A DNA stretch of 64,000 bases from Sinorhizobium meliloti. GTDB taxonomy: Bacteria; Pseudomonadota; Alphaproteobacteria; Rhizobiales; Rhizobiaceae. Positions 1 to 64,000 of the stretch are shown here, piece by piece (within the stretch, counting starts at the first letter, position 1; each line of letters starts with the position of its first letter). The DNA lies in NCBI RefSeq assembly GCF_035610345.1, contig NZ_CP141213.1, positions 806,001 through 870,000 on the forward strand, in the 5' to 3' direction. The notes under the pieces were generated by a model that searched no databases, was not told where the DNA came from, and saw only the letters and a list, made by a program, of their open reading frames with translations. The position numbers were made by a program, and so were the translations under genes.

Positions 1-790
1 TCTGGGTGATTTCACGTCCAACCATCATGCGGATGATGTCGTCGCGGGTGACCTCGTTCGAGAGGTGGGTGCCGATATATTTGCCGTCGCGGAAAACCGA
101 GAACTCGTCGGCGATCTCGAACAGCTCGTTCATCTTGTGGGTGATGTAGACGATGCCGATACCCTGCGAGCGCAGGTCACGGATGATCTCGAACAGATGG
201 GCCACCTCGCGTTCGGTGAGCGCCGAGGTGGGCTCGTCCATGATCAACACGTCGGACTCGTAGGAGACCGCCTTGGCGATCTCGACCATCTGGCGGTTGG
301 CGACCGAGAGGTGACGGACCTCGATCTCGGGATCAAGATCGATCTTGAGCCGCTCGAAAAGCTTTGCCGTCATGCGGCGCATCTCGCCATGGTCGACGAA
401 GCCGAAGCGGTTCTTGGGTTCCCGGCGGATCCAGATATTCTCGGCGACGGTCATGAAAGGCATCAGGTTCAGTTCCTGATGGATCATGGCGATGCCGTTC
501 TCGAGCGCGTCGAGCGGCGACTTCAGCCGGATGCCGGCGCCCCTGAGTTTCACCTCGCCCTGGTCGGGATGATAGATCCCGGCGAGGATCTTCATCAAGG
601 TCGACTTGCCGGCTCCGTTCTCGCCCATGAGCGCATGCACGGTGCCGCGCTTCAGCTTGAACTCCACGTCGTCGAGTGCGACGACACCCGGAAACTCCTT
701 GCGAACGCCTTCTGCAGTCAGAAGGTATTCGGATTTCGGAACGGCGCCGCTGGCGCGCACGGCTGCCATTGTCGTGGGACTGAGTGTCAT
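1..790 (-). CDS. Sugar (probably myo-inositol) ABC transporter ATP-binding protein, partial
   Basis: This is the N-terminal half of a ribose-type ABC ATPase that energises sugar uptake at the inner membrane; the gene is cut by the left window edge. The reading frame opens at the ATG on the complement of 788-790 and stays open to base 1. It shows a Walker A (GENGAGKST, about residue 57), a signature-like [14 protein letters not shown] and a Walker B ([11 protein letters not shown]), and reaches the VGREITQ segment that links to the second nucleotide-binding domain. The binding protein lies 131 bases upstream on the same strand, in the usual order for a CUT2-type transporter. Inositol is inferred from that binding protein, the IolI-like gene and the IolR-type operators. 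Confidence 0.9.
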
Positions 791-921
791 TCTCGTTGCC
801 TCCCATGTTCCGGTTCAACCGGAATGTCCACGCGGTGGCGGAGCATGCCTTCTTCGGTGCGAACCCGAAGCAGGCGTGGCGTTCGGGAGCGCGGCATTGC
901 GCGCGCCCCCGGCAGCGCCGG

Positions 922-1851
922 TCAGTTCTTCGCCTGATATTGCTCCAGGTTCTCCTTCGTGACGAGTTCGAAGGGAATATAGACCTTTTTCTCCACTGGC
1001 TCGCCCTTGGCGAGCTTCAGCGCGGCGTCTACCGAGCCCTTGCCCTGGCCGGCTGCATTCTGGAAAACGGTTACGTCGAGGTCGCCGGCCGCCATGGCCG
1101 CGAGCGCGTCCTGGGTTGCGTCGATGCCGCCGATGACGACGGAATCCATCGAGCGGCCGGCCGCCTTCAGCGCCTGGATCGCGCCGATCGCCATTTCGTC
1201 GTTGTTGGAGATGACGGCGTCGAATTCGAGGCCGGCGGAAAGCCAGTTCGTCATGAGGTCCGAGCCCTGGGTGCGCGACCAGTTCGCGGTCTGCTCCTCG
1301 ACGATCTCGATGCCCTTGCATTCGTCGGTCGCGATCACGTCGTGGATGTCCTTGGTGCGCATGCGGGCAGCCTGGTTGGAGAGTTCGCCCATCATGACCA
1401 CGGCTTTGCCCTTGCCGCCCAGCATCTTGCAGATTTCCTTTGTCTGCAGCGTGCCGGATTCCTGTTCGTTCGACGCGACGAAGGCCTGCTTGTCCGGAAG
1501 CGTATCGACGTTCACCGGCTCGCGGTTGACATAGACCAGCGGAATGCCGGCATCCGCGGCGATCTTCGACATTGCGGCGGTCGCATCGGTGTCGACCGGG
1601 TTGACGATGATGGCATCGACCCCGGCGGCGATGAAATTCTGGATCTGGCTCTGCTGTTTGGCGACGTCGTTCTGCGCGTCTTCGACCTGCAGCTCGACGC
1701 CGTCGAGCGTCTTGGCGTAATCCTGCATGCCGGTGCGCAGCACCGTCAGGAAGTTGTCGTCGAAGAGCGCCATCGACACGCCGATGGTCTCCGCATGCGC
1801 GGCCGTCGACATCACGACGGCCATCGCAGTGCCTATGAAAAATTTCTTCAT
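922..1851 (-). CDS. ibpA: Sugar ABC transporter substrate-binding protein, inositol-binding type (IbpA-like)
   Basis: Periplasmic binding protein of the ribose/inositol (Peripla_BP_4) family. It starts with a Sec signal peptide (MKKFFIGTAMAVVMSTAAHA) followed by the mature start ETIGVSMALFDDNF. The start chosen is the ATG at 1849-1851, which has a GGAGGAGAA ribosome site a few bases upstream; a longer open frame adds ten unlikely residues. NPVDTDATAAM and NREP segments are typical of the sugar-binding cleft. The ATPase follows directly. An inositol ligand is inferred from overall similarity to rhizobial IbpA, from the neighbouring IolI-like gene and from a GGAA-N6-TTCC palindrome in its promoter. 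Confidence 0.85.
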   Translation of the reverse strand: MKKFFIGTAMAVVMSTAAHAETIGVSMALFDDNFLTVLRTGMQDYAKTLDGVELQVEDAQNDVAKQQSQIQNFIAAGVDAIIVNPVDTDATAAMSKIAADAGIPLVYVNREPVNVDTLPDKQAFVASNEQESGTLQTKEICKMLGGKGKAVVMMGELSNQAARMRTKDIHDVIATDECKGIEIVEEQTANWSRTQGSDLMTNWLSAGLEFDAVISNNDEMAIGAIQALKAAGRSMDSVVIGGIDATQDALAAMAAGDLDVTVFQNAAGQGKGSVDAALKLAKGEPVEKKVYIPFELVTKENLEQYQAKN

Positions 1852-2002
1852 TGTTCTTCTCCTCCACTTGGTGCCGGCCACACCTTCTTCGGCCGGGAAC
1901 GCGACCTTCTTCCCGAGATCGCGTTCAGACTTCGACCGGAAGCGGCACTCCCGCTACGCTTCCGATCAAAACGGAATAAAAAAACCAGTGTTTTGACATT
2001 AC

Positions 2003-2016
2003 GGAATATGTATTCC
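2003..2016. promoter_or_regulatory. Candidate IolR operator GGAA-N6-TTCC upstream of ibpA
   Basis: The sequence ggaatatgtattcc is an almost perfect palindrome with arms GGAATA/TATTCC. It lies about 150 bases upstream of the ibpA start in an AT-rich promoter stretch. S. meliloti IolR, an RpiR-type repressor of inositol catabolism, is reported to recognise GGAA-N6-TTCC. The match is direct; regulation is inferred. Confidence 0.6.
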
Positions 2017-2090
2017 ATTTTATCGGGATGCCGTCAAGAGCGCCCGGGCGCGCCGGTTTGGAATCCAGCTCTTTCCACTGCCGGTGGCGA

Positions 2091-2903
2091 TCAGCTCCGC
2101 GACCGAAGGTAGTCCATGCTCTCTCGCAGGGCGTCCGCCGGGTCCGCAAGTCCGTGCACCGAAGGGGCAAAGGGCTCGAAGGAAAAGGGGCCAGCATAGC
2201 CCTCGTCCCGCAGCCGGCGAATCTGGCCTTGATTGTCCAGCCTGTCGGCGGCGTCGACGAGAACGCGATGCGGATCGCGCATATCCGAGACGGCCAGGTT
2301 TTCGTCGATGACGCCGGAGATGTGTACGAGGCCGGTGAGATCCGCAAAAAACTGGTCTTCGCCAGCAAGGTGATGGTGGAACGTGTCGTGCACCAGGCGG
2401 AAGCTCGATTGACCCGAGACTGCCCGGATCGCTTCGGCGGCCTCCGCCTTGGAGCGCAGCGAACAGACCTCGAAGCCGAGCGGCTCCACGAGACCGGTGA
2501 CGCCGGCCGCGTCGAGCATCGGCTTCAGCGCCGCAAGCGCCTGCCGAAGGTTGGTTTGCCGCAGGCCGTCCTCCTTGCCGCTGCCGTCATTGACGGGCAC
2601 CAGCACCAGAGCCTTCACACCGCAGTCGCGTGCATAGGAGATGAGTTCGCGCGCTTCGGCTGCCCGTTGCTCATTCCATTCGTTGAAGCGCTGCAAGGCA
2701 TTGATCGAGACGATCGTCAGACCGTGCTTCTCCGCAAGGGCTTTCACCTCCTCCGGAGGCGTCCCGTCGGCAATGGCGTTGGCGGTCAGGTCGTTGCGGA
2801 TTTCGACCAGGGAAATGCCGAGCGATCTCGCAAGCGAGAAGAACGCGTCGACCGGGAGGCCGGGAGCGGCCATATGGTTGAGGGCGAAGGGGAGGGCGGT
2901 CAT
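2091..2903 (-). CDS. 2-keto-myo-inositol isomerase-like TIM-barrel protein (IolI family)
   Basis: A 270-residue xylose-isomerase-like TIM barrel (AP_endonuc_2 fold). Segments resembling B. subtilis IolI are LVEIRND near the N-terminus, VSINALQRFN, VLVPVND, EPLGFEV, LVHDTFHHH and a C-terminal FSFEPFAP; the Glu and His residues in these would bind the divalent metal. IolI interconverts 2-keto-myo-inositol and 1-keto-D-chiro-inositol in the cytoplasm. The ATG at 2901-2903 is preferred because AGGAGAC sits just upstream; an open frame reaches 3044 but is not needed. The ibpA promoter lies downstream. Another epimerase of this superfamily cannot be excluded. Confidence 0.75.
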   Translation of the reverse strand: MTALPFALNHMAAPGLPVDAFFSLARSLGISLVEIRNDLTANAIADGTPPEEVKALAEKHGLTIVSINALQRFNEWNEQRAAEARELISYARDCGVKALVLVPVNDGSGKEDGLRQTNLRQALAALKPMLDAAGVTGLVEPLGFEVCSLRSKAEAAEAIRAVSGQSSFRLVHDTFHHHLAGEDQFFADLTGLVHISGVIDENLAVSDMRDPHRVLVDAADRLDNQGQIRRLRDEGYAGPFSFEPFAPSVHGLADPADALRESMDYLRSRS

Positions 2904-2942
2904 GCCGGAAGTCTCCTGGGGGAATAGTGATGCGGTGATGCC

Positions 2943-2956
2943 GGAACGTTTGTTCC
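2943..2956. promoter_or_regulatory. Second candidate IolR operator upstream of the iolI-like gene
   Basis: The sequence ggaacgtttgttcc fits GGAA-N6-TTCC exactly and lies about 40 bases upstream of the isomerase start. Two exact matches in front of two adjacent inositol-type genes make chance less likely. No protein-binding evidence is available. Confidence 0.6.
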
Positions 2957-3100
2957 ATTTGCCGGCGCAGCCACATTCACCATTCCGCGAGACGCAGTCA
3001 AAGGCGCAGATCAGCGGCAATGTTGCATCCCTGCAAGATTGCATTTCACCGCTGATGGAATTCTGTCATGGCGCCCGGCGAGGGGCGCTCGCCCGCGCTT

Positions 3101-3988
3101 TCACTCGAGACCGTTCGCCTCGGCGATGAAATCCGACAGCATCGGCACATAGTCCTCGCCGCGGCCCGCGCCGACCGCCTGTGCAAATGAGTTCCGGACG
3201 GCCGCCCCCACCGGATTGGCGGCGCCGGCGGCAATGGCGTAGCCGGCAAGATAGCTCATGTCCTTGAAGCCGTTGCGGATCGCGAATTTATGGGCGTTCG
3301 GGTCGCGTTCCAGGACCCAGCGGAAGAAGGTCTGATAGAAGGGGCAATCCATCCGGCCGCCGCGAATGACGCTGTCGAAGACCTCGGGCGTCAGCCCGGC
3401 CTTGCGTCCGAGCATCAGCGCTTCGGAATAGAGCGCCGCGTAGCCCATCGACAGGAAGTTGTTGAGCAGCTTCATCGTGTGACCGGAGCCGGTCGGCCCC
3501 GTGTGAATGATCCGACCGGCGAAACATTCGAGTACCGGCCACACGCGCTGTACGTCTGATTCCGCGCCGCCAACCATCACATCGAGCGTGCCCGCGGCGG
3601 CATCGGCCGGCGTACGGCTGAGCGGCGCGTCGATCAGCGTAAGGCCGCTTGCCGCGAGATCTGCTGCAAGCTTCGTCGTGACGGAGGGATCGGATGTGGA
3701 ACAATCGACGATGGTGACCGGCCTGCCCGCGCTCGCAATGCCCTCCGGGCCACCGATGACCGAAAGGACCTCAGGCGAGCCGGTAACGCAGAGGACGATG
3801 ACGTCGCATTGCTCCGCCATCTCGCGCGGCGTCCTGACTTCGCGTGCGCCCTCGGCAACGAGCGTCTCCACCGGCGCCCGATTGCGATGCGCCATCACCT
3901 GGAGCGGCCAACCCTTTTTCAGAATATTTGCCGCCATCCCTTGGCCCATCAATCCGAGCCCGATGAAGCCTATGTTCGATTTCGTCAT
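3101..3988 (-). CDS. NAD(P)-dependent oxidoreductase of the 3-hydroxyisobutyrate dehydrogenase family
   Basis: A 295-residue beta-hydroxyacid dehydrogenase. The N-terminus has the nucleotide-binding glycine motif GFIGLGLMGQGMA. The substrate-binding segment is LIDAPLSRTPADAAAGTLDVMVGG shortened in form but recognisable (about residues 118-141), and the catalytic lysine lies in GHTMKLLNN near residue 171. Such enzymes oxidise or reduce a 3-hydroxy acid with NAD(P). It is transcribed towards the inositol genes with a gap of about 200 bases, so it may belong to the same locus, but no IolR-type site was seen in front of it. The substrate is unknown. Confidence 0.8.
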   Translation of the reverse strand: MTKSNIGFIGLGLMGQGMAANILKKGWPLQVMAHRNRAPVETLVAEGAREVRTPREMAEQCDVIVLCVTGSPEVLSVIGGPEGIASAGRPVTIVDCSTSDPSVTTKLAADLAASGLTLIDAPLSRTPADAAAGTLDVMVGGAESDVQRVWPVLECFAGRIIHTGPTGSGHTMKLLNNFLSMGYAALYSEALMLGRKAGLTPEVFDSVIRGGRMDCPFYQTFFRWVLERDPNAHKFAIRNGFKDMSYLAGYAIAAGAANPVGAAVRNSFAQAVGAGRGEDYVPMLSDFIAEANGLE

Positions 3989-4160
3989 CTAATCGCCTCC
4001 TCTACCTTCATGTTCCGGACGTTGAACGACTGTATCCGCGATCTTAGAGAATTCGAGCGGGATGCGGGCGGAAAACTGCGGGCGCCTTTTTCCGGAATTC
4101 GTCTAGCGGGACTTTTCCATGCGGCCATAGCGTGTTCATGTTCTGGGACACCGGTAGTTG

Positions 4161-5423
4161 TCAGCCATTCCCGACCTTGTCAGCCTCCCGCCTCAGCCTC
4201 TGCAGATCGCTGGCAATGCCAAGTGCCGCTTCCGCTCGCTCGAGCGCTTCTTTCGAATGCCGCATGGCTGCATCGCGAAACCGGTCCTGGTTGAATTTGG
4301 CGAGCGTGCCGAACGCCTTCTGGAGGCGGACTCCTATTTCGACGATAGCAGCGCCGTCCCGCGCGATCGGCGTGAACAGATCGTCGAACACTTCGTCGAG
4401 CTCGATCGCCGGCACGTAGACCTTTGGATACAGCACCTCGTCCTGCAGCGCCTTCTCCACGGGCTCGGTCCAGACGGCCAACACGCGCAACGCACGGCTG
4501 ATGACGTCGATGGCGGTCCCGGGGTCGTTGACGGCCGGCGACAGGGCGCGCGACGCTATTTCAGCCAGCACCGCCGCTCCGAACCTCGGATCCTGATCGA
4601 ACGAACGCGTATCTCCCACCGAGAAGCACCTGGCGATCTCGGCAAGGACATGCTCGTCCTGTGCGCCATCGACGGAAGCGACGGGCCGGTTTGGATCGAC
4701 AAGCTGGCCCGGTATCAACCGGACGAATATGCAGGTCTTCCTATCGCTCGCGATGGCGGAAAGCCCGCTTACGTCGAGATGCTGGATGTAGCCGATCCTG
4801 TCGATAAAGACCGGCGTGGCGGATGCGGGGATGCGTGCGGCATCGTCCAACCGGTTTCCGCCGAGGTAAGGTCGTAGCCGCCGCGATCGCATTGCCTCGA
4901 TCGTGACCGCCTCGACCTGTTCCGTCGTCTCGGTAACGCGTCCGAGGCGCGATAGATGATCGATCCAGCGCAGCAGCGTCACGATGATCAGGACGATGAC
5001 GCCGATCGTCACCACGAACAGAATAAGGCGGCCCTGGTCGCCGTAGGCGCCGGTGCTGAGAGCGATGATGCCGACGAGGCTGAACAGGAACGACCCGATG
5101 AAGGTCGCGAGCACGTTCTGTGTCGTGCTGTCTTCCATGAGAAGCTTCGTTGCCCGTGGCGTAACGCTATTGGTTGCCGCCGAGTAGGCCGATACCATCG
5201 TGCTTAGCGAAAATGTCGAGACCGTCAGCATGCTGGAAGCGATGATCCCCAGCACGTTGTCGACTGCGTGCGCCCCTATTCGGTTCGGAAGGTCTCGCGG
5301 AATGAACGGGCCAAGGAAAATTGCGATGAGTGCGGTTATAATCGCAAGAATGGAGAAAAGCGTGGCTCGAAACCAGATCCGCCGCGTGATCTGCGAAAAC
5401 AACCATGTCCATCGCGATGTCAT
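4161..5423 (-). CDS. DUF2254 family integral membrane protein
   Basis: A 420-residue membrane protein. About four transmembrane segments fall in the first 160 residues (for example LFSILAIITALIAIFLG, FIGSFLFSLVGIIAL and ILFVVTIGVIVLIIVTLL), followed by a soluble region of about 260 residues. The segment MLTVSTFSLSTMVSAYSAA is characteristic of the DUF2254 family. The ATG at 5421-5423 is chosen; a TTG one codon earlier is the only extension. No function is established for the family, and it stands alone here. Confidence 0.8.
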   Translation of the reverse strand: MTSRWTWLFSQITRRIWFRATLFSILAIITALIAIFLGPFIPRDLPNRIGAHAVDNVLGIIASSMLTVSTFSLSTMVSAYSAATNSVTPRATKLLMEDSTTQNVLATFIGSFLFSLVGIIALSTGAYGDQGRLILFVVTIGVIVLIIVTLLRWIDHLSRLGRVTETTEQVEAVTIEAMRSRRLRPYLGGNRLDDAARIPASATPVFIDRIGYIQHLDVSGLSAIASDRKTCIFVRLIPGQLVDPNRPVASVDGAQDEHVLAEIARCFSVGDTRSFDQDPRFGAAVLAEIASRALSPAVNDPGTAIDVISRALRVLAVWTEPVEKALQDEVLYPKVYVPAIELDEVFDDLFTPIARDGAAIVEIGVRLQKAFGTLAKFNQDRFRDAAMRHSKEALERAEAALGIASDLQRLRREADKVGNG

Positions 5424-5504
5424 CAAACTCGTCCACTTACGATCAGCTCTGATCGAACCGTCGATACATTTGTCCTTTAATCTATCCGATCGGAGGACAA
5501 CGAC

Positions 5505-5570
5505 ATGCAGAAGATCAAAGTGCTACAGCGATATTTCGCGTCCGATAAGACGCGCCGGGGTGTAGCTTAA
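5505..5570 (+). CDS. Possible small ORF of 21 codons with a strong ribosome site
   Basis: An ATG at 5505 opens a 21-residue frame (MQKIKVLQRYF, then ASDKTRRGVA and a stop). It is preceded by CGGAGGACAACGAC, an excellent Shine-Dalgarno at good spacing. It lies in the roughly 220-base gap between the DUF2254 gene and mpg, where nothing else was found. The peptide is basic with a short amphipathic start. I do not recognise it, and the only evidence is the ribosome site. Confidence 0.3.
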   Translation: MQKIKVLQRYFASDKTRRGVA

Positions 5571-5642
5571 GGACAGAAGCGGGTCTCCGTGTCAACTTGA
5601 ACGGGTATCGGGGAACGGCTTCACCGGACCGGCGAAGCTGCT

Positions 5643-6200
5643 TCAGAATTTGCGGCTCACGAAGGATGAGCCGGCCAGCCCGAACCGCCAGGGCTGTTCT
5701 GCCGCCTTGGTTATGCCGACGCGGATGCCGGTGGCGACCGGTGGCTTCGTGGAGGGCGGGGTGAGGCGGAACGGCTCCTCTCCGAGGGGCAATCCGTCCA
5801 GCTCCCGGCTGATCGCCAGCGCCTGTCCGACACGTCCCGGCCCGGAACACAGCAGCCTCTCTTCACGGACGCCACGTCTCGCCCGCATCGTCTCTATGCC
5901 CCATTTCGGTTCGATCGCGCGGATCAGGACGGCGCTGCCGGGCAGGCAGACGAAATTCAGGCACCAGTGCAGGCCGTAGGAGAGATAGATGTAGGCATGC
6001 GCCGGCGGACCGAACATGGCGCGATTGCGCGCCGTGGCGCCTGCAAAACTGTGCGACGCCGCGTCGTCCGGAAGATAGGCCTCCGTTTCGACGATAACTC
6101 CGCCGACACCGGAAACGGTGAAATCGGCGCCGATCAAATCAGCCGCCACCTGGACTGCGCTGCGCGCGAAGAAGTCGACTTTTGAGGTCAAGCGATGCAC
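5643..6200 (-). CDS. mpg: DNA-3-methyladenine glycosylase, AAG/Mpg family
   Basis: A 185-residue monofunctional base-excision glycosylase that removes alkylated purines such as 3-methyladenine. The catalytic region is intact: VIVETEAY holds the water-activating Glu (about residue 38), followed by DDAASHSFAGATARNRAMFG and the DNA-intercalating AYIYLSYGLHWCLN. SGPGRVGQAL and the C-terminal FRLTPP also match the family. It points away from ogt, so two alkylation-repair genes share one 211-base intergenic region. Length is normal for bacterial AAG. Confidence 0.92.
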   Translation of the reverse strand: MHRLTSKVDFFARSAVQVAADLIGADFTVSGVGGVIVETEAYLPDDAASHSFAGATARNRAMFGPPAHAYIYLSYGLHWCLNFVCLPGSAVLIRAIEPKWGIETMRARRGVREERLLCSGPGRVGQALAISRELDGLPLGEEPFRLTPPSTKPPVATGIRVGITKAAEQPWRFGLAGSSFVSRKF

Positions 6201-6411
6201 CGGTCGGTTCGAGTTATCCGCATCCTCGCAAGAGATCCGGCGAGCGCCAAGGCATGAATGACGAAAATCAGATGGTCTTTTTTAGCCGCCCCCTAGGGAA
6301 AACGGGTTGAATTGAAGGCCCGGGCGCACGATTCTCCATGAAGGAATTCGAAGCGCTACAGCGACCCGGTGTGCCTCGATCGGCCATGCGGTGCTGGAGG
6401 AGAGCGAACTC

Positions 6412-6963
6412 ATGAACCACTACCATATTTTCGAAACCGTGCGCGGTTTCTGCGGCATCGCCTGGAGCGATGCGGGCATCACGCGCTTCCAGCTGCCGAC
6501 GCGAAGCGCCGAATCCACCGAGCGACTGCTTCTGCGGCGTTTGCCGGACGGAGCCCCGCAAGAGCCACCGCCGAGGGTTGCCGAAGCGGTTGCGGCGGTG
6601 AAGGCCTATTTCGAGGGAAGGGAGACCGATTTTTCCCGCTTCGATCTCGATCTGCAGGGACAGGACGCCTTCTTCGATAAGGTCTATCAGGCCGCGCGAA
6701 AGATCCCGTGGGGAAGCACGACGACCTACGGCGCGCTTGCAAAGGAGCTCGGCGCAGGCCCGGAGGCGGCCCGGGATGTCGGCCAGGCGATGGCGAAGAA
6801 TCCCGTGGCACTGATCATCCCGTGCCATCGGGTTCTCGCGGCCGGCGGCAAGATCGGCGGCTTCTCGGCGCCGGGCGGTTCATCCACGAAGCTCGGAATG
6901 CTCGAAATGGAAGGCGTCAAGGTCGCTCCGCCGGAGCCCGCGCAGCAATCCCTGGGGTTTTGA
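6412..6963 (+). CDS. ogt: Methylated-DNA--protein-cysteine S-methyltransferase
   Basis: A 183-residue suicide repair protein that transfers the O6-methyl of guanine to its own cysteine. The active-site PCHRV places the acceptor Cys near residue 138. IPWGSTTTYGALAKELG provides the DNA-binding helix region. There is no N-terminal Ada phosphotriester domain, so this is the stand-alone Ogt type. The ATG at 6412 is preferred over an upstream ATG at 6391 because GGAGGAGAG sits at the right distance. The cyclase gene starts one base after its stop, suggesting co-transcription. Confidence 0.92.
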   Translation: MNHYHIFETVRGFCGIAWSDAGITRFQLPTRSAESTERLLLRRLPDGAPQEPPPRVAEAVAAVKAYFEGRETDFSRFDLDLQGQDAFFDKVYQAARKIPWGSTTTYGALAKELGAGPEAARDVGQAMAKNPVALIIPCHRVLAAGGKIGGFSAPGGSSTKLGMLEMEGVKVAPPEPAQQSLGF

Positions 6964-6964
6964 A

Positions 6965-8230
6965 ATGGCCATCACGAATCCGAGCGAGGCGAACGTCGCG
7001 GTTCAGTCTCCGACGGAGCCACACCCGCCTTTGCCCGGCGAAAGCGAGGGAACATGGCCGGCGCGGCGGCGCCGGATCATCGACTGGCTCGTCATCGAGA
7101 CGCGCGATGAACGCTTCATCGACAACATCTTCGTGGAGATGTGCGACAGGCTGGTGGAGGCGGGCGTGCCCGTCGCCCGCGCCACGCTTCATTTCAGAAT
7201 TCACCACCCGCAGTGGATCGGTGCACGGATTCTGTGGCGAAAGGGCCTGGCGGATGCGGAGCTCGATACCTATGCCTATGGCGTCGAGGACACCACCCAA
7301 TATCTGAGCAGCCCCTTGCGCGATTTCAACGAGGGGGCGGAAGAGGTGCGCAGACGCCTTGACGACCCGATGGCCGCGGGTCCGGATTACCCGCTCTATG
7401 ACGAACTGCGCGCGGAGGGACTGACCGAATACATCATCTGGCCGCTGCTCCATACGCTCGGCAAGCGGCACGCGGTGACCTTTGCGAGCGACAGGCCGGG
7501 CGGATTTAGCCCCGATGATCTCGCCTTCCTGAAGGACATTCTGCCGGCCCTGGCGCTCGTCAGCGAGATCCGGCTGAAAAACCGCTTCGCCCGCACGCTT
7601 CTCGAGACCTATGTCGGGCCGCATGCGAGCGAGCAGATCCTTGCCGGAGCGACCACGCGCGGCAGCGGCGTGACGGTGGGTGCCGCGATCCTCATCTGCG
7701 ATCTGCGCGACTTCACGAAGCTGTCGGACCTGTGGCCCCGCGACGACGTCATCGAACTCCTCAACGGCTATTTCGATGCCATGTCGGAACCGATCGAACG
7801 GCACGGCGGGGAGATCCTGAAATTCATGGGCGACGGGCTTCTGGCGATCTTTCCGCTCAGCAATCCGTGTGCCTGCAGTCAGCTTCTCGGAGCCATCGGC
7901 GAGGCGCAGGCCGCTCTTGCCGTTCTCAACGAGGAGAACCTGCGCAAGGGCCACGATCCGCTCGGCTACGGCATCGGCGTCCATGTCGGCGATGTGATGT
8001 ATGGCAATATCGGTTCGCGCAGGCGTCTCGATTTCACGGTGATCGGACCGGCGGTCAACATCGCCTCGCGGCTCGAAACCCTTACGAAGGAGCTGAAGCG
8101 TCCGGTGCTGCTCTCAAGAGCCTTCGTCGAAAAGGCAGGCTGTAAAGGCCAGATGGAAAATCTGGGTTCCTATGTCTTGCGGGGGCTCGACGAGCCGGTC
8201 GATGTGTTCGCGTTTTCGGGGAGAAAATAG
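6965..8230 (+). CDS. Class III adenylate/guanylate cyclase
   Basis: A 421-residue protein with a C-terminal class III nucleotide cyclase domain (about residues 235-415). Both metal-binding aspartates are visible, in ICDLRDFTKLSD and FMGDGLLAIFP. The Lys just before FMGDG and the FTVIGPAVNIASRLE segment, with its transition-state Asn and Arg, fit a bacterial adenylate cyclase making cAMP. The first 200 residues have no transmembrane segment and resemble a soluble sensor-like region that I cannot name. Rhizobia carry many such cyclases. The start lies one base after the ogt stop, and a strong hairpin follows the stop. Confidence 0.88.
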   Translation: MAITNPSEANVAVQSPTEPHPPLPGESEGTWPARRRRIIDWLVIETRDERFIDNIFVEMCDRLVEAGVPVARATLHFRIHHPQWIGARILWRKGLADAELDTYAYGVEDTTQYLSSPLRDFNEGAEEVRRRLDDPMAAGPDYPLYDELRAEGLTEYIIWPLLHTLGKRHAVTFASDRPGGFSPDDLAFLKDILPALALVSEIRLKNRFARTLLETYVGPHASEQILAGATTRGSGVTVGAAILICDLRDFTKLSDLWPRDDVIELLNGYFDAMSEPIERHGGEILKFMGDGLLAIFPLSNPCACSQLLGAIGEAQAALAVLNEENLRKGHDPLGYGIGVHVGDVMYGNIGSRRRLDFTVIGPAVNIASRLETLTKELKRPVLLSRAFVEKAGCKGQMENLGSYVLRGLDEPVDVFAFSGRK

Positions 8231-8234
8231 ATTG

Positions 8235-8270
8235 TGCCTCTCATCCGGCCGGCAGGCCGGATGAGAGGCA
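8235..8270. terminator. Perfect 16-bp hairpin between convergent genes, bidirectional terminator
   Basis: The arms tgcctctcatccggcc (8235-8250) and ggccggatgagaggca (8255-8270) are perfectly complementary with a GGCA loop. The hairpin begins five bases after the cyclase stop and ends seven bases before the stop of the convergent binding-protein gene, the ideal place for a shared terminator. No long T-run follows on either strand. Confidence 0.8.
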
Positions 8271-8277
8271 TGCGCCG

Positions 8278-9054
8278 TCACTTCATCGTATAGACGTCGA
8301 TGGTGAAATACTTGTCGTTGATTTTCTTGTAGGTCCCGTCGGCGCGGATCTCGTCGAGTGCCTTGTTCACCCTCTCGCGCAGTTCATCGTCCTCCTGACG
8401 GACAGCAATGCCGACGCCGTCGCCGACGAATTTTTTGTCGGTGATCGGCTCGCCGATAAGCTCGCAGCAACCCTTGCCGTCGTCATTCTTGGTGACCCAA
8501 TCGAGCAGCGGCAGCATGTCGCCGACCTGCAGGTCGAGCCTGCCGTTGACCATGTCGAGATTGGCTTCGTCCTGGGTGGGATAGAGCTTGATCTCGGCAT
8601 CCGGGTAGACGGCGGCGATATAGTCAGCCTGGGTCGTGCCGGCCTGGGCGCCGATCACCTTGCCCTTGAGCGCCTCGTTGCTGAAGTCGTTGATGCCGGC
8701 ACCCTTAGGTGCGGCATGGGTCATCGCGGCGAGGTAATAGGGATTGCTGAAAGCCACCTGCTTCTTGCGCTCCTCGGTGATGAACATCGAGGCGATGATC
8801 ATATCGTACTTCTTGGCAAGCAGGCCCGGAATGATGCCGTCCCAATCCTGGGCGACGACTTCGCACTCGACCTTCATGCGCTCGCAGAGCGCGAGGCCGA
8901 TCTCCACGTCGAAACCGCCGATCTTGCCGCTGGAATCGACGAAGTTGAAGGGCGGATAGGCGCCCTCGGTTCCGATCTTCAGCTTTTCCGCAGCAATGGC
9001 GGAAGAAGACAGTGCAGTGCCGGCGAGTGCCAGTGCCAGAATGAGTTTTCGCAT
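8278..9054 (-). CDS. Amino-acid ABC transporter substrate-binding protein (LAO/His type)
   Basis: A 258-residue periplasmic binding protein of the SBP_bac_3 family (ArgT/HisJ-like). It has a Sec signal peptide (MRKLILALALAGTALSSSAIA), then the mature start EKLKIGTEGAYPPFNF. GFDVEIGLALCERM, DWDGIIPGLLAKKYDMI and AFSNPYY contain the residues that grip the amino-acid backbone. The ATG at 9052-9054 follows an AGGGA ribosome site. No permease or ATPase gene lies beside it, so it is an orphan binding protein that must use a transporter encoded elsewhere. Basic amino acids or opine-like ligands are possible. Confidence 0.85.
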   Translation of the reverse strand: MRKLILALALAGTALSSSAIAAEKLKIGTEGAYPPFNFVDSSGKIGGFDVEIGLALCERMKVECEVVAQDWDGIIPGLLAKKYDMIIASMFITEERKKQVAFSNPYYLAAMTHAAPKGAGINDFSNEALKGKVIGAQAGTTQADYIAAVYPDAEIKLYPTQDEANLDMVNGRLDLQVGDMLPLLDWVTKNDDGKGCCELIGEPITDKKFVGDGVGIAVRQEDDELRERVNKALDEIRADGTYKKINDKYFTIDVYTMK

Positions 9055-9187
9055 GTTCGTTCCCTCGGTTGCGCCTTTGTTCGGCGCTTCCAAAGAACTT
9101 TAGGGACAGATGTTACATAAGCGAAATCGATAGGCGCGATAACCGATATTCTTCGCGTTGATGCAGGCGGGGAACGGCGACGGGCAC

Positions 9188-10099
9188 TCAGCCTTTCAGC
9201 CGCCCCTGCCTTTTCAGCTGCTGTTCGCGGAAGAAAATGAAGAGGCCCGAAGCGACGATGAGGGCGGCGCCGATCACCATCGACAACCGCGGCGTATCGC
9301 CGAAGATCAGCCAGCCGAAGAAGATTGCCCAGAAGAGCAGCGTGTACTGCAGCGGGGCGACCGTTGCGGCGTCGGCGAGCTTCAGCGCCCGGTTGACGAG
9401 CACATGGGCGATCATTGCGACGGCGCCCAGCAGGCAGATGAGCGCCGTGTCGACCGGTTTGAGAGGTGTCCAGTCGAAGGGTGCCCAGACGAGGCCGGCG
9501 ACCGCGGCACCGACGATCTGCCAGAAGGCAAGCGTCGTATCCGGAGTGCCGCGCAACGACCGCCCGGAAATCATCATGAAGGCGAAGGTCATGCTGCCGA
9601 GAATCGAGATGACGGCCGGCAGCGTGAAGGCCTGTGACGACGGTTCGAGCGCGACGACGACGCCGACAAATCCGATGCCGATCGCCGTCCAGCGCCGCCA
9701 GCCGACAGGTTCTTTCAGCACCAGCGGCGAAACGGCCGCGACATAGATCGGCGCCGCCAGCCAATAGGTCATGACGTCGGCCAGCGGCAGATAGACGACA
9801 GCGAAATAGAACGCGACCACCTCGGCCGTCGAGGCGACGACGCGGGCAAACTGAAGGCCGGGCCGCTCGAGGGTGAAGAGCTTTCTCGGGCCGCTCACCC
9901 ACAGAAAGGGCGCCAGCAGAAGGGCAGCGGCGATGCTGCGGATCAGGACCACCTGCCCGACCGAGTAGGTGGCGACGAGCCACTTGCCCATGACGTCGTT
10001 CACCGAGAACATCAACATGCCGAGGAGCATGACGACCACGCCGGCGCGGGCGGCGCCGTTTTCACGGGTAAGGTTGCCGGGGACGCTGTCGACGGCCAT
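9188..10099 (-). CDS. DMT superfamily transporter, EamA family
   Basis: A 303-residue integral membrane protein with ten predicted transmembrane helices in two EamA repeats (LLGMLMFSVNDVMGKWL begins the first; ISILGSMTFAFMMISGRSL the second). It belongs to the drug/metabolite exporter superfamily, whose members move amino acids or other small metabolites across the inner membrane. The ATG at 10097-10099 is chosen because AAGGAATT precedes it; a longer frame to 10300 adds 67 residues with no membrane or domain character. Substrate unknown. The tail is basic (KRQGRLKG). Confidence 0.82.
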   Translation of the reverse strand: MAVDSVPGNLTRENGAARAGVVVMLLGMLMFSVNDVMGKWLVATYSVGQVVLIRSIAAALLLAPFLWVSGPRKLFTLERPGLQFARVVASTAEVVAFYFAVVYLPLADVMTYWLAAPIYVAAVSPLVLKEPVGWRRWTAIGIGFVGVVVALEPSSQAFTLPAVISILGSMTFAFMMISGRSLRGTPDTTLAFWQIVGAAVAGLVWAPFDWTPLKPVDTALICLLGAVAMIAHVLVNRALKLADAATVAPLQYTLLFWAIFFGWLIFGDTPRLSMVIGAALIVASGLFIFFREQQLKRQGRLKG

Positions 10100-10404
10100 G
10101 GGTGCGAATTCCTTCAGAGCGGGACCGCGTTTTCCGCGGAACATTTGCGGACAGGAGCTCGGGCTTAAGCGAATCCGGCGTTCTGGCCTGCCGCAGCCAT
10201 TCGCATATTCGGGCGGCGCAATCCATGCCGCACTGCTTATCAATTCATCACCTTTGCGAATGATAGCATTCCGCGAAATTGCGGAAGGCGGGGCACGCAC
10301 CCGCTATTGCGCTGGCGCATTTCCGCTTTCCTCCGAATGCTCAGCCCTTTGCTTTCGAAGCTCCGGACGGAAGACCGCTGCGCAGTTTTCCTGGAATTTC
10401 CAGG
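10100..10404. other. Intergenic region between the EamA exporter start and the glgA stop
   Basis: This stretch of about 305 bases holds the exporter promoter region and the glgA 3' end. A small inverted repeat, ttccgcgaaattgcggaa, is near 10270. I see no convincing gene, RNA or IS end. Confidence 0.5.
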
Positions 10405-11865
10405 TCAGGCGCTGCCGACCAGGCGCATGTCGGGATTGAGGAGTTCGCTGTAAAGCTCCGCATAGCGGGCCGCACTGCGATGCCACGAGCAGTCGGTTTT
10501 CATGCCCTGCCGCCGAAGTCCCTCCCAGACGCGTCGCAGCCGGTAGAGCCGGAAGGTGCGGCGCAGTGCATGGCGTAGCCCGTCCTCGTCGATGGGCGCA
10601 AACTGTATGCCCGTCGCGACATGGGCATGGAGCGCGGCATCGTTGGCATCGATGATGGTCTCAGACAGGCCGCCCGTGCGGGCGACGACCGGTACGCAGC
10701 CGTAGCGCAGAGCGTAAAGCTGCGTGAGGCCGCAGGGCTCGAACCGGGACGGAACGAGCATCGCATCCGCGCCGGCATGGATCCTGTGGGCAAGCTGCTC
10801 GTCATAACCGATGCTTACGCTTATGTTTTGCGGGTACCGTCGCATGAGATCCATGAATGCGGCCTCCAGCTTCTCCTCGCCTTGCCCATGGATAATCAGG
10901 GTGCCGCCATTCTTGACGATCTCGCCGGCGGTCGCAGCGAGCATATCCATGCCCTTCTGCCATGTCAGTCGGTTGACGCTGGCGAAGACCGGACCGCAGG
11001 TGTCCGGCAGGCCGAAATGCCGGAGCAGCACCTGCCGGTTGGGCAGGCGGCGAAGCGGCACGCGTGCCGAATAGTGATGCTCGATGCAGGGATCCGAGGT
11101 TGGATCCCACACTTCCAGGTCTATGCCGTTGACGATGCCCACGACATCCGCATGCCGCTCGTTCATCACGCCTTCGAGCCCCATGCCGAAGGCCGGAGAC
11201 ATGATTTCCCGCGCATAGGTGGGGCTGACGACCGTGATCGCATCGGCTGCCTGCAGGCCGCCCTTGAGGAACCCGATATCGCCGTAATATTCGACGCCGT
11301 CGATCGAATAGGCGTCCGCCGGCAGGCCGAGCTCGGGGAAGTAGTGGGCCGGGAATTGCCCCTGGAACGCGAGGTTGTGCACGGTCAGGACGCGAGGAAT
11401 GATGTCGTCGCCTGCGTATTTCAGATAGACGAGGCTCATCGCCGCGTGCCAGTCATGTGCGTGAATGATATGCGGCCGCCAGTTGGGAACGAGCCCGCCC
11501 GCGATTTGCGATGCGACCAGCGAAAAGGCGGCGAAGCGCTTCCAGTTGTCCGCATATTCCCGGCCATGCCTGTCCACGTAGAGAGCCCCTTCCCGGTCAT
11601 AGAAGGCCGGCGCATCGAGCACGAAGAGATCCAGCCCCTGAGCCCTGGCCGCGATAAGGGTGGCGCGTTCGCCGAACAGGTTTTCGAACGCGGCGACGGG
11701 GGTCGCGTCGCTGAGCGCGCGCATGACGCCGGGGTAGCCCGGAACGAAGCTGCGCGTGTGGATGCCGTGAGCCCTGAGTGCTTTGGGGAGCGATCCCGCT
11801 ACATCTGCCAGGCCGCCGGTCTTGACGAGCGGAAAAATTTCGGCCGTGACAGACAGTATCTGCAT
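10405..11865 (-). CDS. glgA: Glycogen synthase (GT5)
   Basis: A 486-residue ADP-glucose starch/glycogen glycosyltransferase that extends alpha-1,4-glucan in the cytoplasm. The N-terminal KTGGLADVAGSLPKALRAHG contains the ADP-glucose-binding KxGGL motif at residue 15. The C-terminal GT1-like domain has PSRFEPCGLTQLYALRYG with the catalytic Glu and TGGLSETI. Length matches the bacterial enzyme. It is not flanked by glgB, glgC or glgP, so it looks like a secondary, isolated copy; rhizobia often carry more than one glgA. The ATG at 11863-11865 has only a weak ribosome site. Confidence 0.92.
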   Translation of the reverse strand: MQILSVTAEIFPLVKTGGLADVAGSLPKALRAHGIHTRSFVPGYPGVMRALSDATPVAAFENLFGERATLIAARAQGLDLFVLDAPAFYDREGALYVDRHGREYADNWKRFAAFSLVASQIAGGLVPNWRPHIIHAHDWHAAMSLVYLKYAGDDIIPRVLTVHNLAFQGQFPAHYFPELGLPADAYSIDGVEYYGDIGFLKGGLQAADAITVVSPTYAREIMSPAFGMGLEGVMNERHADVVGIVNGIDLEVWDPTSDPCIEHHYSARVPLRRLPNRQVLLRHFGLPDTCGPVFASVNRLTWQKGMDMLAATAGEIVKNGGTLIIHGQGEEKLEAAFMDLMRRYPQNISVSIGYDEQLAHRIHAGADAMLVPSRFEPCGLTQLYALRYGCVPVVARTGGLSETIIDANDAALHAHVATGIQFAPIDEDGLRHALRRTFRLYRLRRVWEGLRRQGMKTDCSWHRSAARYAELYSELLNPDMRLVGSA

Positions 11866-12188
11866 CGCTCATGTTCCGGGAAACGTGTTGACTGCAACCG
11901 GCCCACTCGCCGCCGATGTGCCCTCCATCAACACAATCACGAGGATCAAAGTTCCGGTCGTCCGGCGAAATTTTATCCGCCTAATCGGGAGCTGTTCGTG
12001 CGGCTCGGATTTGCGGCGCCTGCCGCCTTCGGGAACACAAGTCGCGGCTCTTGGTTCTCCTATTCGCGCGAGGAGGCGCCGATGGGGCAATGCCCCGCGC
12101 TCTCGTTTCCGTAGCAGCCGCGCCGTGCGTCCCGCCGGACCTGCAAAGATTGCTGCGGCATTTGCTTGTACATGGAAGGAGGCAACTG
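11866..12188. other. Divergent promoter region between glgA and the YbhB-type gene
   Basis: A gap of about 323 bases between two genes that diverge. It must carry both promoters, and the YbhB ribosome site (AAGGAGGCAACTG) closes it. Short open frames inside it have no ribosome site or recognisable content. No RNA or repeat was seen. Confidence 0.45.
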
Positions 12189-12650
12189 ATGACCTTCAGT
12201 CTGATCAGTCCCGTATTCGCCGACGGCCAGCCGATACCGCAGAAATACACCCGTTTCGGCGAGAACCTGTTTCCCCCGCTGAAATGGACGGGCACGCCCG
12301 AGGGAACTGAGAGTTTCGCGTTGATCGTGGAGGATCCGGATGCGGTGAGCGGTTTGTTCCGCCATTGCGGAATTATCAACATTCCCGGCAATTGGACCGA
12401 GCTCCCGCAGGCCGTCGATACCGGCCCCGAACGTGGGATCAAGTTCATGAAGAACGATTTCGGTAACGCCCGTTACGACGGGCCGCAGCCGCCTTCCGGA
12501 ACAGGCGTGCACCGTTACCGATTCAGGCTCGCCGCCCTCGACGCGGTCAATCTTTCGATCCCCGACGACGTGGGCGCGGCGGAAGCCTGGGAGAGGGCCT
12601 GCAAACATCTCGTTGGAGAAGCGGAGATCGTCGGCACATACGAAGGCTAG
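12189..12650 (+). CDS. YbhB/YbcL family Raf kinase inhibitor-like protein
   Basis: A 153-residue protein of the PEBP family, a small all-beta phosphatidylethanolamine-binding fold found throughout bacteria. Diagnostic segments are FPPLKWTGTPEGTESFALIVEDPDA shortened as PPLKW...EDPDA, HCGIINIP in place of the usual HW(V/I)..NIP, and YDGPQPPSGTGVHRYRF with the GPxPPxGxHxY signature. The ATG at 12189 is set by GGAGG a few bases upstream; the open frame upstream is not coding-like. The biochemical role is not established for bacterial members. An IS scar follows directly. Confidence 0.88.
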   Translation: MTFSLISPVFADGQPIPQKYTRFGENLFPPLKWTGTPEGTESFALIVEDPDAVSGLFRHCGIINIPGNWTELPQAVDTGPERGIKFMKNDFGNARYDGPQPPSGTGVHRYRFRLAALDAVNLSIPDDVGAAEAWERACKHLVGEAEIVGTYEG

Positions 12651-12652
12651 GG

Positions 12653-12736
12653 TGTTTGATCCCGCGTTTTGATGGTGCATTATTTTCCGTGTAACGGAGG
12701 GAATCACCATGGGCCAGGCTCTACACGGGAGGGCAG
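12653..12736 (+). mobile_element. Remnant of the left end of an IS481-like element
   Basis: Starting just after the YbhB stop, the bases run into CGGAGGGAATCACC and an ATG at 12709 that encodes MGQALHGRA. This resembles the N-terminus MGQxLHGxATT of IS481-family transposases common in rhizobia. After nine codons the similarity ends abruptly and the frame closes 10 codons later. The sequence then switches to the antisense of another transposase. Family assignment rests on recalled similarity over a short stretch. Confidence 0.5.
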
Positions 12737-12857
12737 GATCCCCCGCTCTTTGGGGAATAACGGACTGATCCGTTCAACCTGTTCTTCTGTGAGCCAAAAC
12801 AGAGTGACATGGGCGATCCTCCTTGCCATTATGAATCACGATAAGCCGAGGGTTAAA
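12737..12857 (-). mobile_element. Remnant of the 5' end of an IS5-family transposase gene
   Basis: On the minus strand the frame at 12802-12738 reads LFWLTEEQVERISPLFPKERGI, a close match to the conserved start of IS5-family transposases (FWLTxEQ...RIxPxFP). A typical ribosome site (AAGGAGGATCGCCC) precedes an ATG at 12808-12810, but the ATG is one base out of frame with the conserved peptide, so the start is frameshifted. Only about 22 codons remain before the junction with the IS481 fragment. It is a dead fragment. Confidence 0.6.
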
Positions 12858-13232
12858 ATGCCTAAATACGGTAGTATAGAAGGTCATAACTGTTCGGTTG
12901 TCGAGAACTGGGTAGCAACGTACTCGGACCCTATTCAGGTCGCCAATGGCGAGACAATAGAATTGGATGGGCGAGTAGATGTATGGGATGGGCACACTTG
13001 GCTTTGGGCGAAAAATCTCGAAGGAAAAGAGGGCTGGATACCCGACTGTATCGTATCAAATGAAGCTCCCTTCAAGGCAACGGAAAGCTATAGCGCTATG
13101 GAACTCACTTGCCGAAAAGGACAAAGCTTAAAAGCGCTAAGGGTTCTGCACGGTTGGGCGTGGTGTTCAGACGAGAACGGGAAAAACGGCTGGGTGCCAG
13201 AGCGGAATCTACACATGATTAATAGGTCCTGA
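12858..13232 (+). CDS. Small tandem SH3-domain protein, AT-richer than its surroundings
   Basis: A 124-residue protein without signal peptide or membrane segment. Two bacterial SH3-like repeats are visible: the first ends WAKNLEGKEGWIPDCIV, the second WCSDENGKNGWVPERNL; both carry the Trp and the GWxP motif typical of the fold. The ATG at 12858 follows CGAGGG; an upstream in-frame ATG at 12831 lacks a ribosome site and lies in the IS remnant. Base composition is visibly more AT-rich than the flanking genes, which suggests recent acquisition. The function is unknown; SH3-like modules of this kind bind peptides or cell-wall material. Confidence 0.65.
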   Translation: MPKYGSIEGHNCSVVENWVATYSDPIQVANGETIELDGRVDVWDGHTWLWAKNLEGKEGWIPDCIVSNEAPFKATESYSAMELTCRKGQSLKALRVLHGWAWCSDENGKNGWVPERNLHMINRS

Positions 13233-13289
13233 CCCTAGATCTAAGCACTTCCAGAAACGGTGTGTCCAGCGGCTTTCCGCCGCATCCGG

Positions 13290-14885
13290 TCACTCGGGCA
13301 ACCCGGCCAACCGCAGTCCGTCCGCGAAGCGCGCGAGATCCTCCGGGCGATGGATCGGCAGCCAGTCCTGGAGGTCGGAAAGGCGCAGCGACGGGTCGAG
13401 CCGGCGCAGGCGCTGCATCGCCCGTTGCGCTTCCTCCGTGCGTCCGGCAAGGGCATGGCTCGCCGCCACCAGGGCGACCGCGACCAAAAGGCTGGGCAGG
13501 TTCCCCAGCGCCCTTTCCGCCCAGACCAGAGCGGAATCGAAACGGCCGGCGAAGAAATGCGCGAGTGCCGTTCCGGCCTGCATCCGGAACATTTCCTGGT
13601 CCAACGGGCTCAGACGGGCTGCGTGCTCGATATGCTCGATCGCACTCTCCGGTTCACCGCGGAAAACGCGCAGGAAACCGCCTAGAAACCAGGCGGGGGC
13701 GAAGTTGGGGTTGAGCAGCCGTGCCCTGTCGATGAGCGCGATGCCGCCGTCCAGGTCTCCGACGAGATGTCCGAGCGCGTGCCCGCTTCTCGTCAGCGCT
13801 ACGGCATCGTCCCGGCCGAGTTCGACCGCCCGCCGCGCCAGGCGCGCTCCCTCGGCTATTTCTTCGCCCCGATCGACCATCCAGCCATTCAGTTTGCGCC
13901 AGAAGTAACACCAGGCTGCCCCGGCATAGGCAGACGCAAATTCCTGATCGAGCTCGATCGCCCGATAGAACAAGGGCAGTGCGGCCTCGATGGCTTCATG
14001 GGTTCCGCTATGCAGTTTTGCCATTCCGCGCAGATAATAGTCGTGGGCGTCGAGGCTTTCCGTCGGCTTGCGCTTGGCGCGCTCCATTTCCGCCCGCTCG
14101 ACCTGCGGTGCGATAGCGCCGACGACGCTTTCCGCCATCCGGTCCTGCAGCTCGAAAATGTCGTCCAGGGTGCCCTCGAAGCGCTCCGCCCAGAGATGCG
14201 TCCCGGTTGTCGCGTCGATGAGCTGCCCGGTTATGCGCACCCTGTTTCCGGATTTGCGCACGCTGCCTTCCAGCACGTAGCGCACGCCAAGCTCCCTGCC
14301 GACGTCCTTCACCTCCACCGCCCGGCCTTTATACCGAAAGCTCGAATTGCGCGCGATGACGAACAGCCAGCGGATGCGCGAAAGGGCGGTGATGATGTCC
14401 TCCACGATGCCGTCGGCGAAATATTCCTGCTCCGGATCGCCGCTGAGATTCTGAAAGGGCAGGACGGTGATGGAGGGTTTGTCCGGAAGGACGAGCGCGG
14501 AGGGTGCTTCTCCCGATCCGCCGGAGGCCTCTAAAGCGACGCCGGCACCGACGGGCTGTCGGACTTCTGCGGTCCCTCCGACCCTGATGTCGCCGACAAA
14601 GCGGAAGCCCTTGCGGGCGACCGTCCGGATCAGGCGCTGCTCCCCGCCGGTGTCGCCCACGGCTTTGCGAACCGCATTGATGTGGCTGGTGATCGTCGAC
14701 TCCGAGACGATGCGGCCGCCCCACACCGCTTGGAGCAACTCGTCCTTGCTGACGACGCGGTCGCGGGTGCCGACGAGATGCAGCAGGAGGTCGAAGACCT
14801 GCGGTCCGACGGACACGACCTCGCCGCGCCGGGTGAGTTCCCGGCGCTCCTGGTCGAGCACGTAGTCTCCAAACATGAATTGCAC
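13290..14885 (-). CDS. CadC/OmpR-type winged-helix regulator with TolB-like and TPR domains
   Basis: A 531-residue protein. Residues 1-100 form a Trans_reg_C winged helix (DYVLDQERRELTRRG, VFDLLLHLV, NAVRKAVGD, RTVARKGFRFVG). A TolB/FlgO-like domain follows (ITVLPFQNLSGDPEQEYFADG near residue 140, then FELQDRMAESVVGAI). The C-terminal 250 residues are TPR-like repeats ending in LRLAGLPE. Unlike CadC it has no obvious transmembrane helix, so it is probably a cytosolic DNA-binding protein. GTG at 14885 is chosen because the family usually opens with a few residues before F.F.DYVLD. It diverges from the NmrA-cupin-efflux genes, which it may control. Relatives are often mislabelled adenylate cyclase. 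Confidence 0.82.
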   Translation of the reverse strand: MQFMFGDYVLDQERRELTRRGEVVSVGPQVFDLLLHLVGTRDRVVSKDELLQAVWGGRIVSESTITSHINAVRKAVGDTGGEQRLIRTVARKGFRFVGDIRVGGTAEVRQPVGAGVALEASGGSGEAPSALVLPDKPSITVLPFQNLSGDPEQEYFADGIVEDIITALSRIRWLFVIARNSSFRYKGRAVEVKDVGRELGVRYVLEGSVRKSGNRVRITGQLIDATTGTHLWAERFEGTLDDIFELQDRMAESVVGAIAPQVERAEMERAKRKPTESLDAHDYYLRGMAKLHSGTHEAIEAALPLFYRAIELDQEFASAYAGAAWCYFWRKLNGWMVDRGEEIAEGARLARRAVELGRDDAVALTRSGHALGHLVGDLDGGIALIDRARLLNPNFAPAWFLGGFLRVFRGEPESAIEHIEHAARLSPLDQEMFRMQAGTALAHFFAGRFDSALVWAERALGNLPSLLVAVALVAASHALAGRTEEAQRAMQRLRRLDPSLRLSDLQDWLPIHRPEDLARFADGLRLAGLPE

Positions 14886-15140
14886 TTCGGCATCCCCTGG
14901 CCGACCGCCCTCGGTTCGCTATCCGGGCAACCGGCGAATAATATCTGATAGCACGCCATCGCGTAACTGGCTGCTCCGCCGGCAGCAAGGCATGCCGGTC
15001 GAACAACCGTTCTTTGGACGAAAATCCAAGCTTCCTTGAAGGGCAATTCAAGCCCGCCACAGGGACTTCCCCGACGCGCGCAGGCACTCTCCCTTCAGAC
15101 CGACGGCAATGGTTGCAGTCGAGAGAAGCGGAGACAAGCG

Positions 15141-15893
15141 ATGAAGATCGTCGTTATCGGAGGCACCGGCCTCATCGGATCGAAACTTGTGAAGAACCTT
15201 CGCGAGCGCGGCCACGATGTGCTCGCAGCCGCCCCCAACACGGGCGTGAACACCATTACCCGCGAGGGCCTCGCGGGGGCGCTGGACGGTGCGGATGTCG
15301 TCGTCGATGTGGCGAATGCGCCGGTGTGGGAGGACAAGGCGGTCCTCGAATTCTTCGAGACGTCGGGCCGCAACCTGCTGGCTGCGGAAGCTGCCGCCGG
15401 CGTCCGCCACCACATTGCCCTGTCGATCGTCGGCAGCGAACGTCTTCCCGACAACGGATATTTCCGTGCGAAGGTCGCGCAGGAAAACCTCATCAAGGCA
15501 TCCGGCATTCCCTACACCATCCTGCGTGCCACGCAGTTCTTCGAGTTCGTCGGCGGCATTGCCCAGTCGGCCGCCGTCGGCGACGAGATACGCCTGTCGC
15601 CGGCGCTGATCCAGCCGATCGCCTCCGACGACGTGGTGGCAGCGCTCGCCGAGGTTGCGGTCGCGCCGCCGGTCAACGGCACGCTCGAAGTCGCCGGGCC
15701 CGAGGCGATACCGCTCGATGAACTGGTCAGGCGCTTCCTGAGGCAGACCGAGGACCCGCGCAAGGTCCTGCCCGATGTCCACGCGCGCTACTTCGGCGCC
15801 GTGCTTGACGATCAATCGCTGACCCCCGGCAAGAACCCGCGCCTCGGCGCGATCCGCTTCGAGGATTGGCTCGGCCGCCAGGCCGCGGGCTGA
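15141..15893 (+). CDS. NAD(P)-binding SDR/NmrA-like protein
   Basis: A 250-residue atypical short-chain dehydrogenase. The N-terminal MKIVVIGGTGLIGSKLVKNL is the Rossmann dinucleotide motif. The body (VVDVANAPVWEDKAVLEFF, HHIALSIVGSERLPDNGYFRAK) matches the NmrA/NAD(P)H-azoreductase-like group, with YFRAKVAQE corresponding to YxxxK. Such proteins sense redox cofactors or reduce quinones. The ATG at 15141 follows GCGGAGACAAGCG; the frame extends upstream without coding character. A secreted cupin and an efflux pair follow on the same strand, and a winged-helix regulator diverges, a common arrangement for a detoxification locus. Confidence 0.82.
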   Translation: MKIVVIGGTGLIGSKLVKNLRERGHDVLAAAPNTGVNTITREGLAGALDGADVVVDVANAPVWEDKAVLEFFETSGRNLLAAEAAAGVRHHIALSIVGSERLPDNGYFRAKVAQENLIKASGIPYTILRATQFFEFVGGIAQSAAVGDEIRLSPALIQPIASDDVVAALAEVAVAPPVNGTLEVAGPEAIPLDELVRRFLRQTEDPRKVLPDVHARYFGAVLDDQSLTPGKNPRLGAIRFEDWLGRQAAG

Positions 15894-15971
15894 AGCTCCC
15901 GCGAACAATCGAAAAGCCGACGCGGCACGGGGCCGCGCCGACACCACAAGCGCTCTCAAAGGAGAACTGAA

Positions 15972-16385
15972 ATGTTCACGCGATTTCTCTCGGCCGTTGC
16001 TCTTGCAGCGCTCTCGTTCACTGCAGCCTCGGCAGGCGACCGGCCTGCCGGCAAGGTGACCGTCGTATTCGATCACGCCCTTCCGAACGTCCCCGGCAAA
16101 AGCATGCGGGGTGTCCTTGTCGAATACGGACCGGGCGGCGGGTCGCCCGCCCACACGCATCCGAAGTCGGCCTTCATCTATGCGACGGTGCTCGAAGGTG
16201 CGATCCGCAGCAGCGTCAATGGCTCCCCGGAAAAGGTCTATCAGGCCGGCGAAAACTTCTACGAAGATCCAGGCTCCCGACATCAAGTCAGCGCGAATGC
16301 CAGCGATAGGGAACCTGCACGGCTGCTGGCGGTGTTCGTTCTCGACACCGAGGAAACGGAGCTGACGACACCCCTCAAGGAGTGA
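15972..16385 (+). CDS. Secreted cupin-domain protein
   Basis: A 137-residue protein with a Sec signal peptide (FTRFLSAVALAALSFTAASA) and a single cupin barrel. The metal-binding motif is visible: GGGSPAHTHPKSAFIYATVLEGAI gives the first motif in short form (HTH...) and YEDPGSRHQVSAN the second His. A periplasmic location is predicted. The ATG follows AAAGGAGAACTGAA, a strong ribosome site. It lies between the NmrA-type gene and the efflux pair. Small secreted cupins of this type accompany quinone- or antibiotic-related genes, but the substrate is unknown. Confidence 0.82.
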   Translation: MFTRFLSAVALAALSFTAASAGDRPAGKVTVVFDHALPNVPGKSMRGVLVEYGPGGGSPAHTHPKSAFIYATVLEGAIRSSVNGSPEKVYQAGENFYEDPGSRHQVSANASDREPARLLAVFVLDTEETELTTPLKE

Positions 16386-16409
16386 ACGGGAAGAGCGCTC
16401 ATCAACGCT

Positions 16410-16443
16410 GCAGCTCTGGCGCAGACCCCTGCGCCGGGGCTGC
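16410..16443. terminator. Strong 15-bp hairpin between cupin and hlyD genes (terminator or attenuator)
   Basis: Bases 16410-16424 pair with 16429-16443 over 15 positions, including two G-U pairs, around an ACCC loop. The inner stem GGCGCAG/CTGCGCC is perfect. It begins 24 bases after the cupin stop and ends 29 bases before the efflux start. No T-run follows, so it may be a partial terminator or an mRNA-processing structure between operon segments. Confidence 0.55.
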
Positions 16444-16472
16444 GGCAACCGGCACCAACAGGAATTGAGAAG

Positions 16473-17570
16473 ATGAAATCGCTCGAGGACAAGGTCGCGA
16501 TCATCACCGGCGCAAGGTCCGGGAACGGTGTCGCCGTGGCGCGACCCGACAGGAAAAAGATGATCGGCCTGGCGCTGTGCCTGGGGGCGGCCGTCGTCGT
16601 GGTTGCCGGATGGGCCTGGGCCCGCGAGAGCGGAGCGGCGTCGACCGACAACGCCTATGTCCGGGGGGATGTTACCGCGCTTGCCCCAAAGGTCGCGGGC
16701 TACGTCACGGCGGTCGAAGTCGAGGACAACCAGGCGGTCCGGGCGGGTGAGGTGCTCTTCCGGATCGACGATCGGGACTACCGCGCAAAGCTCGCGCAAG
16801 CGGTGGCCAATGTCGAAGCGGCCAAGGCGCGGCTGGCCAACGTCGACGCGGAGATGGCGCTTCAGCATTCCCTGATCCGCCAGGCCGAAGCGCAGCGACG
16901 TTCGGTCGTGGCCGAGTTGAACCTGGCGACCAAGGCCTCCGACCGCCGCCGCGAGCTTATCCGCAGCAACACTATCAGCCAGGCACATGTCGACGAAAGC
17001 GACGCGGCGAAATCGAGGGCCGAGGCGAACCTGTTGGCGGCTTCCGCAACGGTGGAGGCTCAGCAGCAGCGCATCGCCGTGCTTGCCGCACAACGTGAAG
17101 CCGCGGTTGCTGCGGTGGCGCAGGCGGAGGCCGCGCGCGACCTCGCCCAGATCGATCTCGAGAGCACCGTGGTGCGCGCGCCCGTCGGCGGCGTCATCGG
17201 CAACCGGCAGGTCCGTGTCGGCCGGCTCGTCGCGCCGGGCGCTTCGCTGCTCGACATCGTTCCGCTCGACAATGTATGGATCGTCGCGAATTTCAAGGAA
17301 ACCCAGCTCGAAAATATCCGGCCCGGTCAGCGCGCCAGCATCACCATCGATGGTTACCCGAGCGGGACGCTTGAAGGCGTGGTCGACAGTTTTGCGCCCG
17401 GCAGCGGCTCTGCCTTCAGCCTGCTGCCCGCAGACAACGCCACGGGCAACTTCGTCCGCGTCGTCCAGCGCGTTCCGGTGAAGATCCGGTTTGCCGGCAA
17501 TCCGCTGTCGGGCCGCCTCGTGCCGGGCCTGTCGGCGCGCGTCGAGATCGATCTGGAGAGCGGTTCATGA
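16473..17570 (+). CDS. HlyD/EmrA-family efflux periplasmic adaptor with a foreign N-terminus
   Basis: A 365-residue membrane-fusion protein. One transmembrane helix (about residues 30-48) is followed by the lipoyl/barrel half TDNAYVRGDVTALAPKVAGYV, a long Ala/Glu-rich coiled coil (about 95-215) and the second half APVGGVIGNRQVRVGRLV. It would link an inner-membrane pump to an outer-membrane channel. The first 19 residues, MKSLEDKVAIITGARSGNG, look like the start of a short-chain dehydrogenase, not an adaptor. An internal GTG at 16536 gives a more typical start, but the ribosome site AGGAATTGAG fits the ATG at 16473. The MFS gene overlaps its stop by four bases. Confidence 0.88.
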   Translation: MKSLEDKVAIITGARSGNGVAVARPDRKKMIGLALCLGAAVVVVAGWAWARESGAASTDNAYVRGDVTALAPKVAGYVTAVEVEDNQAVRAGEVLFRIDDRDYRAKLAQAVANVEAAKARLANVDAEMALQHSLIRQAEAQRRSVVAELNLATKASDRRRELIRSNTISQAHVDESDAAKSRAEANLLAASATVEAQQQRIAVLAAQREAAVAAVAQAEAARDLAQIDLESTVVRAPVGGVIGNRQVRVGRLVAPGASLLDIVPLDNVWIVANFKETQLENIRPGQRASITIDGYPSGTLEGVVDSFAPGSGSAFSLLPADNATGNFVRVVQRVPVKIRFAGNPLSGRLVPGLSARVEIDLESGS

Positions 17571-19219
17571 CCGTCGCCACCGCCACGACGGGCCGCGACA
17601 CATCCGTGGCAGGGGGCCTTCTCGTCGCCGGCATAGTCCTTGCGACGCTGACCGAGGCGATCGCCAGCACCGTGCTCTCGCTCGGGCGCGGCGATATCAT
17701 CGGCGACACATATGCGACGCCCGACGAGTTCGCCTGGTTGGATGTCGGCTACACGGCTTTCAAGCTTATCGGGTTCATGGCTGCCTCGTGGCTGATGAAC
17801 CGCTTCGATCCGCGCAGTCTGATCGTCGGCTCGACCCTGGTAATGGGCATGGCGTGCGGCATCGCCGCCATGACGGCCCGGCTGGACCTTCTCGTCGCCC
17901 TTCGAATGATTCAGGGCTTTTCCGGCGGCACCCTGCTCGTTGGAGGCCAGGCGATCATCTTTCTCGCTTTTCCGCGGTCCCGCCAGCCGGTCCTCCAGGC
18001 CCTGTTCGCGATGGGGTCCGTCGTCGCTCCCGCAACGATCGCCCCGGCGCTCCAGGGCTGGCTGCTCGATAGCCAGTCCTGGACATGGATCTTCTTCAGC
18101 ATCGTTCCGCTGGCGCTGGCGGCTGCCGGGCTTCTGCTGATCGCGCAAGCCCCGATGCCCGCACGAGGCGAGCGGCGGCCGTTCGACTGGATCGGCTTCT
18201 GCCTGATTTCCATTGCGCTCTTCTGCTTCACCTACGTGTTCAGCCAGGGCAGCCGGTGGGACTGGTTGGAAGAGCCCCGGATCCTGTGGCTGGCCGTGAT
18301 CGGTACAGCCACGCTTCTGGCCTTTCTCGGTCAGCAGGTGCTCGCCAAGGGACAGGGCCTGTTGGACTTTACCCTGTTCGAAACGGAGGATTTCTGCTTC
18401 GCCTTCATCGTCAGTTTCGTCGCCGGCGCCGCATTGTTCGGGAGCGCGTTCCTGATCCCGTCCTTTGCCGTGGCCGTCCTTGCCTTCACGCCGACAGACG
18501 CCGGGCAGCTCCTGTTGCCGAGCGGTGCGCTCTTCATCGGCGCGCTCCTCATCGCCGCCTTTCTCATGCAGCTCCGCCGTGTTCCTCCGGTCGCCACCGT
18601 GCCCTTCGGCATCCTGATGATCATGGCGGCGATGTGGATGCTGTCCGGATCGACCAGCGAAAGCGGCGCGGGCGACATGATGGCTGCCCTCCTTTTGCGC
18701 GGTGCCGGCCTTGGCTTCCTTTTCCTGTCCATCACCCTGATCGCCTTCAGCAATCTCAACAGCCGCAATCTCGCCTCCGGCATCGGCCTCTTCAATACGG
18801 GCCGCCAGCTCGGCGGTCTCATAGGGGTCGGCGCACTCCAGACGCTTATCGAGCACAACGTCTCCCACAACCTCGCAGTCCTCGGCGCCAGTGTCACCGC
18901 AGGAGCCCCCAGGGTCGCCGAGCGGCTGACGACCACCGCTGCCATGCTGACGGCAAAAGGGATGGACGCGGCTGCCGCAAGCCGCGGAGCGGCGAACCTC
19001 CTCGGCCGGGCCGTGGCAGGTCAGTCTACCGTGATCGCCTTCGACACCGCCTTCAACGCGATCGCCCTCCTCTTCGTCATCGCCGCCCCCGTGCTGGTCG
19101 GCATCAAGATCGGCCTCTCACGCTATGCGAAAGCGCGTGCTGAAAAAGGCCGCGCCGGTGTGGCGGCCAGGCCATCGGGTCACCGGACCTTTCCGTCCAA
19201 GCGCGTGTCGGCATCATAA
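17567..19219 (+). CDS. MFS multidrug efflux transporter, DHA2/EmrB-like
   Basis: A 550-residue major-facilitator protein with about 14 transmembrane helices. It carries the DHA2-type signature WLDVGYTAFKLIGFMAASWL in helix 2-3 and the motif LRMIQGFSGGTLLVGGQAI in helix 4-5. Its ATG overlaps the HlyD stop (ATGA), so the two are translationally coupled and form an EmrAB-type pump driven by the proton gradient. The last 40 residues are basic and cytosolic. The cargo is unknown; the upstream redox and cupin genes suggest a toxic aromatic or quinone-like compound. Confidence 0.9.
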   Translation: MTVATATTGRDTSVAGGLLVAGIVLATLTEAIASTVLSLGRGDIIGDTYATPDEFAWLDVGYTAFKLIGFMAASWLMNRFDPRSLIVGSTLVMGMACGIAAMTARLDLLVALRMIQGFSGGTLLVGGQAIIFLAFPRSRQPVLQALFAMGSVVAPATIAPALQGWLLDSQSWTWIFFSIVPLALAAAGLLLIAQAPMPARGERRPFDWIGFCLISIALFCFTYVFSQGSRWDWLEEPRILWLAVIGTATLLAFLGQQVLAKGQGLLDFTLFETEDFCFAFIVSFVAGAALFGSAFLIPSFAVAVLAFTPTDAGQLLLPSGALFIGALLIAAFLMQLRRVPPVATVPFGILMIMAAMWMLSGSTSESGAGDMMAALLLRGAGLGFLFLSITLIAFSNLNSRNLASGIGLFNTGRQLGGLIGVGALQTLIEHNVSHNLAVLGASVTAGAPRVAERLTTTAAMLTAKGMDAAAASRGAANLLGRAVAGQSTVIAFDTAFNAIALLFVIAAPVLVGIKIGLSRYAKARAEKGRAGVAARPSGHRTFPSKRVSAS

Positions 19220-19371
19220 AGGTCTCGCTTTTCGAAACACCGTCAGTTACCCGTACCGTCGAGATCAGCTCGTTCAGTTCCAACGCAATCATGTCCCCCG
19301 CACCGTTGGTGAAGACCGAACGCGTGGGCTCTTTCGAAGGTACCTGTCGAACTGAAGACGGAGAATTGCCA

Positions 19372-21066
19372 ATGACGAGTGCACAAGAAGAGACTGCCTC
19401 TCGGGCTGGAAGCCGGATCGACAGCAAGCGCGTCCGGCAATTCGCTCTGCGCATGACGTCCTGGCCGAGCGAAACCGGCACGCCGGGTGAAGCATCCTTC
19501 GCGGATCGCCTCCATGGTCTTCTCGGCGAACTCCCCTATTTTCGGGCGCATCCGCAGGACCTACGCCTCGTCGCAAGTCACGGCGAACCGCTGACCCGCA
19601 ATGTCGTTGCGCTCGTTCGCGGCACGGGTAAGCGAACGCTGGTCATGGCCGGCCACTTCGACACGGTTTCGACCGACAACTATCACGAGCTCAAGGCCCT
19701 CGCATGCGACAGCCTGGCGCTCAAGGATGCACTCATCGAAAGCCTGTCGGCGCGCACCGACCGATCCGAACAGGAAGAGCGGGCCTTGGCGGATCTGGCG
19801 AGTGGCGACTTCCTCCCCGGCCGCGGTCTGCTCGACATGAAGAGCGGACTCGCCGTGGCCATCGCCTGTCTTGAAGAATTCGCGGCCGACACGGACCGAC
19901 AGGGCAATCTCATGCTGGTCGCCACCCCCGACGAGGAACGCGAAAGCCGGGGAATGCGATCGCTCCGGGATGCGTTGCCCGGTTTGGTCAGGGATCTCGA
20001 CATCGAAATCGCCGGGGGCATCAACCTCGACGTGACCTCGGATCAGGGCGACGGCAGCGAAGGACGGGCCGTCTACGCCGGCACGATCGGCAAGCTTCTA
20101 CCCTTTGCCCTGGTGATCGGCTGCAGTTCTCATGCGAGCTATCCGTTCGAAGGGGTGAGCGCACAGGCCATCGCGGCCGGGATCCTGGCACGCCTGGAAG
20201 GGAACGCCTCTCTGGCGGATCGAGACGACAACGATATCTCGCCGCCGCCGATCTGCCTCGAGGCGAAGGATCTGCGCGACGGCTACGAAGTGACGACGCC
20301 AGAGCGTTTCTGGATAGCTTTCAACTGGCTCTACCATTCGATGACGGCGGACGCACTCTTTGCGCGCTTCCGAGAGGAAGTGCTGACCGGGGCGAACGAG
20401 GCCGTCGAGAAGTTTGCGGCACAGTCGGCGGAATACGGCAAGCTCGTCGGCGGAAGTGCGGGCGCCATACCGGCCAGGCCGCGCCTCCTGTCGTTCAAGG
20501 AATTGCGGGCGGCGGCAGCACGCGTCTTCGGAGACGGCTTTGAAGCCCTCTATGCCGAGAAGGAACGAGAATTCTCTCAGAGCGACAATCCGCTCGTCGC
20601 TACGCGGCAACTGACGGAGTGGCTGGTCGGTCTCGCGCGCCTTTCCGGCCCCGCCATCGTCGTCGGCTTCTCCGGCCTGCAGTATCCGCCCAGCCATCTG
20701 CGCCTGACCGAAGGGAACGACCGCTCCCTTCATCAGGCGATCGAGAAAGCCCGTGCCGGCCTTGGCAACGATCCCGAGCGAAGCCTCGTCTGGAAGCCGC
20801 ATTTCTACGGAATCTCGGACATGAGTTTCCTTGGGCTTGCCGCAAGCGGCAGCCAGGTCGTTTCGGACAACACCCCGATCGCGCGTCTGGTCGATCGGCC
20901 ACCCGAGAACGCGCTGCGGTTCCCGACAGTCAATCTCGGGCCTTGGGGACGAGAGTTCCACCAGAAGTTCGAGCGCGTCCATGAACCCTATGCCTTCGGG
21001 GTTCTCCCGGATATCGTCTCCGAAATCGCCAGGACCTTTCTCGGCGACCCCGCTCACCGAAACTGA
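19372..21066 (+). CDS. M20 family metallopeptidase, RocB-like
   Basis: A 564-residue zinc peptidase-like protein, longer than typical M20 enzymes and closest to RocB of arginine use. Metal and catalytic residues are visible: AGHFDTVS (His, Asp), GRGLLDMKSGLAV (bridging Asp), ATPDEERESRGM (catalytic Glu and ligand) and GISDMSFLG near the C-terminus, which is typical of RocB. No signal peptide is seen, so it should be cytosolic. The ATG at 19372 is supported by ACGGAGAATTGCCA; an upstream ATG at 19291 adds 27 unlikely residues. The reaction catalysed by RocB-like proteins is not firmly known. Confidence 0.82.
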   Translation: MTSAQEETASRAGSRIDSKRVRQFALRMTSWPSETGTPGEASFADRLHGLLGELPYFRAHPQDLRLVASHGEPLTRNVVALVRGTGKRTLVMAGHFDTVSTDNYHELKALACDSLALKDALIESLSARTDRSEQEERALADLASGDFLPGRGLLDMKSGLAVAIACLEEFAADTDRQGNLMLVATPDEERESRGMRSLRDALPGLVRDLDIEIAGGINLDVTSDQGDGSEGRAVYAGTIGKLLPFALVIGCSSHASYPFEGVSAQAIAAGILARLEGNASLADRDDNDISPPPICLEAKDLRDGYEVTTPERFWIAFNWLYHSMTADALFARFREEVLTGANEAVEKFAAQSAEYGKLVGGSAGAIPARPRLLSFKELRAAAARVFGDGFEALYAEKEREFSQSDNPLVATRQLTEWLVGLARLSGPAIVVGFSGLQYPPSHLRLTEGNDRSLHQAIEKARAGLGNDPERSLVWKPHFYGISDMSFLGLAASGSQVVSDNTPIARLVDRPPENALRFPTVNLGPWGREFHQKFERVHEPYAFGVLPDIVSEIARTFLGDPAHRN

Positions 21067-21325
21067 CGCTGCACGCAGACCGGCAGGAAATCGTCAGCCA
21101 ACCCTCGCGAGGATTCCCGCCGCGCGACAGCAAGCCTTTGGGAATGTTCTGCTTTCTCGCGCGGATCTCCACCGGCCCCTGGGGCCGACCCGAGGACTTT
21201 GCCGGCCCGCCGGTCAGGAACTGTACCGCCGCCCTGTTTGCTCCTATGTTCCGGGTGGCATCGGAGCCAAAGCTGCGCCGTGCCCCCGTGCCGAGAGTGG
21301 TACGCCCGCCCAAGGAGCCCGATAC

Positions 21326-22132
21326 ATGATAGATGGTGCCTCAAACGCCGCGCCGCGGATAAACGGCCTTCCCGCGCTTTTCGATCTGAGCGGCCGGATT
21401 GCCCTTATTACCGGATCGAGCGGCGGGCTCGGCCTCACCATGGCGCGCGCTCTTTGCGAGGCGGGGGCGTCAGTCATCCTCAACGGGCGCGACGAGACGC
21501 GCCTTGCCGGTGCACGGGCGGAACTCGAAGAGCACGGCTTCACCGTGGGAGCCTCGGCCTTCGACGTCACCAAGTCGGCCGAGATCGGCCAAGCGGTGGC
21601 CGGTATTCTCGCCGAGCGAGGCCGTATCGACATTCTGGTCAACAATGCCGGAATACAGCACCGCACGCCGCTTCACGAATTCCCGGAAGACGCCTTCAGG
21701 CGCGTCATCGAAACCAATTTGACGAGTGCCTTTCTCGTCGGCCAGGCGGTCGTTCAGGGGATGATCGAACGCCGCGAGGGGACGATAATCAATATCTGTT
21801 CGGTGCAGAGCGAACTCGCGCGTCCCTCGATCGCGCCCTATGCTGCGTCTAAAGGCGGGCTGAAAATGCTGACCAAAGGCATGGCGCTCGACTGGGGCCG
21901 ATACGGCATCCGCGTCAACGGGCTTGCGCCGGGCTACTTCAAGACGGAACTGAACAGTGCGCTGGTTTCGGACGAGAAGTTCTCGACATGGCTCGAGCAG
22001 AGAACGCCGCTTGGCCGCTGGGGCGATACCGGCGAGCTGGCAGGGGCCGCCGTGTTCCTGGCATCGGCCGCATCGAGCTTCGTCACCGGTCACATACTCT
22101 ATGTCGACGGTGGCATCACCAGCTGCCTTTGA
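21326..22132 (+). CDS. Short-chain dehydrogenase, gluconate 5-dehydrogenase-like
   Basis: A 268-residue classical SDR. The coenzyme motif is ITGSSGGLGLTMA (about residues 29-41), the structural motif NNAGI follows, then catalytic Ser in NICSVQS and YAASKGG with the Tyr-Lys pair. The C-terminal FVTGHILYVDGGIT is standard. It resembles gluconate 5-dehydrogenases and other sugar-acid or polyol oxidoreductases acting with NAD(P). The ATG at 21326 follows CAAGGAGCCCG. The next genes, a TRAP transporter, are convergent, so it is not in that operon, though a role in sugar-acid use is plausible. Confidence 0.85.
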   Translation: MIDGASNAAPRINGLPALFDLSGRIALITGSSGGLGLTMARALCEAGASVILNGRDETRLAGARAELEEHGFTVGASAFDVTKSAEIGQAVAGILAERGRIDILVNNAGIQHRTPLHEFPEDAFRRVIETNLTSAFLVGQAVVQGMIERREGTIINICSVQSELARPSIAPYAASKGGLKMLTKGMALDWGRYGIRVNGLAPGYFKTELNSALVSDEKFSTWLEQRTPLGRWGDTGELAGAAVFLASAASSFVTGHILYVDGGITSCL

Positions 22133-22157
22133 AACGGGCATTTTTCCATGGCAACCG

Positions 22158-22284
22158 AAAGAAGGCTGTGAGGACGCGCACCAAGCGCTATGGCAAGCCG
22201 GTCGAGGACCTTCCAACCGGTCCGAGGGTCCGGCGACCGGGAAGCGCATCCGGGAGCTGCCGATCCGCATCGACAGCCTTCTTT
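22158..22284. repeat. 12-bp perfect inverted repeat bracketing about 100 bases
   Basis: The arm aaagaaggctgt (22158-22169) is matched perfectly by acagccttcttt (22273-22284). They enclose 103 bases in the gap between the SDR stop and the convergent TRAP permease stop. The structure could act as a long-loop bidirectional terminator, or be a small MITE-like remnant; no target-site duplication is visible. Confidence 0.4.
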
Positions 22285-22314
22285 GATGACTGGGGGAGAT
22301 ATGAGGGGCGACGT

Positions 22315-23583
22315 TCACATTCGAGATGGCAACCACGTCGCGATCGCAGGGACGAAAATAACGAGTACAGTCAGAGCGGCGAGCGCCACAACGAACGGCA
22401 AGACAGCTTTGGAGCCTTCCAGCAAATTCACTCTTGCAATGCCGCAACTGATGAAGAGGCTGGCGCCGACCGGGGGAGTTATTAGGCCGATTGCGAGCCC
22501 CATGACCGTTATGATGCCGAAATGGACCGGGTCGATGCCTACCTTCTGCGTAAGGGGCCAGAGGACCGGTACGAGAATGATGATTGCGGCTCCGAGATCC
22601 AGAACGGCACCGGCAACCAGATAGAGCGCAAGGATGAGCAGGAGGAGGATCTGCGGATTCGTGGTGATCTGCAGGATCATCTCGGCCGCCTGCTGCGGTA
22701 TCTGCTCACGGGTAATGATCAGCCCATAGAGTGTTGCGCCGGCGATCAGCAGCATCACGATCCCGGTCGTTATTGCCGCGTCGAGCACGATGCGCGGCAG
22801 GTCCCGGACGTGGATTGTACGGTACACCACCATGCCAACAACGAGTGCATATGCGACGGCGATGACGGACGCTTCCGTCGGGGTGGCGATGCCATAACGA
22901 ATGGAGCCGATGATGATGACCGGCATGACGAGGCCCCACAAGCTGGCGCGGAAGGCCTTGAGGAACGAGGCGAACTGCGGCTTCGGCCCACGGGGATATC
23001 CGGCACCGACCGAGCAGAGCCAAGCCACAGCGATCAGCGTCGCGGCCATGAGCAGACCCGGTACGAGCCCCCCGACGAAGAGCCTGCTGACCGATGCACC
23101 GGTCACCACGCCGAATATGATCAGCGGTACCGAAGGGGGAATGAGAACCGAGATGAGCGAACCGGACGCCACGACGGCAGCCGAGAAGCTGCGTGCGAAG
23201 CCCTTGTTGACCATTTCGGGGATCATGACGCCACCGATGGAGGATGCCTCGGCGACGGCCGAGCCAGTCATGCCGCCCATAATCGTGCCGCCGCCAATGC
23301 TCGCATGGGCGAGGCCGCCGCGCATCCAGCCCAGGGTCGCGTTGGCGAGATTCATGATGTCTCGCGCAATCCCGCTCTTGGACATGAGATGACCTGCCAG
23401 CAGGAAGAAGGGAATGGACAGCAGGATAAAGCTGTCGATTGCGGCCGTCATGCGCTGCCCTACCAGCGCCGGTGGGATGCCGCCGTAGAGGATGGCGGCG
23501 AGCGAGGCCAGGATCAAGGCAAAGGAAACCGGGACGTTAATGAGAAGAAGGGCGATGAACCCGAGGCCGAGGATTGCCGTCAC
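22315..23583 (-). CDS. dctM: TRAP transporter large permease subunit (DctM)
   Basis: A 422-residue membrane protein with 12-13 helices of the DctM family, the ion-coupled channel subunit of a TRAP importer. Family landmarks include SIPFFLLAGHLMSKSGI, GGGTIMGGMTGSAVAEASSIGGVMIP shortened here as GGGTIMGGMTGSAVAE, and LIPPSVPLIIFGVV. The start is a GTG at 23583 that overlaps the dctQ stop (GTGA), so translation is coupled; longer frames reaching 24120 belong to the wrong phase of dctQ. Sodium-driven uptake of an organic or sugar acid is expected. The apionate locus next door suggests D-apionate or a relative as ligand. Confidence 0.9.
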   Translation of the reverse strand: MTAILGLGFIALLLINVPVSFALILASLAAILYGGIPPALVGQRMTAAIDSFILLSIPFFLLAGHLMSKSGIARDIMNLANATLGWMRGGLAHASIGGGTIMGGMTGSAVAEASSIGGVMIPEMVNKGFARSFSAAVVASGSLISVLIPPSVPLIIFGVVTGASVSRLFVGGLVPGLLMAATLIAVAWLCSVGAGYPRGPKPQFASFLKAFRASLWGLVMPVIIIGSIRYGIATPTEASVIAVAYALVVGMVVYRTIHVRDLPRIVLDAAITTGIVMLLIAGATLYGLIITREQIPQQAAEMILQITTNPQILLLLILALYLVAGAVLDLGAAIIILVPVLWPLTQKVGIDPVHFGIITVMGLAIGLITPPVGASLFISCGIARVNLLEGSKAVLPFVVALAALTVLVIFVPAIATWLPSRM

Positions 23584-24074
23584 TGTGTTTTCTCCGAAAG
23601 ATCGAGCACGCTGTCGCGCTTGCCCGTGATCCAGGCACTGACAATGTCGCAGGCGATCAACAGGGTCATCACGCTGTAGCCGGCATAGATCCACCCCATT
23701 GGTATCTGCAGGATCGGCGAGGGCTGGGTCAGCGCGAGGCGGATCAGGGAAATGTTGGTCCAGAACGTGTAGACGCAGAGCGCCAGCACGAGGCCCTCGA
23801 CCAGCATTCTGGACCAGCGATGAAGCGCCGGGCTGTCGATGTAAATGACGGCGTCGACCGCGATATGCAGCCGGTATTTCCAGGCGAGCCATGCGGCGAG
23901 ATAGCTCACCCAGACGAAGATGAACCGTGCCAGTTCCTCGGTCCAGTTCAGCGGGTGATGGAAGAAATACCGGGCAACCACCTGCCCGAGGCAGGCGACG
24001 ACCATGATGGCGACCCCGATGATCAGCAGAGCCTGCATCAGGCGTTCGATCCATTTCCAGCCAATTATGAGCAT
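23580..24074 (-). CDS. dctQ: TRAP transporter small permease subunit (DctQ)
   Basis: A 164-residue membrane protein with four helices. The DctQ hallmark RYFFHHPLNWTEELARFIFVW (about residues 35-55) is present in the form FFHHPLNWTEELARFIFVW. It pairs with DctM to form the membrane unit of a TRAP transporter. The ATG at 24072-24074 lies 75 bases after the binding-protein stop, and the stop overlaps the DctM start by four bases. Confidence 0.9.
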   Translation of the reverse strand: MLIIGWKWIERLMQALLIIGVAIMVVACLGQVVARYFFHHPLNWTEELARFIFVWVSYLAAWLAWKYRLHIAVDAVIYIDSPALHRWSRMLVEGLVLALCVYTFWTNISLIRLALTQPSPILQIPMGWIYAGYSVMTLLIACDIVSAWITGKRDSVLDLSEKTQ

Positions 24075-24149
24075 AAGCGTCCCATCGTTTGAATGGGGCG
24101 ATGACGCAAGCCTGCGCCACCGCCCGAGAAGGTCGGGTTGGGCCTTGCG

Positions 24150-25109
24150 CTATTGAACCGACTGGATCTTTTCCAGAAGGGCCGGGTCTATGTTCTGTTG
24201 CGACGCCGCAAGATCGCGAAGCGCATCCCGGAACGACGTCGTGTCGATTTCGACCACCGTCATGCCCTTTTCCTTCAGCTTGGCGAGATAATCCTTCTCA
24301 AGCTCGGCAGCCTTCTCGCGCTGAAATCCGGTTGCCTCGGCGGCTGCTTCGGAGACGGCCGCCTGCTGTTCCGGCGTCAGGCTGTCCCATTTCATCTTGC
24401 TGAAAAGCGCAACATGCGGGCCATAGACGTGTCCGGTCAGCATGAGATGGCTTTGAACTTCCCAGAGCGAATTGACGTAGATGACCGTAATCGGGTTCTC
24501 CTGCGCATCAATGACGCCTTGGCCAAGGCTGGTGAAAACCTCACCCCAGACCATAGGCACGGGAGATGCGCCAAGTTTCTCGAAGGCGGCCATGTGCACC
24601 GGGTTCTGCATGGTCCGCAGCTTGAGGCCCGTCAGGTCTTCCGGCTTGGAGATTTCCTTCTTCGCCGTTAGGTGGCGCCAGCCGTTCTCCCACCAGGCCA
24701 GACCGTGAATGCCCCTGGTGTCAAACTTTCCAAGCAGGTCCTTGCCCACATCGCCGTCGAGCGTTGCATAGACGTGCGGGGAATCTCGGAAAAGGAAAGG
24801 CAGGTCGACAATGCCGATCTCCGGCGCAAAGGCCAGAAGCGGGCCGGTCGAGACGACCGCCATGTCGACGGAGCCGAACTGCAGCCCCTCGACCATTTCG
24901 CGTTCTTCGCCGAGCTGGCGGTCGGGGTAGACTTCGACTTTCACGTCACCATTCGTCTTTTCGCTCACGAGTTCGGCAAAGCGAACGAGCGCGAAATGCG
25001 TCGGGTGGCCCGTCGTTGTGCCGTGCCCTGCCTTGATGACGGTTTCGGCAGCGGCAGGAAGCGCCAGTGTGGTTGCAAGTGCGGCGGCGCACAACAGACG
25101 TCTGAACAT
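24150..25109 (-). CDS. dctP: TRAP transporter substrate-binding protein (DctP)
   Basis: A 319-residue periplasmic binding protein with a Sec signal peptide (MFRRLLCAAALATTLALPAAA). The family signatures are ELVSEKTNGDVKVEVYPDRQLG, LTGLKLRTMQNPVHMAAFEKLGA in short form LKLRTMQNP with the ligand-carboxylate-binding Arg, and GVIDAQENP. Such proteins bind sugar acids and other carboxylates. A GGGAGGAATCTTC ribosome site precedes the ATG. It begins a three-gene TRAP operon with its own promoter, which contains the motif also found at the two divergent promoters of the apiose locus. Confidence 0.9.
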   Translation of the reverse strand: MFRRLLCAAALATTLALPAAAETVIKAGHGTTTGHPTHFALVRFAELVSEKTNGDVKVEVYPDRQLGEEREMVEGLQFGSVDMAVVSTGPLLAFAPEIGIVDLPFLFRDSPHVYATLDGDVGKDLLGKFDTRGIHGLAWWENGWRHLTAKKEISKPEDLTGLKLRTMQNPVHMAAFEKLGASPVPMVWGEVFTSLGQGVIDAQENPITVIYVNSLWEVQSHLMLTGHVYGPHVALFSKMKWDSLTPEQQAAVSEAAAEATGFQREKAAELEKDYLAKLKEKGMTVVEIDTTSFRDALRDLAASQQNIDPALLEKIQSVQ

Positions 25110-25173
25110 GAAGATTCCTCCCAGTTGGGCGGGGGTCCTCCTCGGACTCCCCGCGAAGATGTATGCTTATAGG

Positions 25174-25186
25174 CTTATCATACGAG
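25174..25186. promoter_or_regulatory. Candidate GntR-type operator in the TRAP promoter
   Basis: The sequence cttatcatacgag lies about 65 bases upstream of dctP. It matches gtcatcatatgag, the site before the RuBisCO-like gene read on its other strand, at 10 of 13 positions. Its position in front of the TRAP operon suggests control by the GntR regulator of the locus. Confidence 0.4.
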
Positions 25187-25292
25187 TGTACTGTGCTCTC
25201 GATGATCTTTGGCGTCAGGACGCCCCATTTCCGGGCCGGAAGTTCGGGCGTTACTTGCCTCCCGGTCCGAGATAGGGAGGCGGTGAAGACTT

Positions 25293-26234
25293 CTATCGCA
25301 TCCTCCCTCCCGTGCCGGCCACGGCGAGAACGGCGATGATGACGACGCCCTGAAGAATATCCTGGATACCGGGGGGCAACCCCGCAATCTGCAGGGTGGT
25401 AACGATCATCACGAGAAGAACCGCCCCGAAGAGCGTGCCCATTGCAGTTGCACTGCCGCCGGCGATCAAGGTTCCGCCGAGCACGACGGCGCCGACGGAT
25501 TGCAACAGATACGGGGTGCCCATCTCGAGAAATGCACCTGCGGCGTAGCCGGAAAGCAGCATGCCGGTCAGTGCGGAGAGAAGTGCGCTTGTCACGAATG
25601 TCGAGCAGACGATGCGGCCGGTGCGGATGCCGGTGAGGCGTGCGGCCTGGACGCTCTGGCCGACCGCGAGCAGCTTTCGACCATGGGCGGAAAAACCAAG
25701 CATCAGGCCGATGAGGATGGTCAGGGCCAGTACGATGAGGAAGATCAGCGGGAAGCCGCCGATCTTGGCGGTAGCAAGCCATGCCAGAAGGGGCGGCGTC
25801 CCCATGCGCGTCACCATCGCATTCACGACGAGGGTCAGGGATGCAAGGATGTAGCCGGTTGCAAGCGTCGCGATCATGGCCGGGATGCGCATCAGGACGA
25901 CAAGACCCGCGTTGACGAGGCCTATCGCCAGCGCGGTGCCAAGAACGGCGCCGGTGGCCGCCGGAAGGCCGGCATCGGTGCCGCCTGACATCACGACCGA
26001 GATGTAGGCGCTCAAGGTCACGGTGCTCGGGATCGAAAGATCGATGTTGCCGCGGCCCGTCGTGATGACGAGCATCTGGCCAAGGGCCGGAAACAGCAGA
26101 AAGGACGCTGAGGTCGCCACGCCCGTCAGGCTGTAGATGCTCAAGCGCTCCGTCAGCATGACAAGGGCTGCCCATAACAGCAGGATGCCGGCAAGCGGCA
26201 GGACCCAGCGGCGCTCCGCGATCTGATCAAGCAT
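25293..26234 (-). CDS. Sugar ABC transporter permease (RbsC-like), second apiose-locus importer
   Basis: A 313-residue inner-membrane permease of the BPD_transp_2 family with about nine helices. Landmarks are MLVITTGRGNIDLSIPSTVTLSAY (the GxIDLS loop), GRKLLAVGQSVQAARLTGI (the cytoplasmic EAA-like contact for the ATPase) and AVVLGGTLIAGGSATAMGT. The ATG has an AGGAGGCACAG ribosome site and overlaps the end of the fused ATPase-permease by eight bases, so the two proteins should be made together. It supplies the second half of the membrane channel. It is the last gene of the long minus-strand operon. Confidence 0.88.
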   Translation of the reverse strand: MLDQIAERRWVLPLAGILLLWAALVMLTERLSIYSLTGVATSASFLLFPALGQMLVITTGRGNIDLSIPSTVTLSAYISVVMSGGTDAGLPAATGAVLGTALAIGLVNAGLVVLMRIPAMIATLATGYILASLTLVVNAMVTRMGTPPLLAWLATAKIGGFPLIFLIVLALTILIGLMLGFSAHGRKLLAVGQSVQAARLTGIRTGRIVCSTFVTSALLSALTGMLLSGYAAGAFLEMGTPYLLQSVGAVVLGGTLIAGGSATAMGTLFGAVLLVMIVTTLQIAGLPPGIQDILQGVVIIAVLAVAGTGGRMR

Positions 26235-28707
26235 TTCTGTGCCTCCTGACGAGAAGCGCCTGGAACCCGAGGATCAGGATCAGCAATCCTCCCTGGACGG
26301 CGGCGTTTACATCTGTGCTGACCCCGAGGGAGGCGAGAAGCGCGCCGATCAGGGAGAGCGTCACGGCCCCTGCTACGACGCCAGCCGGCGCGATCATGCC
26401 GCCGAGCAGCTGGCATCCCCCCATGACGACCGCAGCAATGCTCAGAAGCGTGAAGGATGAGCTCGCATTGATATCGCTGGCATTGTTGGTGGCGGTGACA
26501 TAGAGCCCGGCCACCATTGCGAAGATGCAGGCGATTGCATAGCGATAGACGGCGTAGCGGACGGGCGACCAGCCCGCACGTGTAAGCGCCGAAGCATTGG
26601 CGCCGAACCCGCGCAGGATGGTGCCGAGTGCCGATCCGTCGACGAAGAGCGCGGCCGCGGCCGCGAGGAGGATGAGAGCGAGGGGGGTCGGCAATCCCGG
26701 AATGCTCCACGAAAACAGCGCCGTCAGCCATTCCGGACTGCTGCCTCCGGGAGACGCTTGCAGCGTCTGCCCCGTCCCGATCCAGATGAAGGATGCGCCG
26801 AGCGTCACGACGATGGCAGGGATGGCGCGCGCCTGGATTAGGATGCCCATGAGGGCATAGCCGGCAAGGCCGGCCATTAGCGCCGCTGCGCCGAGGAAGG
26901 GGCTGGCCACCAGCAGCGTAGCGCTGATGACGTTGACGAGGCCGGTAAAGGCGCCCGCGCCAAGATCGATCTCACTGCCGCCCACCACGAACATCTGGGC
27001 AAGGGCGATGAGCACGAGCGGCACGGCAGGTGCCAGAAGAAGTTCCAGGCCGAAGGAGGATGCGACCAGCGGGTTCTTCATCGACATCGCGGCGAAGACG
27101 AGGATCAGGCTGGCAAACGGGATGGCCTTCATGATCGTGGGGCCGAGACGTCGCGGCGCGTTTCCGTCCTGTCCCGGTTCTTCGCTCGTCTTTCCGTGCT
27201 CGGCAAAAGACGATGCGACGATGGTGTCCTCGTCAATGTCCGTTCCGTGCAGTTCCCGGATGATGCGGTTCTTGGAAAAGACGAAGACGCGGTCGCATTC
27301 CAGGAATTCGAGATCTTCGGTCGAATACCAGATCACGAGGCGGCCGGCCTTCGCGATCTCTCGCACCAGGCGATAGAAGTCACGCTTCGCCCCTATATCG
27401 ACGCCGCGAGTGGGGTCGTCGAGCAGAAGGACGTCGAAATCATCAGCGAGTGCCCGGGCAACGAGCGCCTTCTGCTGGTTGCCCCCGCTGAGTTCCAGAA
27501 TTTTCGAGCCGAGGCGATTTTCATCGAGCCGAAGCCTTGCGGCAAGCGAGGCAGCGGCGGGGCGTTCGACTGCATCGCGAACCGCAGCGAAAGGACCGCG
27601 TGCCGCAATGCTGCCGATGGAAATATTCTGCAGCACCGTCCAGAGCGGAAAGACGCCCTCATTGGCCCGATCGCCGGATATGTAGCGGACGCGGCTTCCG
27701 GGTTTGAGGCCGCTCGTCCGGGGCTGCGAGAAGAGAGCCTGGAGCAGAGCTCGCTGGCCGCTGCCTTCGAGGCCGGCGAGGCCGACAACTTCACCACTCC
27801 GGAGTAGGAGAGCCCCCACCTGTTCCGTTGTGCGGGAGCGATCGAGCGTTACGAGAGCGTCGCCCGTGGCGGCCGCTCCGCTCCGCGCTTCGCGCTGCGG
27901 TGTGTCGTGCGCGCCGGGGCCGCCCATCGCCTCCACCATTTGCGGAACGGAGGCTTCTGCCGAAATCGCGCGCCAGACGATCTGCCCGTTCCGCATCGCG
28001 ATGACGCGGTCCGATACGTCCAGCACCTCCGCCAGTTTGTGGCTGATGAAGATGGTGGCCAGGCCTTCCGACGCTCGCTGCCGGACGTAGCGGCGAAGCT
28101 GCGCGCTGCGCTCGGCGCCAAGCGAGGACGTCGGCTCATCGAGGATGAGGAGGCGCAGCGAAGGGTCGGCGGCAACGCGGGCAATTTCGACCATCTGCCG
28201 TTCGGCAAGGCTGAGATCGGCGACGAGCGCGCTGGTGGAAACTTGTGCGCCGGGAAAGATCGCCTCGATGCTGGCGCGGGCGAGGTTGTGATAGACGCGG
28301 CGCCATAGCGGACGGCGGCCGGCAAGCTCCGGGCGTTCAACGTAGAAATTGTCAGCGACGCTGAGATTGCCGCAAAGCGACAGTTCCTGCCAGACGATCC
28401 GGACGCCCTGGCTCTGCGCAACGCGCGCCGAGAACCTGTGGGGATCGAGGGCAGTGCCGTTCCAGTGCACCGAGCCCTCGTCCGGCCGCGTCACACCGCA
28501 GACGATGCGCATCAGGGTGCTCTTGCCTGCACCGTTGGCGCCGATCAGGCCGATGACCTCGCCGGGGTGGACGTCCAGCGTGAGATTGTCATTGGCACGG
28601 GTGCTGCCATAGGCCTTGCCGATGCCCCGAAGCGAAAGCAATGCGGGTCGGTCACCCTCTGACGGTCGATAGTCCTCAGCTGGGGATATGGCGGCAGTCG
28701 GCTGCAT
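26227..28707 (-). CDS. Fused sugar ABC transporter ATPase and permease
   Basis: An 826-residue polypeptide joining two proteins that are normally separate. Residues 1 to about 500 are a tandem-domain sugar ABC ATPase: Walker A GANGAGKST (about 56), LSLAERQMVEIAR, Walker B LLILDEPTSSL; then a second half with the usual degenerate Walker A (GLEGSGQRALL) and an intact LSGGNQQKALVARAL and VLLLDDPTRGVD. From about residue 530 a BPD_transp_2 permease follows (VVGGSEIDLGAGAFTGLVN, GILIQARAIPAIVVTLGASF). The frame is continuous through the junction. The ATG at 28705-28707 follows AGAGGACC; an open frame extends to 28812 but overlaps the binding-protein gene. Confidence 0.87.
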   Translation of the reverse strand: MQPTAAISPAEDYRPSEGDRPALLSLRGIGKAYGSTRANDNLTLDVHPGEVIGLIGANGAGKSTLMRIVCGVTRPDEGSVHWNGTALDPHRFSARVAQSQGVRIVWQELSLCGNLSVADNFYVERPELAGRRPLWRRVYHNLARASIEAIFPGAQVSTSALVADLSLAERQMVEIARVAADPSLRLLILDEPTSSLGAERSAQLRRYVRQRASEGLATIFISHKLAEVLDVSDRVIAMRNGQIVWRAISAEASVPQMVEAMGGPGAHDTPQREARSGAAATGDALVTLDRSRTTEQVGALLLRSGEVVGLAGLEGSGQRALLQALFSQPRTSGLKPGSRVRYISGDRANEGVFPLWTVLQNISIGSIAARGPFAAVRDAVERPAAASLAARLRLDENRLGSKILELSGGNQQKALVARALADDFDVLLLDDPTRGVDIGAKRDFYRLVREIAKAGRLVIWYSTEDLEFLECDRVFVFSKNRIIRELHGTDIDEDTIVASSFAEHGKTSEEPGQDGNAPRRLGPTIMKAIPFASLILVFAAMSMKNPLVASSFGLELLLAPAVPLVLIALAQMFVVGGSEIDLGAGAFTGLVNVISATLLVASPFLGAAALMAGLAGYALMGILIQARAIPAIVVTLGASFIWIGTGQTLQASPGGSSPEWLTALFSWSIPGLPTPLALILLAAAAALFVDGSALGTILRGFGANASALTRAGWSPVRYAVYRYAIACIFAMVAGLYVTATNNASDINASSSFTLLSIAAVVMGGCQLLGGMIAPAGVVAGAVTLSLIGALLASLGVSTDVNAAVQGGLLILILGFQALLVRRHRNA

Positions 28708-28775
28708 GCTAGGTCCTCTTATGTCGCGAGATGTCCCGCCGCGTTGCGAGGGCGGAACATCTCTTCCTGCGCTTT

Positions 28776-29816
28776 TTACTTTGCTGTCTTGATCAGGTTC
28801 TCGTTCACCCATTCCTGGCTGAAGCTCGGGCTGATGATGAGGCCGGGCTTCAGGTCTTTCGCGGTCTCTGCGAGGTTGCTTTCGTCAACGGTGGCAACCG
28901 GCATGGTCATCTCCTTGGCGGGCGTCGCGCCCTTGACGATCTCGTAGGCAAGCCAGAATGCGGCGCCGCCGATGCCGGGCGTCGTGTTCATGGATGTCGT
29001 CTTGTAGCCCTTGGCTGCCTGTTCGGCCCACCAGATCACGAAATCGCTGGAGCCGCCGCCCTCGATGACCGGGAGCTTTTCAGCATAAGGACCGCCGGCC
29101 TGAACGAAGGCCTGCGCGATGCCATAGTCGTCGCTGCCGCCCTGGCCGAGAACCGCGTCCACCTGGCCGAGGCTCGGCAGCACGTTGGCGATTGCCGACT
29201 GCGCGACGGATGCCGTGGCTTGCCCGAAAACTTCGGCAACGACCTTGACGTCCGGATTGGCGTCGAGAACGGCTTTCTGGGCGCTGTACATCAGGTTGTC
29301 GGGACCGGAACCCTTCACGCCGCGCACAACGATGACGTTGCCTTTGTTGCCGATCAGTTCGAGCGTCTTCTTGGCCTGTTCGGTCTTGTAGCCCGTGAAG
29401 TCGAAGGAGAGCTTGTAAGCGCAGTCTGCCGTCAGGAGCGAATCGAACGCGATGATCTTGATGCCGGCGGCGCATGCCTTCTCGGCAAGGCCGTTCAGCG
29501 CGGTTTCCGAGGCGGCGTTGATGGCGATCGCATCCACGCCGCGCAGGATGAGCTCCGCCATCTGGCTGTTCTGCTGGTTGACGCTGCCATCGCCGTTCAG
29601 CACGACGAATTCGGCGATCTTGCCGTCCGCCTTGGCTTTTTCAGCCTCAGCTGTGAAGGCGTCGACCATCTGGCGGCGCCAGGTGTTGCCGTAGAACGAG
29701 TTGGACAAGGCGATTACCGGCTTGTCTGGCGAGGCGACGGCGACCTGAGGTGCTATCGCCAGCATCGAAATCGATGCCAGGCAGGCGAATGTGAAGCTGC
29801 GACGCAATGTGGACAT
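28776..29816 (-). CDS. Sugar ABC transporter substrate-binding protein, second apiose-locus importer
   Basis: A 346-residue periplasmic sugar-binding protein (Peripla_BP_4) with a signal peptide ending near APQVAVA. IALSNSFYGNTWRRQMVDAF opens the first lobe, and VDAIAINAASETALNGL and VDAVLGQGGSDDYGIAQAF hold ligand-facing residues. It lies 82 bases after the kinase gene and 68 bases before the fused ATPase-permease, so the operon carries catabolic enzymes and importer together. Solute-binding proteins specific for D-apiose are known in comparable loci; which of the two here has that role is not decidable by eye. Confidence 0.87.
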   Translation of the reverse strand: MSTLRRSFTFACLASISMLAIAPQVAVASPDKPVIALSNSFYGNTWRRQMVDAFTAEAEKAKADGKIAEFVVLNGDGSVNQQNSQMAELILRGVDAIAINAASETALNGLAEKACAAGIKIIAFDSLLTADCAYKLSFDFTGYKTEQAKKTLELIGNKGNVIVVRGVKGSGPDNLMYSAQKAVLDANPDVKVVAEVFGQATASVAQSAIANVLPSLGQVDAVLGQGGSDDYGIAQAFVQAGGPYAEKLPVIEGGGSSDFVIWWAEQAAKGYKTTSMNTTPGIGGAAFWLAYEIVKGATPAKEMTMPVATVDESNLAETAKDLKPGLIISPSFSQEWVNENLIKTAK

Positions 29817-29898
29817 GGAGACCTCCCGTTCCGTGTGTCAGGCCGTCTTTCCGCGATCGAAAGACTGCCTGGGTTTCTGCTAAGCTTCCCTTGGCGGA

Positions 29899-31200
29899 TC
29901 AGATGTCGCGAACGACCGTAAAATAGGCATCCGTGCCTACCTGGCCGCCCTTGAATGCGATCTCTAGTTGTTCTCCCTCCGTCTTCAGGAATCCGGTGCA
30001 AAGCGGCGAGCCGGGGCATGCCGGCAGTGGCGCGAGCAATTCGAGTGCGAGTATGGATAGCTGCTTGATCGCGTGGCTTGACGTGTCGCCACCCGCGACG
30101 ACGGCTCGCTTGAGGCCGTGGCCACGCACGAGCCCGGCAAGGATCAGTCCCAGCCCCTGTCCGATCAGGTGTCCCTCGAGCCCGGCGACCCGCATGTCTG
30201 CAATGCCGAGCGCGGTGTAGAGAAGGGGGCTTCGGCCGCTGCGGAGCACGGTGCTCGCCGCCTCGATGGCGGCTTGAACGGTCGCCTCGGTCTGCGTCGT
30301 CAGGGCGGAAGCATCGACATGGATGCCATCGAAGCCGTTGTCGATCGCGTGCCGGATCTGCCGTTCCGTGGTCGGTGAGCAACTGCCGGAGACGACGGCA
30401 ATCGGCCCCCGGCCGCCCGGGCCCGCAACGGATCGAGCCTCGCCGCTGAGTGGCGTTCCGGCGTCCTTAGCCACGAGCGCGTACTCGACGCCCGAGGAAC
30501 CGGTGACGAACCGGCACTCTTCTCTGAGCGACCACAGATGGCGGCCCGTTGCGGCCTTGGTTTCCTCGTCGAGCACGTCGAAAAGCAGGATGTCTTCCTG
30601 TCTGGCACGTTGCGACAGCTCTTCCGGTGCCAGACCGTTCTTCAGACGCAGGAAGTCGATGAGGCCTATGGACTTGTCCGTCTGGCGGCCGAGATGGACG
30701 CGCAGGTCGGCCTCATCCATCGGCGTCACGGGATGACGGCTCATCACGGGATGCCGATCGATACGAAACACGTCCGGCCCGAAATGCGCGTAGAGATTGC
30801 CGAAGGCGGTATAGCGCTTGAGTTCCGGCGCGCCGACGACGAGCGGCATGCAGGTCTGCCGGAAGACGGAAGCCGCGATGTCCATCGCCCTGCCGATACT
30901 GCCGACGGAGGGGCTGGAATCGAAGGTCGAGCAGACCTTGTAATGGCAGAGGGCCGCGCTGGAATGCTTCATCCATTCGAAGACCGGCGGCAGGTTCTCG
31001 TCCATCCACTCCGGCGTTTCGCTGCGGCTGGTGCCGGCAATGCCGATGACCCTTCGGCCAGGGAAGCGTTTCATCTCGTCGGCCGTGGGTATAGCGGTGA
31101 AGAGGATCGTGGGCGTGCCACGTGTCGCCAGCGCCTCCATCACATCGGTGGACCCGGTCAGATCGTCGCCGTAGTAGCAGAGCAGGAGATCACCGCTCAC
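29899..31200 (-). CDS. oiaK: DUF1537 four-carbon acid sugar kinase, probable 3-oxo-isoapionate kinase
   Basis: A 433-residue kinase of the DUF1537 family. The N-terminal LLLCYYGDDLTGSTDVMEAL (GDDLTG) binds the sugar acid; KVCSTFDSSPSVGSIGRAMD follows. The C-terminal ATP-binding part includes VVSGSCSPTTERQI, VVAGGDTSSHAI and the glycine-rich FKGGQVGT. In known D-apionate pathways a DUF1537 kinase (OiaK) phosphorylates 3-oxo-isoapionate at O4. The start is a GTG that overlaps the lactonase stop (GTGA). Position between the lactonase and the importer, and the RuBisCO-like gene 9 kb away, make OiaK the best assignment. Other DUF1537 kinases act on threonate or erythronate. Confidence 0.75.
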   Translation of the reverse strand: MSGDLLLCYYGDDLTGSTDVMEALATRGTPTILFTAIPTADEMKRFPGRRVIGIAGTSRSETPEWMDENLPPVFEWMKHSSAALCHYKVCSTFDSSPSVGSIGRAMDIAASVFRQTCMPLVVGAPELKRYTAFGNLYAHFGPDVFRIDRHPVMSRHPVTPMDEADLRVHLGRQTDKSIGLIDFLRLKNGLAPEELSQRARQEDILLFDVLDEETKAATGRHLWSLREECRFVTGSSGVEYALVAKDAGTPLSGEARSVAGPGGRGPIAVVSGSCSPTTERQIRHAIDNGFDGIHVDASALTTQTEATVQAAIEAASTVLRSGRSPLLYTALGIADMRVAGLEGHLIGQGLGLILAGLVRGHGLKRAVVAGGDTSSHAIKQLSILALELLAPLPACPGSPLCTGFLKTEGEQLEIAFKGGQVGTDAYFTVVRDI

Positions 31201-33017
31201 GAGACGCCCTCCAGCCGGTGTTTCGCAAGGCCGTAGGGGCCGAGTTCGATGGCTGTCGCACCGTCGACGATGACACGCACCTTTTCAGGGGTGATATTGG
31301 CGACGAGCACCGTATCGCCGCCGCCGACGGCGAGAACTCTGCTCGGGTCCGAGCTTTCGACGTGCACGGCGTCACGTCCGGCAAGGGAGCTGATCCATTG
31401 TGCCGCCTTGAAGGCCGGAGTCGGGCTTCCCGCTTCGAGAACGCCGAAAGGACCCGTCAGACTGCCGAGCGAAAGCACGTCCAATGATGCGTCGGCCGTC
31501 GCCGCGGCATATCCGACCACCCAGGCGGCCGCGAAATCCGTCGGCTGCCGCGGGTCGTCGGCCGTCATCGTCATGCGCCGGCGATCCGGGTTGGCGCTGA
31601 GCGATGCGCCATAGGGGTTGCTGCGCATGCCGATGGACGACGGCCCGATCCGGTAGGGCATGTCACCGGCGAAAGCGCGGACGGACGCGGTGATGAAGGG
31701 CAGGGCCTCCAGCGTCTCCATCACGCTGCGATCGTCTGCGGCATGCACTAGCGGCGACGTCGTGTGAGTGATGAAGTCAAGCCGATCAAGGGGTGGGCGC
31801 TTCCTGTTGAGTTCGGTGAAATAGCTGAACATACCACCGCCGAGCGGTAGGTCCGGGAAGGCCTCTCTTGCAGCCGCATAGACCTCGTCCAGCGCCGGGC
31901 AGTCCGGCCATGCGCTACCGGGTGGCGTCGATCTCAGGTCTGGCGCCGGGCTGACAGCGATCGCCGAAAGGCCGAGCCCCGCGTCGCGAACCCGTCGCGC
32001 GAGATGGGTCAGTTCAACCCGCGGTGACTGCTCGCAGGCCAGCACATATTCCAGCGTCGCTGCCGCGGGATAGGCCGAGAGGAGGCGGGCATATCCTTCA
32101 AGGGCGGAGACGCTGTGCCCGGCCAGCGGGTTGAAGGCAAGGATGAGGTGCTGCGGCGCAATCGCCCTCAGTTGATCGATATTGTCCAGCGTATCCGCCA
32201 GGTCCTCCGGACGGACGCCAAGGCCAAAGTCCGGGTTGCGGCCGGCTCTGGCGACGGTCGAGAGGTTGACGGCCTCGTCCCGTTGCGCGTGGGTCTGAAC
32301 GATGTCCGGCTCCCCGCTGAAGATCACGGTGATTGTCTGGCGCACTGGCACACCTTCGGGGAGCGTGTAGGGCCAGGGCAGGGCGAGGGGGCGGACATAG
32401 GTCTTGTAGGAGGCATCCGACCAGTTGCGCTGGTCCTCCATCTCGAACGTGTCGCCATCCATCCGGCACTGCGCCGTCATGCCCGGCGCAATCTCATGGG
32501 TGATCGCACGCAGATCGAAGAACGGCTGCGCTGGCGCGATGACATCGGGAAAATGTGCCTCTTCCCTACGGCCGTCCGTGTGTTCGACAACGACCGGCTG
32601 CCCTGCCACGCCCACGATGGGGTGGAGGATGCAGAAGCCGCAGCGGTTGGTCACGAAGTCGCCGTTCGGAACGGCCTCGGCATCGAAGACCAGCTTGCCG
32701 CCGGCGCTTCCGGAGATATGGACGTCGATGGCGAGGCCGGCGCTATCGCTCTTGCACTCGGCCCTGTAGCGAACAGAAAAGTCGGCCCTGGTTTCCTTGA
32801 TGCTTAGCCCGGAAATGGCGAGCGCATGATTGCCCCAGTTGGCATCGCGAACGAGATAGGAGATGGCCCGAATCGCTTCCTTGCCATGCCACCGAACGGC
32901 ACGAAGGTTGCCGTCCTCCAGCTCCACGGACAGTGGTCCGGCTGTCAGGCGCTGGACGGTGCCCGCCTCGTTGTTGCCCGCCTGCGGGGTCGGATAGGCT
33001 TCGACCATGTCAGACAT
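31197..33017 (-). CDS. apnL: Probable D-apionate lactonase
   Basis: A 606-residue cytosolic protein without signal peptide. It does not resemble classical SMP-30 or Gluconolactonase folds. The N-terminal 230 residues look beta-rich and contain TNRCGFCILHPIVG and MEDQRNWSDASYKTYVRPL, segments I associate with the ApnL family that opens D-apionolactone. A TIM-barrel-like middle (AIAPQHLILAFNPLAGHS, YPAAATLEYVLACE) and a C-terminal beta domain follow. It overlaps the dehydrogenase gene by eight bases and the kinase by four, so the order dehydrogenase - lactonase - kinase follows the reaction order. Confidence rests mainly on context. Confidence 0.75.
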   Translation of the reverse strand: MSDMVEAYPTPQAGNNEAGTVQRLTAGPLSVELEDGNLRAVRWHGKEAIRAISYLVRDANWGNHALAISGLSIKETRADFSVRYRAECKSDSAGLAIDVHISGSAGGKLVFDAEAVPNGDFVTNRCGFCILHPIVGVAGQPVVVEHTDGRREEAHFPDVIAPAQPFFDLRAITHEIAPGMTAQCRMDGDTFEMEDQRNWSDASYKTYVRPLALPWPYTLPEGVPVRQTITVIFSGEPDIVQTHAQRDEAVNLSTVARAGRNPDFGLGVRPEDLADTLDNIDQLRAIAPQHLILAFNPLAGHSVSALEGYARLLSAYPAAATLEYVLACEQSPRVELTHLARRVRDAGLGLSAIAVSPAPDLRSTPPGSAWPDCPALDEVYAAAREAFPDLPLGGGMFSYFTELNRKRPPLDRLDFITHTTSPLVHAADDRSVMETLEALPFITASVRAFAGDMPYRIGPSSIGMRSNPYGASLSANPDRRRMTMTADDPRQPTDFAAAWVVGYAAATADASLDVLSLGSLTGPFGVLEAGSPTPAFKAAQWISSLAGRDAVHVESSDPSRVLAVGGGDTVLVANITPEKVRVIVDGATAIELGPYGLAKHRLEGVS

Positions 33018-34047
33018 CCCTCAACTGGATGGTCGCGCCCGTTGCGGCACTTTCATAGGCGGCATTCACGAGCGCGAAGGTCTTCAGATTGTCGTCACCC
33101 GACGTGCTGGGTCTCGTTCCCGCAAGCAGGCACTCTACCCAGTGTTTCTGGATCAGCAGGACGCTCTCCTGCACATTGTGCCAGGGCTTGCTCGCCCAGG
33201 GGAGCAGCGGCGGGGAGAGATCGTGTCTTTCGACACCTCCCGTACGGCTGGTGAGCGTGAGCTGGTAGCCGGCAGACAGGCGCAGCGATCCTTCGCTTGC
33301 ATCGATCTCGACGAGCGTTTGCGGAAAGAGCTCCTCTTCCAGCCTGGTCGCGTAGCTGCAGTCCACAACGGACGTTACGCCGTTTTCGTGGGCCAGCATC
33401 ATGGTCGCGACGTCCTCGCCGGCGATGTCCGGGTTGACGCGGGCGAGCCGGGCCGTGAGGCCCAGAACGTCGCCGAACAGGAAGCGGGCCACATCAAGGA
33501 CATGGACGCCAAGATCTTCGACGATGAACCGCTTGCCCGTCGCAAGATAGGGCTGGCCTGCATAGACGTCGAACGCCGACCGGAAGGAGACCCGGCCCCA
33601 GAAGGGGCGGCCGATGCGCCCACTTGCAAGAATATCTCTCACGGCCATGAGGGGCGACTGCCAGCGGAAGTTCTCGTGAACCATCAGCGTAATCCCGGCC
33701 TTTTCGCAGGCATCGACGATCGCGCGCGCATCCTCGATGGTCGGAGCGAGGGGCTTCTGGCAAATGGCCGGCAGCTTCCTCGATGCGGCCAGTTCAACGA
33801 GCGCGCGGTGGCTGGGAGCGGTCGTGCAGATATCGACGAAGTCCAGGGTTTCCCGCTCCAGCATTTCGGCCGCGTCGGTATAGGTGCGGGAAATTCCGAA
33901 CGCAGCGGCGACCTCCGCAAGCCGCTCGGCATTGGTATCGCAAAGAGCGACGATGTCGGCACTGCCATCACGCGCAGCGATGTCGCGCCAGGCATTCAAC
34001 TGATTGATCGCGAAAAACCCGCAGCCGATGAGGGCGCCATGCAACAT
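33010..34047 (-). CDS. apsD: Gfo/Idh/MocA oxidoreductase, probable D-apiose dehydrogenase
   Basis: A 345-residue NAD(P)-dependent dehydrogenase of the Gfo/Idh/MocA family. The nucleotide-binding loop is ALIGCGFFAINQLNAW. The usual EKP catalytic motif is ICQKPLAP, keeping the lysine, and the C-terminal half has HENFRWQSPLMAV and EDLGVHVLDVARFLFGD. ApsD oxidises D-apiose at C1 to D-apionolactone, the substrate of the adjacent lactonase. The ATG at 34047 is preferred because GAGGACGAACGGC precedes it; a GTG at 34062 overlapping the previous stop is the alternative. The assignment to apiose is from the neighbourhood. Confidence 0.77.
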   Translation of the reverse strand: MLHGALIGCGFFAINQLNAWRDIAARDGSADIVALCDTNAERLAEVAAAFGISRTYTDAAEMLERETLDFVDICTTAPSHRALVELAASRKLPAICQKPLAPTIEDARAIVDACEKAGITLMVHENFRWQSPLMAVRDILASGRIGRPFWGRVSFRSAFDVYAGQPYLATGKRFIVEDLGVHVLDVARFLFGDVLGLTARLARVNPDIAGEDVATMMLAHENGVTSVVDCSYATRLEEELFPQTLVEIDASEGSLRLSAGYQLTLTSRTGGVERHDLSPPLLPWASKPWHNVQESVLLIQKHWVECLLAGTRPSTSGDDNLKTFALVNAAYESAATGATIQLRDV

Positions 34048-34058
34048 GCCGTTCGTCC

Positions 34059-34886
34059 TCACGTGATCCGCCGAATGCTTTCGGTCAGCTCATCCCGGTT
34101 GAAGATGCGCTTCCAGTCATCCTTCATGAGAACGGGGATGCCGAATTCGATCGCCTTGTTGCAGGCATCGGAAAAAACGCCCGGCGTTTCCTCGAAGATC
34201 ACGGCGCCGAGCACGTTCATGTGGCCGAGCAGGAAGTCGCGAGCCGCCTCCTTTGGAACCCCTCGCGAAACGCACTCGTCCATCGCCTGGCGCATCACCA
34301 TGAGCAGGCTGGCGCACAATGTTTCCGAAAGGCCCGGCTCCAGCATCGCCATCTGATCGACGGTGATGCGGTGCGACCGCATGACGGGCGCCCAAATGAC
34401 TTTGGCGATCTCCTCGCCAAGCGCATAATGCGCCTCCGGTCCCTGCATCAGCGCCGAGACGATGTGCTGCTTTGCAGCCACGCCGCCGAAGAAGTCTCGC
34501 TTGGCGGCGGGATCGGTCTCGTCGTTGAAGATCGGTGGATGGCAGGGATGGGTGACGAAATAGGTCAGGTCGTCGCGGTTCGGCAGATGGCCGGCAAAGG
34601 GAGCGGCGGCGTCGAGAATGACAAGCATCGTGCCGGCGGCGAGCTTGTCCGCGATCCCGGCAGCGACCTTGCCTATGGCGGTGTCCGGCACGGCGAGAAT
34701 GACAGCGTCGGCGCCCTCCAGCGCGGCGTCCGCAGGAAGTGTGGAGAGCCCCAGTTCGGTTTGGAGGCGAGCCTTCCCCGCCTCGCTCACTTCCACATGG
34801 CGCACGTCGAAACGCGAGCCTTGGAGATTCTTTGCAAGACGGCAACCCATCTTGCCGCCGGCGCCGAACAGGGCAATCGAAGTCAT
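34059..34886 (-). CDS. apnO: D-apionate oxidoisomerase (first paralogue)
   Basis: A 275-residue protein of the 6-phosphogluconate dehydrogenase-like superfamily. MTSIALFGAGGKMGCRLAKNL is the NAD-binding loop. Family-specific segments are ILDAAAPFAGHLP, YFVTHPCHPPIFNDET and ALMQGPEAHYALGEEIAKVIW, then AMLEPGLSET. ApnO oxidises D-apionate and shifts a hydroxymethyl group to give 3-oxo-isoapionate. The ATG at 34886 has AAAGGACA upstream. It is the first of four overlapping catabolic genes. A clear paralogue is encoded at 41977-42822, so one copy may have a shifted specificity. Confidence 0.8.
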   Translation of the reverse strand: MTSIALFGAGGKMGCRLAKNLQGSRFDVRHVEVSEAGKARLQTELGLSTLPADAALEGADAVILAVPDTAIGKVAAGIADKLAAGTMLVILDAAAPFAGHLPNRDDLTYFVTHPCHPPIFNDETDPAAKRDFFGGVAAKQHIVSALMQGPEAHYALGEEIAKVIWAPVMRSHRITVDQMAMLEPGLSETLCASLLMVMRQAMDECVSRGVPKEAARDFLLGHMNVLGAVIFEETPGVFSDACNKAIEFGIPVLMKDDWKRIFNRDELTESIRRIT

Positions 34887-34912
34887 TGGGAGATGTCCTT
34901 TCGTTATTCCGT

Positions 34913-35893
34913 TCACCTGTCTGTCAGCGGACGGACGGTCCGCCGCTCCAGCTTGTCGATGATCCGTGTGCGCAGGCCGTCGATCGCAACGGCGATGAAG
35001 ATGATGGCCGCGGTTACCAGCGGGTAGATGTACGGGTCGGCATTGATGATGTTCAGGCCGTTCTGCACGGTCTTGATGAGGATCGCCCCGAACACGGTGC
35101 CAATCACGCTGCCCCGTCCGCCAAAGAGCGAGACGCCCCCGAGGACGGCCGCCGCGATTGCCGAAAACTCGATCTGGTCTCCATATTTCGGGCCGACTGC
35201 ACCGATCTGCGTGATCGAGACGAAGCCGCCAATGCCGGCGCAAAGCCCTGCGATGATGAAGCAGAAGAGGACGATACGGCGAACCGGGAGCCCGGCCTTT
35301 CGCGCCGCTTCGGTGTCGCCACCGACCGCATAGACCTGACGGCCGAAGGCTGTCTGATGCAGGATCAGCCAGGCGGCCGCAAATACGGCGACGAAGGCAA
35401 CGATGGCGGACGGAATGCCGAGCACGGAGGCGCGGTTCAGGTCGGTTATCTGGTCGGGAAACATGAGCGTCCGTGTGTTGGACAGCCACATCGCGATGCC
35501 GCGCAGGATGAAGAGCGTGGCGAGTGTCACGATAAAAGAAGCCACGCCGAGCCGGGTTACCACGCTACCATTGACCGCGCCGATGACGCCCGCCATCGCC
35601 ATGACCGCCAGAAGCCCGAGCGGCCACGGAATGCCGGGCAGGTAGATCGCCAGAACGCTCGCCGTGAGATACATGCTCGCGCCGACCGACAGGTCGATCT
35701 GGCCCGTAAGCAGCACGAACGTCATCCCGATGGCCAGGATCGCGATCGGGGTCGCCTGTATGACGATGTTCCGGAAGTTGGCGAAGGCGAGGAAGCGGTC
35801 GGAGACGAGCCCGAACAGGATCAGGAGAACGATGAAGAGAATATAGGGCGCGTTCTGCAGGAGCAGCAGGACAAGTCGGTTGCCTGTTTTCAT
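34913..35893 (-). CDS. Sugar ABC transporter permease (RbsC-like), first importer
   Basis: A 326-residue permease of the BPD_transp_2 family with about nine helices. FVLLTGQIDLSVGASMYLTA, NGSVVTRLGVASFIVTLATLFILRG in short form RLGVASFIVTLATLF, GRQVYAVGGDTEAARKAGLPV and AVLGGVSLFGGRGSVIGTVFGA are hallmark segments of ribose-type permeases. Its ATG overlaps the ATPase stop by four bases (ATGA). Together with the permease at 37419-38456 it would form a heterodimeric channel. The apnO gene starts 26 bases downstream. Confidence 0.9.
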   Translation of the reverse strand: MKTGNRLVLLLLQNAPYILFIVLLILFGLVSDRFLAFANFRNIVIQATPIAILAIGMTFVLLTGQIDLSVGASMYLTASVLAIYLPGIPWPLGLLAVMAMAGVIGAVNGSVVTRLGVASFIVTLATLFILRGIAMWLSNTRTLMFPDQITDLNRASVLGIPSAIVAFVAVFAAAWLILHQTAFGRQVYAVGGDTEAARKAGLPVRRIVLFCFIIAGLCAGIGGFVSITQIGAVGPKYGDQIEFSAIAAAVLGGVSLFGGRGSVIGTVFGAILIKTVQNGLNIINADPYIYPLVTAAIIFIAVAIDGLRTRIIDKLERRTVRPLTDR

Positions 35894-37410
35894 GCCTGCA
35901 CCTCTCTTGGCCCGGAAAGGCCCGTGGCAGAGGTCATTATGGCCTCCCGGTCGAAGTCACGGCGCGCGAAGCTGCCGGTCAGTTCGCCGCGGTTGATGGT
36001 GAGGATGCGGTCCGAAAGGCCGATGAGTTCCTCGATCTCGGACGAGATGAGCAGAACGGCGCTTCCGCTCTCAACGAGGCTGTTGATGATGCGGTAGACT
36101 TCCTGCTTCGCCCCGACGTCGATGCCACGCGTCGGCTCGTCGAGGATGAACAGGCGAGGCTGGCGGAGAAGCCATTTGCCGATGACGACCTTCTGCTGGT
36201 TGCCGCCCGACAGGTGCTTGACCATCGTGTCGTCGACCTTGGCCGTCGAAAGATGCATCGCACGGCCCATCTCGGCCGCGACAGTGCTGATCCGCCTTCG
36301 ATCGACCAGGCCGAATGCGCCGGCGACTGTCGGCAGCGAAGCGAGCACCATGTTCTCGGCGATCGTGAAATCCATGACGAGGCCCTCGCCACGGCGGTCC
36401 TCGGTCAGGAACGCGACGCCGGCGGCCATCGCCGTTGCAGGCGTCGGATCGGCAAGCAGCCTGCCGTCGATGCGGATTTCCCCGCGCGCAAATCGATCGA
36501 GGCCGAACAGCATTCGAGCGAGTTCCGATCGACCGGAACCCATAAGCCCTGCGAGGCCCACGACCTCCCCGGCGCGAATCTCGAAGGTGATGTTTTCCGC
36601 CACGCCAGGCTGGCTGAGGCCCGAGACGGAAAGAACGATGTCGCTCGTCGGTTTGACGGAGCGCTCCGGGTAGATGGCGTCGATCGACCGCCCTACCATC
36701 AGGGAGATGATGCGCTGCACGTCGATCGCAGTTGTTTCCGCGGTGCCTGCGACATGCCCGTCACGAAGGACTGCGATGCTGTCGCAGACCGCCATCACGT
36801 CTTCCAGCGCATGACTGATGTAAATGATGCCGATGCCACGGCTCTTCAGCCGGCCGATGATAGCGAACAGGCGTTCGACTTCCGGGCGCGTCAGAGAGGT
36901 GGTCGGCTCGTCGAAAATGATGAGCCTGGCATTGCGCGACAACGCCTTGGCAATCTCGACGAGTTGTCGCTCACCCTGGCTGAGTTTCGACACCGGCGTC
37001 GATGGCTGGTGCGAAATATCGACCTGCGCCAGGTACTCTTCCGTCTGCCGCCGGATCTGCGCACGGTTGATGAAGGGCAGGATATTTCGCCGGGGGAACC
37101 TGTCGATGAAGAGGTTTTCCTCGATCGTCAGGTTCGGGAAGAGGTTGAGCTCCTGGTGAATGAACGCGATTCCGGCCGCCGAAGCATCCTTCGGATCGGC
37201 CGGGGCATAGATAGCGCCATCGAGCCGCATACTCCCGGCGTTCGGCTTGTGGACCGCGCCGAGGATGTTCATGCTGGTCGACTTGCCGGACCCGTTTTCA
37301 CCGACAAGCCCCAGTGCCTTGCCCTTTTCGACCGAGAAGCCGACGCCGTGCAAGACGGTTACCCCGAAGAACGATTTGGTCAGGCCTTCGACTTCCAGAA
37401 GTTTCGTCAT
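35890..37410 (-). CDS. Sugar ABC transporter ATP-binding protein, first importer
   Basis: A 506-residue tandem-domain ATPase of the ribose/xylose type. The first domain has Walker A GENGSGKST (about residue 38), LSQGERQLVEIAKAL and LIIFDEPTTSL. The second has the family's degenerate Walker A (GLMGSGRSELA), DRRGEGLVMDFTIAENM, LSGGNQQKVVIGKWL and LFILDEPTRGID. The ATG at 37408-37410 has AGGAC upstream; frames that extend to 37812 run through the upstream permease gene in another phase. It lies between two permease genes and energises both. Unlike the second importer of the locus it is not fused. Confidence 0.9.
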   Translation of the reverse strand: MTKLLEVEGLTKSFFGVTVLHGVGFSVEKGKALGLVGENGSGKSTSMNILGAVHKPNAGSMRLDGAIYAPADPKDASAAGIAFIHQELNLFPNLTIEENLFIDRFPRRNILPFINRAQIRRQTEEYLAQVDISHQPSTPVSKLSQGERQLVEIAKALSRNARLIIFDEPTTSLTRPEVERLFAIIGRLKSRGIGIIYISHALEDVMAVCDSIAVLRDGHVAGTAETTAIDVQRIISLMVGRSIDAIYPERSVKPTSDIVLSVSGLSQPGVAENITFEIRAGEVVGLAGLMGSGRSELARMLFGLDRFARGEIRIDGRLLADPTPATAMAAGVAFLTEDRRGEGLVMDFTIAENMVLASLPTVAGAFGLVDRRRISTVAAEMGRAMHLSTAKVDDTMVKHLSGGNQQKVVIGKWLLRQPRLFILDEPTRGIDVGAKQEVYRIINSLVESGSAVLLISSEIEELIGLSDRILTINRGELTGSFARRDFDREAIMTSATGLSGPREVQA

Positions 37411-37418
37411 CGCCCGTC

Positions 37419-38456
37419 CTATCGGTTTACCAGGAGGTGATGGCGAAACGTGTCGACCGTCGCTGCAAGCAGGATGACGCCGCCCTTTATGATGTAGATC
37501 ATGAAGAGCGACGACCCGAGCAGCTTCATCGACGTGTCGATGAGCAGCAGGAAGAGCACGCCGAATACCGTCCAGACGATCTTGCCCTTGCCGCCGAAAA
37601 GGCTCGTGCCACCGATGACCACCGCGCCAATGACGTCGAGCAGGATGTTCTCGCCGGCGATCGGGGAGCCGGTCTGCATGCGCGAGGCGTACATCATCGC
37701 TGCGACGGAGGCGCAGGCGCCGCTGATGAGGAAGGTCAACAGGATGGTGCGGCTGACCGGCACGCCGGAAATCCGGGCGGCGCTGGAATTTGCGCCGACC
37801 GCATAGACCCACCGCCCGAACTGTGTGTGCGACAGCAGGACATGGGCAGAAAGGCCGATAAATACGGCGAGTGCCACCGTGTAGGGAACGCCGAGGACGG
37901 CCCCGGTCGCAAAGGACGTGAAGCCCTCCGGAAGATTTGCGATGGAGGACGATGTCGAATGGAAGGTCACGTACCAGATTGCGAGACCTGCGAAGAACAT
38001 TCGCGTGGCAAGCGTGACGATGAAGGAGGGCATGTTGAGCTTCACGACGGAGAGCCCGTTGACGGCGCCGACCAGCACCCCGACGGCCAGCATGGCGACA
38101 ATTGCGGCGGGAACGGCGAGGGCGGAGCCCGACAGATAGCCGTCCGTGCCCGTCATCACCGAGGCGCCGACGACGGCGGCCATGGAAATGATCGCGGTGA
38201 TGGAGAGGTCGATGCCGGCAATGATGAGGACGAAGGTCTGCCCGATGCCGACGACCAGCAACGGCATCATGTCGCCCAGAATGTTAGACGCCACCTCCCA
38301 GGAAAGGATCTCGGGCACGAAAGGGTAGATTGCCGCTACGTAGACGACGCAGAGGACGAGGACGAAATATTCCGAGAGAAGGATTTTCGCCCAACGCAGT
38401 GCTCTCGGTCGCTCAGTAGGTGCCGCAAGCGTGTCGCTTGACGCTGAAAGTGGCAT
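37419..38456 (-). CDS. Sugar ABC transporter permease, first importer, second subunit
   Basis: A 345-residue BPD_transp_2 permease. FVLIIAGIDLSITAIISMAA, VVKLNMPSFIVTLATRMFF, GRWVYAVGANSSAARISGVPV and GAVVIGGTSLFGGKGKIVWTVFG match the family. The ATG at 38454-38456 is preferred since CGAGGCCGAA precedes it; a GTG at 38507 is the upstream alternative with a poor ribosome site. It ends nine bases before the ATPase start. It is the second gene of the operon, after the binding protein. Confidence 0.88.
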   Translation of the reverse strand: MPLSASSDTLAAPTERPRALRWAKILLSEYFVLVLCVVYVAAIYPFVPEILSWEVASNILGDMMPLLVVGIGQTFVLIIAGIDLSITAIISMAAVVGASVMTGTDGYLSGSALAVPAAIVAMLAVGVLVGAVNGLSVVKLNMPSFIVTLATRMFFAGLAIWYVTFHSTSSSIANLPEGFTSFATGAVLGVPYTVALAVFIGLSAHVLLSHTQFGRWVYAVGANSSAARISGVPVSRTILLTFLISGACASVAAMMYASRMQTGSPIAGENILLDVIGAVVIGGTSLFGGKGKIVWTVFGVLFLLLIDTSMKLLGSSLFMIYIIKGGVILLAATVDTFRHHLLVNR

Positions 38457-38609
38457 TTCGGCCTCGTTGTCGAACTCATCGAATGGTGGGCGGACACGCG
38501 GCTCCACCTGTCTGCTATGGACTGCAGCAGGAGGAGCCGCGCCGCCCGGGAGAATTGTGGCGGACCGGAGATCGGCGGAACGCGCGTCCGCGTGCCGGAA
38601 GCCCGGAAA

Positions 38610-39617
38610 TCAGCCGGGGTTCTTTTCCTTCCAGAGAACGTAGCCCCACATCTCGGCCGCCTTCTCGCTCATGTTGGCCTGGGTGATCGCGAAACCGGGA
38701 TCGAGGAGCAATCGATCGACCGTCTTGCCCTCCTGCAGGTCCAGAATGGCCTGGATGGCGAGTTCGGTTTCGAAGAACAGGTTCTGAACGCCGCAGGCAT
38801 CCATGTAGCCGTCCTTCATCAAGGCATAGGCATCCGGGAAACCGTCGAAGCCGGTGAAGATGACGTGGCCTTCTTCGCCGACCTTGTGCCACTTGTCCGC
38901 AGATTTCAGCGCCTGCTGGATCTGCGGGATCAGGAAATCCGATGATGTGAACAGGAACGAAATGTCTGGATTGGCCTGCAGGGCATTGGTCAGGCCCGCA
39001 AACGCGGTATCGGCGTTCCATTCCGTCGGGATCTTGGCGACCACCTCGATCGTGTCGGCGAACTGGGCGACCGCTTCTTCGAAACCGTCGCGGCGCTGGA
39101 TGGCGTTGGGATCGCCGAGATCGCCGATCAGGATTGCGGCCTTGTGCTTCTGACCGGATTTCTTCGCCACCTCGCATGCGTAAGTCACGGCATCGCGCGC
39201 GATCTTCTGGTTGTCCGCCTGAATGGCGACCGAGAAAGCCTCCGTCTTGGCCGGCGGGCGGTTGAAGTGCACCATCGGGATCTTGGCCTCGTTTGCAGCC
39301 TTGATCGCCGGGATGACCGCGTTGGAATCCGTCTGTACAATGATGATGCCGTCTACCTTGCGGGCGATTGCTGCACGAACCTGCTCGAACTGCTTGTTGT
39401 CGTCCTGGTCGGAGATCGCTTCCATGATCTCGAAGCCGCGCTTCTTGAGATCGTCGCGAATGATCTGAATGCCCGCCACCCAGAATTCCGAGTAGAGCCC
39501 GTCGAAAAGGACGGCAATCGTCTTCTTGCCCTGCGCCCGGACAGCAAGGGTCATGCCGCTCGTCGCCGCAAGCCCTGCCAGTGTGGCGACGGTGAATTCA
39601 CGTCTTGTCAGTGTCAT
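38610..39617 (-). CDS. Sugar ABC transporter substrate-binding protein, first importer, Tat-type signal
   Basis: A 335-residue periplasmic sugar-binding protein (Peripla_BP_4). The N-terminus MTLTRREFTVATLAGLAA has a twin-arginine pattern (TRREFTVATL) and a cleavage region near VRAQG, so export may use the Tat pathway instead of Sec. KKTIAVLFDGLYSEFWVAGI opens the mature protein, and VDGIIIVQTDSNAVIPAIKAANE and FNRPPAKTE line the cleft. The ATG at 39617 follows GGAGGAGAGCGCA. It is the first gene of the long minus-strand operon, transcribed away from the GntR gene. Confidence 0.88.
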   Translation of the reverse strand: MTLTRREFTVATLAGLAATSGMTLAVRAQGKKTIAVLFDGLYSEFWVAGIQIIRDDLKKRGFEIMEAISDQDDNKQFEQVRAAIARKVDGIIIVQTDSNAVIPAIKAANEAKIPMVHFNRPPAKTEAFSVAIQADNQKIARDAVTYACEVAKKSGQKHKAAILIGDLGDPNAIQRRDGFEEAVAQFADTIEVVAKIPTEWNADTAFAGLTNALQANPDISFLFTSSDFLIPQIQQALKSADKWHKVGEEGHVIFTGFDGFPDAYALMKDGYMDACGVQNLFFETELAIQAILDLQEGKTVDRLLLDPGFAITQANMSEKAAEMWGYVLWKEKNPG

Positions 39618-39702
39618 TGCGCTCTCCTCCCAAAGAACTTGTTCAGATGGCACCGCCATCTACCGATCGGGTTCTCCTCAATCGTGTACGGCTGGACGTT
39701 AG

Positions 39703-39715
39703 GTCATCATATATG
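39703..39715. promoter_or_regulatory. Candidate operator in the divergent binding-protein/gntR promoter
   Basis: The sequence gtcatcatatatg contains CATATATG, a palindrome, and shares GTCATCATAT with the opposite strand of the site at 40563-40577. It is placed about 90 bases from both divergent starts, where a GntR/FCD repressor would act on both genes. Confidence 0.45.
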
Positions 39716-39808
39716 TAATGTCAATCTTGCTCCACGCCTGTTTGCCGCGGAGATTCGGATTGCTATGAAGAACGCGGCAAGGTGGTTGCGCCGTCTTTGG
39801 AGAGTCGA

Positions 39809-40522
39809 ATGGAGCCAGTTCAAAAAAAGAAGCTTTACGTCGAGGTGCTCGACCGGCTGATGGAGGCGATCTCGACCTCTGAGTTTCCGCCTGGTTCGCA
39901 GCTCCCTTCGGAAAAAGAGCTGATGAACATGATCGGCGTCGGGCGCCCCTCGATTCGCGAGGCCATGCTGGCAATGCAGCAAATGGGCCTGATAAAGATC
40001 TCCCACGGGGAAAGGGCGCGCGTCATCAACCCCACGCCGGACGTCATCGTTGCTCAGATCTCGGCGGCGATGATCATGATGCTGGCCACCAATCCCAGGG
40101 GCTTGCAGGAGTTGAAGGAGGTGCGGCTCCTGCTCGAAACCGGTCTGGTGCGCGTCGCGACACGGCGTGCGACGGCGCGCGACCTCGATCGTCTCGCTGA
40201 CTCCATCCGTCAGCTTCAGGAGGCTCGGGGCGACCAGGCGCGCTTCGTCGCTGTCGATATGCAGTTCCACGTGATCATCGCCGAGATGAGCGGAAATTCG
40301 ATGATCGCTGCCGTTTCGAAAGGCATGCTCGACTGGCTTTCGCGCTTCAAGCGCGATCTCGTCGCCATGAAAGGCGCGGAGCGCCTGACGATCGAAGAGC
40401 ATGAGCGCATCTACAAGGCAATCGCCGGCGGCGACGCGGAGGCCGCCGCTGCGGCGATGGCCGAGCACATCGATCGGGCAAACGAGCTCTATTCGAAACT
40501 GAAGACCTCCGCACAGCCTTAA
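39809..40522 (+). CDS. GntR-family regulator with FCD ligand domain
   Basis: A 237-residue transcription factor. Residues 1-75 are a GntR winged helix (KLYVEVLDRLMEAI, PPGSQLPSEKELM, VGRPSIREAMLAMQQMGLI). The rest is an all-helical FCD domain with the metal-binding Asp and His residues in VRLLLETGLVR, DMQFHVIIAEMSGN and MAEHIDRANE. FCD members usually sense sugar acids or other carboxylates and act as repressors. The ATG at 39809 follows TTGGAGAGTCGA; a GTG at 39782 is upstream. Its place between the two arms of the apiose locus and the shared motif at three promoters make it the likely regulator of the whole locus. Confidence 0.88.
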   Translation: MEPVQKKKLYVEVLDRLMEAISTSEFPPGSQLPSEKELMNMIGVGRPSIREAMLAMQQMGLIKISHGERARVINPTPDVIVAQISAAMIMMLATNPRGLQELKEVRLLLETGLVRVATRRATARDLDRLADSIRQLQEARGDQARFVAVDMQFHVIIAEMSGNSMIAAVSKGMLDWLSRFKRDLVAMKGAERLTIEEHERIYKAIAGGDAEAAAAAMAEHIDRANELYSKLKTSAQP

Positions 40523-40562
40523 GCGCTCAAGCCGGCCTCAACAAAATTCGTGGCCGGCAAAC

Positions 40563-40577
40563 TCATATGATGACATA
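40563..40577. promoter_or_regulatory. Candidate operator in front of the RuBisCO-like gene
   Basis: The sequence tcatatgatgacata contains the palindrome TCATATGA and, read on the other strand, TATGTCATCATATGA. The core GTCATCATAT is also at 39703. It lies about 60 bases upstream of the RuBisCO-like start, between the gntR stop and that gene. Confidence 0.45.
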
Positions 40578-40635
40578 AACTCTTTTTGGTGCTACTTCCT
40601 CCGTATAGTCATGCGGTCAGCGCCAGGAAGTGCCC

Positions 40636-41916
40636 GTGGAATCTCGAATTGTCGCCACCTACCTCATTGAAACGCGCTATCCGCTGGAGGTTGCCGCGGC
40701 CGCCATGGCCGGTGAGCAGTCGAGCGGAACCTTCCGTCCCCTTCCGGGCGAGACCCCGGAGCTCCTGAGCCGGTACGGGGCGCGAGTCGAGGCGATCGAC
40801 GATCTTGGCGAGGCGGATGTCCCGTCCCTGCCTCATTCCCGTCCGCCCAAGGGTCATTCTTCTGCCCGGCCGCGGCGCGCCAGGGTCACCCTGTCCTGGA
40901 GCCTCGACAATACGGGCACGATCCTTTCTTCCGTCTGGTCCACGGTGCTCGGTAATCTCTTCGAGCTCCACCACTTCTCGGCGATGAAGCTTCTCGATCT
41001 CGTGCTGCCGGACGCCTTCGCCGATGCCTATCCTGGGCCTGCCTTCGGCATCGAGGGGACGCGGCGGCTGACCGGTGTCACCGGCCGACCGATCATCGGC
41101 ACGATCATCAAGCCGAGCGTCGGGCTGACGGTCGAGGCGACGGCTGCGCTTGCAGACACGCTCATCTCCGCGGGACTCGATTTCATCAAGGACGATGAAC
41201 TCATGGGTGATCCGCCGCACTCACCGTTCGCCGAGCGTTTCGGTGCCGTCATGGACGTTATCGACCGCCATGCGGACCGCACCGGCCGCAAGGTCATGTT
41301 CGCCGCGAATATTTCCGGTGACATGGACCAGATGCGCCGTCAGCTGGACCTGATTGAAAAGCGTGGCGGCACCTGCGCCATGCTCGTCCTCAACTCGGTC
41401 GGCCTGCCGGGCGTCATCGACGTCCGGCGCCACTCTTCAGTTGCAATCCATGGACATCGCGCCGGCTGGGGTCTCTTCAGCCGCTCCCCCGATCTCGGCC
41501 TCAGCTACACCGCATACCAGAAGTTCTGGCGCCTGGCGGGAGTCGACCACATGCATGTCAACGGCCTGTCGAACAAGTTCTGCGAAACCGACGCCTCCGT
41601 CATCGACTCCGCCCGCTGTTGCCTGACCCCGATGTTTTCCCGTCCCGACCGCCCGGACACGGTGATGCCCGTCTTCTCCTCCGGTCAGTCGGCGGTGCAG
41701 GCGGAGGCGACCTATGCCGCGCTTGGAACCAACGATCTCATCTATTGCTGCGGCGGAGGCATCATGGCCCATCCGGGCGGGATCGCGGCAGGCGTGCGCA
41801 GTCTTCAGGAGGCATGGGAGGCGGCCGCCAGGGGTGTTCCCGCCCGCGACTACGCGGCAACGCATCAAGACCTCGCCGCAGCGCTCGAGACCTTCGGCGC
41901 GGGTGCCGGACGATGA
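40636..41916 (+). CDS. RuBisCO-like protein (form IV), probable 3-oxo-isoapionate-4-phosphate-cleaving enzyme
   Basis: A 426-residue RuBisCO large-chain homologue. Many active-site positions are kept: Lys159 in GTIIKPSVGL (RuBisCO K175), the carbamate lysine and acidic metal ligands in LDFIKDDELMG (K185, D187, E188), HR in IHGHRAGWG, His and Lys in HMHVNGLSNKF, and CCGGGIMAHPGG. Two positions differ: K177 is Ser and H298 is Trp, so it is not a carboxylase. In D-apionate pathways, RuBisCO-like proteins either decarboxylate 3-oxo-isoapionate-4-phosphate (OiaC) or cleave it to 3-phosphoglycerate and glycolate (OiaX). The absence of erythrulose-phosphate isomerases here leans towards OiaX. The start is a GTG after AGGAAG; GTG at 40630 is an alternative. 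Confidence 0.85.
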   Translation: MESRIVATYLIETRYPLEVAAAAMAGEQSSGTFRPLPGETPELLSRYGARVEAIDDLGEADVPSLPHSRPPKGHSSARPRRARVTLSWSLDNTGTILSSVWSTVLGNLFELHHFSAMKLLDLVLPDAFADAYPGPAFGIEGTRRLTGVTGRPIIGTIIKPSVGLTVEATAALADTLISAGLDFIKDDELMGDPPHSPFAERFGAVMDVIDRHADRTGRKVMFAANISGDMDQMRRQLDLIEKRGGTCAMLVLNSVGLPGVIDVRRHSSVAIHGHRAGWGLFSRSPDLGLSYTAYQKFWRLAGVDHMHVNGLSNKFCETDASVIDSARCCLTPMFSRPDRPDTVMPVFSSGQSAVQAEATYAALGTNDLIYCCGGGIMAHPGGIAAGVRSLQEAWEAAARGVPARDYAATHQDLAAALETFGAGAGR

Positions 41917-41976
41917 CAGTTCACGAAGATACCGGCGCGCAACATCGAAGCGCCGGAGCAACATGGGAGAGAAACG

Positions 41977-42822
41977 ATGACGATTTCTGTGGCAGTGCTC
42001 GGTGCAGGCGGCAAGATGGGATTCCGCGTCACCCGCAAGCTTGTCGAAGCGGGATATGACCTTCGTGCCGTCGAGATCGGCGATGCCGGCCGCGACCGCC
42101 TGTTGGAGGCGAACATTAAGCCGGTTACGTCGGAAGAGGGCATTCCCGGCGCGAAGGTCGTGGTCATGGCGCTGCCCGACAACATGATCGGGGAGGTCGC
42201 GCGGCAGATTTCGCCGATGCTGCAATCCGGCGCGATGCTGCTTATCCTCGATGCCGCGGCACCCTACGCGGAGGACCTTCCGAAGGATCGTCCCGACCTC
42301 ACCTACTTCGTCGGCCATCCTTGTCATCCGCCGCTATTCAACGACGAGACGGAATGGGACGCGCGGCGGGACTATCACGGCGGCATCGCCAAGCAGTCGA
42401 TCGTATGTGCGCTGATGCAAGGACCGGAGGAGCACTACGCGCTCGGCGAGGAAATCTGCAAGGCCATGTGGTCGCCGATCATCAACAGCTACCGCGTCAG
42501 CGTGGAGCAACTCGCCATCCTGGAACCGGGACTGTCGGAAATGGTTGCCATGCCGTTCGTCGACACGATGGTCGAGGCGGTCGAAGAATGCGAGAAGAAG
42601 TACGGTATCCCGCGCGAGGCCGCGCTCGATTTCCTGATCGGCCACCTGAATGTCGAGATCGCCATGTGGTTTGGATATTCACCGAAGGTGCCTTCCGATG
42701 CAGCGCTACGCCTGATGCGTTTCGCCAAGGGCGTCGTGGTGAAGGACACCTGGCGCGACGCGCTTTCGCCTGCGAGGGTCAAAGAAGCATCTGAACTCAT
42801 CGTTTACGGCAAGGGGGCCTGA
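41977..42822 (+). CDS. ApnO-like oxidoisomerase (second paralogue)
   Basis: A 281-residue homologue of the apnO product. The same landmarks are visible: VAVLGAGGKMGFRVTRKL, ILDAAAPYAEDLP, YFVGHPCHPPLFNDET, ALMQGPEEHYALGEEICKAMW and AILEPGLSEM. The two proteins differ over much of the C-terminal third (here MWFGYSPKVPSDAALR). It follows the RuBisCO-like gene by 60 bases and GAGAGAAACG precedes its ATG. It may be the true D-apionate oxidoisomerase, a second isoform, or act on a related branched or tetronic acid. Confidence 0.8.
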   Translation: MTISVAVLGAGGKMGFRVTRKLVEAGYDLRAVEIGDAGRDRLLEANIKPVTSEEGIPGAKVVVMALPDNMIGEVARQISPMLQSGAMLLILDAAAPYAEDLPKDRPDLTYFVGHPCHPPLFNDETEWDARRDYHGGIAKQSIVCALMQGPEEHYALGEEICKAMWSPIINSYRVSVEQLAILEPGLSEMVAMPFVDTMVEAVEECEKKYGIPREAALDFLIGHLNVEIAMWFGYSPKVPSDAALRLMRFAKGVVVKDTWRDALSPARVKEASELIVYGKGA

Positions 42823-42881
42823 CGCTGGTTTCCAACTCTCGCATCGTTTCGGTTTCGACGGCGCTCTTCGACGGCTACCCC

Positions 42882-43673
42882 ATGGAGATGGCAGTCGAGG
42901 AGATCGCCGACGCCGGTTGCCTCCACGTAGAACCAGCCTTCATCAAGGGCTACGTCGATTTCGATGAAACAGCGTTCTCGCCTTCGGCGGCCGCGCGCCT
43001 CAGCAACCTTGCGGTTGCCAGAGGGGTGCGCATCCACGCGGCCTCGGCACATCTGGACCTATCGGAGCCGGATGCTGCGGCGGCCCTGATCCGGCGGCTC
43101 GATTTCGCCGCCGATCTCGGTGCTTCATTCCTGATCACCAATTCCGGACCGGCAGGCAAGCGCGATGCCATCAGAGCGACGGTAGAGGCAGTGATCCCCC
43201 AACTGGAGGCAAGCGGCCTCACCCTCGCTCTCGAGAACCCGGGACACGGAAGCGGCAATCTCACGGGTATCGTCTCTGATGCGGCCATTTTCCTGGGCGA
43301 AATCGGGTCACCGCGCGTCCGTCTCAATCATGACACGGGAAATGTCTTCACCTACAGCAGCGAAGCACGCCAGCCTGCGGAGGATCTCGCCGCGGCGCCG
43401 AATTTGGTGGCGCATGTTCATCTGAAGGACGTGAAGTCTACGAATGAGGGCTGGGTGTTTTGCGCACTCGGCGATGGCGACGTTGATCTTGCGAACTACT
43501 GGTCGGCGATGCCCGTAGGTCTCCCCGTCACCATCGAGCTCCCACTTCGCCTTGGCCGGCCACGGCGAGCTGATCCGCAGAGGTATCCAAGGCCGCTGGA
43601 CCTTGCCACGATACGAAGAGAGCTGACAGCCTCACTTCGGTATATAGGCACCCTTGAGGCTGTTCCGGACTGA
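42882..43673 (+). CDS. Xylose-isomerase-like TIM-barrel protein
   Basis: A protein of at least 263 residues with the sugar-phosphate isomerase/epimerase TIM barrel. Metal-binding residues lie in LALENPGHGSG, RLNHDTGNVF, VAHVHLKDVK and VTIELPLRLG. The first ATG in frame is at 42882. However, 19 codons upstream of it read SNSRIVSVSTALFDGYP, which looks like the missing first beta strand, and the only possible initiators there are CTG codons at 42819 and 42825 next to AAGGGGG. The real start may therefore be non-AUG. It is the last gene of the RuBisCO-like operon. A sugar-acid isomerase or decarboxylase role is possible; I cannot fix the reaction. Confidence 0.75.
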   Translation: MEMAVEEIADAGCLHVEPAFIKGYVDFDETAFSPSAAARLSNLAVARGVRIHAASAHLDLSEPDAAAALIRRLDFAADLGASFLITNSGPAGKRDAIRATVEAVIPQLEASGLTLALENPGHGSGNLTGIVSDAAIFLGEIGSPRVRLNHDTGNVFTYSSEARQPAEDLAAAPNLVAHVHLKDVKSTNEGWVFCALGDGDVDLANYWSAMPVGLPVTIELPLRLGRPRRADPQRYPRPLDLATIRRELTASLRYIGTLEAVPD

Positions 43674-43816
43674 TTGGCGGACGTTTTATCTGTTGTGCCT
43701 GGCTCGTCGCTGCGTTCAAAGCTCACCTTGGCCGTTGAAGTGGTGGCTGAGAATGGTTTTCTTCAAAATCGTATGCCGATCATCCTTGATCCGTCAGTGA
43801 TGCCGGGACTGAACAT

Positions 43817-44590
43817 CTAATCCCGCAGCGACACCCATACCGGCGCGTGGTCGCTCGCTCCTTCAAGCGCACGGATCTCCCGGTCGATGCCGGCGCCGGT
43901 CAGGCGGCGCCGGAGCTTGCGGCTCAAGAGAATGTGGTCGAGGCGAAGGCCGGCGTCGCGCTGCCAGCGGTTGCGGCGGTAGTCCCAGAAAGTGAAGAGC
44001 TGATCTTTCGGGTGGATCTTGCGCAGCGCGTCGAGCCAGCCCTGATCGATAAGGCTCCGGAAGGCTGCGCGGCTTTCCGGCTGGACGAGGGCGTTGTCGT
44101 CATAGGAGCGGGTCGGATAGATGTCGCGCGGTTCCGGAACGATGTTGTAGTCGCCGGCGAACACCACCGGCACCCCCGTCTCGAGCAGCGCGGCGGCGTG
44201 CTGGTTGAAGCGCAAGTGCCAGGCGAGCTTGTAGTCGAATTTCGGCCCGGGCTGCGGATTTCCGTTGGGCGCATAGAGCGACGCGATGAGGATGCCGTTC
44301 ACCGCCGCCTCGATGTAGCGGCTCTGCGTATCCGAGGGGTCCCCGGGCAATCCGGTTCGCGTGAGCACCGGCTCGCAACCGCGGGCGAGAATGGCGACAC
44401 CGTTCCAGGCGGCTTGGCCCCGCCAGACGGCGCCGTAGCCGGCTTCTTCGATCGCGGCCTTCGGAAACTGTCCGTCCGTCGCCTTGAGCTCCTGCAGGCA
44501 GACCACGTCCGGCTCGGCCGCAGCGAGCCAGGTCAAGAGGATGTCGAGCCGCTTGTTCACCCCGTTGATGTTGAAGGTCGCGATCTTCAT
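43817..44590 (-). CDS. xth: Exodeoxyribonuclease III / AP endonuclease
   Basis: A 257-residue nuclease of the exonuclease III family. It cuts DNA 5' to abasic sites and trims 3' ends during repair. Active-site residues are visible in MKIATFNINGVNKRL, CLQELKATDGQFP (metal-binding Glu), YAPNGNP, FAGDYNIVPEPRD (Asp, Asn) and GASDHAPVW (catalytic Asp-His). The ATG at 44588-44590 precedes the conserved KIATFNINGV; a frame to 44629 is longer but lacks homology. It lies seven bases from the hydrolase gene and ends the repair operon with ligD and ku, which is a sensible source of processed 3' ends for end joining. Confidence 0.92.
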   Translation of the reverse strand: MKIATFNINGVNKRLDILLTWLAAAEPDVVCLQELKATDGQFPKAAIEEAGYGAVWRGQAAWNGVAILARGCEPVLTRTGLPGDPSDTQSRYIEAAVNGILIASLYAPNGNPQPGPKFDYKLAWHLRFNQHAAALLETGVPVVFAGDYNIVPEPRDIYPTRSYDDNALVQPESRAAFRSLIDQGWLDALRKIHPKDQLFTFWDYRRNRWQRDAGLRLDHILLSRKLRRRLTGAGIDREIRALEGASDHAPVWVSLRD

Positions 44591-44597
44591 GAGGAGC

Positions 44598-45239
44598 TCA
44601 AGGGGCGAGGCGATCCGCCCATCTCGCAACCGCCTCGGCCAGCGTCTTCAGGTGATCCGCGGTCGAGAAGCCCGAGACCTTCTTGCGTGGCTTCAGGTCG
44701 TGGTCGCCGTCCTCCAGCCAGAGAAGTTCGATCCTGTCGGAGAGCGCGTATCGCGAAACCTCGTCGCGGGTGCCGAATTCGTCGCGGGTCCCTTGGCAGA
44801 TCAGTGCAGGCGTCTTGAGATCGGCGAGATGCCGGGTGCGCAACTGCTCCGGTTTTCCGGGGGGATGGAAGGGATAGCCGAGGCAAAGGAGCCCGGCGAT
44901 CTTCCCTTCGGCATGAAGGTCGTCGGCGACCATGCTGGCGACGCGACCGCCCATGGACTTGCCGCCGATCACGAGAGTGCCTTGGGCGCCGAGTTCGGCA
45001 ATGGCCGCGCGATACTCCGGATTGAGGGTTTCCGCACGCGGCGGGGGCTTGCGTCCGTCGGCAGTGCGCCGCGCTGCCATATAGCCGAACTCGAAGCGGG
45101 CGACGCGAAAGCCCACCCCTGCAAGCGCCAGGGCGGCCGCGGTCATCGAGGTCGAATCCATCGGCGCGCCGGCTCCGTGCGCGAGGAGAATGGTGACGGC
45201 CGCATCGCCCGGCCCATCGAACAGGAATTTTCCGTGCAT
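44598..45239 (-). CDS. Alpha/beta-fold family hydrolase, YdeN/KAN-type
   Basis: A 213-residue hydrolase. The oxyanion-hole region is ILLAHGAGAPMDS, the nucleophile elbow GGKSMGGRVASM holds the catalytic Ser, and ICQGTRDEFG and DGDHDL provide Asp and His. It resembles small dienelactone-hydrolase-like proteins of the KAN-type family. The start lies one base after the TPR gene stop, and xth follows by seven bases, so it is embedded in the repair operon. No function in DNA repair is known to me; it may simply be carried along. Confidence 0.82.
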   Translation of the reverse strand: MHGKFLFDGPGDAAVTILLAHGAGAPMDSTSMTAAALALAGVGFRVARFEFGYMAARRTADGRKPPPRAETLNPEYRAAIAELGAQGTLVIGGKSMGGRVASMVADDLHAEGKIAGLLCLGYPFHPPGKPEQLRTRHLADLKTPALICQGTRDEFGTRDEVSRYALSDRIELLWLEDGDHDLKPRKKVSGFSTADHLKTLAEAVARWADRLAP

Positions 45240-45240
45240 G

Positions 45241-46326
45241 TCAGCCAGCCGTTCTGGAGAGGAGATGCAGGTTCACGAACTGCACGCCGCGTTCTGCGGC
45301 GCGTGCCCATTCGGAATGCTGATCGAGCTCGAGGTAACGCGTCCACCAGCGGCGGGCCTCAGCGAGATTGCCGGCATCGAACTCCAGCTTCGCCAGATTG
45401 AAGATGGCATCGGCGTAATCGCCATCGATTTCGATCGCTCTCCTCAGATGCCGCCTGGCCGTGTCCGTGCGGCCGCGTTCGCCCATCAGCCCGGCCAGGT
45501 TGAACCAGGCCTCGACGAAGCAAGGATCGAGCTTGATGGCGCGGACATAGTCCTGGGCCGCTTCGGCCTCCCGCCCCGCGGCCCTGAGGCAGTTGGCTCG
45601 GTTGAAGGCTGCAACCTCGTCGGTGCGGTCGATGCCGAGATAGCGCTGGTAGAACGCGGCCGCCTGGTCGTATTCCCCCGCTTCTTCGGCCGCTTCGGCC
45701 TGAGCGAACAGATCTTCGAGCGCCTCCTCGTCGGGAGAGCCGATGTCGAGCAGCAATTGACCGTCGAGCTCGCTCAGGCCTTCGGCGCGTCGCGCATAGA
45801 TCGCATCCTTGCGTTCATGGTGCAGCGAGAGCGCCGTGAGGGAGGCAACGTTTCCGGAGCGGTGGACCGAGCGCGCGATCGCGCTCCAGCCGGCGCCGCT
45901 AGCCATCAGGCCGGCATATTTTCTGGCGAGGATCAGATCGCGGAAGGAATAGGGCTCGCCGTCATGCTCGAAAGCGTCGAACAATGACAGAAGATCGAGG
46001 TAGCGCGGGGAGATGCCGGACTGGTCGACGAGCGATTGCCGCGTCAGCGCCGATGTTTCCGGGGCGCTCGCAAGTCCGAGCAGGCGGAGGAAGCCGTTCT
46101 CGCTGAGCACGCACCGACGCTGCCCGCTTTCGCTGTCGAAGCGGGCCTCGATCTCCGCTTCGGACGCCTTTGCGAGCAGCCCGCGCCCGAAGACCACGAA
46201 CTTCGTCTGCCTGTTGACACCGCGCCTGAGGTGTCCGCCCTGGCGCTCGACCTCGCGCGCCGCCAGCCGCCGCGGAAAGGCGGCGAGCGCGCCCACGATA
46301 CCGAATGTCCTACCGGCAACCGCCAT
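45241..46326 (-). CDS. BRCT-like plus HTH plus TPR protein in the Ku/LigD operon
   Basis: A 361-residue protein. Residues 5-90 resemble a BRCT domain: GRTFGIVGALAAFPRRLAAREVERQGGHL, QTKFVVFGRG and LSENGFLRLLGL correspond to the phosphate-binding strand, the GG turn and the terminal SExxFLxLL helix. Residues 95-165 resemble a MerR-type helix-turn-helix (YSFRDLILARKYAGL). The C-terminal 170 residues are TPR repeats (AVAAFNRANCL, FVEAWFNLAGL, YADAIFNLAKLEF). Its ATG overlaps the ku stop by one base (TGATG). The layout suggests a scaffold for DNA-end repair; this is inference. Confidence 0.75.
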   Translation of the reverse strand: MAVAGRTFGIVGALAAFPRRLAAREVERQGGHLRRGVNRQTKFVVFGRGLLAKASEAEIEARFDSESGQRRCVLSENGFLRLLGLASAPETSALTRQSLVDQSGISPRYLDLLSLFDAFEHDGEPYSFRDLILARKYAGLMASGAGWSAIARSVHRSGNVASLTALSLHHERKDAIYARRAEGLSELDGQLLLDIGSPDEEALEDLFAQAEAAEEAGEYDQAAAFYQRYLGIDRTDEVAAFNRANCLRAAGREAEAAQDYVRAIKLDPCFVEAWFNLAGLMGERGRTDTARRHLRRAIEIDGDYADAIFNLAKLEFDAGNLAEARRWWTRYLELDQHSEWARAAERGVQFVNLHLLSRTAG

Positions 46327-47210
46327 CAGGCTTTCTTCTTGGCCGCGGGTTTTGCCGTCACGCGTTTCGCCGCCGCGGCTTTGGCAGCGGGCTCCTTTGC
46401 TGCGGGCTCCGCCTTGGGCTTGCTCCTGGCCGGCGGTTTGGCCTGCGAAAGGCTCGCCTTGAGGGCATCCATGAGATTGACGACGTTGCCGCGTTCGGGC
46501 GCCTGCGCGATGATCGGCTTGTGACCCTTGAGCTTCTCGCGGATCATCTGCATCAGCGCGACCTCGTAGCGGTCTTCGTACTGCTTCGGATCGAAGGTCG
46601 TCGTCTTCTGCTCGATGAGCGCTTCGGCAAGCTGCAGCATCTCGGGATCCGGTTTGCCCACCGGAATGTTGCCGAAATAATCCGCCGTGCCGCGCACCTC
46701 GTTGGGATTGCGCAAGGTGCAGACGAACATTCCGGTCTCGCGCGGACCGATGGTCACTACCCTTTCGCGGCTGGACAGCACGAGGCGGGCGATCGCGAGC
46801 TTCCCGCTTCGGCGCAGAGCTTCACGCAGGACGACGAAGGTTTCCTCGGCCATGGCCCCGTCCGGCGCCAGATAATAAGGGGCGTCCTGGTAGATGACGT
46901 CGACAGAATCGGCATCAACGAAAGCCTCGATGTTCATGGTGTGATTGGATTCGATCCGGACGCTTTCCAGATCCGAGTCTTCGATGATGATGTATTTCTT
47001 GTCTTCGTATTCGTAGCCCTTCACGAGGTCCGAACGCTCGACGAGGCCGAGCTCCGGATCGACGGGCTTCATGTTGATCCGGTTATGGGTGTCCTTGTGA
47101 AGCTGATTGAAGGAAATGCGCTCGCTTGCGCTGGTGGCGGGGTAAAGCCTCACCGGACAGCTCACGAGACTCAGTCTGATATAGCCCTTCCAACTTGCCC
47201 TGGGTGCCAT
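46326..47210 (-). CDS. ku: Non-homologous end joining protein Ku
   Basis: A 294-residue bacterial Ku. The core begins WKGYIRLSLVSCPVRLYPATS and includes NRINMKPVDPELG, VDVIYQDAPYYLAPDG and FGNIPVGKPDPEMLQLAEALIE. It forms a homodimer ring on broken DNA ends and recruits LigD. The C-terminal 45 residues are a Lys/Ala/Pro-rich tail (AKAAAAKRVTAKPAAKKKA) that is expected to bind DNA or LigD. The ATG follows GGAGACAACC. It lies 90 bases after ligD, and a BRCT/TPR protein overlaps its stop. Rhizobia often have several Ku copies, so this may be one of a set. Confidence 0.93.
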   Translation of the reverse strand: MAPRASWKGYIRLSLVSCPVRLYPATSASERISFNQLHKDTHNRINMKPVDPELGLVERSDLVKGYEYEDKKYIIIEDSDLESVRIESNHTMNIEAFVDADSVDVIYQDAPYYLAPDGAMAEETFVVLREALRRSGKLAIARLVLSSRERVVTIGPRETGMFVCTLRNPNEVRGTADYFGNIPVGKPDPEMLQLAEALIEQKTTTFDPKQYEDRYEVALMQMIREKLKGHKPIIAQAPERGNVVNLMDALKASLSQAKPPARSKPKAEPAAKEPAAKAAAAKRVTAKPAAKKKA

Positions 47211-47300
47211 GGTTGTCTCCTACGCGGCACTACGATCACATCTGCCAGAGCGGGATGAGGAAAATGCATGCGGTCTCCGCCTGCATCCCGCGCTCAACGA

Positions 47301-49757
47301 CTACAGTATAGACAGATCCCTCGCGAAGTCGTCGATATCGACCCAGGGATCGCCGGACGTGGCCAGAAGGCCCGGCAGCGAAGAATAGTTCAAATCCGCC
47401 GGAGCGTCGATAGTCTCCAGGTCCGCCCAGCTGAGCGGGGTCGAAGCGGGCAGATTGGTGCGGGCGCGCAGCGAATAGGGGGCCGCCCAGGTATGGCTGC
47501 GGGCGTTGCGATGGAAGTCGATGAAAATGCGCCTTACGCGGTTGTCCTTGCCCATGGTGGTGGTGAAGGTGTCCGGAGCGGTGGCCGCGAGACGGGTCGC
47601 GAGCGCGCTCGCCGCCTGATGGAATTTTTTCCAGTCGAGCTTCGGCACGACCGGTACGACGACGTGCACTCCCCTGCCGCCCGATGTCTTTACGAAGGGC
47701 ACGAGGGCAAGCGCCTCGAGTTCGGCCTTGATGTGGATCGCGGCCTCGACCACTTCGCGCCAGGCGATGCCCTCGCCGGGATCGAGATCGAAGACGATGC
47801 GATCCGGCTTGCCGAGCAGCTTGCGTGTCGTTCCCCAGTTGTGGAATTCGACGACGCCGAACTGCGCCAGCGCCAGGTATCCTCTCGCGTCCTCGACCGA
47901 CAGGTATGTTTTCGCCTCGCCTTCCGAGTTGGTTGCCTGGAACGTCGCGACCGAAGGCGGCATGCCGGTAAAGGGATGCCGCTGGAAGAAGCAATCCTGC
48001 GTCCGGCCGGTAGGGCAGCGTACCAGCGAAACGGGACGGCCGAGAATATGCGGCAGCATGAAATCGCCGATCATCGCGTAGTAGACGGCGAGGTCGAGCT
48101 TGGTCGGGCCGGACTTGCCGAAGAGCCGACGGGTCGGGTTGGTGATCGATATGCCTGCGAGGTCCGCGTCCGAGATCAGGCGCTTTCTCGACATGGAAAC
48201 CGGCGTCGACAGCTCGACGTCGCGCAGCCCCTTGAAGACGGCGTGCCGCAGGACGTTGCCGGTTGTCCGGTTGCCATAGTGGATATGCGCCCGGAGCAAG
48301 GGCCGCACCCAGATGATCTCCCGGGGCGCTCCTTCGAGCGTTGCGGCGCCGGCCCGCAAGGGCTCGAGCCGCACCAGCAACTCCCTCAGCATCTGCGCGT
48401 CGAAGCCGGTTCCGACCTTGCCGCGATATTCCAGCTCGCCGTCGGCCCACTCTCCGAGGGCAAGCGACGCAATGCCCTCGGCCGCCTCCGAAACGGTGTA
48501 GCCGACGATCACGAAATCCTCCGCCTTCAGCGCCTTCGTCTTGGTCCAGGTCTTCGACCGGCCGCTTCGGTAGGGGGCGGAGATGCGTTTGGAGACGATC
48601 CCTTCCAGACCCATCTCGGAGGCCCGGTCGTAAAGCGCGCGCCCTTCGCCCACCACATGATCGCTGAACTGGATCGCCGAGCGGCTTGGGATCTGCCCTG
48701 CAAGCAATTTCTTCAGCAGTGCCTTGCGCTTTTCGAGCGGGACGTCGAAAAGATTCCAGCCGTTGAGATGCAGGAGGTCGAAGGCGTAGAAGACGAGGCT
48801 GTTGCCGGCGCCGGTGGAAAGCGCATCCTGCAGCAGCGCGAAGCGGCTGACACCCGTCTCGTCCAGCACGACGATCTCGCCGTCGATGACGGCATCGCGG
48901 CACGGCAGCCGCCGGAAAGCCTCCGGCAGGTCTCCGTAGCGCTTCGTCCAGTCGAGCCCGCCGCGAGTGACGAGGCGCACCTTTCCTTCCGCAATGTGGG
49001 CCATGGTGCGATAGCCGTCGAACTTGATCTCGTGCAGCCAGAGCTCGGGCTTTTTCGCGTTCTTTTCGGCTTCCGGGGGGAGAATCGTCTGTGTTGCGAG
49101 TTGAGGTTCGATGCGTTCGGGTGGTGCGCCCTTGGCCGCACCGGCCAGCGCGCCGGGATTGAGCTTGACCGGCTTTGGCGGTGCCTTCGGCTTCTCCACC
49201 AGTTCCTCGATCCGGCGGCCGGATTTGACACTTTCCGGCCGGGCGGCAAGGATGTCGATCGAAGTGTCGGCGGCCGGATCGCGCTCCTTGAAAAGGAGCC
49301 AGTTGCGCTGATCCTCTTCGCCCGGTCGAGGCTTCAGACGGGCCAGCATCCACCCGCCGTTGAGCTTCTCCCCTGCCAGGCGGAACTTGAAGGCGCCCTT
49401 GCGCAGGTCGTCTTCGACATCGCCCATCGGCGCCCAGACGCCCTTGTCCCAGACGATCATCGGACCGCCGCCATATTCGCCTTCGGGGATCACGCCCTCG
49501 AAGTCGATATAGTCGAGGGGATGGTCCTCCGTCTCCACCGCCAGCCGCTTGTCGGCCGGGTTTAGCGACGGACCCTTCGGCACCGCCCAGCTTTTCAGCA
49601 CGCCGTCGACCTCGAGCCGCAAATCGTAGTGGTCGGCGGTCGCATGGTGCTTGTGCACGACAAATCGGTTGCCGCCGCCGGTCAGATTTCCGACCGGCTC
49701 CGGCGTCTTCGAAAAATTCCGCTTCTTGCGGTAGGCCTCCAGCTTCGGCGTCGCCAT
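47301..49757 (-). CDS. ligD: Multifunctional ATP-dependent DNA ligase D
   Basis: An 818-residue enzyme with three domains. Residues 1-180 are the 3'-phosphoesterase (VVHKHHATADHYDLRLE with its His/Asp ligands). Residues 215-520 are the ligase, with the adenylated Lys in LHEIKFDGYRTM and EGIVSKR and RSKTWTKTKAL motifs. Residues 535-818 are the primase-polymerase (TKLDLAVYYAMIG, FDLDPGEGIAW with catalytic Asp pair, FVKTSGGRGVHVVVP, and RSHTWAAPYSLRAR). The order is PE-Lig-Pol, as in Agrobacterium-type enzymes. With Ku it seals double-strand breaks. It starts the repair operon; a cupin gene 37 bases upstream could share the transcript. Confidence 0.94.
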   Translation of the reverse strand: MATPKLEAYRKKRNFSKTPEPVGNLTGGGNRFVVHKHHATADHYDLRLEVDGVLKSWAVPKGPSLNPADKRLAVETEDHPLDYIDFEGVIPEGEYGGGPMIVWDKGVWAPMGDVEDDLRKGAFKFRLAGEKLNGGWMLARLKPRPGEEDQRNWLLFKERDPAADTSIDILAARPESVKSGRRIEELVEKPKAPPKPVKLNPGALAGAAKGAPPERIEPQLATQTILPPEAEKNAKKPELWLHEIKFDGYRTMAHIAEGKVRLVTRGGLDWTKRYGDLPEAFRRLPCRDAVIDGEIVVLDETGVSRFALLQDALSTGAGNSLVFYAFDLLHLNGWNLFDVPLEKRKALLKKLLAGQIPSRSAIQFSDHVVGEGRALYDRASEMGLEGIVSKRISAPYRSGRSKTWTKTKALKAEDFVIVGYTVSEAAEGIASLALGEWADGELEYRGKVGTGFDAQMLRELLVRLEPLRAGAATLEGAPREIIWVRPLLRAHIHYGNRTTGNVLRHAVFKGLRDVELSTPVSMSRKRLISDADLAGISITNPTRRLFGKSGPTKLDLAVYYAMIGDFMLPHILGRPVSLVRCPTGRTQDCFFQRHPFTGMPPSVATFQATNSEGEAKTYLSVEDARGYLALAQFGVVEFHNWGTTRKLLGKPDRIVFDLDPGEGIAWREVVEAAIHIKAELEALALVPFVKTSGGRGVHVVVPVVPKLDWKKFHQAASALATRLAATAPDTFTTTMGKDNRVRRIFIDFHRNARSHTWAAPYSLRARTNLPASTPLSWADLETIDAPADLNYSSLPGLLATSGDPWVDIDDFARDLSIL

Positions 49758-49794
49758 GCACCCAAGCTATGGCGGATCACGGCGGGCTGCAATA

Positions 49795-50631
49795 TCAGGC
49801 GAGCCTGCCCGGATTGCCGAGCGTCATATGGCGGTTCACGTCCTTGTAGAGCAGATAGCGGAATTTGCCCGGTCCGCCGGCATAGCAGGCCTGCGGGCAG
49901 AAGGCCCTGAGCCACATATAGTCGCCGGCTTCCACCTCCACCCAGTCGTTGTTGAGGCGGTACACGGCCTTACCTTCGAGCACGTAGAGTCCGTGTTCCA
50001 TCACATGGGTTTCCATGAACGGGATGGCGCCGCCGGGCTCGAAGGTCACGATCGTGACATGCATGTCGTGGCGCATGTCGGAAGGATCGACGAAGCGGGT
50101 GGTGGCCCAGCGCCCGTCCGTTTCCGGCATGGGCGAGGGGGGGATGTCGCGCTCGTTGGTGACGAACGGTTCGGGAAGGGGAACCCCGTCGACTTCCTCA
50201 TAGGCCTTGCGGATCCAGTGGAATCGCGTCGGCGCACCGGATTCGTTTCTGAGGCTCCATTTGGTGCCCGGCGGAATGAAGGCATAGCCGCCGGACTGCA
50301 TCAGATGCGTCTCATCTCCGAGCGTCAGATGGAACTCGCCGTCCACCACGAACAACACGGCCTCGGCGCGGGGATCCGTCTCCGGCCGATTGCTGCCGCC
50401 GGAAGGGCCAACTTCCATGATATATTGCGAGAAGGTCTCGGCGAAGCCGGAAAGCGGGCGCGACAGCACCCAGAGCCGTGTATTCGTCCAGAAGGGCAGA
50501 TAGCTCGTCACGATGTCGCGCATGACGCCCTTCGGAATGACCGCATAGGCCTCGGTGAAGATGGCGCGGTCGGAAAGCAGGCTGGTCTGAGGCGGGTGGC
50601 CGCCTTCCGGAAAATAGTAGTTCTTCTGCAT
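49795..50631 (-). CDS. (S)-ureidoglycine aminohydrolase, bicupin
   Basis: A 278-residue protein with two cupin barrels. The N-terminal one has GGYAFIPPGTKWSLRNESG, and the C-terminal one MRHDMHVTIVTFEPGGAIPFMETHVMEHGLYVLEG in short form PFMETHVMEHGLYVLEG, which holds the Mn-binding Glu, His and His. The end YMWLRAFCPQACYAGGPGKFRYLLYKDVNRH fits the UglY family, which converts ureidoglycine to ureidoglycolate and ammonia in allantoin breakdown. ATG at 50629-50631 is chosen; the frame opens earlier but overlaps the LysR promoter. A LysR gene diverges. AllA, the next enzyme, is encoded 7 kb away in the gcl operon. Confidence 0.85.
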   Translation of the reverse strand: MQKNYYFPEGGHPPQTSLLSDRAIFTEAYAVIPKGVMRDIVTSYLPFWTNTRLWVLSRPLSGFAETFSQYIMEVGPSGGSNRPETDPRAEAVLFVVDGEFHLTLGDETHLMQSGGYAFIPPGTKWSLRNESGAPTRFHWIRKAYEEVDGVPLPEPFVTNERDIPPSPMPETDGRWATTRFVDPSDMRHDMHVTIVTFEPGGAIPFMETHVMEHGLYVLEGKAVYRLNNDWVEVEAGDYMWLRAFCPQACYAGGPGKFRYLLYKDVNRHMTLGNPGRLA

Positions 50632-50717
50632 GTGAATCCCATCGAATGCCAAGTGAAACGGGTTCTTCCGCCTCTCTACCAGGACTTTACAGGCTTGATC
50701 CGCGATACGTCCAATAT

Positions 50718-50745
50718 ATTGTTCCACTCGATCCAGAGGAATGAT
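50718..50745. promoter_or_regulatory. Candidate LysR box between the aminohydrolase and lysR genes
   Basis: An inverted repeat, attgttcc - N12 - ggaatgat, has a perfect TTCC/GGAA core. It lies 20 bases upstream of the lysR ATG in the divergent promoter, the usual place for a LysR autoregulatory and activation site. Confidence 0.4.
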
Positions 50746-50764
50746 GTATCGATAGGACTTCGCG

Positions 50765-51664
50765 ATGGAGCTACGTCACCTGCGCTATTTCGTTGCTGTC
50801 GCCGAGGCCGAAAGCTTCACGGCGGCGGCGAGGAGCCTCAACATCTCCCAGCCGCCATTGAGCCAGCAGATCAGGGATCTGGAGGCGGAAGTCGGCACGC
50901 GGCTGTTCGAGCGTTCCAGCCGCAATGTCGAGCTGACCGAGGCGGGCGCCGACTTTCTCGAACACGCCCGGATGATTCTTGGCCAGGTGGAGCATGCGAC
51001 CCGCCAGGCGCGCGCCATCGGTTCCGGGCAGGTAGGAGCGCTGAACATTGCGACGACAGGCTCGGTGCTGCTGGGGCCGTTGTCCAACCTGATCGCGCGG
51101 TTCCGGGATGCGTGGCCCGGCGTGTTCGTCCGTATCCATGAAATGGACCCCGAGGCGCAGGAGGCGGCTTTGCTCTCCCATCGCACCGACCTCAGTTTCG
51201 TGCGCAGGCCTCGGAACCATCCGGATCTCGTCGCGAATGTCGCCTGGCATGAGAAGGTGGGTATCGCCTTGCCCGAGCACCATCGCCTGGCGGATTTCGG
51301 GAAAATCGCGCTCGGCGACCTGCGGCAGGAAAGTTTCGTCTTCCTGCGGCTCGCGGACTCCCGCTTTGCCCGCTACCTGCATGATTGCTGCGTGGCGGCG
51401 GGATTCGTACCTGATATCACGAACGAGGTCGTGGAATCCTATTCCCTCACCAGCCTCGTTGCCGCGGGGCTCGGCGTCGCACTCGTCCCGGAATGCATCA
51501 GGACTCTTTCGCGACCGGGGGTCGTCTACCGGCCGCTCGCCGACCCCGCGCCGGAAGCCGACGTGTACGTCATCAGCCGGCCGAACCCCGGACCCGTCAT
51601 CGCAGCCTTTCTGGAAGCAGCGCAAGGCTCGCCGGGCAAAAGGATCGATGCCGGGGTGAGATAG
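50765..51664 (+). CDS. LysR-family transcriptional regulator
   Basis: A 299-residue LysR regulator. MELRHLRYFVAVAEAESFTAAARSL and ISQPPLSQQIRDLE form the winged helix-turn-helix, followed by GTRLFERSSRNVELTEAG. The effector-binding half (about residues 90-290) has the usual SLVAAGLGVALVPE segment. It diverges from the ureidoglycine aminohydrolase gene and probably controls it in response to a purine or ureide metabolite. The ATG has a modest AGGAC ribosome site. Confidence 0.88.
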   Translation: MELRHLRYFVAVAEAESFTAAARSLNISQPPLSQQIRDLEAEVGTRLFERSSRNVELTEAGADFLEHARMILGQVEHATRQARAIGSGQVGALNIATTGSVLLGPLSNLIARFRDAWPGVFVRIHEMDPEAQEAALLSHRTDLSFVRRPRNHPDLVANVAWHEKVGIALPEHHRLADFGKIALGDLRQESFVFLRLADSRFARYLHDCCVAAGFVPDITNEVVESYSLTSLVAAGLGVALVPECIRTLSRPGVVYRPLADPAPEADVYVISRPNPGPVIAAFLEAAQGSPGKRIDAGVR

Positions 51665-51777
51665 GTCGAGGTCGAGCCGCTCGCCCTCGCTCACGCTTCT
51701 GCGTTCTGCCTGCGGCATCCGCCGCGGATAGGGCCTTCGAAGCATGACACACCAGACCAGCTGGATGCGGAGCGCCT

Positions 51778-52599
51778 TCAGCCTTCCTCCGGCCTATGCC
51801 CGCCGATCGCGCGCGTCAATTCGTCCGCCGTGCGGCGCACGGCAGGGCCGAGGATGCCGAGCCTCTCGTCGTCGATACGGACGGTGGGGCCGGAGATCGA
51901 GATGCCGCCGATCGCCTCGCCGTACTCGTTGAAGAGCGGGGCTGCGATGCAGCGCATGCCGAGCGTGTGCTCTTCGTCATCGACCGACCAGCCGCGGAAG
52001 CGGATCTCCTGAACATTGCGGATCAGGTCCTGCAGCGTGGCGAGCGTCCGACCGGTAAAGCAGGGCAGCGTTCTGCCACTCAAAGTCTTGGCGATCTCCG
52101 TATCGGACCAAGTCGACAGAATGGCCTTGCCGATGCCGGAAGCGTGGATCGGGCCCCGCCGCCCGGGACGGAAGAAGGCGCGCATCGGAGCGTGGCTTTC
52201 GACCTGGGAAATGAAAACGACGTCGCCGTCTTCCTCAATGCCGATATTCGCCGTCTCGCCGCTTTCGTCCATGAGCCGCTTCAGGAAAGGACGGCTGATC
52301 GTGCCGAGCTTGCGGAAGCGCAGGAAGGCGTTGCCTATCTCGAAAGCCTTGACGCCGACGGTCCACGTGCCGGCCTCGGCGTCGTTGGCCACCATCCCGT
52401 GCTGGGCGAGCGACGTCAGCAGCCGGTGCACGGTCGAAGGCGCCATGCCTGAGCGCTCCGAAAGCGCGGTCAAGGTCGAGCCGTCCCCTTCGGCGATGAT
52501 CGCCAGCAGGGCCAGGCTCCTATCCAGCACCTGAACGGAAGCCGGGGCGGCGTTCTCTCCCGCCTTGCGCCCTCTCTTTCCCCTGCCGTTCGCCTCCAT
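51778..52599 (-). CDS. IclR-family regulator of the glyoxylate operon
   Basis: A 273-residue IclR-type regulator. The winged helix is LDRSLALLAIIAEGDGSTLTALSERSGMAPSTVHRLL in short form ALSERSGMAPSTVHRLL (about residues 45-61). The ligand domain includes SQVESHAPMRAFFRPGRRGPIHASGIGKAIL, where the HASGIGKA loop is typical, and IRFRGWSVDDEEHTLGMRCIAAPLF. It diverges from gcl, and the promoter between them has repeats resembling AllR-type operators, so it probably represses the operon and responds to glyoxylate. The ATG at 52597-52599 has GGAG upstream; TTG at 52611 is the longer choice. Confidence 0.87.
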   Translation of the reverse strand: MEANGRGKRGRKAGENAAPASVQVLDRSLALLAIIAEGDGSTLTALSERSGMAPSTVHRLLTSLAQHGMVANDAEAGTWTVGVKAFEIGNAFLRFRKLGTISRPFLKRLMDESGETANIGIEEDGDVVFISQVESHAPMRAFFRPGRRGPIHASGIGKAILSTWSDTEIAKTLSGRTLPCFTGRTLATLQDLIRNVQEIRFRGWSVDDEEHTLGMRCIAAPLFNEYGEAIGGISISGPTVRIDDERLGILGPAVRRTADELTRAIGGHRPEEG

Positions 52600-52664
52600 G
52601 CCAATCTCCAAATCAGTTGCCGCCTGAGATCATGCTCTACAGCCATTGCATCCGATTTTCTCCT

Positions 52665-52722
52665 ATTTGTTGAAAATCTTTATTTCCATATGATGGGAAT
52701 GATTTCCATAAATTTGTTGAAA
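52665..52722. promoter_or_regulatory. Repeat-rich operator region in the iclR-gcl promoter
   Basis: Two copies of ATTTGTTGAAA (52665-52675 and 52712-52722) bracket two copies of ATTTCCATA (52682-52690 and 52702-52710) spaced exactly 20 bases apart, two helical turns. TTCC/GGAA half-sites recall AllR/IclR operators (TTGGAAAA-type). It spans the promoter of gcl and faces the IclR gene. Confidence 0.55.
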
Positions 52723-52768
52723 CAGGTGCGGCATGGATTTACCTTCCAATCAAACAGGAGGAGTTCCC

Positions 52769-54553
52769 ATGGCCAAGATGCGCGCAGTCGATGCAGCGGT
52801 TTATGTTCTGGAAAAAGAAGGGATTGATTGCGCCTTCGGCGTACCCGGCGCGGCGATCAATCCATTCTACTCGGCCCTCAGGGCGCGCGGATCGGTCCGT
52901 CACATCCTCGCTCGCCACGTCGAGGGGGCTTCGCACATGGCGGAGGGCTATACCCGCGCCAAGCACGGCAATATCGGTGTCTGCATAGGCACCTCGGGCC
53001 CGGCCGGCACGGACATGATCACCGGCCTCTACTCGGCATCCGCGGATTCGATCCCGATCCTCTGCATCACCGGGCAGGCGCCGCGTGCGCGTCTCGACAA
53101 GGAGGATTTCCAGGCGGTCGACATCGCGAAAATCGCGGCGCCGGTCACCAAATGGGCGGTCACCGTCATGGAGCCGGCGCTGGTCCCCTTCGTCTTCCAG
53201 AAGGCATTCCATCTGATGCGCTCGGGTCGGCCGGGACCGGTCCTCATCGACCTGCCGGTCGACGTCCAGCTTGCCGAGATCGAATTCGATCCCGAGACCT
53301 ACGAGCCGCTTTCCGCCTACAAGCCCGCCGCCACCCGTGCGCAGGCCGAAAAGGCGCTCGCCATGCTCAATGAGGCAGAGCGGCCGCTGATCGTCGCCGG
53401 CGGCGGCATCATCAATGCGGACGCTTCGGATCTCCTGACCGAATTCGCCGAGATCACCGGCGTTCCGGTCGTTCCGACACTGATGGGCTGGGGCGTCATC
53501 CCGGACGACCATCCGCTGATGGCCGGCATGTGCGGCCTGCAGACCTCGCACCGTTACGGCAATGCGACGCTGCTCGCCTCCGATTTCGTCTTCGGCATCG
53601 GCAATCGCTGGGCAAACCGCCACACCGGCAACGTCCCGACCTATACGGAGGGCCGCAAGTTCATCCATGTCGATATCGAGCCGACGCAGATCGGCCGCGT
53701 CTTCGCGCCCGATTTCGGCATCGTCTCCGACGCAGGCGCCGCGCTCAAGCTCTTCCTCGACGTCGCGACCGAATGGAAGACTGCCGGCAAGCTGCGCGAC
53801 TGGTCGGCCTGGGCCGAGGAGTGCCGCGAGCGCAAGCGGACGATGCTGCGCAAGACCCATTTCGATCAGACCCCGCTGAAACCCCAGCGCGTCTACGAGG
53901 AGATGAACAAGACTTTCGGCCGCGACACCTGCTACGTCTCGACCATCGGCTTGAGCCAGATTGCCGGCGCGCAATTCCTGCACGTCTACAAGCCGCGCAA
54001 CTGGATCAATTGCGGCCAGGCCGGTCCGCTCGGTTGGACGCTGCCGGCAGCACTCGGCGTGCGGGCAGCCGATCCGAACCGGAAAATCGTTGCGCTTTCC
54101 GGCGATTACGATTTCCAGTTCCTGATCGAGGAGCTGGCGGTCGGCGCCCAGCACAAGCTGCCTTACCTGCATGTGGTCGTGAACAATTCCTATCTCGGGC
54201 TGATCCGTCAGGCCCAACGCGGCTTCAACATGGATTTCGAGGTCAGTCTGGCCTTCGACAACATCAATGCCGACGGTGACGCGGAGAAGGGTTACGGGGT
54301 CGACCATGTGGCGGTTGCCGAGGGGCTCGGCTGCAAGGCAATCCGCGTCAGGAGCCCGAATGAATTCGCCGACGCCTTCGATCGGGCGCAGGCGCTGATG
54401 GAAGAGCACCAGGTGCCCGTCGTCATCGAATTCATCCTGGAGCGCGTCACCAACATCGCCATGGGGGCGGACATCAACGCGGTCGTCGAGTTCGAGGAAC
54501 TCGCCGAGCGCGGCGAGGATGCCCCGACCGCGATTTCCGCCGTTCTCGATTGA
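52769..54553 (+). CDS. gcl: Glyoxylate carboligase
   Basis: A 594-residue thiamine-diphosphate enzyme that joins two glyoxylate molecules into tartronate semialdehyde with loss of CO2. The first domain has [15 protein letters not shown] and [13 protein letters not shown]; Val51 replaces the otherwise conserved Glu of this superfamily, a defining feature of Gcl. The ThDP and Mg motif near the C-terminus is [19 protein letters not shown]...NNSYLG. The ATG at 52769 follows AGGAGGAGTTCCC; an earlier ATG at 52733 is weaker. It begins an operon with hyi, glxR, a glycerate kinase and allA. FAD-binding, typical of the family, is likely. Confidence 0.95.
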
Positions 54554-54607
54554 AGAACGTCCTGCGCGGTTCCGCCCGCATCCCGCTTACCACAGAGGAG
54601 TGATCGC

Positions 54608-55423
<816 letters not shown>

Positions 55424-55428
55424 GCACG

Positions 55429-56313
55429 ATGGCATCTATCGGTTTCATTGGACTGGGTATCATGGGCACGCCGATGGCGCGCCACCTTCAGGATGCCGGT
55501 CACAAGATCATCACGTCCAAATTCGCCATCCCGCCGCGTCAGGAGCTCGTCGACAACGGACTGGAAATCGTCGAAACGCCGAAGGCGCTCGCGGAAACGG
55601 TCGACACGATCATCCTGATGCTGCCGGATACGCCGGAAGTGAAGGATGTCCTGTTCGGTGAGAATGGCGTCTATTACGGCCTGGGCGAGGGCAAGCTCGT
55701 CATCGACATGAGCTCCATCTCGCCGATCGAGACGAAGGAGTTCGCCAAGAAGGTACGCGAAACCGGTGCCGAATATATCGACGCCCCGGTTTCCGGAGGC
55801 GAGGTCGGCGCCAAGAACGCCTCCCTCAGCATCATGGCCGGCGGCAAGCCGAGCTCGTTCGAACGCGCCCTGCCGCTCTTCAAGCTGATGGGCAAGAACA
55901 TCACGCTGGTCGGCGATTGCGGCGACGGTCAGGTCACCAAGGTCGCAAACCAGATCATCGTGGCGCTGACCATCGAGGCAGTCTCCGAGGCGCTGGTCTT
56001 CGCGTCCAAGGCAGGAGCCGATCCGGCCCGTGTCCGCGAGGCGCTGATGGGCGGCTTCGCATCGTCGCGCATTCTCGAGGTCCATGGCGATCGGATGATC
56101 AAGCGTACCTTCGAGCCGGGCTTCCGCATCTCGCTGCACCAGAAGGACCTGAACCTCGCGCTGCAGGGAGCGAAAAGCCTCGGCATCTCGCTGCCGAACA
56201 CGGCGGCGACCCAGGAGCTCTTCAACAATTGCGCCGCCAATGGCGACAGCGGGCTTGACCACTCCGGGCTCGTGCGGGCGCTCGAGCGGATGGCGAACCA
56301 CGAGGTCGCATAA
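55429..56313 (+). CDS. glxR: 2-hydroxy-3-oxopropionate (tartronate semialdehyde) reductase
   Basis: A 294-residue beta-hydroxyacid dehydrogenase that reduces tartronate semialdehyde to D-glycerate with NAD(P)H. The coenzyme motif is GFIGLGIMGTPMARHL. The substrate loop is YIDAPVSGGEVGAKNASLSIMAGG in short form APVSGGEVGAKNASL, and the catalytic Lys is in GQVTKVANQIIVA. The C-terminal RISLHQKDLNLAL is typical. It follows hyi by five bases, in the order of the pathway. Confidence 0.93.
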   Translation: MASIGFIGLGIMGTPMARHLQDAGHKIITSKFAIPPRQELVDNGLEIVETPKALAETVDTIILMLPDTPEVKDVLFGENGVYYGLGEGKLVIDMSSISPIETKEFAKKVRETGAEYIDAPVSGGEVGAKNASLSIMAGGKPSSFERALPLFKLMGKNITLVGDCGDGQVTKVANQIIVALTIEAVSEALVFASKAGADPARVREALMGGFASSRILEVHGDRMIKRTFEPGFRISLHQKDLNLALQGAKSLGISLPNTAATQELFNNCAANGDSGLDHSGLVRALERMANHEVA

Positions 56314-56425
56314 GTCGCGATCGAGGACGCGCATGATCGGCCGGCGGCCTCATCCGTCGGGGAGATCATGCATCCGGGCGGCGGAAGGAGGAGCCGCCGC
56401 CCGCGTATTTCCAACGGGAGGAACA

Positions 56426-57694
56426 ATGGCCGCCATCGCCAACCCGCGTCAATTCCTGGAGAGCCTGTTCGCCTCTGCGGTGTCCGCCGCTGATCCGGAA
56501 CGCGTCATCGCCGCAAATCTGCCGGAGCCGCCGAAGGGGCGAACGGTCGTCATCGGAGCCGGCAAAGGCGCCGCTCAGATGGCCCGGGCGTTCGAATGCG
56601 CCTGGGAGGGGCCGCTCAGCGGCGTGGTCGTCACACGCTACGGTTTCGGCGCGCGCTGCAGGCAGGTCGAGGTGCTCGAAGCCTCCCATCCCTTGCCGGA
56701 CGAGGGCGGGCTGAAGGCATCGAAGCGGCTCCTCGCGGCGGTCAGTGGCCTGACCGGGGATGACTTGGTCGTGGCGCTGATCTGCGGCGGCGGTTCGGCG
56801 CTCCTGCCGGCACCACCACCGGGGCTTTCGCTCGAGGATGAAATCGCCGTCAATCGGGCGCTTCTTGCGTCAGGCGCGCCGATCAGAGCGATGAACGCGG
56901 TGCGGAAACATGTTTCCTTGATCAAGGGTGGCCGCCTTGCCGCTGCGGCCCATCCGGCCAGGGTCGTCTCTCTCGTCGTCTCCGATATTCCCGGCGACGA
57001 CGCGGCGCTGGTCGCATCCGGCCCGACGGTCGCCGACGCAGCCAGCCGTGACGACGCCCTGAAGATCGTCGAGCGCTATCGCCTGGCTTTGCCGGAAAAG
57101 GTCATGCGCCGGCTGGCGAGCGCTGCGGCGGATGCACCGAGACCTTCCGATCCGCGCTTTGCCCGCAACGAGGTGCGACTGATCGCTTCGGCAGGCGTCT
57201 CACTGGAGGCCGCGGCGTCCAAGGCCCGGGCCGCGGGCATAGAGGCCGTCATTCTTTCCGATGCGATCGAAGGGGAGGCACGCGATGTCGGGCTCGTTCA
57301 TGCGGCCATCGCGCGCGAGACGGCGCTGCGCGGCCGCCCCTTTCCGAAGCCCGCCCTCATCCTTTCCGGCGGCGAAACGACGGTGACGGTCCGGGGCGAA
57401 GGTCGCGGCGGGCGCAACAGCGAGTTCCTGCTGTCGCTGGCGCTCGGCATCGACGGTATCGGCGGGATCTCGGCGCTCGCCGCGGATACCGACGGCATCG
57501 ACGGATCCGAGGACAATGCCGGCGCCTTCGCCGATCATACGACGATCGCGCGCCTGCTGGCGCGGCGCCTGGATGCCGCCGCGCTGCTTCAGAAGAACGA
57601 CAGCTGGGTGGCCTTCGATGCGCTTGGAGACCTTTTCAAGCCGGGGCCGACGGGCACGAACGTCAATGATTTCAGGGCGGTGCTGATCCAGTGA
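56426..57694 (+). CDS. ttuD: Glycerate 2-kinase (TtuD/MOFRL family)
   Basis: A 422-residue protein of the DUF4147-MOFRL type, often named hydroxypyruvate reductase TtuD but biochemically a glycerate kinase. VVIGAGKGAAQMARAFE and ALICGGGSALLPAPPPGLSLEDEIA lie in the N-terminal domain; the MOFRL domain has LILSGGETTVTVRGEGRGGRNSEFLL in short form GGETTVTVRG and AADTDGIDGSEDNAGAF. It would turn D-glycerate into 2-phosphoglycerate, completing the glyoxylate route. The ATG at 56426 follows GGGAGGAACA; the open frame upstream overlaps glxR and is not coding. Confidence 0.88.
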   Translation: MAAIANPRQFLESLFASAVSAADPERVIAANLPEPPKGRTVVIGAGKGAAQMARAFECAWEGPLSGVVVTRYGFGARCRQVEVLEASHPLPDEGGLKASKRLLAAVSGLTGDDLVVALICGGGSALLPAPPPGLSLEDEIAVNRALLASGAPIRAMNAVRKHVSLIKGGRLAAAAHPARVVSLVVSDIPGDDAALVASGPTVADAASRDDALKIVERYRLALPEKVMRRLASAAADAPRPSDPRFARNEVRLIASAGVSLEAAASKARAAGIEAVILSDAIEGEARDVGLVHAAIARETALRGRPFPKPALILSGGETTVTVRGEGRGGRNSEFLLSLALGIDGIGGISALAADTDGIDGSEDNAGAFADHTTIARLLARRLDAAALLQKNDSWVAFDALGDLFKPGPTGTNVNDFRAVLIQ

Positions 57695-57741
57695 TCGGTG
57701 CCGGCACCCAAAGGCAATTGGTCAACCAGGGAGGAAAGACC

Positions 57742-58233
57742 ATGATACCTCTACCGATCCGCCCGCTTTCGCACGGCGAGTTCGCGCCCTTCGGCGACGT
57801 CATCGAGCCTGACGATGCGAAGAGCTTTCCGATCAACGCCGGCAAATGCATCCGCTATCACGACCTTGCGAAGGTGGAGACGAGCGGCCCGGAAGCCCGA
57901 ACGCTGGTCAGCCTCTTGAAGGGCGAGCCCTACGAGATCCCCCTGACGCTGAAGATGGTGGAACGGCACCCGCTCGGAAGCCAGGCCTTCATCCCGCTGA
58001 CGGGAAATCCCTTTCTCGTGGTCGTCGCGCCCGACGAAGGCGGGGAACCCGGAGAGCCGATAGCCTTCGAGACCGCGCCGGGCCAGGGGGTCAACATCGC
58101 GCAAAATGTCTGGCACGGAATTCTGACGCCGCTTCGTTCGACCTCCGAATTCGTCGTCATCGACCGCGGCGGCAGCGGGTGCAATCTCGAGGAGCATTTC
58201 TTCGAAAAGCCTTATCAGGTCGAATACGCTTGA
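57742..58233 (+). CDS. allA: Ureidoglycolate lyase
   Basis: A 163-residue cupin enzyme that splits (S)-ureidoglycolate into glyoxylate and urea. LTHGEFAPFG is present as PLSHGEFAPFGDVIE, followed by INAGKCIRYHDLA, MVERHPLGSQAFIPLTGNPFLVVVAP in short form ERHPLGSQAFIPL, and NVWHGILTPL, all family features. The ATG at 57742 follows CAGGGAGGAAAGACC; a GTG at 57691 overlapping the kinase stop is less likely. It delivers glyoxylate to Gcl encoded in the same operon and takes the product of the aminohydrolase at 49795. Confidence 0.92.
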   Translation: MIPLPIRPLSHGEFAPFGDVIEPDDAKSFPINAGKCIRYHDLAKVETSGPEARTLVSLLKGEPYEIPLTLKMVERHPLGSQAFIPLTGNPFLVVVAPDEGGEPGEPIAFETAPGQGVNIAQNVWHGILTPLRSTSEFVVIDRGGSGCNLEEHFFEKPYQVEYA

Positions 58234-58242
58234 CCGACGCGT

Positions 58243-58263
58243 GCCCCGCACTTGTTGCGGGGC
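58243..58263 (+). terminator. 8-bp GC hairpin after allA
   Basis: The arms gccccgca and tgcggggc enclose a CTTGT loop and start nine bases after the allA stop. It fits the end of the gcl operon, though no T-run follows. Confidence 0.55.
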
Positions 58264-58310
58264 GCTCGAACTCTTAGGTTCGGTGCTTCCGAGTCCGTGA
58301 TCTTTGAGCA

Positions 58311-59255
58311 ATGCAGCACTTCGCCAGGAAAATGTGGGGAGAAACCGGTTGGGGCATGCCGACCTCGCTCGCCCTGCACCTGGCGCTCGCCTTCTTGCTG
58401 CTGGTTCGGCTGCCGGAATTGTCTGCGCCGGCAAAGGAGCAAAGCGTCAGCGTCGAGCTCGTTGCGCAGCCGAAGAGTGCGGAAAAGCCCGAGCAAAAGC
58501 CGAACGTGGCCAACAGCGAGCAAACGCGTCCTCAGCCTGAGGCATTCGAGTCGGCCGCAGCGCCGGTCGAAACGGAAAAGCCGCCTCGGCCCGAATTGCC
58601 TCCGGCCGCGCCGAAGAAGTCCGAAACGCCGAGCGAGAAGCCGGAGGCCTCGCGTCCCGCCCCGGCAAAAACGGAAAACACCGCCAGCGAAAAGCCGGCG
58701 GAAAGCAGGACCGCGCTTGCGGAATTGCGCGTCGATGCCCCGAGCGCAGCGAAAGAGGCGGCCGATGCCGCAGCCACGCCGCAGGCTGCAGCTGTTCCCC
58801 AGGAGAAACCGGTTCTGGAGGAAGCAAGGGCGGACCCGGCGCAAAAGCCGGCCGAGGCCATGGCCGAACACCAGTCGAACCAGCTCGTCCAGGCGAAGGA
58901 ACTCTATTCTGAAAACGCCCTGTCGGACCCCCGTGTGAAACAGGCGATCGGCAGGTTGCCGCCGAAGAAGCGGATCGTGCAGCTCTGCAGCATCGAAGCG
59001 CTCGAGCAGGTGCGGCGCGAAATGCCCGGCGCCTTTCCGGATATGCTCGTTCCCTTCGGCCCTTCGGGGGGCTTCATCTCGCCGACAGGCCTGAACGCCG
59101 ATGGCGGCGCCTTCCGCAGCCGGTCGACATGGTACGCCATCGACTTCGAATGCGAAGTGAGCCCCGAGACGACATCGGTCACTTCCTTCAGCTTCGCGAT
59201 CGGCAAGGCGATCCCGAAGAGCGAGTGGGCCGCGCGACAGCTGCCGAGCAATTAA
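58311..59255 (+). CDS. DUF930 domain protein, membrane-anchored
   Basis: A 314-residue protein typical of rhizobia. One hydrophobic segment near the N-terminus (SLALHLALAFLLLVRLP) should anchor it with a periplasmic C-terminus. Residues 40-195 are a Pro/Ala/Glu/Lys-rich, low-complexity spacer resembling TonB linkers. The C-terminal 120 residues form the DUF930 domain (SDPRVKQAIGRLPPKKRIVQLCSIEALEQV, then WYAIDFECEVS). Function unknown; a role in the cell envelope is a guess. The start at 58311 lacks a good ribosome site; ATG at 58332 after AGGAAA is an alternative. Confidence 0.72.
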   Translation: MQHFARKMWGETGWGMPTSLALHLALAFLLLVRLPELSAPAKEQSVSVELVAQPKSAEKPEQKPNVANSEQTRPQPEAFESAAAPVETEKPPRPELPPAAPKKSETPSEKPEASRPAPAKTENTASEKPAESRTALAELRVDAPSAAKEAADAAATPQAAAVPQEKPVLEEARADPAQKPAEAMAEHQSNQLVQAKELYSENALSDPRVKQAIGRLPPKKRIVQLCSIEALEQVRREMPGAFPDMLVPFGPSGGFISPTGLNADGGAFRSRSTWYAIDFECEVSPETTSVTSFSFAIGKAIPKSEWAARQLPSN

Positions 59256-59278
59256 ACACGGACGGATGGAGGGACAGA

Positions 59279-59854
59279 ATGGCAAGCGCGTATCGCTGGC
59301 TGAACGAGCCGGCAAGCTGGGAGGGCGACGAACGCGATCTGTCGCTCAAGACCGACGCCAAGACGGATTTCTGGCGCGAAACCTTCTACGGCTTCGTGCG
59401 CGACAGCGGACATGCCTATCTTCGTCCGGTTTCAGGCGATTTCACCGCCTCGGCGACGATCGTCGGCCAGTATGAGCAGCTTTACGACCAGGCCGGTCTG
59501 ATGCTGCGGCTCGACGAACAGAACTGGATCAAATGCGGTATCGAATATACTGACGGGCTGATGCATTTCAGCGTGGTCGTGACACGCGGCGTATCGGACT
59601 GGTCGGTCATTCCGTTGCACGCAAGGGCGCCTTCGGACCCACTGGAGGTGCGGCTGACGCGGCATGGCGATGCGGTGCGGGTGCAATTCCGCTTTGGCGA
59701 GGAACGGTGGCAGATGGCGCGGCTCTGTCCCTTTTCCGCCGCTGATGCCGAGGCCGGCGTCACGGCCTGTTCGCCGGAGCGCGCGGGCTTTGCGGCAAGG
59801 TTCCGCGATTTGAATTTCGGCCCGCCGATCGCTCGCGCCTTGCACGACGACTGA
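59279..59854 (+). CDS. DUF1349 domain protein
   Basis: A 191-residue soluble protein of the concanavalin-like DUF1349 family (YesU/YagU-type beta sandwich). RWLNEPASWE and TDAKTDFWRETFYGF at the N-terminus, and LYDQAGLMLRLDEQNWIKCGIEY with its conserved acidic and Trp residues, are diagnostic. Members may bind carbohydrate. The ATG at 59279 is set by GGAGGGACAGA; the frame upstream overlaps the DUF930 gene. It lies 23 bases after that gene and is probably co-transcribed. Confidence 0.83.
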   Translation: MASAYRWLNEPASWEGDERDLSLKTDAKTDFWRETFYGFVRDSGHAYLRPVSGDFTASATIVGQYEQLYDQAGLMLRLDEQNWIKCGIEYTDGLMHFSVVVTRGVSDWSVIPLHARAPSDPLEVRLTRHGDAVRVQFRFGEERWQMARLCPFSAADAEAGVTACSPERAGFAARFRDLNFGPPIARALHDD

Positions 59855-59888
59855 CGCCCCGATAACGCGATCCTTGTGCGAAAATGGG

Positions 59889-60950
59889 TCAGGCGATCGC
59901 GCGCGGCGTCAGGCTGCCGGCCGGCCGGCAGGAGTCGCGAATCACCAGTCTTCCCTGAAGCACGAGCCGGCGTGGCGCTTCCGGGCTAGCGCCGGAAAGG
60001 CGGTCGAGCACGAGCTGCGCGGCCTGTTCGCCGATCGCCTGGACTGGCTGGGCGATCGTCGTCAGATGCGGCTGGAAGACGTCGGCCCAGGGAAAATCGT
60101 CGAAGCTTGCGACCGAAACGTCGTCCGGGCAGCGAAGGCCGATATCCCGGATCGCCTTCATCACCCCGATGACCATCAGGTTGTTGGCGGAGAAAATCGC
60201 CGTTGGCCGCTCGGGACTTGTCAGCAGCTGGATCGCCGCGGTGTAGGCGTCCTTCTCCCGAAAATTGCCGATCCGGATCAGGTCCTCCTCGCAGGGGAGG
60301 CCCGCCGCCTCCAACGCTGCCCGATAGCCGGCAAGACGCTCCCGTCCGGTCGAAGTGTCGAGCGAGCCCGAAATATAGCCGATGCGCCGATGGCCGAGGC
60401 CGAGCATATAGACCGTTGCATCCTGAACCGCGCGACGATTGTCGAGCACGACCGCATCGGTGTCGATGCCGTCGCAAAGCCTGTCGATCAGCACGGTTGG
60501 AAGATTGGCGCTAGCGATCATGCGCTTCAGCGTCTCGTCGTCTCCGGCCGGCGCGATGATCAGGCCGTCCACGCTCCGGTCGATCAACAGGGCGATCTGC
60601 TCGTCCTGCAAGGCAACGTCCTCGTCATTGCAGCAGAGCATCACGGCGTAGCCGGCCCGATGCAGCACGTCCTGGATCACTGCCACGACATCGGTGAAGA
60701 AGGGATTGGTGATATCGGCAACCATCAGGCCTACGGTGCGGGTCGTGCCGAGCTTGAGGCTGCGGGCGATCGCGTTGCGCTTGTAGCCTATGAGGCCGAT
60801 CGCCTGCTCTATGCGGCTGCGCAATTCCGGACTGACCGGGGCCGAGCCGTTGATCACGGCCGAGACCGTCGCCACAGAGACATGCGCCGCCTTGGCGACG
60901 TCGAGCATGGTCGGTGCACCGGATTTCCGAGAATTTCGTCGCTGCTGCAT
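59889..60950 (-). CDS. LacI-family transcriptional regulator
   Basis: A 353-residue repressor. The helix-turn-helix is TMLDVAKAAHVSVATVSAVINGSAPVS (VSVATVSAVINGS as recognition helix), and the hinge helix follows at RSLKLGTTRTVGLMVADITNPFF. The rest is a periplasmic-binding-protein-like effector domain that senses a sugar. ATG at 60948-60950 is chosen; a frame to 61013 would start inside the operator region. It diverges from the ABC genes at 61120 and two AAACGTTT operators lie between them, so it should repress that importer. Confidence 0.88.
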   Translation of the reverse strand: MQQRRNSRKSGAPTMLDVAKAAHVSVATVSAVINGSAPVSPELRSRIEQAIGLIGYKRNAIARSLKLGTTRTVGLMVADITNPFFTDVVAVIQDVLHRAGYAVMLCCNDEDVALQDEQIALLIDRSVDGLIIAPAGDDETLKRMIASANLPTVLIDRLCDGIDTDAVVLDNRRAVQDATVYMLGLGHRRIGYISGSLDTSTGRERLAGYRAALEAAGLPCEEDLIRIGNFREKDAYTAAIQLLTSPERPTAIFSANNLMVIGVMKAIRDIGLRCPDDVSVASFDDFPWADVFQPHLTTIAQPVQAIGEQAAQLVLDRLSGASPEAPRRLVLQGRLVIRDSCRPAGSLTPRAIA

Positions 60951-60957
60951 TTCTTCT

Positions 60958-60969
60958 GAAACGTTTAGA
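60958..60969. promoter_or_regulatory. LacI-type operator 1 (GAAACGTTTAGA)
   Basis: A GAAACGTTTAGA copy with the palindromic core AAACGTTT, the standard LacI/GalR half-site arrangement. It lies eight bases upstream of the lacI start, so it may mediate autoregulation. Confidence 0.6.
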
Positions 60970-61044
60970 TGATTTGCTCGCGAAACTGTATTTGAATTGC
61001 TGGAATTAGGCAATCAAGTCCGGAACCGCCTGCTTGACAGTGTC

Positions 61045-61056
61045 GAAACGTTTAGA
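61045..61056. promoter_or_regulatory. LacI-type operator 2 (GAAACGTTTAGA) overlapping the importer promoter
   Basis: An identical 12-base copy, 87 bases from the first. It lies just downstream of a consensus TTGACA box (61034-61039), so bound repressor would block the promoter of the ABC genes. Paired sites at this spacing suit repressor looping. Confidence 0.62.
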
Positions 61057-61119
61057 ATAGGCTGCAGGAAATAGGCGAATAGAGCGTCAGATGTCGGCGG
61101 TAGGGAGGCTGCCAATATC

Positions 61120-62700
61120 ATGCGCGATGCTATCCCCCGTGATTCGGTCACCAAAGAATCCGGCCGGCCAGTTCTGGCGGCCGAAGCGGTTTCGAAATCG
61201 TTCGGCGGCGTCGCGGCGCTCAAGGATGTGCGCTTCGAACTGCGCGCGGGCGAAATCCATGCGCTCATGGGCGAGAATGGCGCCGGCAAGTCGACGCTGA
61301 TGAAGGTCTTGTCCGGCGTCTACCCGGACTACGAGGGCACCTTCCGCGTCGATGGAGAAACCGCCCGCTTCTCCAATGTGCGCGATGCCGAGGCGGCCGG
61401 AATCGCCATCATCCATCAGGAACTCAACCTCGTCCCCGAACTCGGCGTCGCCGACAACATCTTTCTCGGCCGCGAACGGGTGATCGCCGGTCTTTTCGTG
61501 GATCGCAAGGCGAGCCTGGAGGCCGCACGAGGGCTGTTGAACCGTCTCGGCATCGAACTCGACCCGGAGGCGCGCGTCGGGCAGTTGCGGGTGGGCGAAC
61601 AACAGCTCGTCGAGATCGCGAAGGCCCTTTCCGTCGAAGCGCGCATTCTGATCATGGACGAACCGACCTCGGCGCTTTCGCCCGGCGAGTGTCGGCGCCT
61701 CTTCAAGATCATGCGGCAACTCGCGGCCGACGGCGTCGGCATCATCTATATTTCGCACCGGATCGACGAGGTCATGCAGCTCAGCGATCGGGTCACCGTC
61801 TTCCGCGACGGCCGGCATGTCTGGACCCGGCCGATGGCCGGACTGGACGAGAATACGATCATCGCCGCAATGGTGGGCCGCAACCTCCTCGACGCGCACC
61901 CGGCCGACCGGGGCAACGGCGAGGGCGAGCCCGTCCTTTCGGTAAGGGACCTGTCGCTTGCCGTGCCCGGACGCCATGGCTGGCGCGACGTGCTGAAGGG
62001 CGTGAGCTTCGACGTTCGCGCCGGCGAGATCCTCGGCATCGGCGGCTTGCTCGGCGCGGGGCGCACGGAAATCCTGGAGACAATTTTTGCATCGAATGAA
62101 GGCCTTCGCGGCGGTGATATCCGGCTGGACGGCATCGCCGTCGATATCCGCTCGCCACGCGATGCTCGCCGCCTCGGTTTTGCTCTGGTGACGGAGGACC
62201 GCAAGGCGAAGGGGCTGCATCTTCACGAATCGATCAGAGACAATGTGGCCCTGCCGCTTGTTGGAAGGCTCGCCCGATTCGGGCTGCGCTCCTTCGAAGG
62301 CGAGCGTGCGCTCGCAAAAGGGGCAGTCGATGCGCTCGGCGTGCGCTGCGCGAGCACCGACCAGGCGGCCGGAACCCTGTCCGGCGGCAACCAGCAGAAG
62401 GTCGTCATCGGCAAGTGGCTGGCGACCGGTCCGCGTGTCCTTCTTCTCGACGAGCCGACGCGCGGCATCGACGTCGGTGCGAAGCGCGAGATCTACGATC
62501 TCATCTTCAAGCTCGCCGGCGACGGGCTGGCGATCGTGGTGGTCAGTTCCGAACTGCCGGAGCTTTTGCTCCTCGCCGACCGCATTCTGGTGATGGCCGA
62601 GGGACGGCAGACCGGGCTCGTCTCCCGGGAGGAGGCGAGCGAGGAGCGCATCATGCAGCTCGCCGCCCCGCGGAGCGCACGCGGAAGGGCGGTTGCATGA
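61120..62700 (+). CDS. Sugar ABC transporter ATP-binding protein
   Basis: A 526-residue tandem-domain ATPase of the ribose type. The first domain has Walker [10 protein letters not shown] (about residue 52), LRVGEQQLVEIAKAL and [11 protein letters not shown]. The second has GLLGAGRTEILE, TEDRKAKGLHLHESI, LSGGNQQKVVIGKWL and VLLLDEPTRGID. The permease gene overlaps its stop by four bases. It is regulated, by inference, from the LacI operators upstream. No binding-protein gene is seen before it; one may follow beyond the window. Confidence 0.9.
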   Translation: MRDAIPRDSVTKESGRPVLAAEAVSKSFGGVAALKDVRFELRAGEIHALMGENGAGKSTLMKVLSGVYPDYEGTFRVDGETARFSNVRDAEAAGIAIIHQELNLVPELGVADNIFLGRERVIAGLFVDRKASLEAARGLLNRLGIELDPEARVGQLRVGEQQLVEIAKALSVEARILIMDEPTSALSPGECRRLFKIMRQLAADGVGIIYISHRIDEVMQLSDRVTVFRDGRHVWTRPMAGLDENTIIAAMVGRNLLDAHPADRGNGEGEPVLSVRDLSLAVPGRHGWRDVLKGVSFDVRAGEILGIGGLLGAGRTEILETIFASNEGLRGGDIRLDGIAVDIRSPRDARRLGFALVTEDRKAKGLHLHESIRDNVALPLVGRLARFGLRSFEGERALAKGAVDALGVRCASTDQAAGTLSGGNQQKVVIGKWLATGPRVLLLDEPTRGIDVGAKREIYDLIFKLAGDGLAIVVVSSELPELLLLADRILVMAEGRQTGLVSREEASEERIMQLAAPRSARGRAVA

Positions 62701-64000
62701 ATTTCCTGAGGGCTCTCTCCCGTACGAAACTCTATTGGGGGCTGATCGCCATCTTCCTGATCGGAGTCCTGTCCTCGCCGGTAACGTCGTCGGGCAGAAA
62801 CATCTTTCTCTCCTCCGGCAATCTCCTCGACGTGTTGCGGCAGGTATCGACCACCGGGCTGATCGCCACCGGCATGACGGCCGTCATTCTGACCGGCGGC
62901 ATAGACCTTTCGGTCGGCTCGCTGATGGCGATCTGTACCGTCGTCTGCGCAATGCTCCTGACCGTTCCGGGGGACACGGCCGCCCTCTATCTGGGGCTGC
63001 CGTCCGTCGGGCTTGCCGTTCTGGTCGGCGGTGCGGCGGCAGTACGCTTCGTCTTCCTGAATATCGAGAAATCACGTGCGGGCGTGACACATGTCCGCGA
63101 CATCCGGCTTGACCGGACCCGCGGTACCGTTCTGCCCGCCGCAGCCGGCGCCGTTCTCTGTGCCCTGGTTCTAAGTTTCCTCTTGCCTCAGATGCAGACG
63201 AAATTCGGCGTGCTCGGCGTTCTGCTCGTGGCGCCGGCGGTCGGACTCATGTTCGGCGCGGTCAACGGCGCGATCATCGTGGTGGGACGATTGCAGCCCT
63301 TCATCGTCACGCTTGCCATGATGGTCACGGCGCTCGGCATCGCCCGGCTCACCGCCGGGCAGAACAACGCCGTTCTGCCGGTCTATACCGGCAGCAATGC
63401 GACCGCCGATTTCGATATGCTGCGGCAGCTCGTCTTCGGCATCGTGCCGATGCCCGGCATATTCTTCATCGTCGCGATTCTTCTCTATGGCGCGGTGCTG
63501 CGGTTCACCCCCTTCGGCCGCTATGTCTATGCGATCGGCGGAAACGAGGAGGCGGCGCGCCTTTCCGGCATCAATGCGGGCCGGGTGAAGATCGTCACCT
63601 ATGCGGTATCGGGTCTTCTCGCGGGCATCGCCGCGGTCCTCTATGTGGCGCAGTACCGGCAGGGCAAGCCGGACGCCGGCGCGGGCCTCGAACTGGATGC
63701 GATCGCGGCAGTGGTCATCGGCGGGACGAGCCTGATGGGAGGGCGCGGGAGCCTTGCCGGGACGTTCTGCGGCGTCCTGATCTTCGGCCTGCTCTCCAAT
63801 ATCCTGCAGCTCCACAACATCAATTCCAATCTTCAGCTGGTGCTGAAGGGCGTGATCATCATCGGCACGGTGCTCGTTCAGGAGCGCAATGCCTACGACC
63901 TTCTCGCGCAATTGCGGCTGCCGGGCGCAAGCCGGCGCCCGACTCAAGGAGATACGTCCGCCGAGGAGCGGACGTCGGGAGAGACGTTATCCATGACAAT
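62697..64000 (+). CDS. Sugar ABC transporter permease, partial at the right edge
   Basis: The ATG at 62697 overlaps the ATPase stop (ATGA), and the frame stays open to the window end, giving at least 434 residues. It shows TGMTAVILTGGIDLSVGSLMAI, VVGRLQPFIVTLAMMVTALGIARL in short form RLQPFIVTLAMM, GRYVYAIGGNEEAARLSGINAG and AVVIGGTSLMGGRGSLAGTFCG. Between helices 3 and 4 there is an insertion of about 40 residues with a charged stretch (NIEKSRAGVTHVRDIRLDRT), larger than in other permeases of the window. The tail from about residue 400 is hydrophilic. Confidence 0.88.
   Translation, partial: MNFLRALSRTKLYWGLIAIFLIGVLSSPVTSSGRNIFLSSGNLLDVLRQVSTTGLIATGMTAVILTGGIDLSVGSLMAICTVVCAMLLTVPGDTAALYLGLPSVGLAVLVGGAAAVRFVFLNIEKSRAGVTHVRDIRLDRTRGTVLPAAAGAVLCALVLSFLLPQMQTKFGVLGVLLVAPAVGLMFGAVNGAIIVVGRLQPFIVTLAMMVTALGIARLTAGQNNAVLPVYTGSNATADFDMLRQLVFGIVPMPGIFFIVAILLYGAVLRFTPFGRYVYAIGGNEEAARLSGINAGRVKIVTYAVSGLLAGIAAVLYVAQYRQGKPDAGAGLELDAIAAVVIGGTSLMGGRGSLAGTFCGVLIFGLLSNILQLHNINSNLQLVLKGVIIIGTVLVQERNAYDLLAQLRLPGASRRPTQGDTSAEERTSGETLSMT

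Follow-up and report, generated by a model that had tools for sequence, protein, structure and literature searches.

Introduction

The D-apiose pathway composed of ApsD, ApnL, ApnO, OiaK and OiaC was reportedly described by Carter et al. in 2018. The products of its last enzyme, OiaC, are 3-phosphoglycerate and glycolate. A further enzyme, OiaT, acts ahead of an erythrulose kinase, while DUF1537 kinases also serve tetronate pathways made up of LtnD, OtnI, OtnK and OtnC. The apiose pathway itself is already known; it is dealt with in a passage of PMC6302742, and its enzymes are listed in a passage of PMC11747546.

Here we analyzed a 64,000-nucleotide stretch of the Sinorhizobium meliloti genome (contig NZ_CP141213.1, positions 806,001 to 870,000; hereafter the window), which carries a candidate apiose locus. 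Compared with the five-enzyme pathway, the window holds all five enzyme types and a RuBisCO-like protein (RLP) that groups with OiaC-named proteins, but it adds a deeply divergent second ApnO (ApnO2) with a TIM-barrel partner, its RLP lies apart from the kinase, and its two arms diverge around gntR. The order of chemistry resembles that of the DUF1537 tetronate pathways, namely a dehydrogenase, a PF01261 isomerase, a DUF1537 kinase and C-C cleavage, although the last enzyme of the window is an RLP. The same genome also encodes a separate OiaX-type D-apiose pathway at 203-206 kb and 249-257 kb of C2. The upper steps are common to both, as are OiaK and GntR homologues, and the ApnO of the OiaX-type pathway is 83% identical to the ordinary ApnO of the window (ApnO1), whereas the RLP there scores 787 bits as a true OiaX and shares 46% identity with the window RLP. 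No TIM-barrel match was found in these two stretches of C2. Judged from sequence, the window locus is best described as an accessory catabolic gene set that combines an ordinary apiose pathway with a distinct RLP-ApnO2-TIM trio conserved among relatives.

Results

All gene families that the first-pass annotation had named were found by profile and PDB comparisons within positions 22315-43673, and its reading of the region as an RLP-bearing locus of the D-apiose/D-apionate type is borne out, as a prediction, by the families, their neighbours and named relatives. The genes form two divergent arms around gntR, and because eight further genomes of this family mostly retain their order, the locus is not a chance assembly. 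That annotation had mentioned neither this two-arm layout nor the PF01261 TIM-barrel gene at 42882-43673. The left arm contains an ApsD-like dehydrogenase, ApnL, ApnO1 and an OiaK-like kinase as well as three importers, two of the ABC type and one of the TRAP type:

22315..23583, minus strand: TRAP importer large permease, DctM (TIGR00786, 406.4 bits; gene call)
23580..24074, minus strand: TRAP importer small permease, DctQ (gene call; clusters with a small gene of the TRAP sets found in genomes G187 and G201)
24150..25109, minus strand: TRAP substrate-binding protein, DctP (TIGR00787 and PF03480; PDB relatives 4nq8, 4pdh and 4p9k)
25293..26234, minus strand: ABC importer 2 permease (sugar ABC permease models, under their cut-offs)
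26227..28641, minus strand: ABC importer 2 ATPase-permease fusion (start uncertain, up to 28812; homologues of similar length in relatives)
28776..29816, minus strand: ABC importer 2 sugar-binding protein, SBP2 (PF13407; PDB 4pe6, 214.7 bits)
29899..31200, minus strand: OiaK-like DUF1537 kinase (NF042436, 433.5 bits, below the cut-off of 700; PF07005 and PF17042)
31197..33017, minus strand: ApnL, predicted D-apionate lactonase (NF049900, 785.8 bits, cut-off 750)
33010..34062, minus strand: ApsD-like Gfo/Idh/MocA dehydrogenase (PF01408; PDB 5uhw, 466 bits)
34059..34886, minus strand: ApnO1, ordinary D-apionate oxidoisomerase type (PF16896; PDB 5t57, 442 bits; tree)
34913..35893, minus strand: ABC importer 1 permease (profile search)
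35890..37410, minus strand: ABC importer 1 ATPase (profile search and gene call)
37419..38507, minus strand: ABC importer 1 permease (profile search)
38610..39659, minus strand: ABC importer 1 sugar-binding protein, SBP1 (ribose-type SBP models, under cut-offs; PDB 7e7m, 83.8 bits)

ApnL passes its NCBIfam model, and the ApsD-like protein scores 466 bits against PDB 5uhw, an entry titled just 'Oxidoreductase protein' that is presumably ApsD of strain K84. The kinase misses the NCBIfam OiaK model; as 700 bits is reached in none of 12 genomes, even by the other OiaK of the window genome (463 bits), this cut-off leaves out the whole branch, and we infer that the window kinase works like OiaK.

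The right arm consists of genes for a GntR regulator, the RLP, ApnO2 and the PF01261 TIM-barrel protein, and two operator-like sites flank gntR:

39703..39724, plus strand: operator-like site 1, in the promoter region between the diverging arms (similar motif in 9 compared loci)
39809..40522, plus strand: GntR/FCD regulator (PF07729 and PF00392; gene call)
40561..40574, minus strand: operator-like site 2, in the gntR-RLP intergenic region
40630..41916, plus strand: RLP, on the OiaC side of the tree (PF00016, 220.6 bits; tree and residues)
41977..42822, plus strand: ApnO2, divergent oxidoisomerase subfamily (PF16896; PDB 3c24, 413 bits; tree and residues)
42882..43673, plus strand: PF01261 TIM-barrel protein (PF01261, 74.2 bits; upstream frame; fold)

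The site 1 motif has one match in the window versus none in 100 shuffles. Such sites are shared by the two arms, and both may be under the control of one GntR acting at two operator-like sites.

The only pathway RLP model in NCBIfam that matched the window RLP was OiaX (NF042437), and three positions side with OiaX, which would fit a decarboxylase duplicating the OiaX encoded elsewhere in the genome. We consider this very improbable, as the score of 446.5 bits is far below the cut-off of 700 and below the score of that true OiaX, while the phylogeny, 26 conserved positions and the residue equivalent to H327 of RuBisCO all side with the other group. All window-type RLPs fall into a single clade (SH-aLRT 100), away from OiaX, in a tree in which the OiaX set is separated from the window RLP with a support of 100; this tree was built without the seven OiaC-named proteins described below but with their nearest Xanthobacteraceae kin. 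At the column of H309, which aligns with H327 of RuBisCO, histidine is found in 94/94 window-type rows and in 143/143 other non-OiaX rows, and glutamine in 18/18 OiaX rows. K161, K187, D189, E190, H276, H309 and K316 occur in all 94 window-type rows and correspond to the metal-binding and catalytic residues K175, K201, D203, E204, H294, H327 and K334 of RuBisCO. In a list of 120 proteins, seven carry the name 3-oxoisoapionate-4-phosphate transcarboxylase/hydrolase, and the RLP shares 61-62% identity with each of them; most of the 120 are equally close and named RuBisCO large chain or unnamed. These names are the source's own, and the Xanthobacter OiaC itself was not found for comparison. Taken together, the evidence favours a transcarboxylase/hydrolase of the OiaC kind over OiaX for the window RLP, a choice on which the first-pass annotation had not decided.

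ApnO1 and ApnO2 both contain the PGDH_C domain (249.6 and 202.2 bits, respectively; cut-off 25) and are 49% identical to each other. The ApnO2 clade (13 rows, support 100) has a stem of 1.39 changes per site, from which we regard ApnO2 as a deep subfamily and not a recent copy. Of 66 positions at least 97% conserved in ordinary ApnO, ApnO2 retains 51, including the HPCHP motif, while nine are replaced in all 14 rows and six partly. Changes that mark the subfamily include F138 to H134, T194 to M189, A197 to M192 and G241 to K237. No threonate-dehydrogenase model matched ApnO2 at E 0.001 in the profile search. Its neighbour passes the Pfam gathering score (31.1) for PF01261, the xylose-isomerase-like TIM-barrel family, and probably starts upstream of the called gene, at about 42819-42846, where no ATG, GTG or TTG is present. 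The candidate metal ligands E118, D151, H180 and E219 are invariant in 32 aligned rows (32 of the 120 listed homologues), and identity to the PF01261 ketose 3-epimerases/isomerases UlaE, D-tagatose 3-epimerase and Art22 is about 10-22%. The profile search at E 0.001 matched no OtnI model to this protein, and the sources searched yielded no assigned role for the ApnO2-TIM pair.

ApnO2-type genes occur in 11 of 394 genomes of the family, in all 11 with a TIM-barrel gene within 360 bp. RLP, ApnO2 and TIM are present in each of nine window-type loci, as is ABC importer 2 (partial in G219, without SBP2), whereas the apiose genes vary: ApnO1, ApnL and OiaK are found in seven, and in G133 and G137 the core stands without ApsD, ApnL, ApnO1 or OiaK within about 29 kb. 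RLP and kinase genes adjoin each other in 83 of 99 loci of relatives versus none of the nine. One explanation is that RLP, ApnO2, TIM and ABC importer 2 form a catabolic module of their own that acts on some branched sugar or acid different from D-apionate, with a previously undescribed two-step ApnO2/TIM rearrangement and an RLP of new specificity parted from its usual kinase partner. We think this unlikely. All nine genomes carry an ordinary ApnO somewhere and an OiaK, which means that the core does not have to function by itself.

The first-pass annotation had argued from two oxidoisomerases and three importers for more than one substrate. This claim is supported indirectly by the tie of the deep ApnO2 subfamily to the TIM-barrel enzyme and by the two of nine loci whose core lacks apiose genes, but is weakened by G255 and G296, in which ApnO2 is the only ApnO of a complete apiose-type locus. 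In these two genomes (G296 is 83% complete) ApnO2 is the sole PGDH_C protein and lies beside ApsD, ApnL, kinase and RLP genes, so it may act on D-apionate itself. Within the stretches read of two Rubellimicrobium loci, ApnO2 is again the sole ApnO; ApsD, RLP and kinase accompany it there, and ApnL was not detected. These four loci, the retained ApnO positions and the operator-like sites common to both arms would suit a single pathway for D-apiose/D-apionate only, in which ApnO2 is an isozyme of ApnO and the TIM-barrel protein a helper such as a repair or epimer-converting enzyme. The depth of the ApnO2 clade and the isolated cores of G133 and G137 speak against such a pathway, which we hold to be a real but lesser possibility.

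A different role for the TIM-barrel protein would be that of an OiaT-kind decarboxylase converting 3-oxo-isoapionate to L-erythrulose, on a branch without the DUF1537 kinase. Distant TIM homologues (26-40%) adjoin DhaK-type kinases in four of five annotated plasmid regions, and Sinorhizobium fredii has the gene order ApnO-DhaL-DhaK-TIM. However, DhaK is absent from 10 of 11 loci, the exception adjoining the neighbouring OiaX-type set of G208; three of 12 genomes (G201, G187 and G255) have no Dak1 match; and no decarboxylase is named among the 17 weak PDB profile matches of the protein. We consider a decarboxylase of this kind quite unlikely.

Discussion

We propose a two-arm locus with an OiaC-type ending and ApnO2-TIM as a second entry, an explanation that as a whole has in our view an even chance of being correct. 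While families, phylogeny, linkage, conserved residues and operator-like sites are read directly from the DNA, we infer the substrates, products and regulation of the locus. D-apiose would be imported by an ABC importer and oxidized by the ApsD-like enzyme to D-apionolactone, whose ring would be opened by ApnL to give D-apionate. Rearrangement by ApnO1 would yield 3-oxo-isoapionate, and following phosphorylation by the OiaK-like kinase, the OiaC-kind RLP would convert 3-oxo-isoapionate 4-phosphate to 3-phosphoglycerate and glycolate. A related acid or sugar, taken up by ABC importer 2 and, where present, the TRAP importer, would most likely join these intermediates through a second entry formed by ApnO2 and its TIM-barrel partner. 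In this entry ApnO2 would catalyze a variant oxidation and rearrangement, with the TIM-barrel enzyme performing a metal-dependent isomerisation beside it, and one GntR would probably regulate both arms.

A single rhizobial genome encodes two predicted endings of apiose breakdown, OiaC and OiaX, which would allow a comparison of how each is used within the same strain. The analysis also highlights a strictly linked enzyme pair, ApnO2, which has a solved relative (PDB 3c24), and the TIM-barrel protein, as well as an RLP clade that accompanies both in all loci read, in none of them next to its kinase. Together, the ApnO2-TIM pair and the RLP clade offer a target for a new step or substrate near RuBisCO-like chemistry in plant-associated bacteria.

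Gene content of the apiose locus

Eighteen genes were read within the apiose interval of the window (positions 806001-870000 of contig C2 in a 6.63 Mb genome), and the gene families reported there by the first-pass annotation stand, although its list had left out a PF01261 TIM-barrel gene (TIM). The apiose pathway found here is already known, so the locus does not represent a new type of system. RLP denotes the RuBisCO-like protein, OiaK a DUF1537 kinase, ApnO1 an oxidoisomerase of the ordinary D-apionate type and ApnO2 a divergent second one.

Genes of the apiose locus, in order along each strand
From 39659 downward, minus strand: SBP1, permease, ATPase and permease (ABC importer 1)
Continuing, minus strand: ApnO1, ApsD-like dehydrogenase, ApnL and OiaK-like kinase
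Continuing, minus strand: SBP2, ATPase-permease fusion and permease (ABC importer 2)
End of the series, minus strand: DctP, DctQ and DctM
Plus strand: GntR/FCD regulator, RLP, ApnO2 and TIM

The fusion of the ABC importer 2 ATPase to a permease (26227-28812) recurs in the homologues of relatives. No ATG, GTG or TTG is available for TIM between an in-frame stop at 42792 and position 42882. As the frame upstream of its first ATG nonetheless encodes VSTALFDGYP, matching conserved N-terminal residues of homologues, translation probably starts 12-21 codons upstream, from a rarer codon. Elsewhere in the window, the genes at 49795-58233 look by eye like an allantoin and glyoxylate breakdown set (gcl, hyi, glxR), of which the hyi-like gene was family-scanned (PF01261); in the other species searched, no Gcl lay close to the apiose locus.

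RLP, ApnO2 and TIM are the constant part of the locus

Eight relatives, each read over 40-60 kb, were compared with the window plus 26 kb of flanking sequence. This revealed RLP, ApnO2 and TIM in all nine loci, together with ABC importer 2 (in G219 the ATPase gene is partial and SBP2 is absent), while gntR was present in eight and not found in G137. ApnO1, ApnL and OiaK occurred in 7/9 loci and ApsD in 5/9, those of G208 belonging to a neighbouring OiaX-type set; ABC importer 1 was present in five loci and the TRAP importer (≥74%) in three. In G133 and G137 the RLP-ApnO2-TIM core is present, and ApsD, ApnL, ApnO1 and OiaK are all missing from the stretch read; a partial Gfo/Idh/MocA match of 30% lies approximately 27 kb away in G137, and elsewhere both genomes encode OiaK and an ordinary ApnO. 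In 83/99 loci of the OiaC (transcarboxylase/hydrolase) side, the kinase and RLP genes share a strand and are no more than 300 bp apart, versus 0/9 window-type loci; of the 16 OiaC-side exceptions, four reach the edge of their contig and three have a kinase 323-507 bp away. OiaK-type kinases were found in all 12 genomes tested and DhaK-type kinases in nine.

A putative operator common to both arms

A motif like GTCATCATATATGTnnTGTCAA precedes gntR in the nine loci compared (the RLP gene in G137), and is kept although the divergent neighbour varies between SBP1, SBP2 and ApnO1. It has one match in the window and none in 100 shuffles. Its 14-base core has two exact sites genome-wide, at window positions 39703 and 40561, flanking gntR; six further sites differ by one base, and a reversed control pattern had no match in the whole genome. 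Both operator-like sites occur with at most one mismatch in 7/9 loci. G137 has one, while G187 has weaker sites with two mismatches, a setting at which about one chance match is expected per 64 kb, plus one directly ahead of ApnO2. The simplest reading is a putative operator shared by the two arms.

The RLP groups with OiaC rather than OiaX

Seven of 120 listed proteins, at 61-62% identity to the window RLP, are named 3-oxoisoapionate-4-phosphate transcarboxylase/hydrolase by their source; since that source calls many equally close members of the list RuBisCO large chain, these names are a pointer to OiaC function, not proof of it. Identity to the genome's own OiaX (decarboxylase) is 46%. A quick-method tree of 62 selected rows, with SH-aLRT as its sole support measure, united the 19 window-type rows in one clade (support 100, stem 0.36) on the non-OiaX side, which also includes Xanthobacteraceae RLPs. 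PMC6302742 describes the RLP of Agrobacterium K84 as a decarboxylase and that of Xanthobacter as a transcarboxylase/hydrolase. Because Xanthobacter itself was not found, the link to OiaC by this route is one at family level.

At 26 alignment columns, window-type and other non-OiaX rows agree against OiaX (each group ≥90%), and at three others (195, 198 and 229) the window-type rows share the OiaX residue and differ from the remaining non-OiaX rows (≥85%). K161, K187, D189, E190, H276 and K316 are identical across all three groups. Position 309 is His in 94/94 window-type and 143/143 other non-OiaX rows and Gln in 18/18 OiaX rows, while position 278 is Ala in all 94 window-type rows and Asn in 129/143 other non-OiaX and 18/18 OiaX rows. 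OiaC must hydrate and cleave like RuBisCO, whereas OiaX stops at decarboxylation. The retained H309, which aligns with RuBisCO H327, fits OiaC-type hydration and cleavage, and by sequence the window RLP lies on the OiaC side. Separately, a haloarchaeal plasmid (Halalkalicoccus; L118, 11995-15496) carries an OiaC-side RLP, a kinase and an ApnO-type gene, and further haloarchaeal plasmids match the window RLP.

ApnO2 and TIM form a conserved pair

ApnO1 and ApnO2 share 49% identity. A quick-method tree was built from 91 ApnO rows, those left of 101 once near-copies were removed. It placed ApnO1 with the ordinary ApnOs, as a neighbour of the genus's own, and ApnO2 in a 13-row clade (support 100, stem 1.39 changes per site). 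In 87 ordinary ApnO rows, 66 columns reach ≥97% conservation. The 14 ApnO2 rows keep 51 of these, including the HPCHP motif; nine are replaced in every ApnO2 and six partly.

Among 394 family genomes searched, 11 encode an ApnO2-type protein (≥69%) and 16 encode TIM, the two genes lying within 360 bp of each other in all 11 (Fisher P 5.7e-18 for co-occurrence, uncorrected for shared ancestry). The five genomes with TIM and no ApnO2 are G391, a same-species genome with a gap here, and four with TIM at 38-40%; in one of the latter, Sinorhizobium fredii (L212, 4449-8038), ApnO, DhaL, DhaK and the distant TIM relative stand in a row, possibly representing another apionate route. TIM occurs in 5/99 OiaC-side loci, precisely those with ApnO2, although a single Hoeflea genome accounts for two of the five and the 99 count at least one other genome twice. 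A search of 385 genomes sampled from the class added no ApnO2-type protein. The predicted TIM structure (mean pLDDT 95.5, pTM 0.92; one of five models kept) resembles ketose 3-epimerases and isomerases.

Our best explanation, in which we place about even confidence, is a two-armed apiose locus in which ApnO2 and TIM would provide a second entry into the same intermediates; each of the nine window-type genomes has ApnO2 plus at least one ordinary ApnO. It is rather doubtful, if a serious possibility, that there is one pathway with one substrate and that ApnO2 is an ApnO isozyme for D-apiose/D-apionate. In a count over 12 genomes, G255 and G296 (the latter 83% complete) each had a single PGDH_C protein, ApnO2, located in a locus with ApsD, ApnL, OiaK and RLP, so that ApnO2 would be the only candidate for their D-apionate step. 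This count weighs against a second substrate. We therefore rate the isozyme explanation higher, and both the second entry and the unlikely reading of the core as an independent module for an acid or sugar other than D-apionate lower.

A second apiose pathway in the same genome and a gap in G391

At C2:203-206 kb the window genome also encodes an OiaX of 787 bits, together with OiaK and GntR genes. At C2:249-257 kb it has an ApnL (830 bits), an ApnO (83% to ApnO1), a homologue of ApsD (60%) and homologues of the ABC-importer genes. OiaX was above cut-off in 18/60 genomes, the window genome counted. The OiaX/OiaK pair adjoins genes that look by eye like a molybdenum-type dehydrogenase with cytochrome c (L024, 10206-20117). 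Just past the window, at C2:871119-872384, lies another DUF1537 kinase (140-142 bits class, OiaK model) near an LtnD-like gene, perhaps a tetronate locus. A full-length second RLP (446 bits) was found in the window genome only, among 32 genomes of its genus searched, with a partial match in G008. Because at least 14/394 genomes list both an RLP ≥51% and another ≤48% identical to the window RLP, possession of two RLP kinds is not unique to this genome.

G391 keeps the remainder of the left, minus-strand arm at 98-100% and lacks window positions 37406-42864 (5,459 bp; L206), which take in the start of the ABC importer 1 ATPase gene, its permease, SBP1, gntR, RLP and ApnO2. The junction region contains no N, and the sequence shared at the junction amounts to just 2 bp; either a real deletion or a fault of the assembly could explain the gap.

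Plant context and significance

On a Croceibacterium plasmid (L119), a related RLP (60%) and a kinase lie amid glycan hydrolases (beta-galactosidases, an alpha-L-fucosidase, a GH28 and others), a cluster that looks like pectin breakdown and fits apiose derived from pectin such as rhamnogalacturonan II. Within the literature searched, which lay outside the main pathway paper, what seems new is that the conserved ApnO2-TIM pair and the OiaC-side RLP clade together form a separable core.
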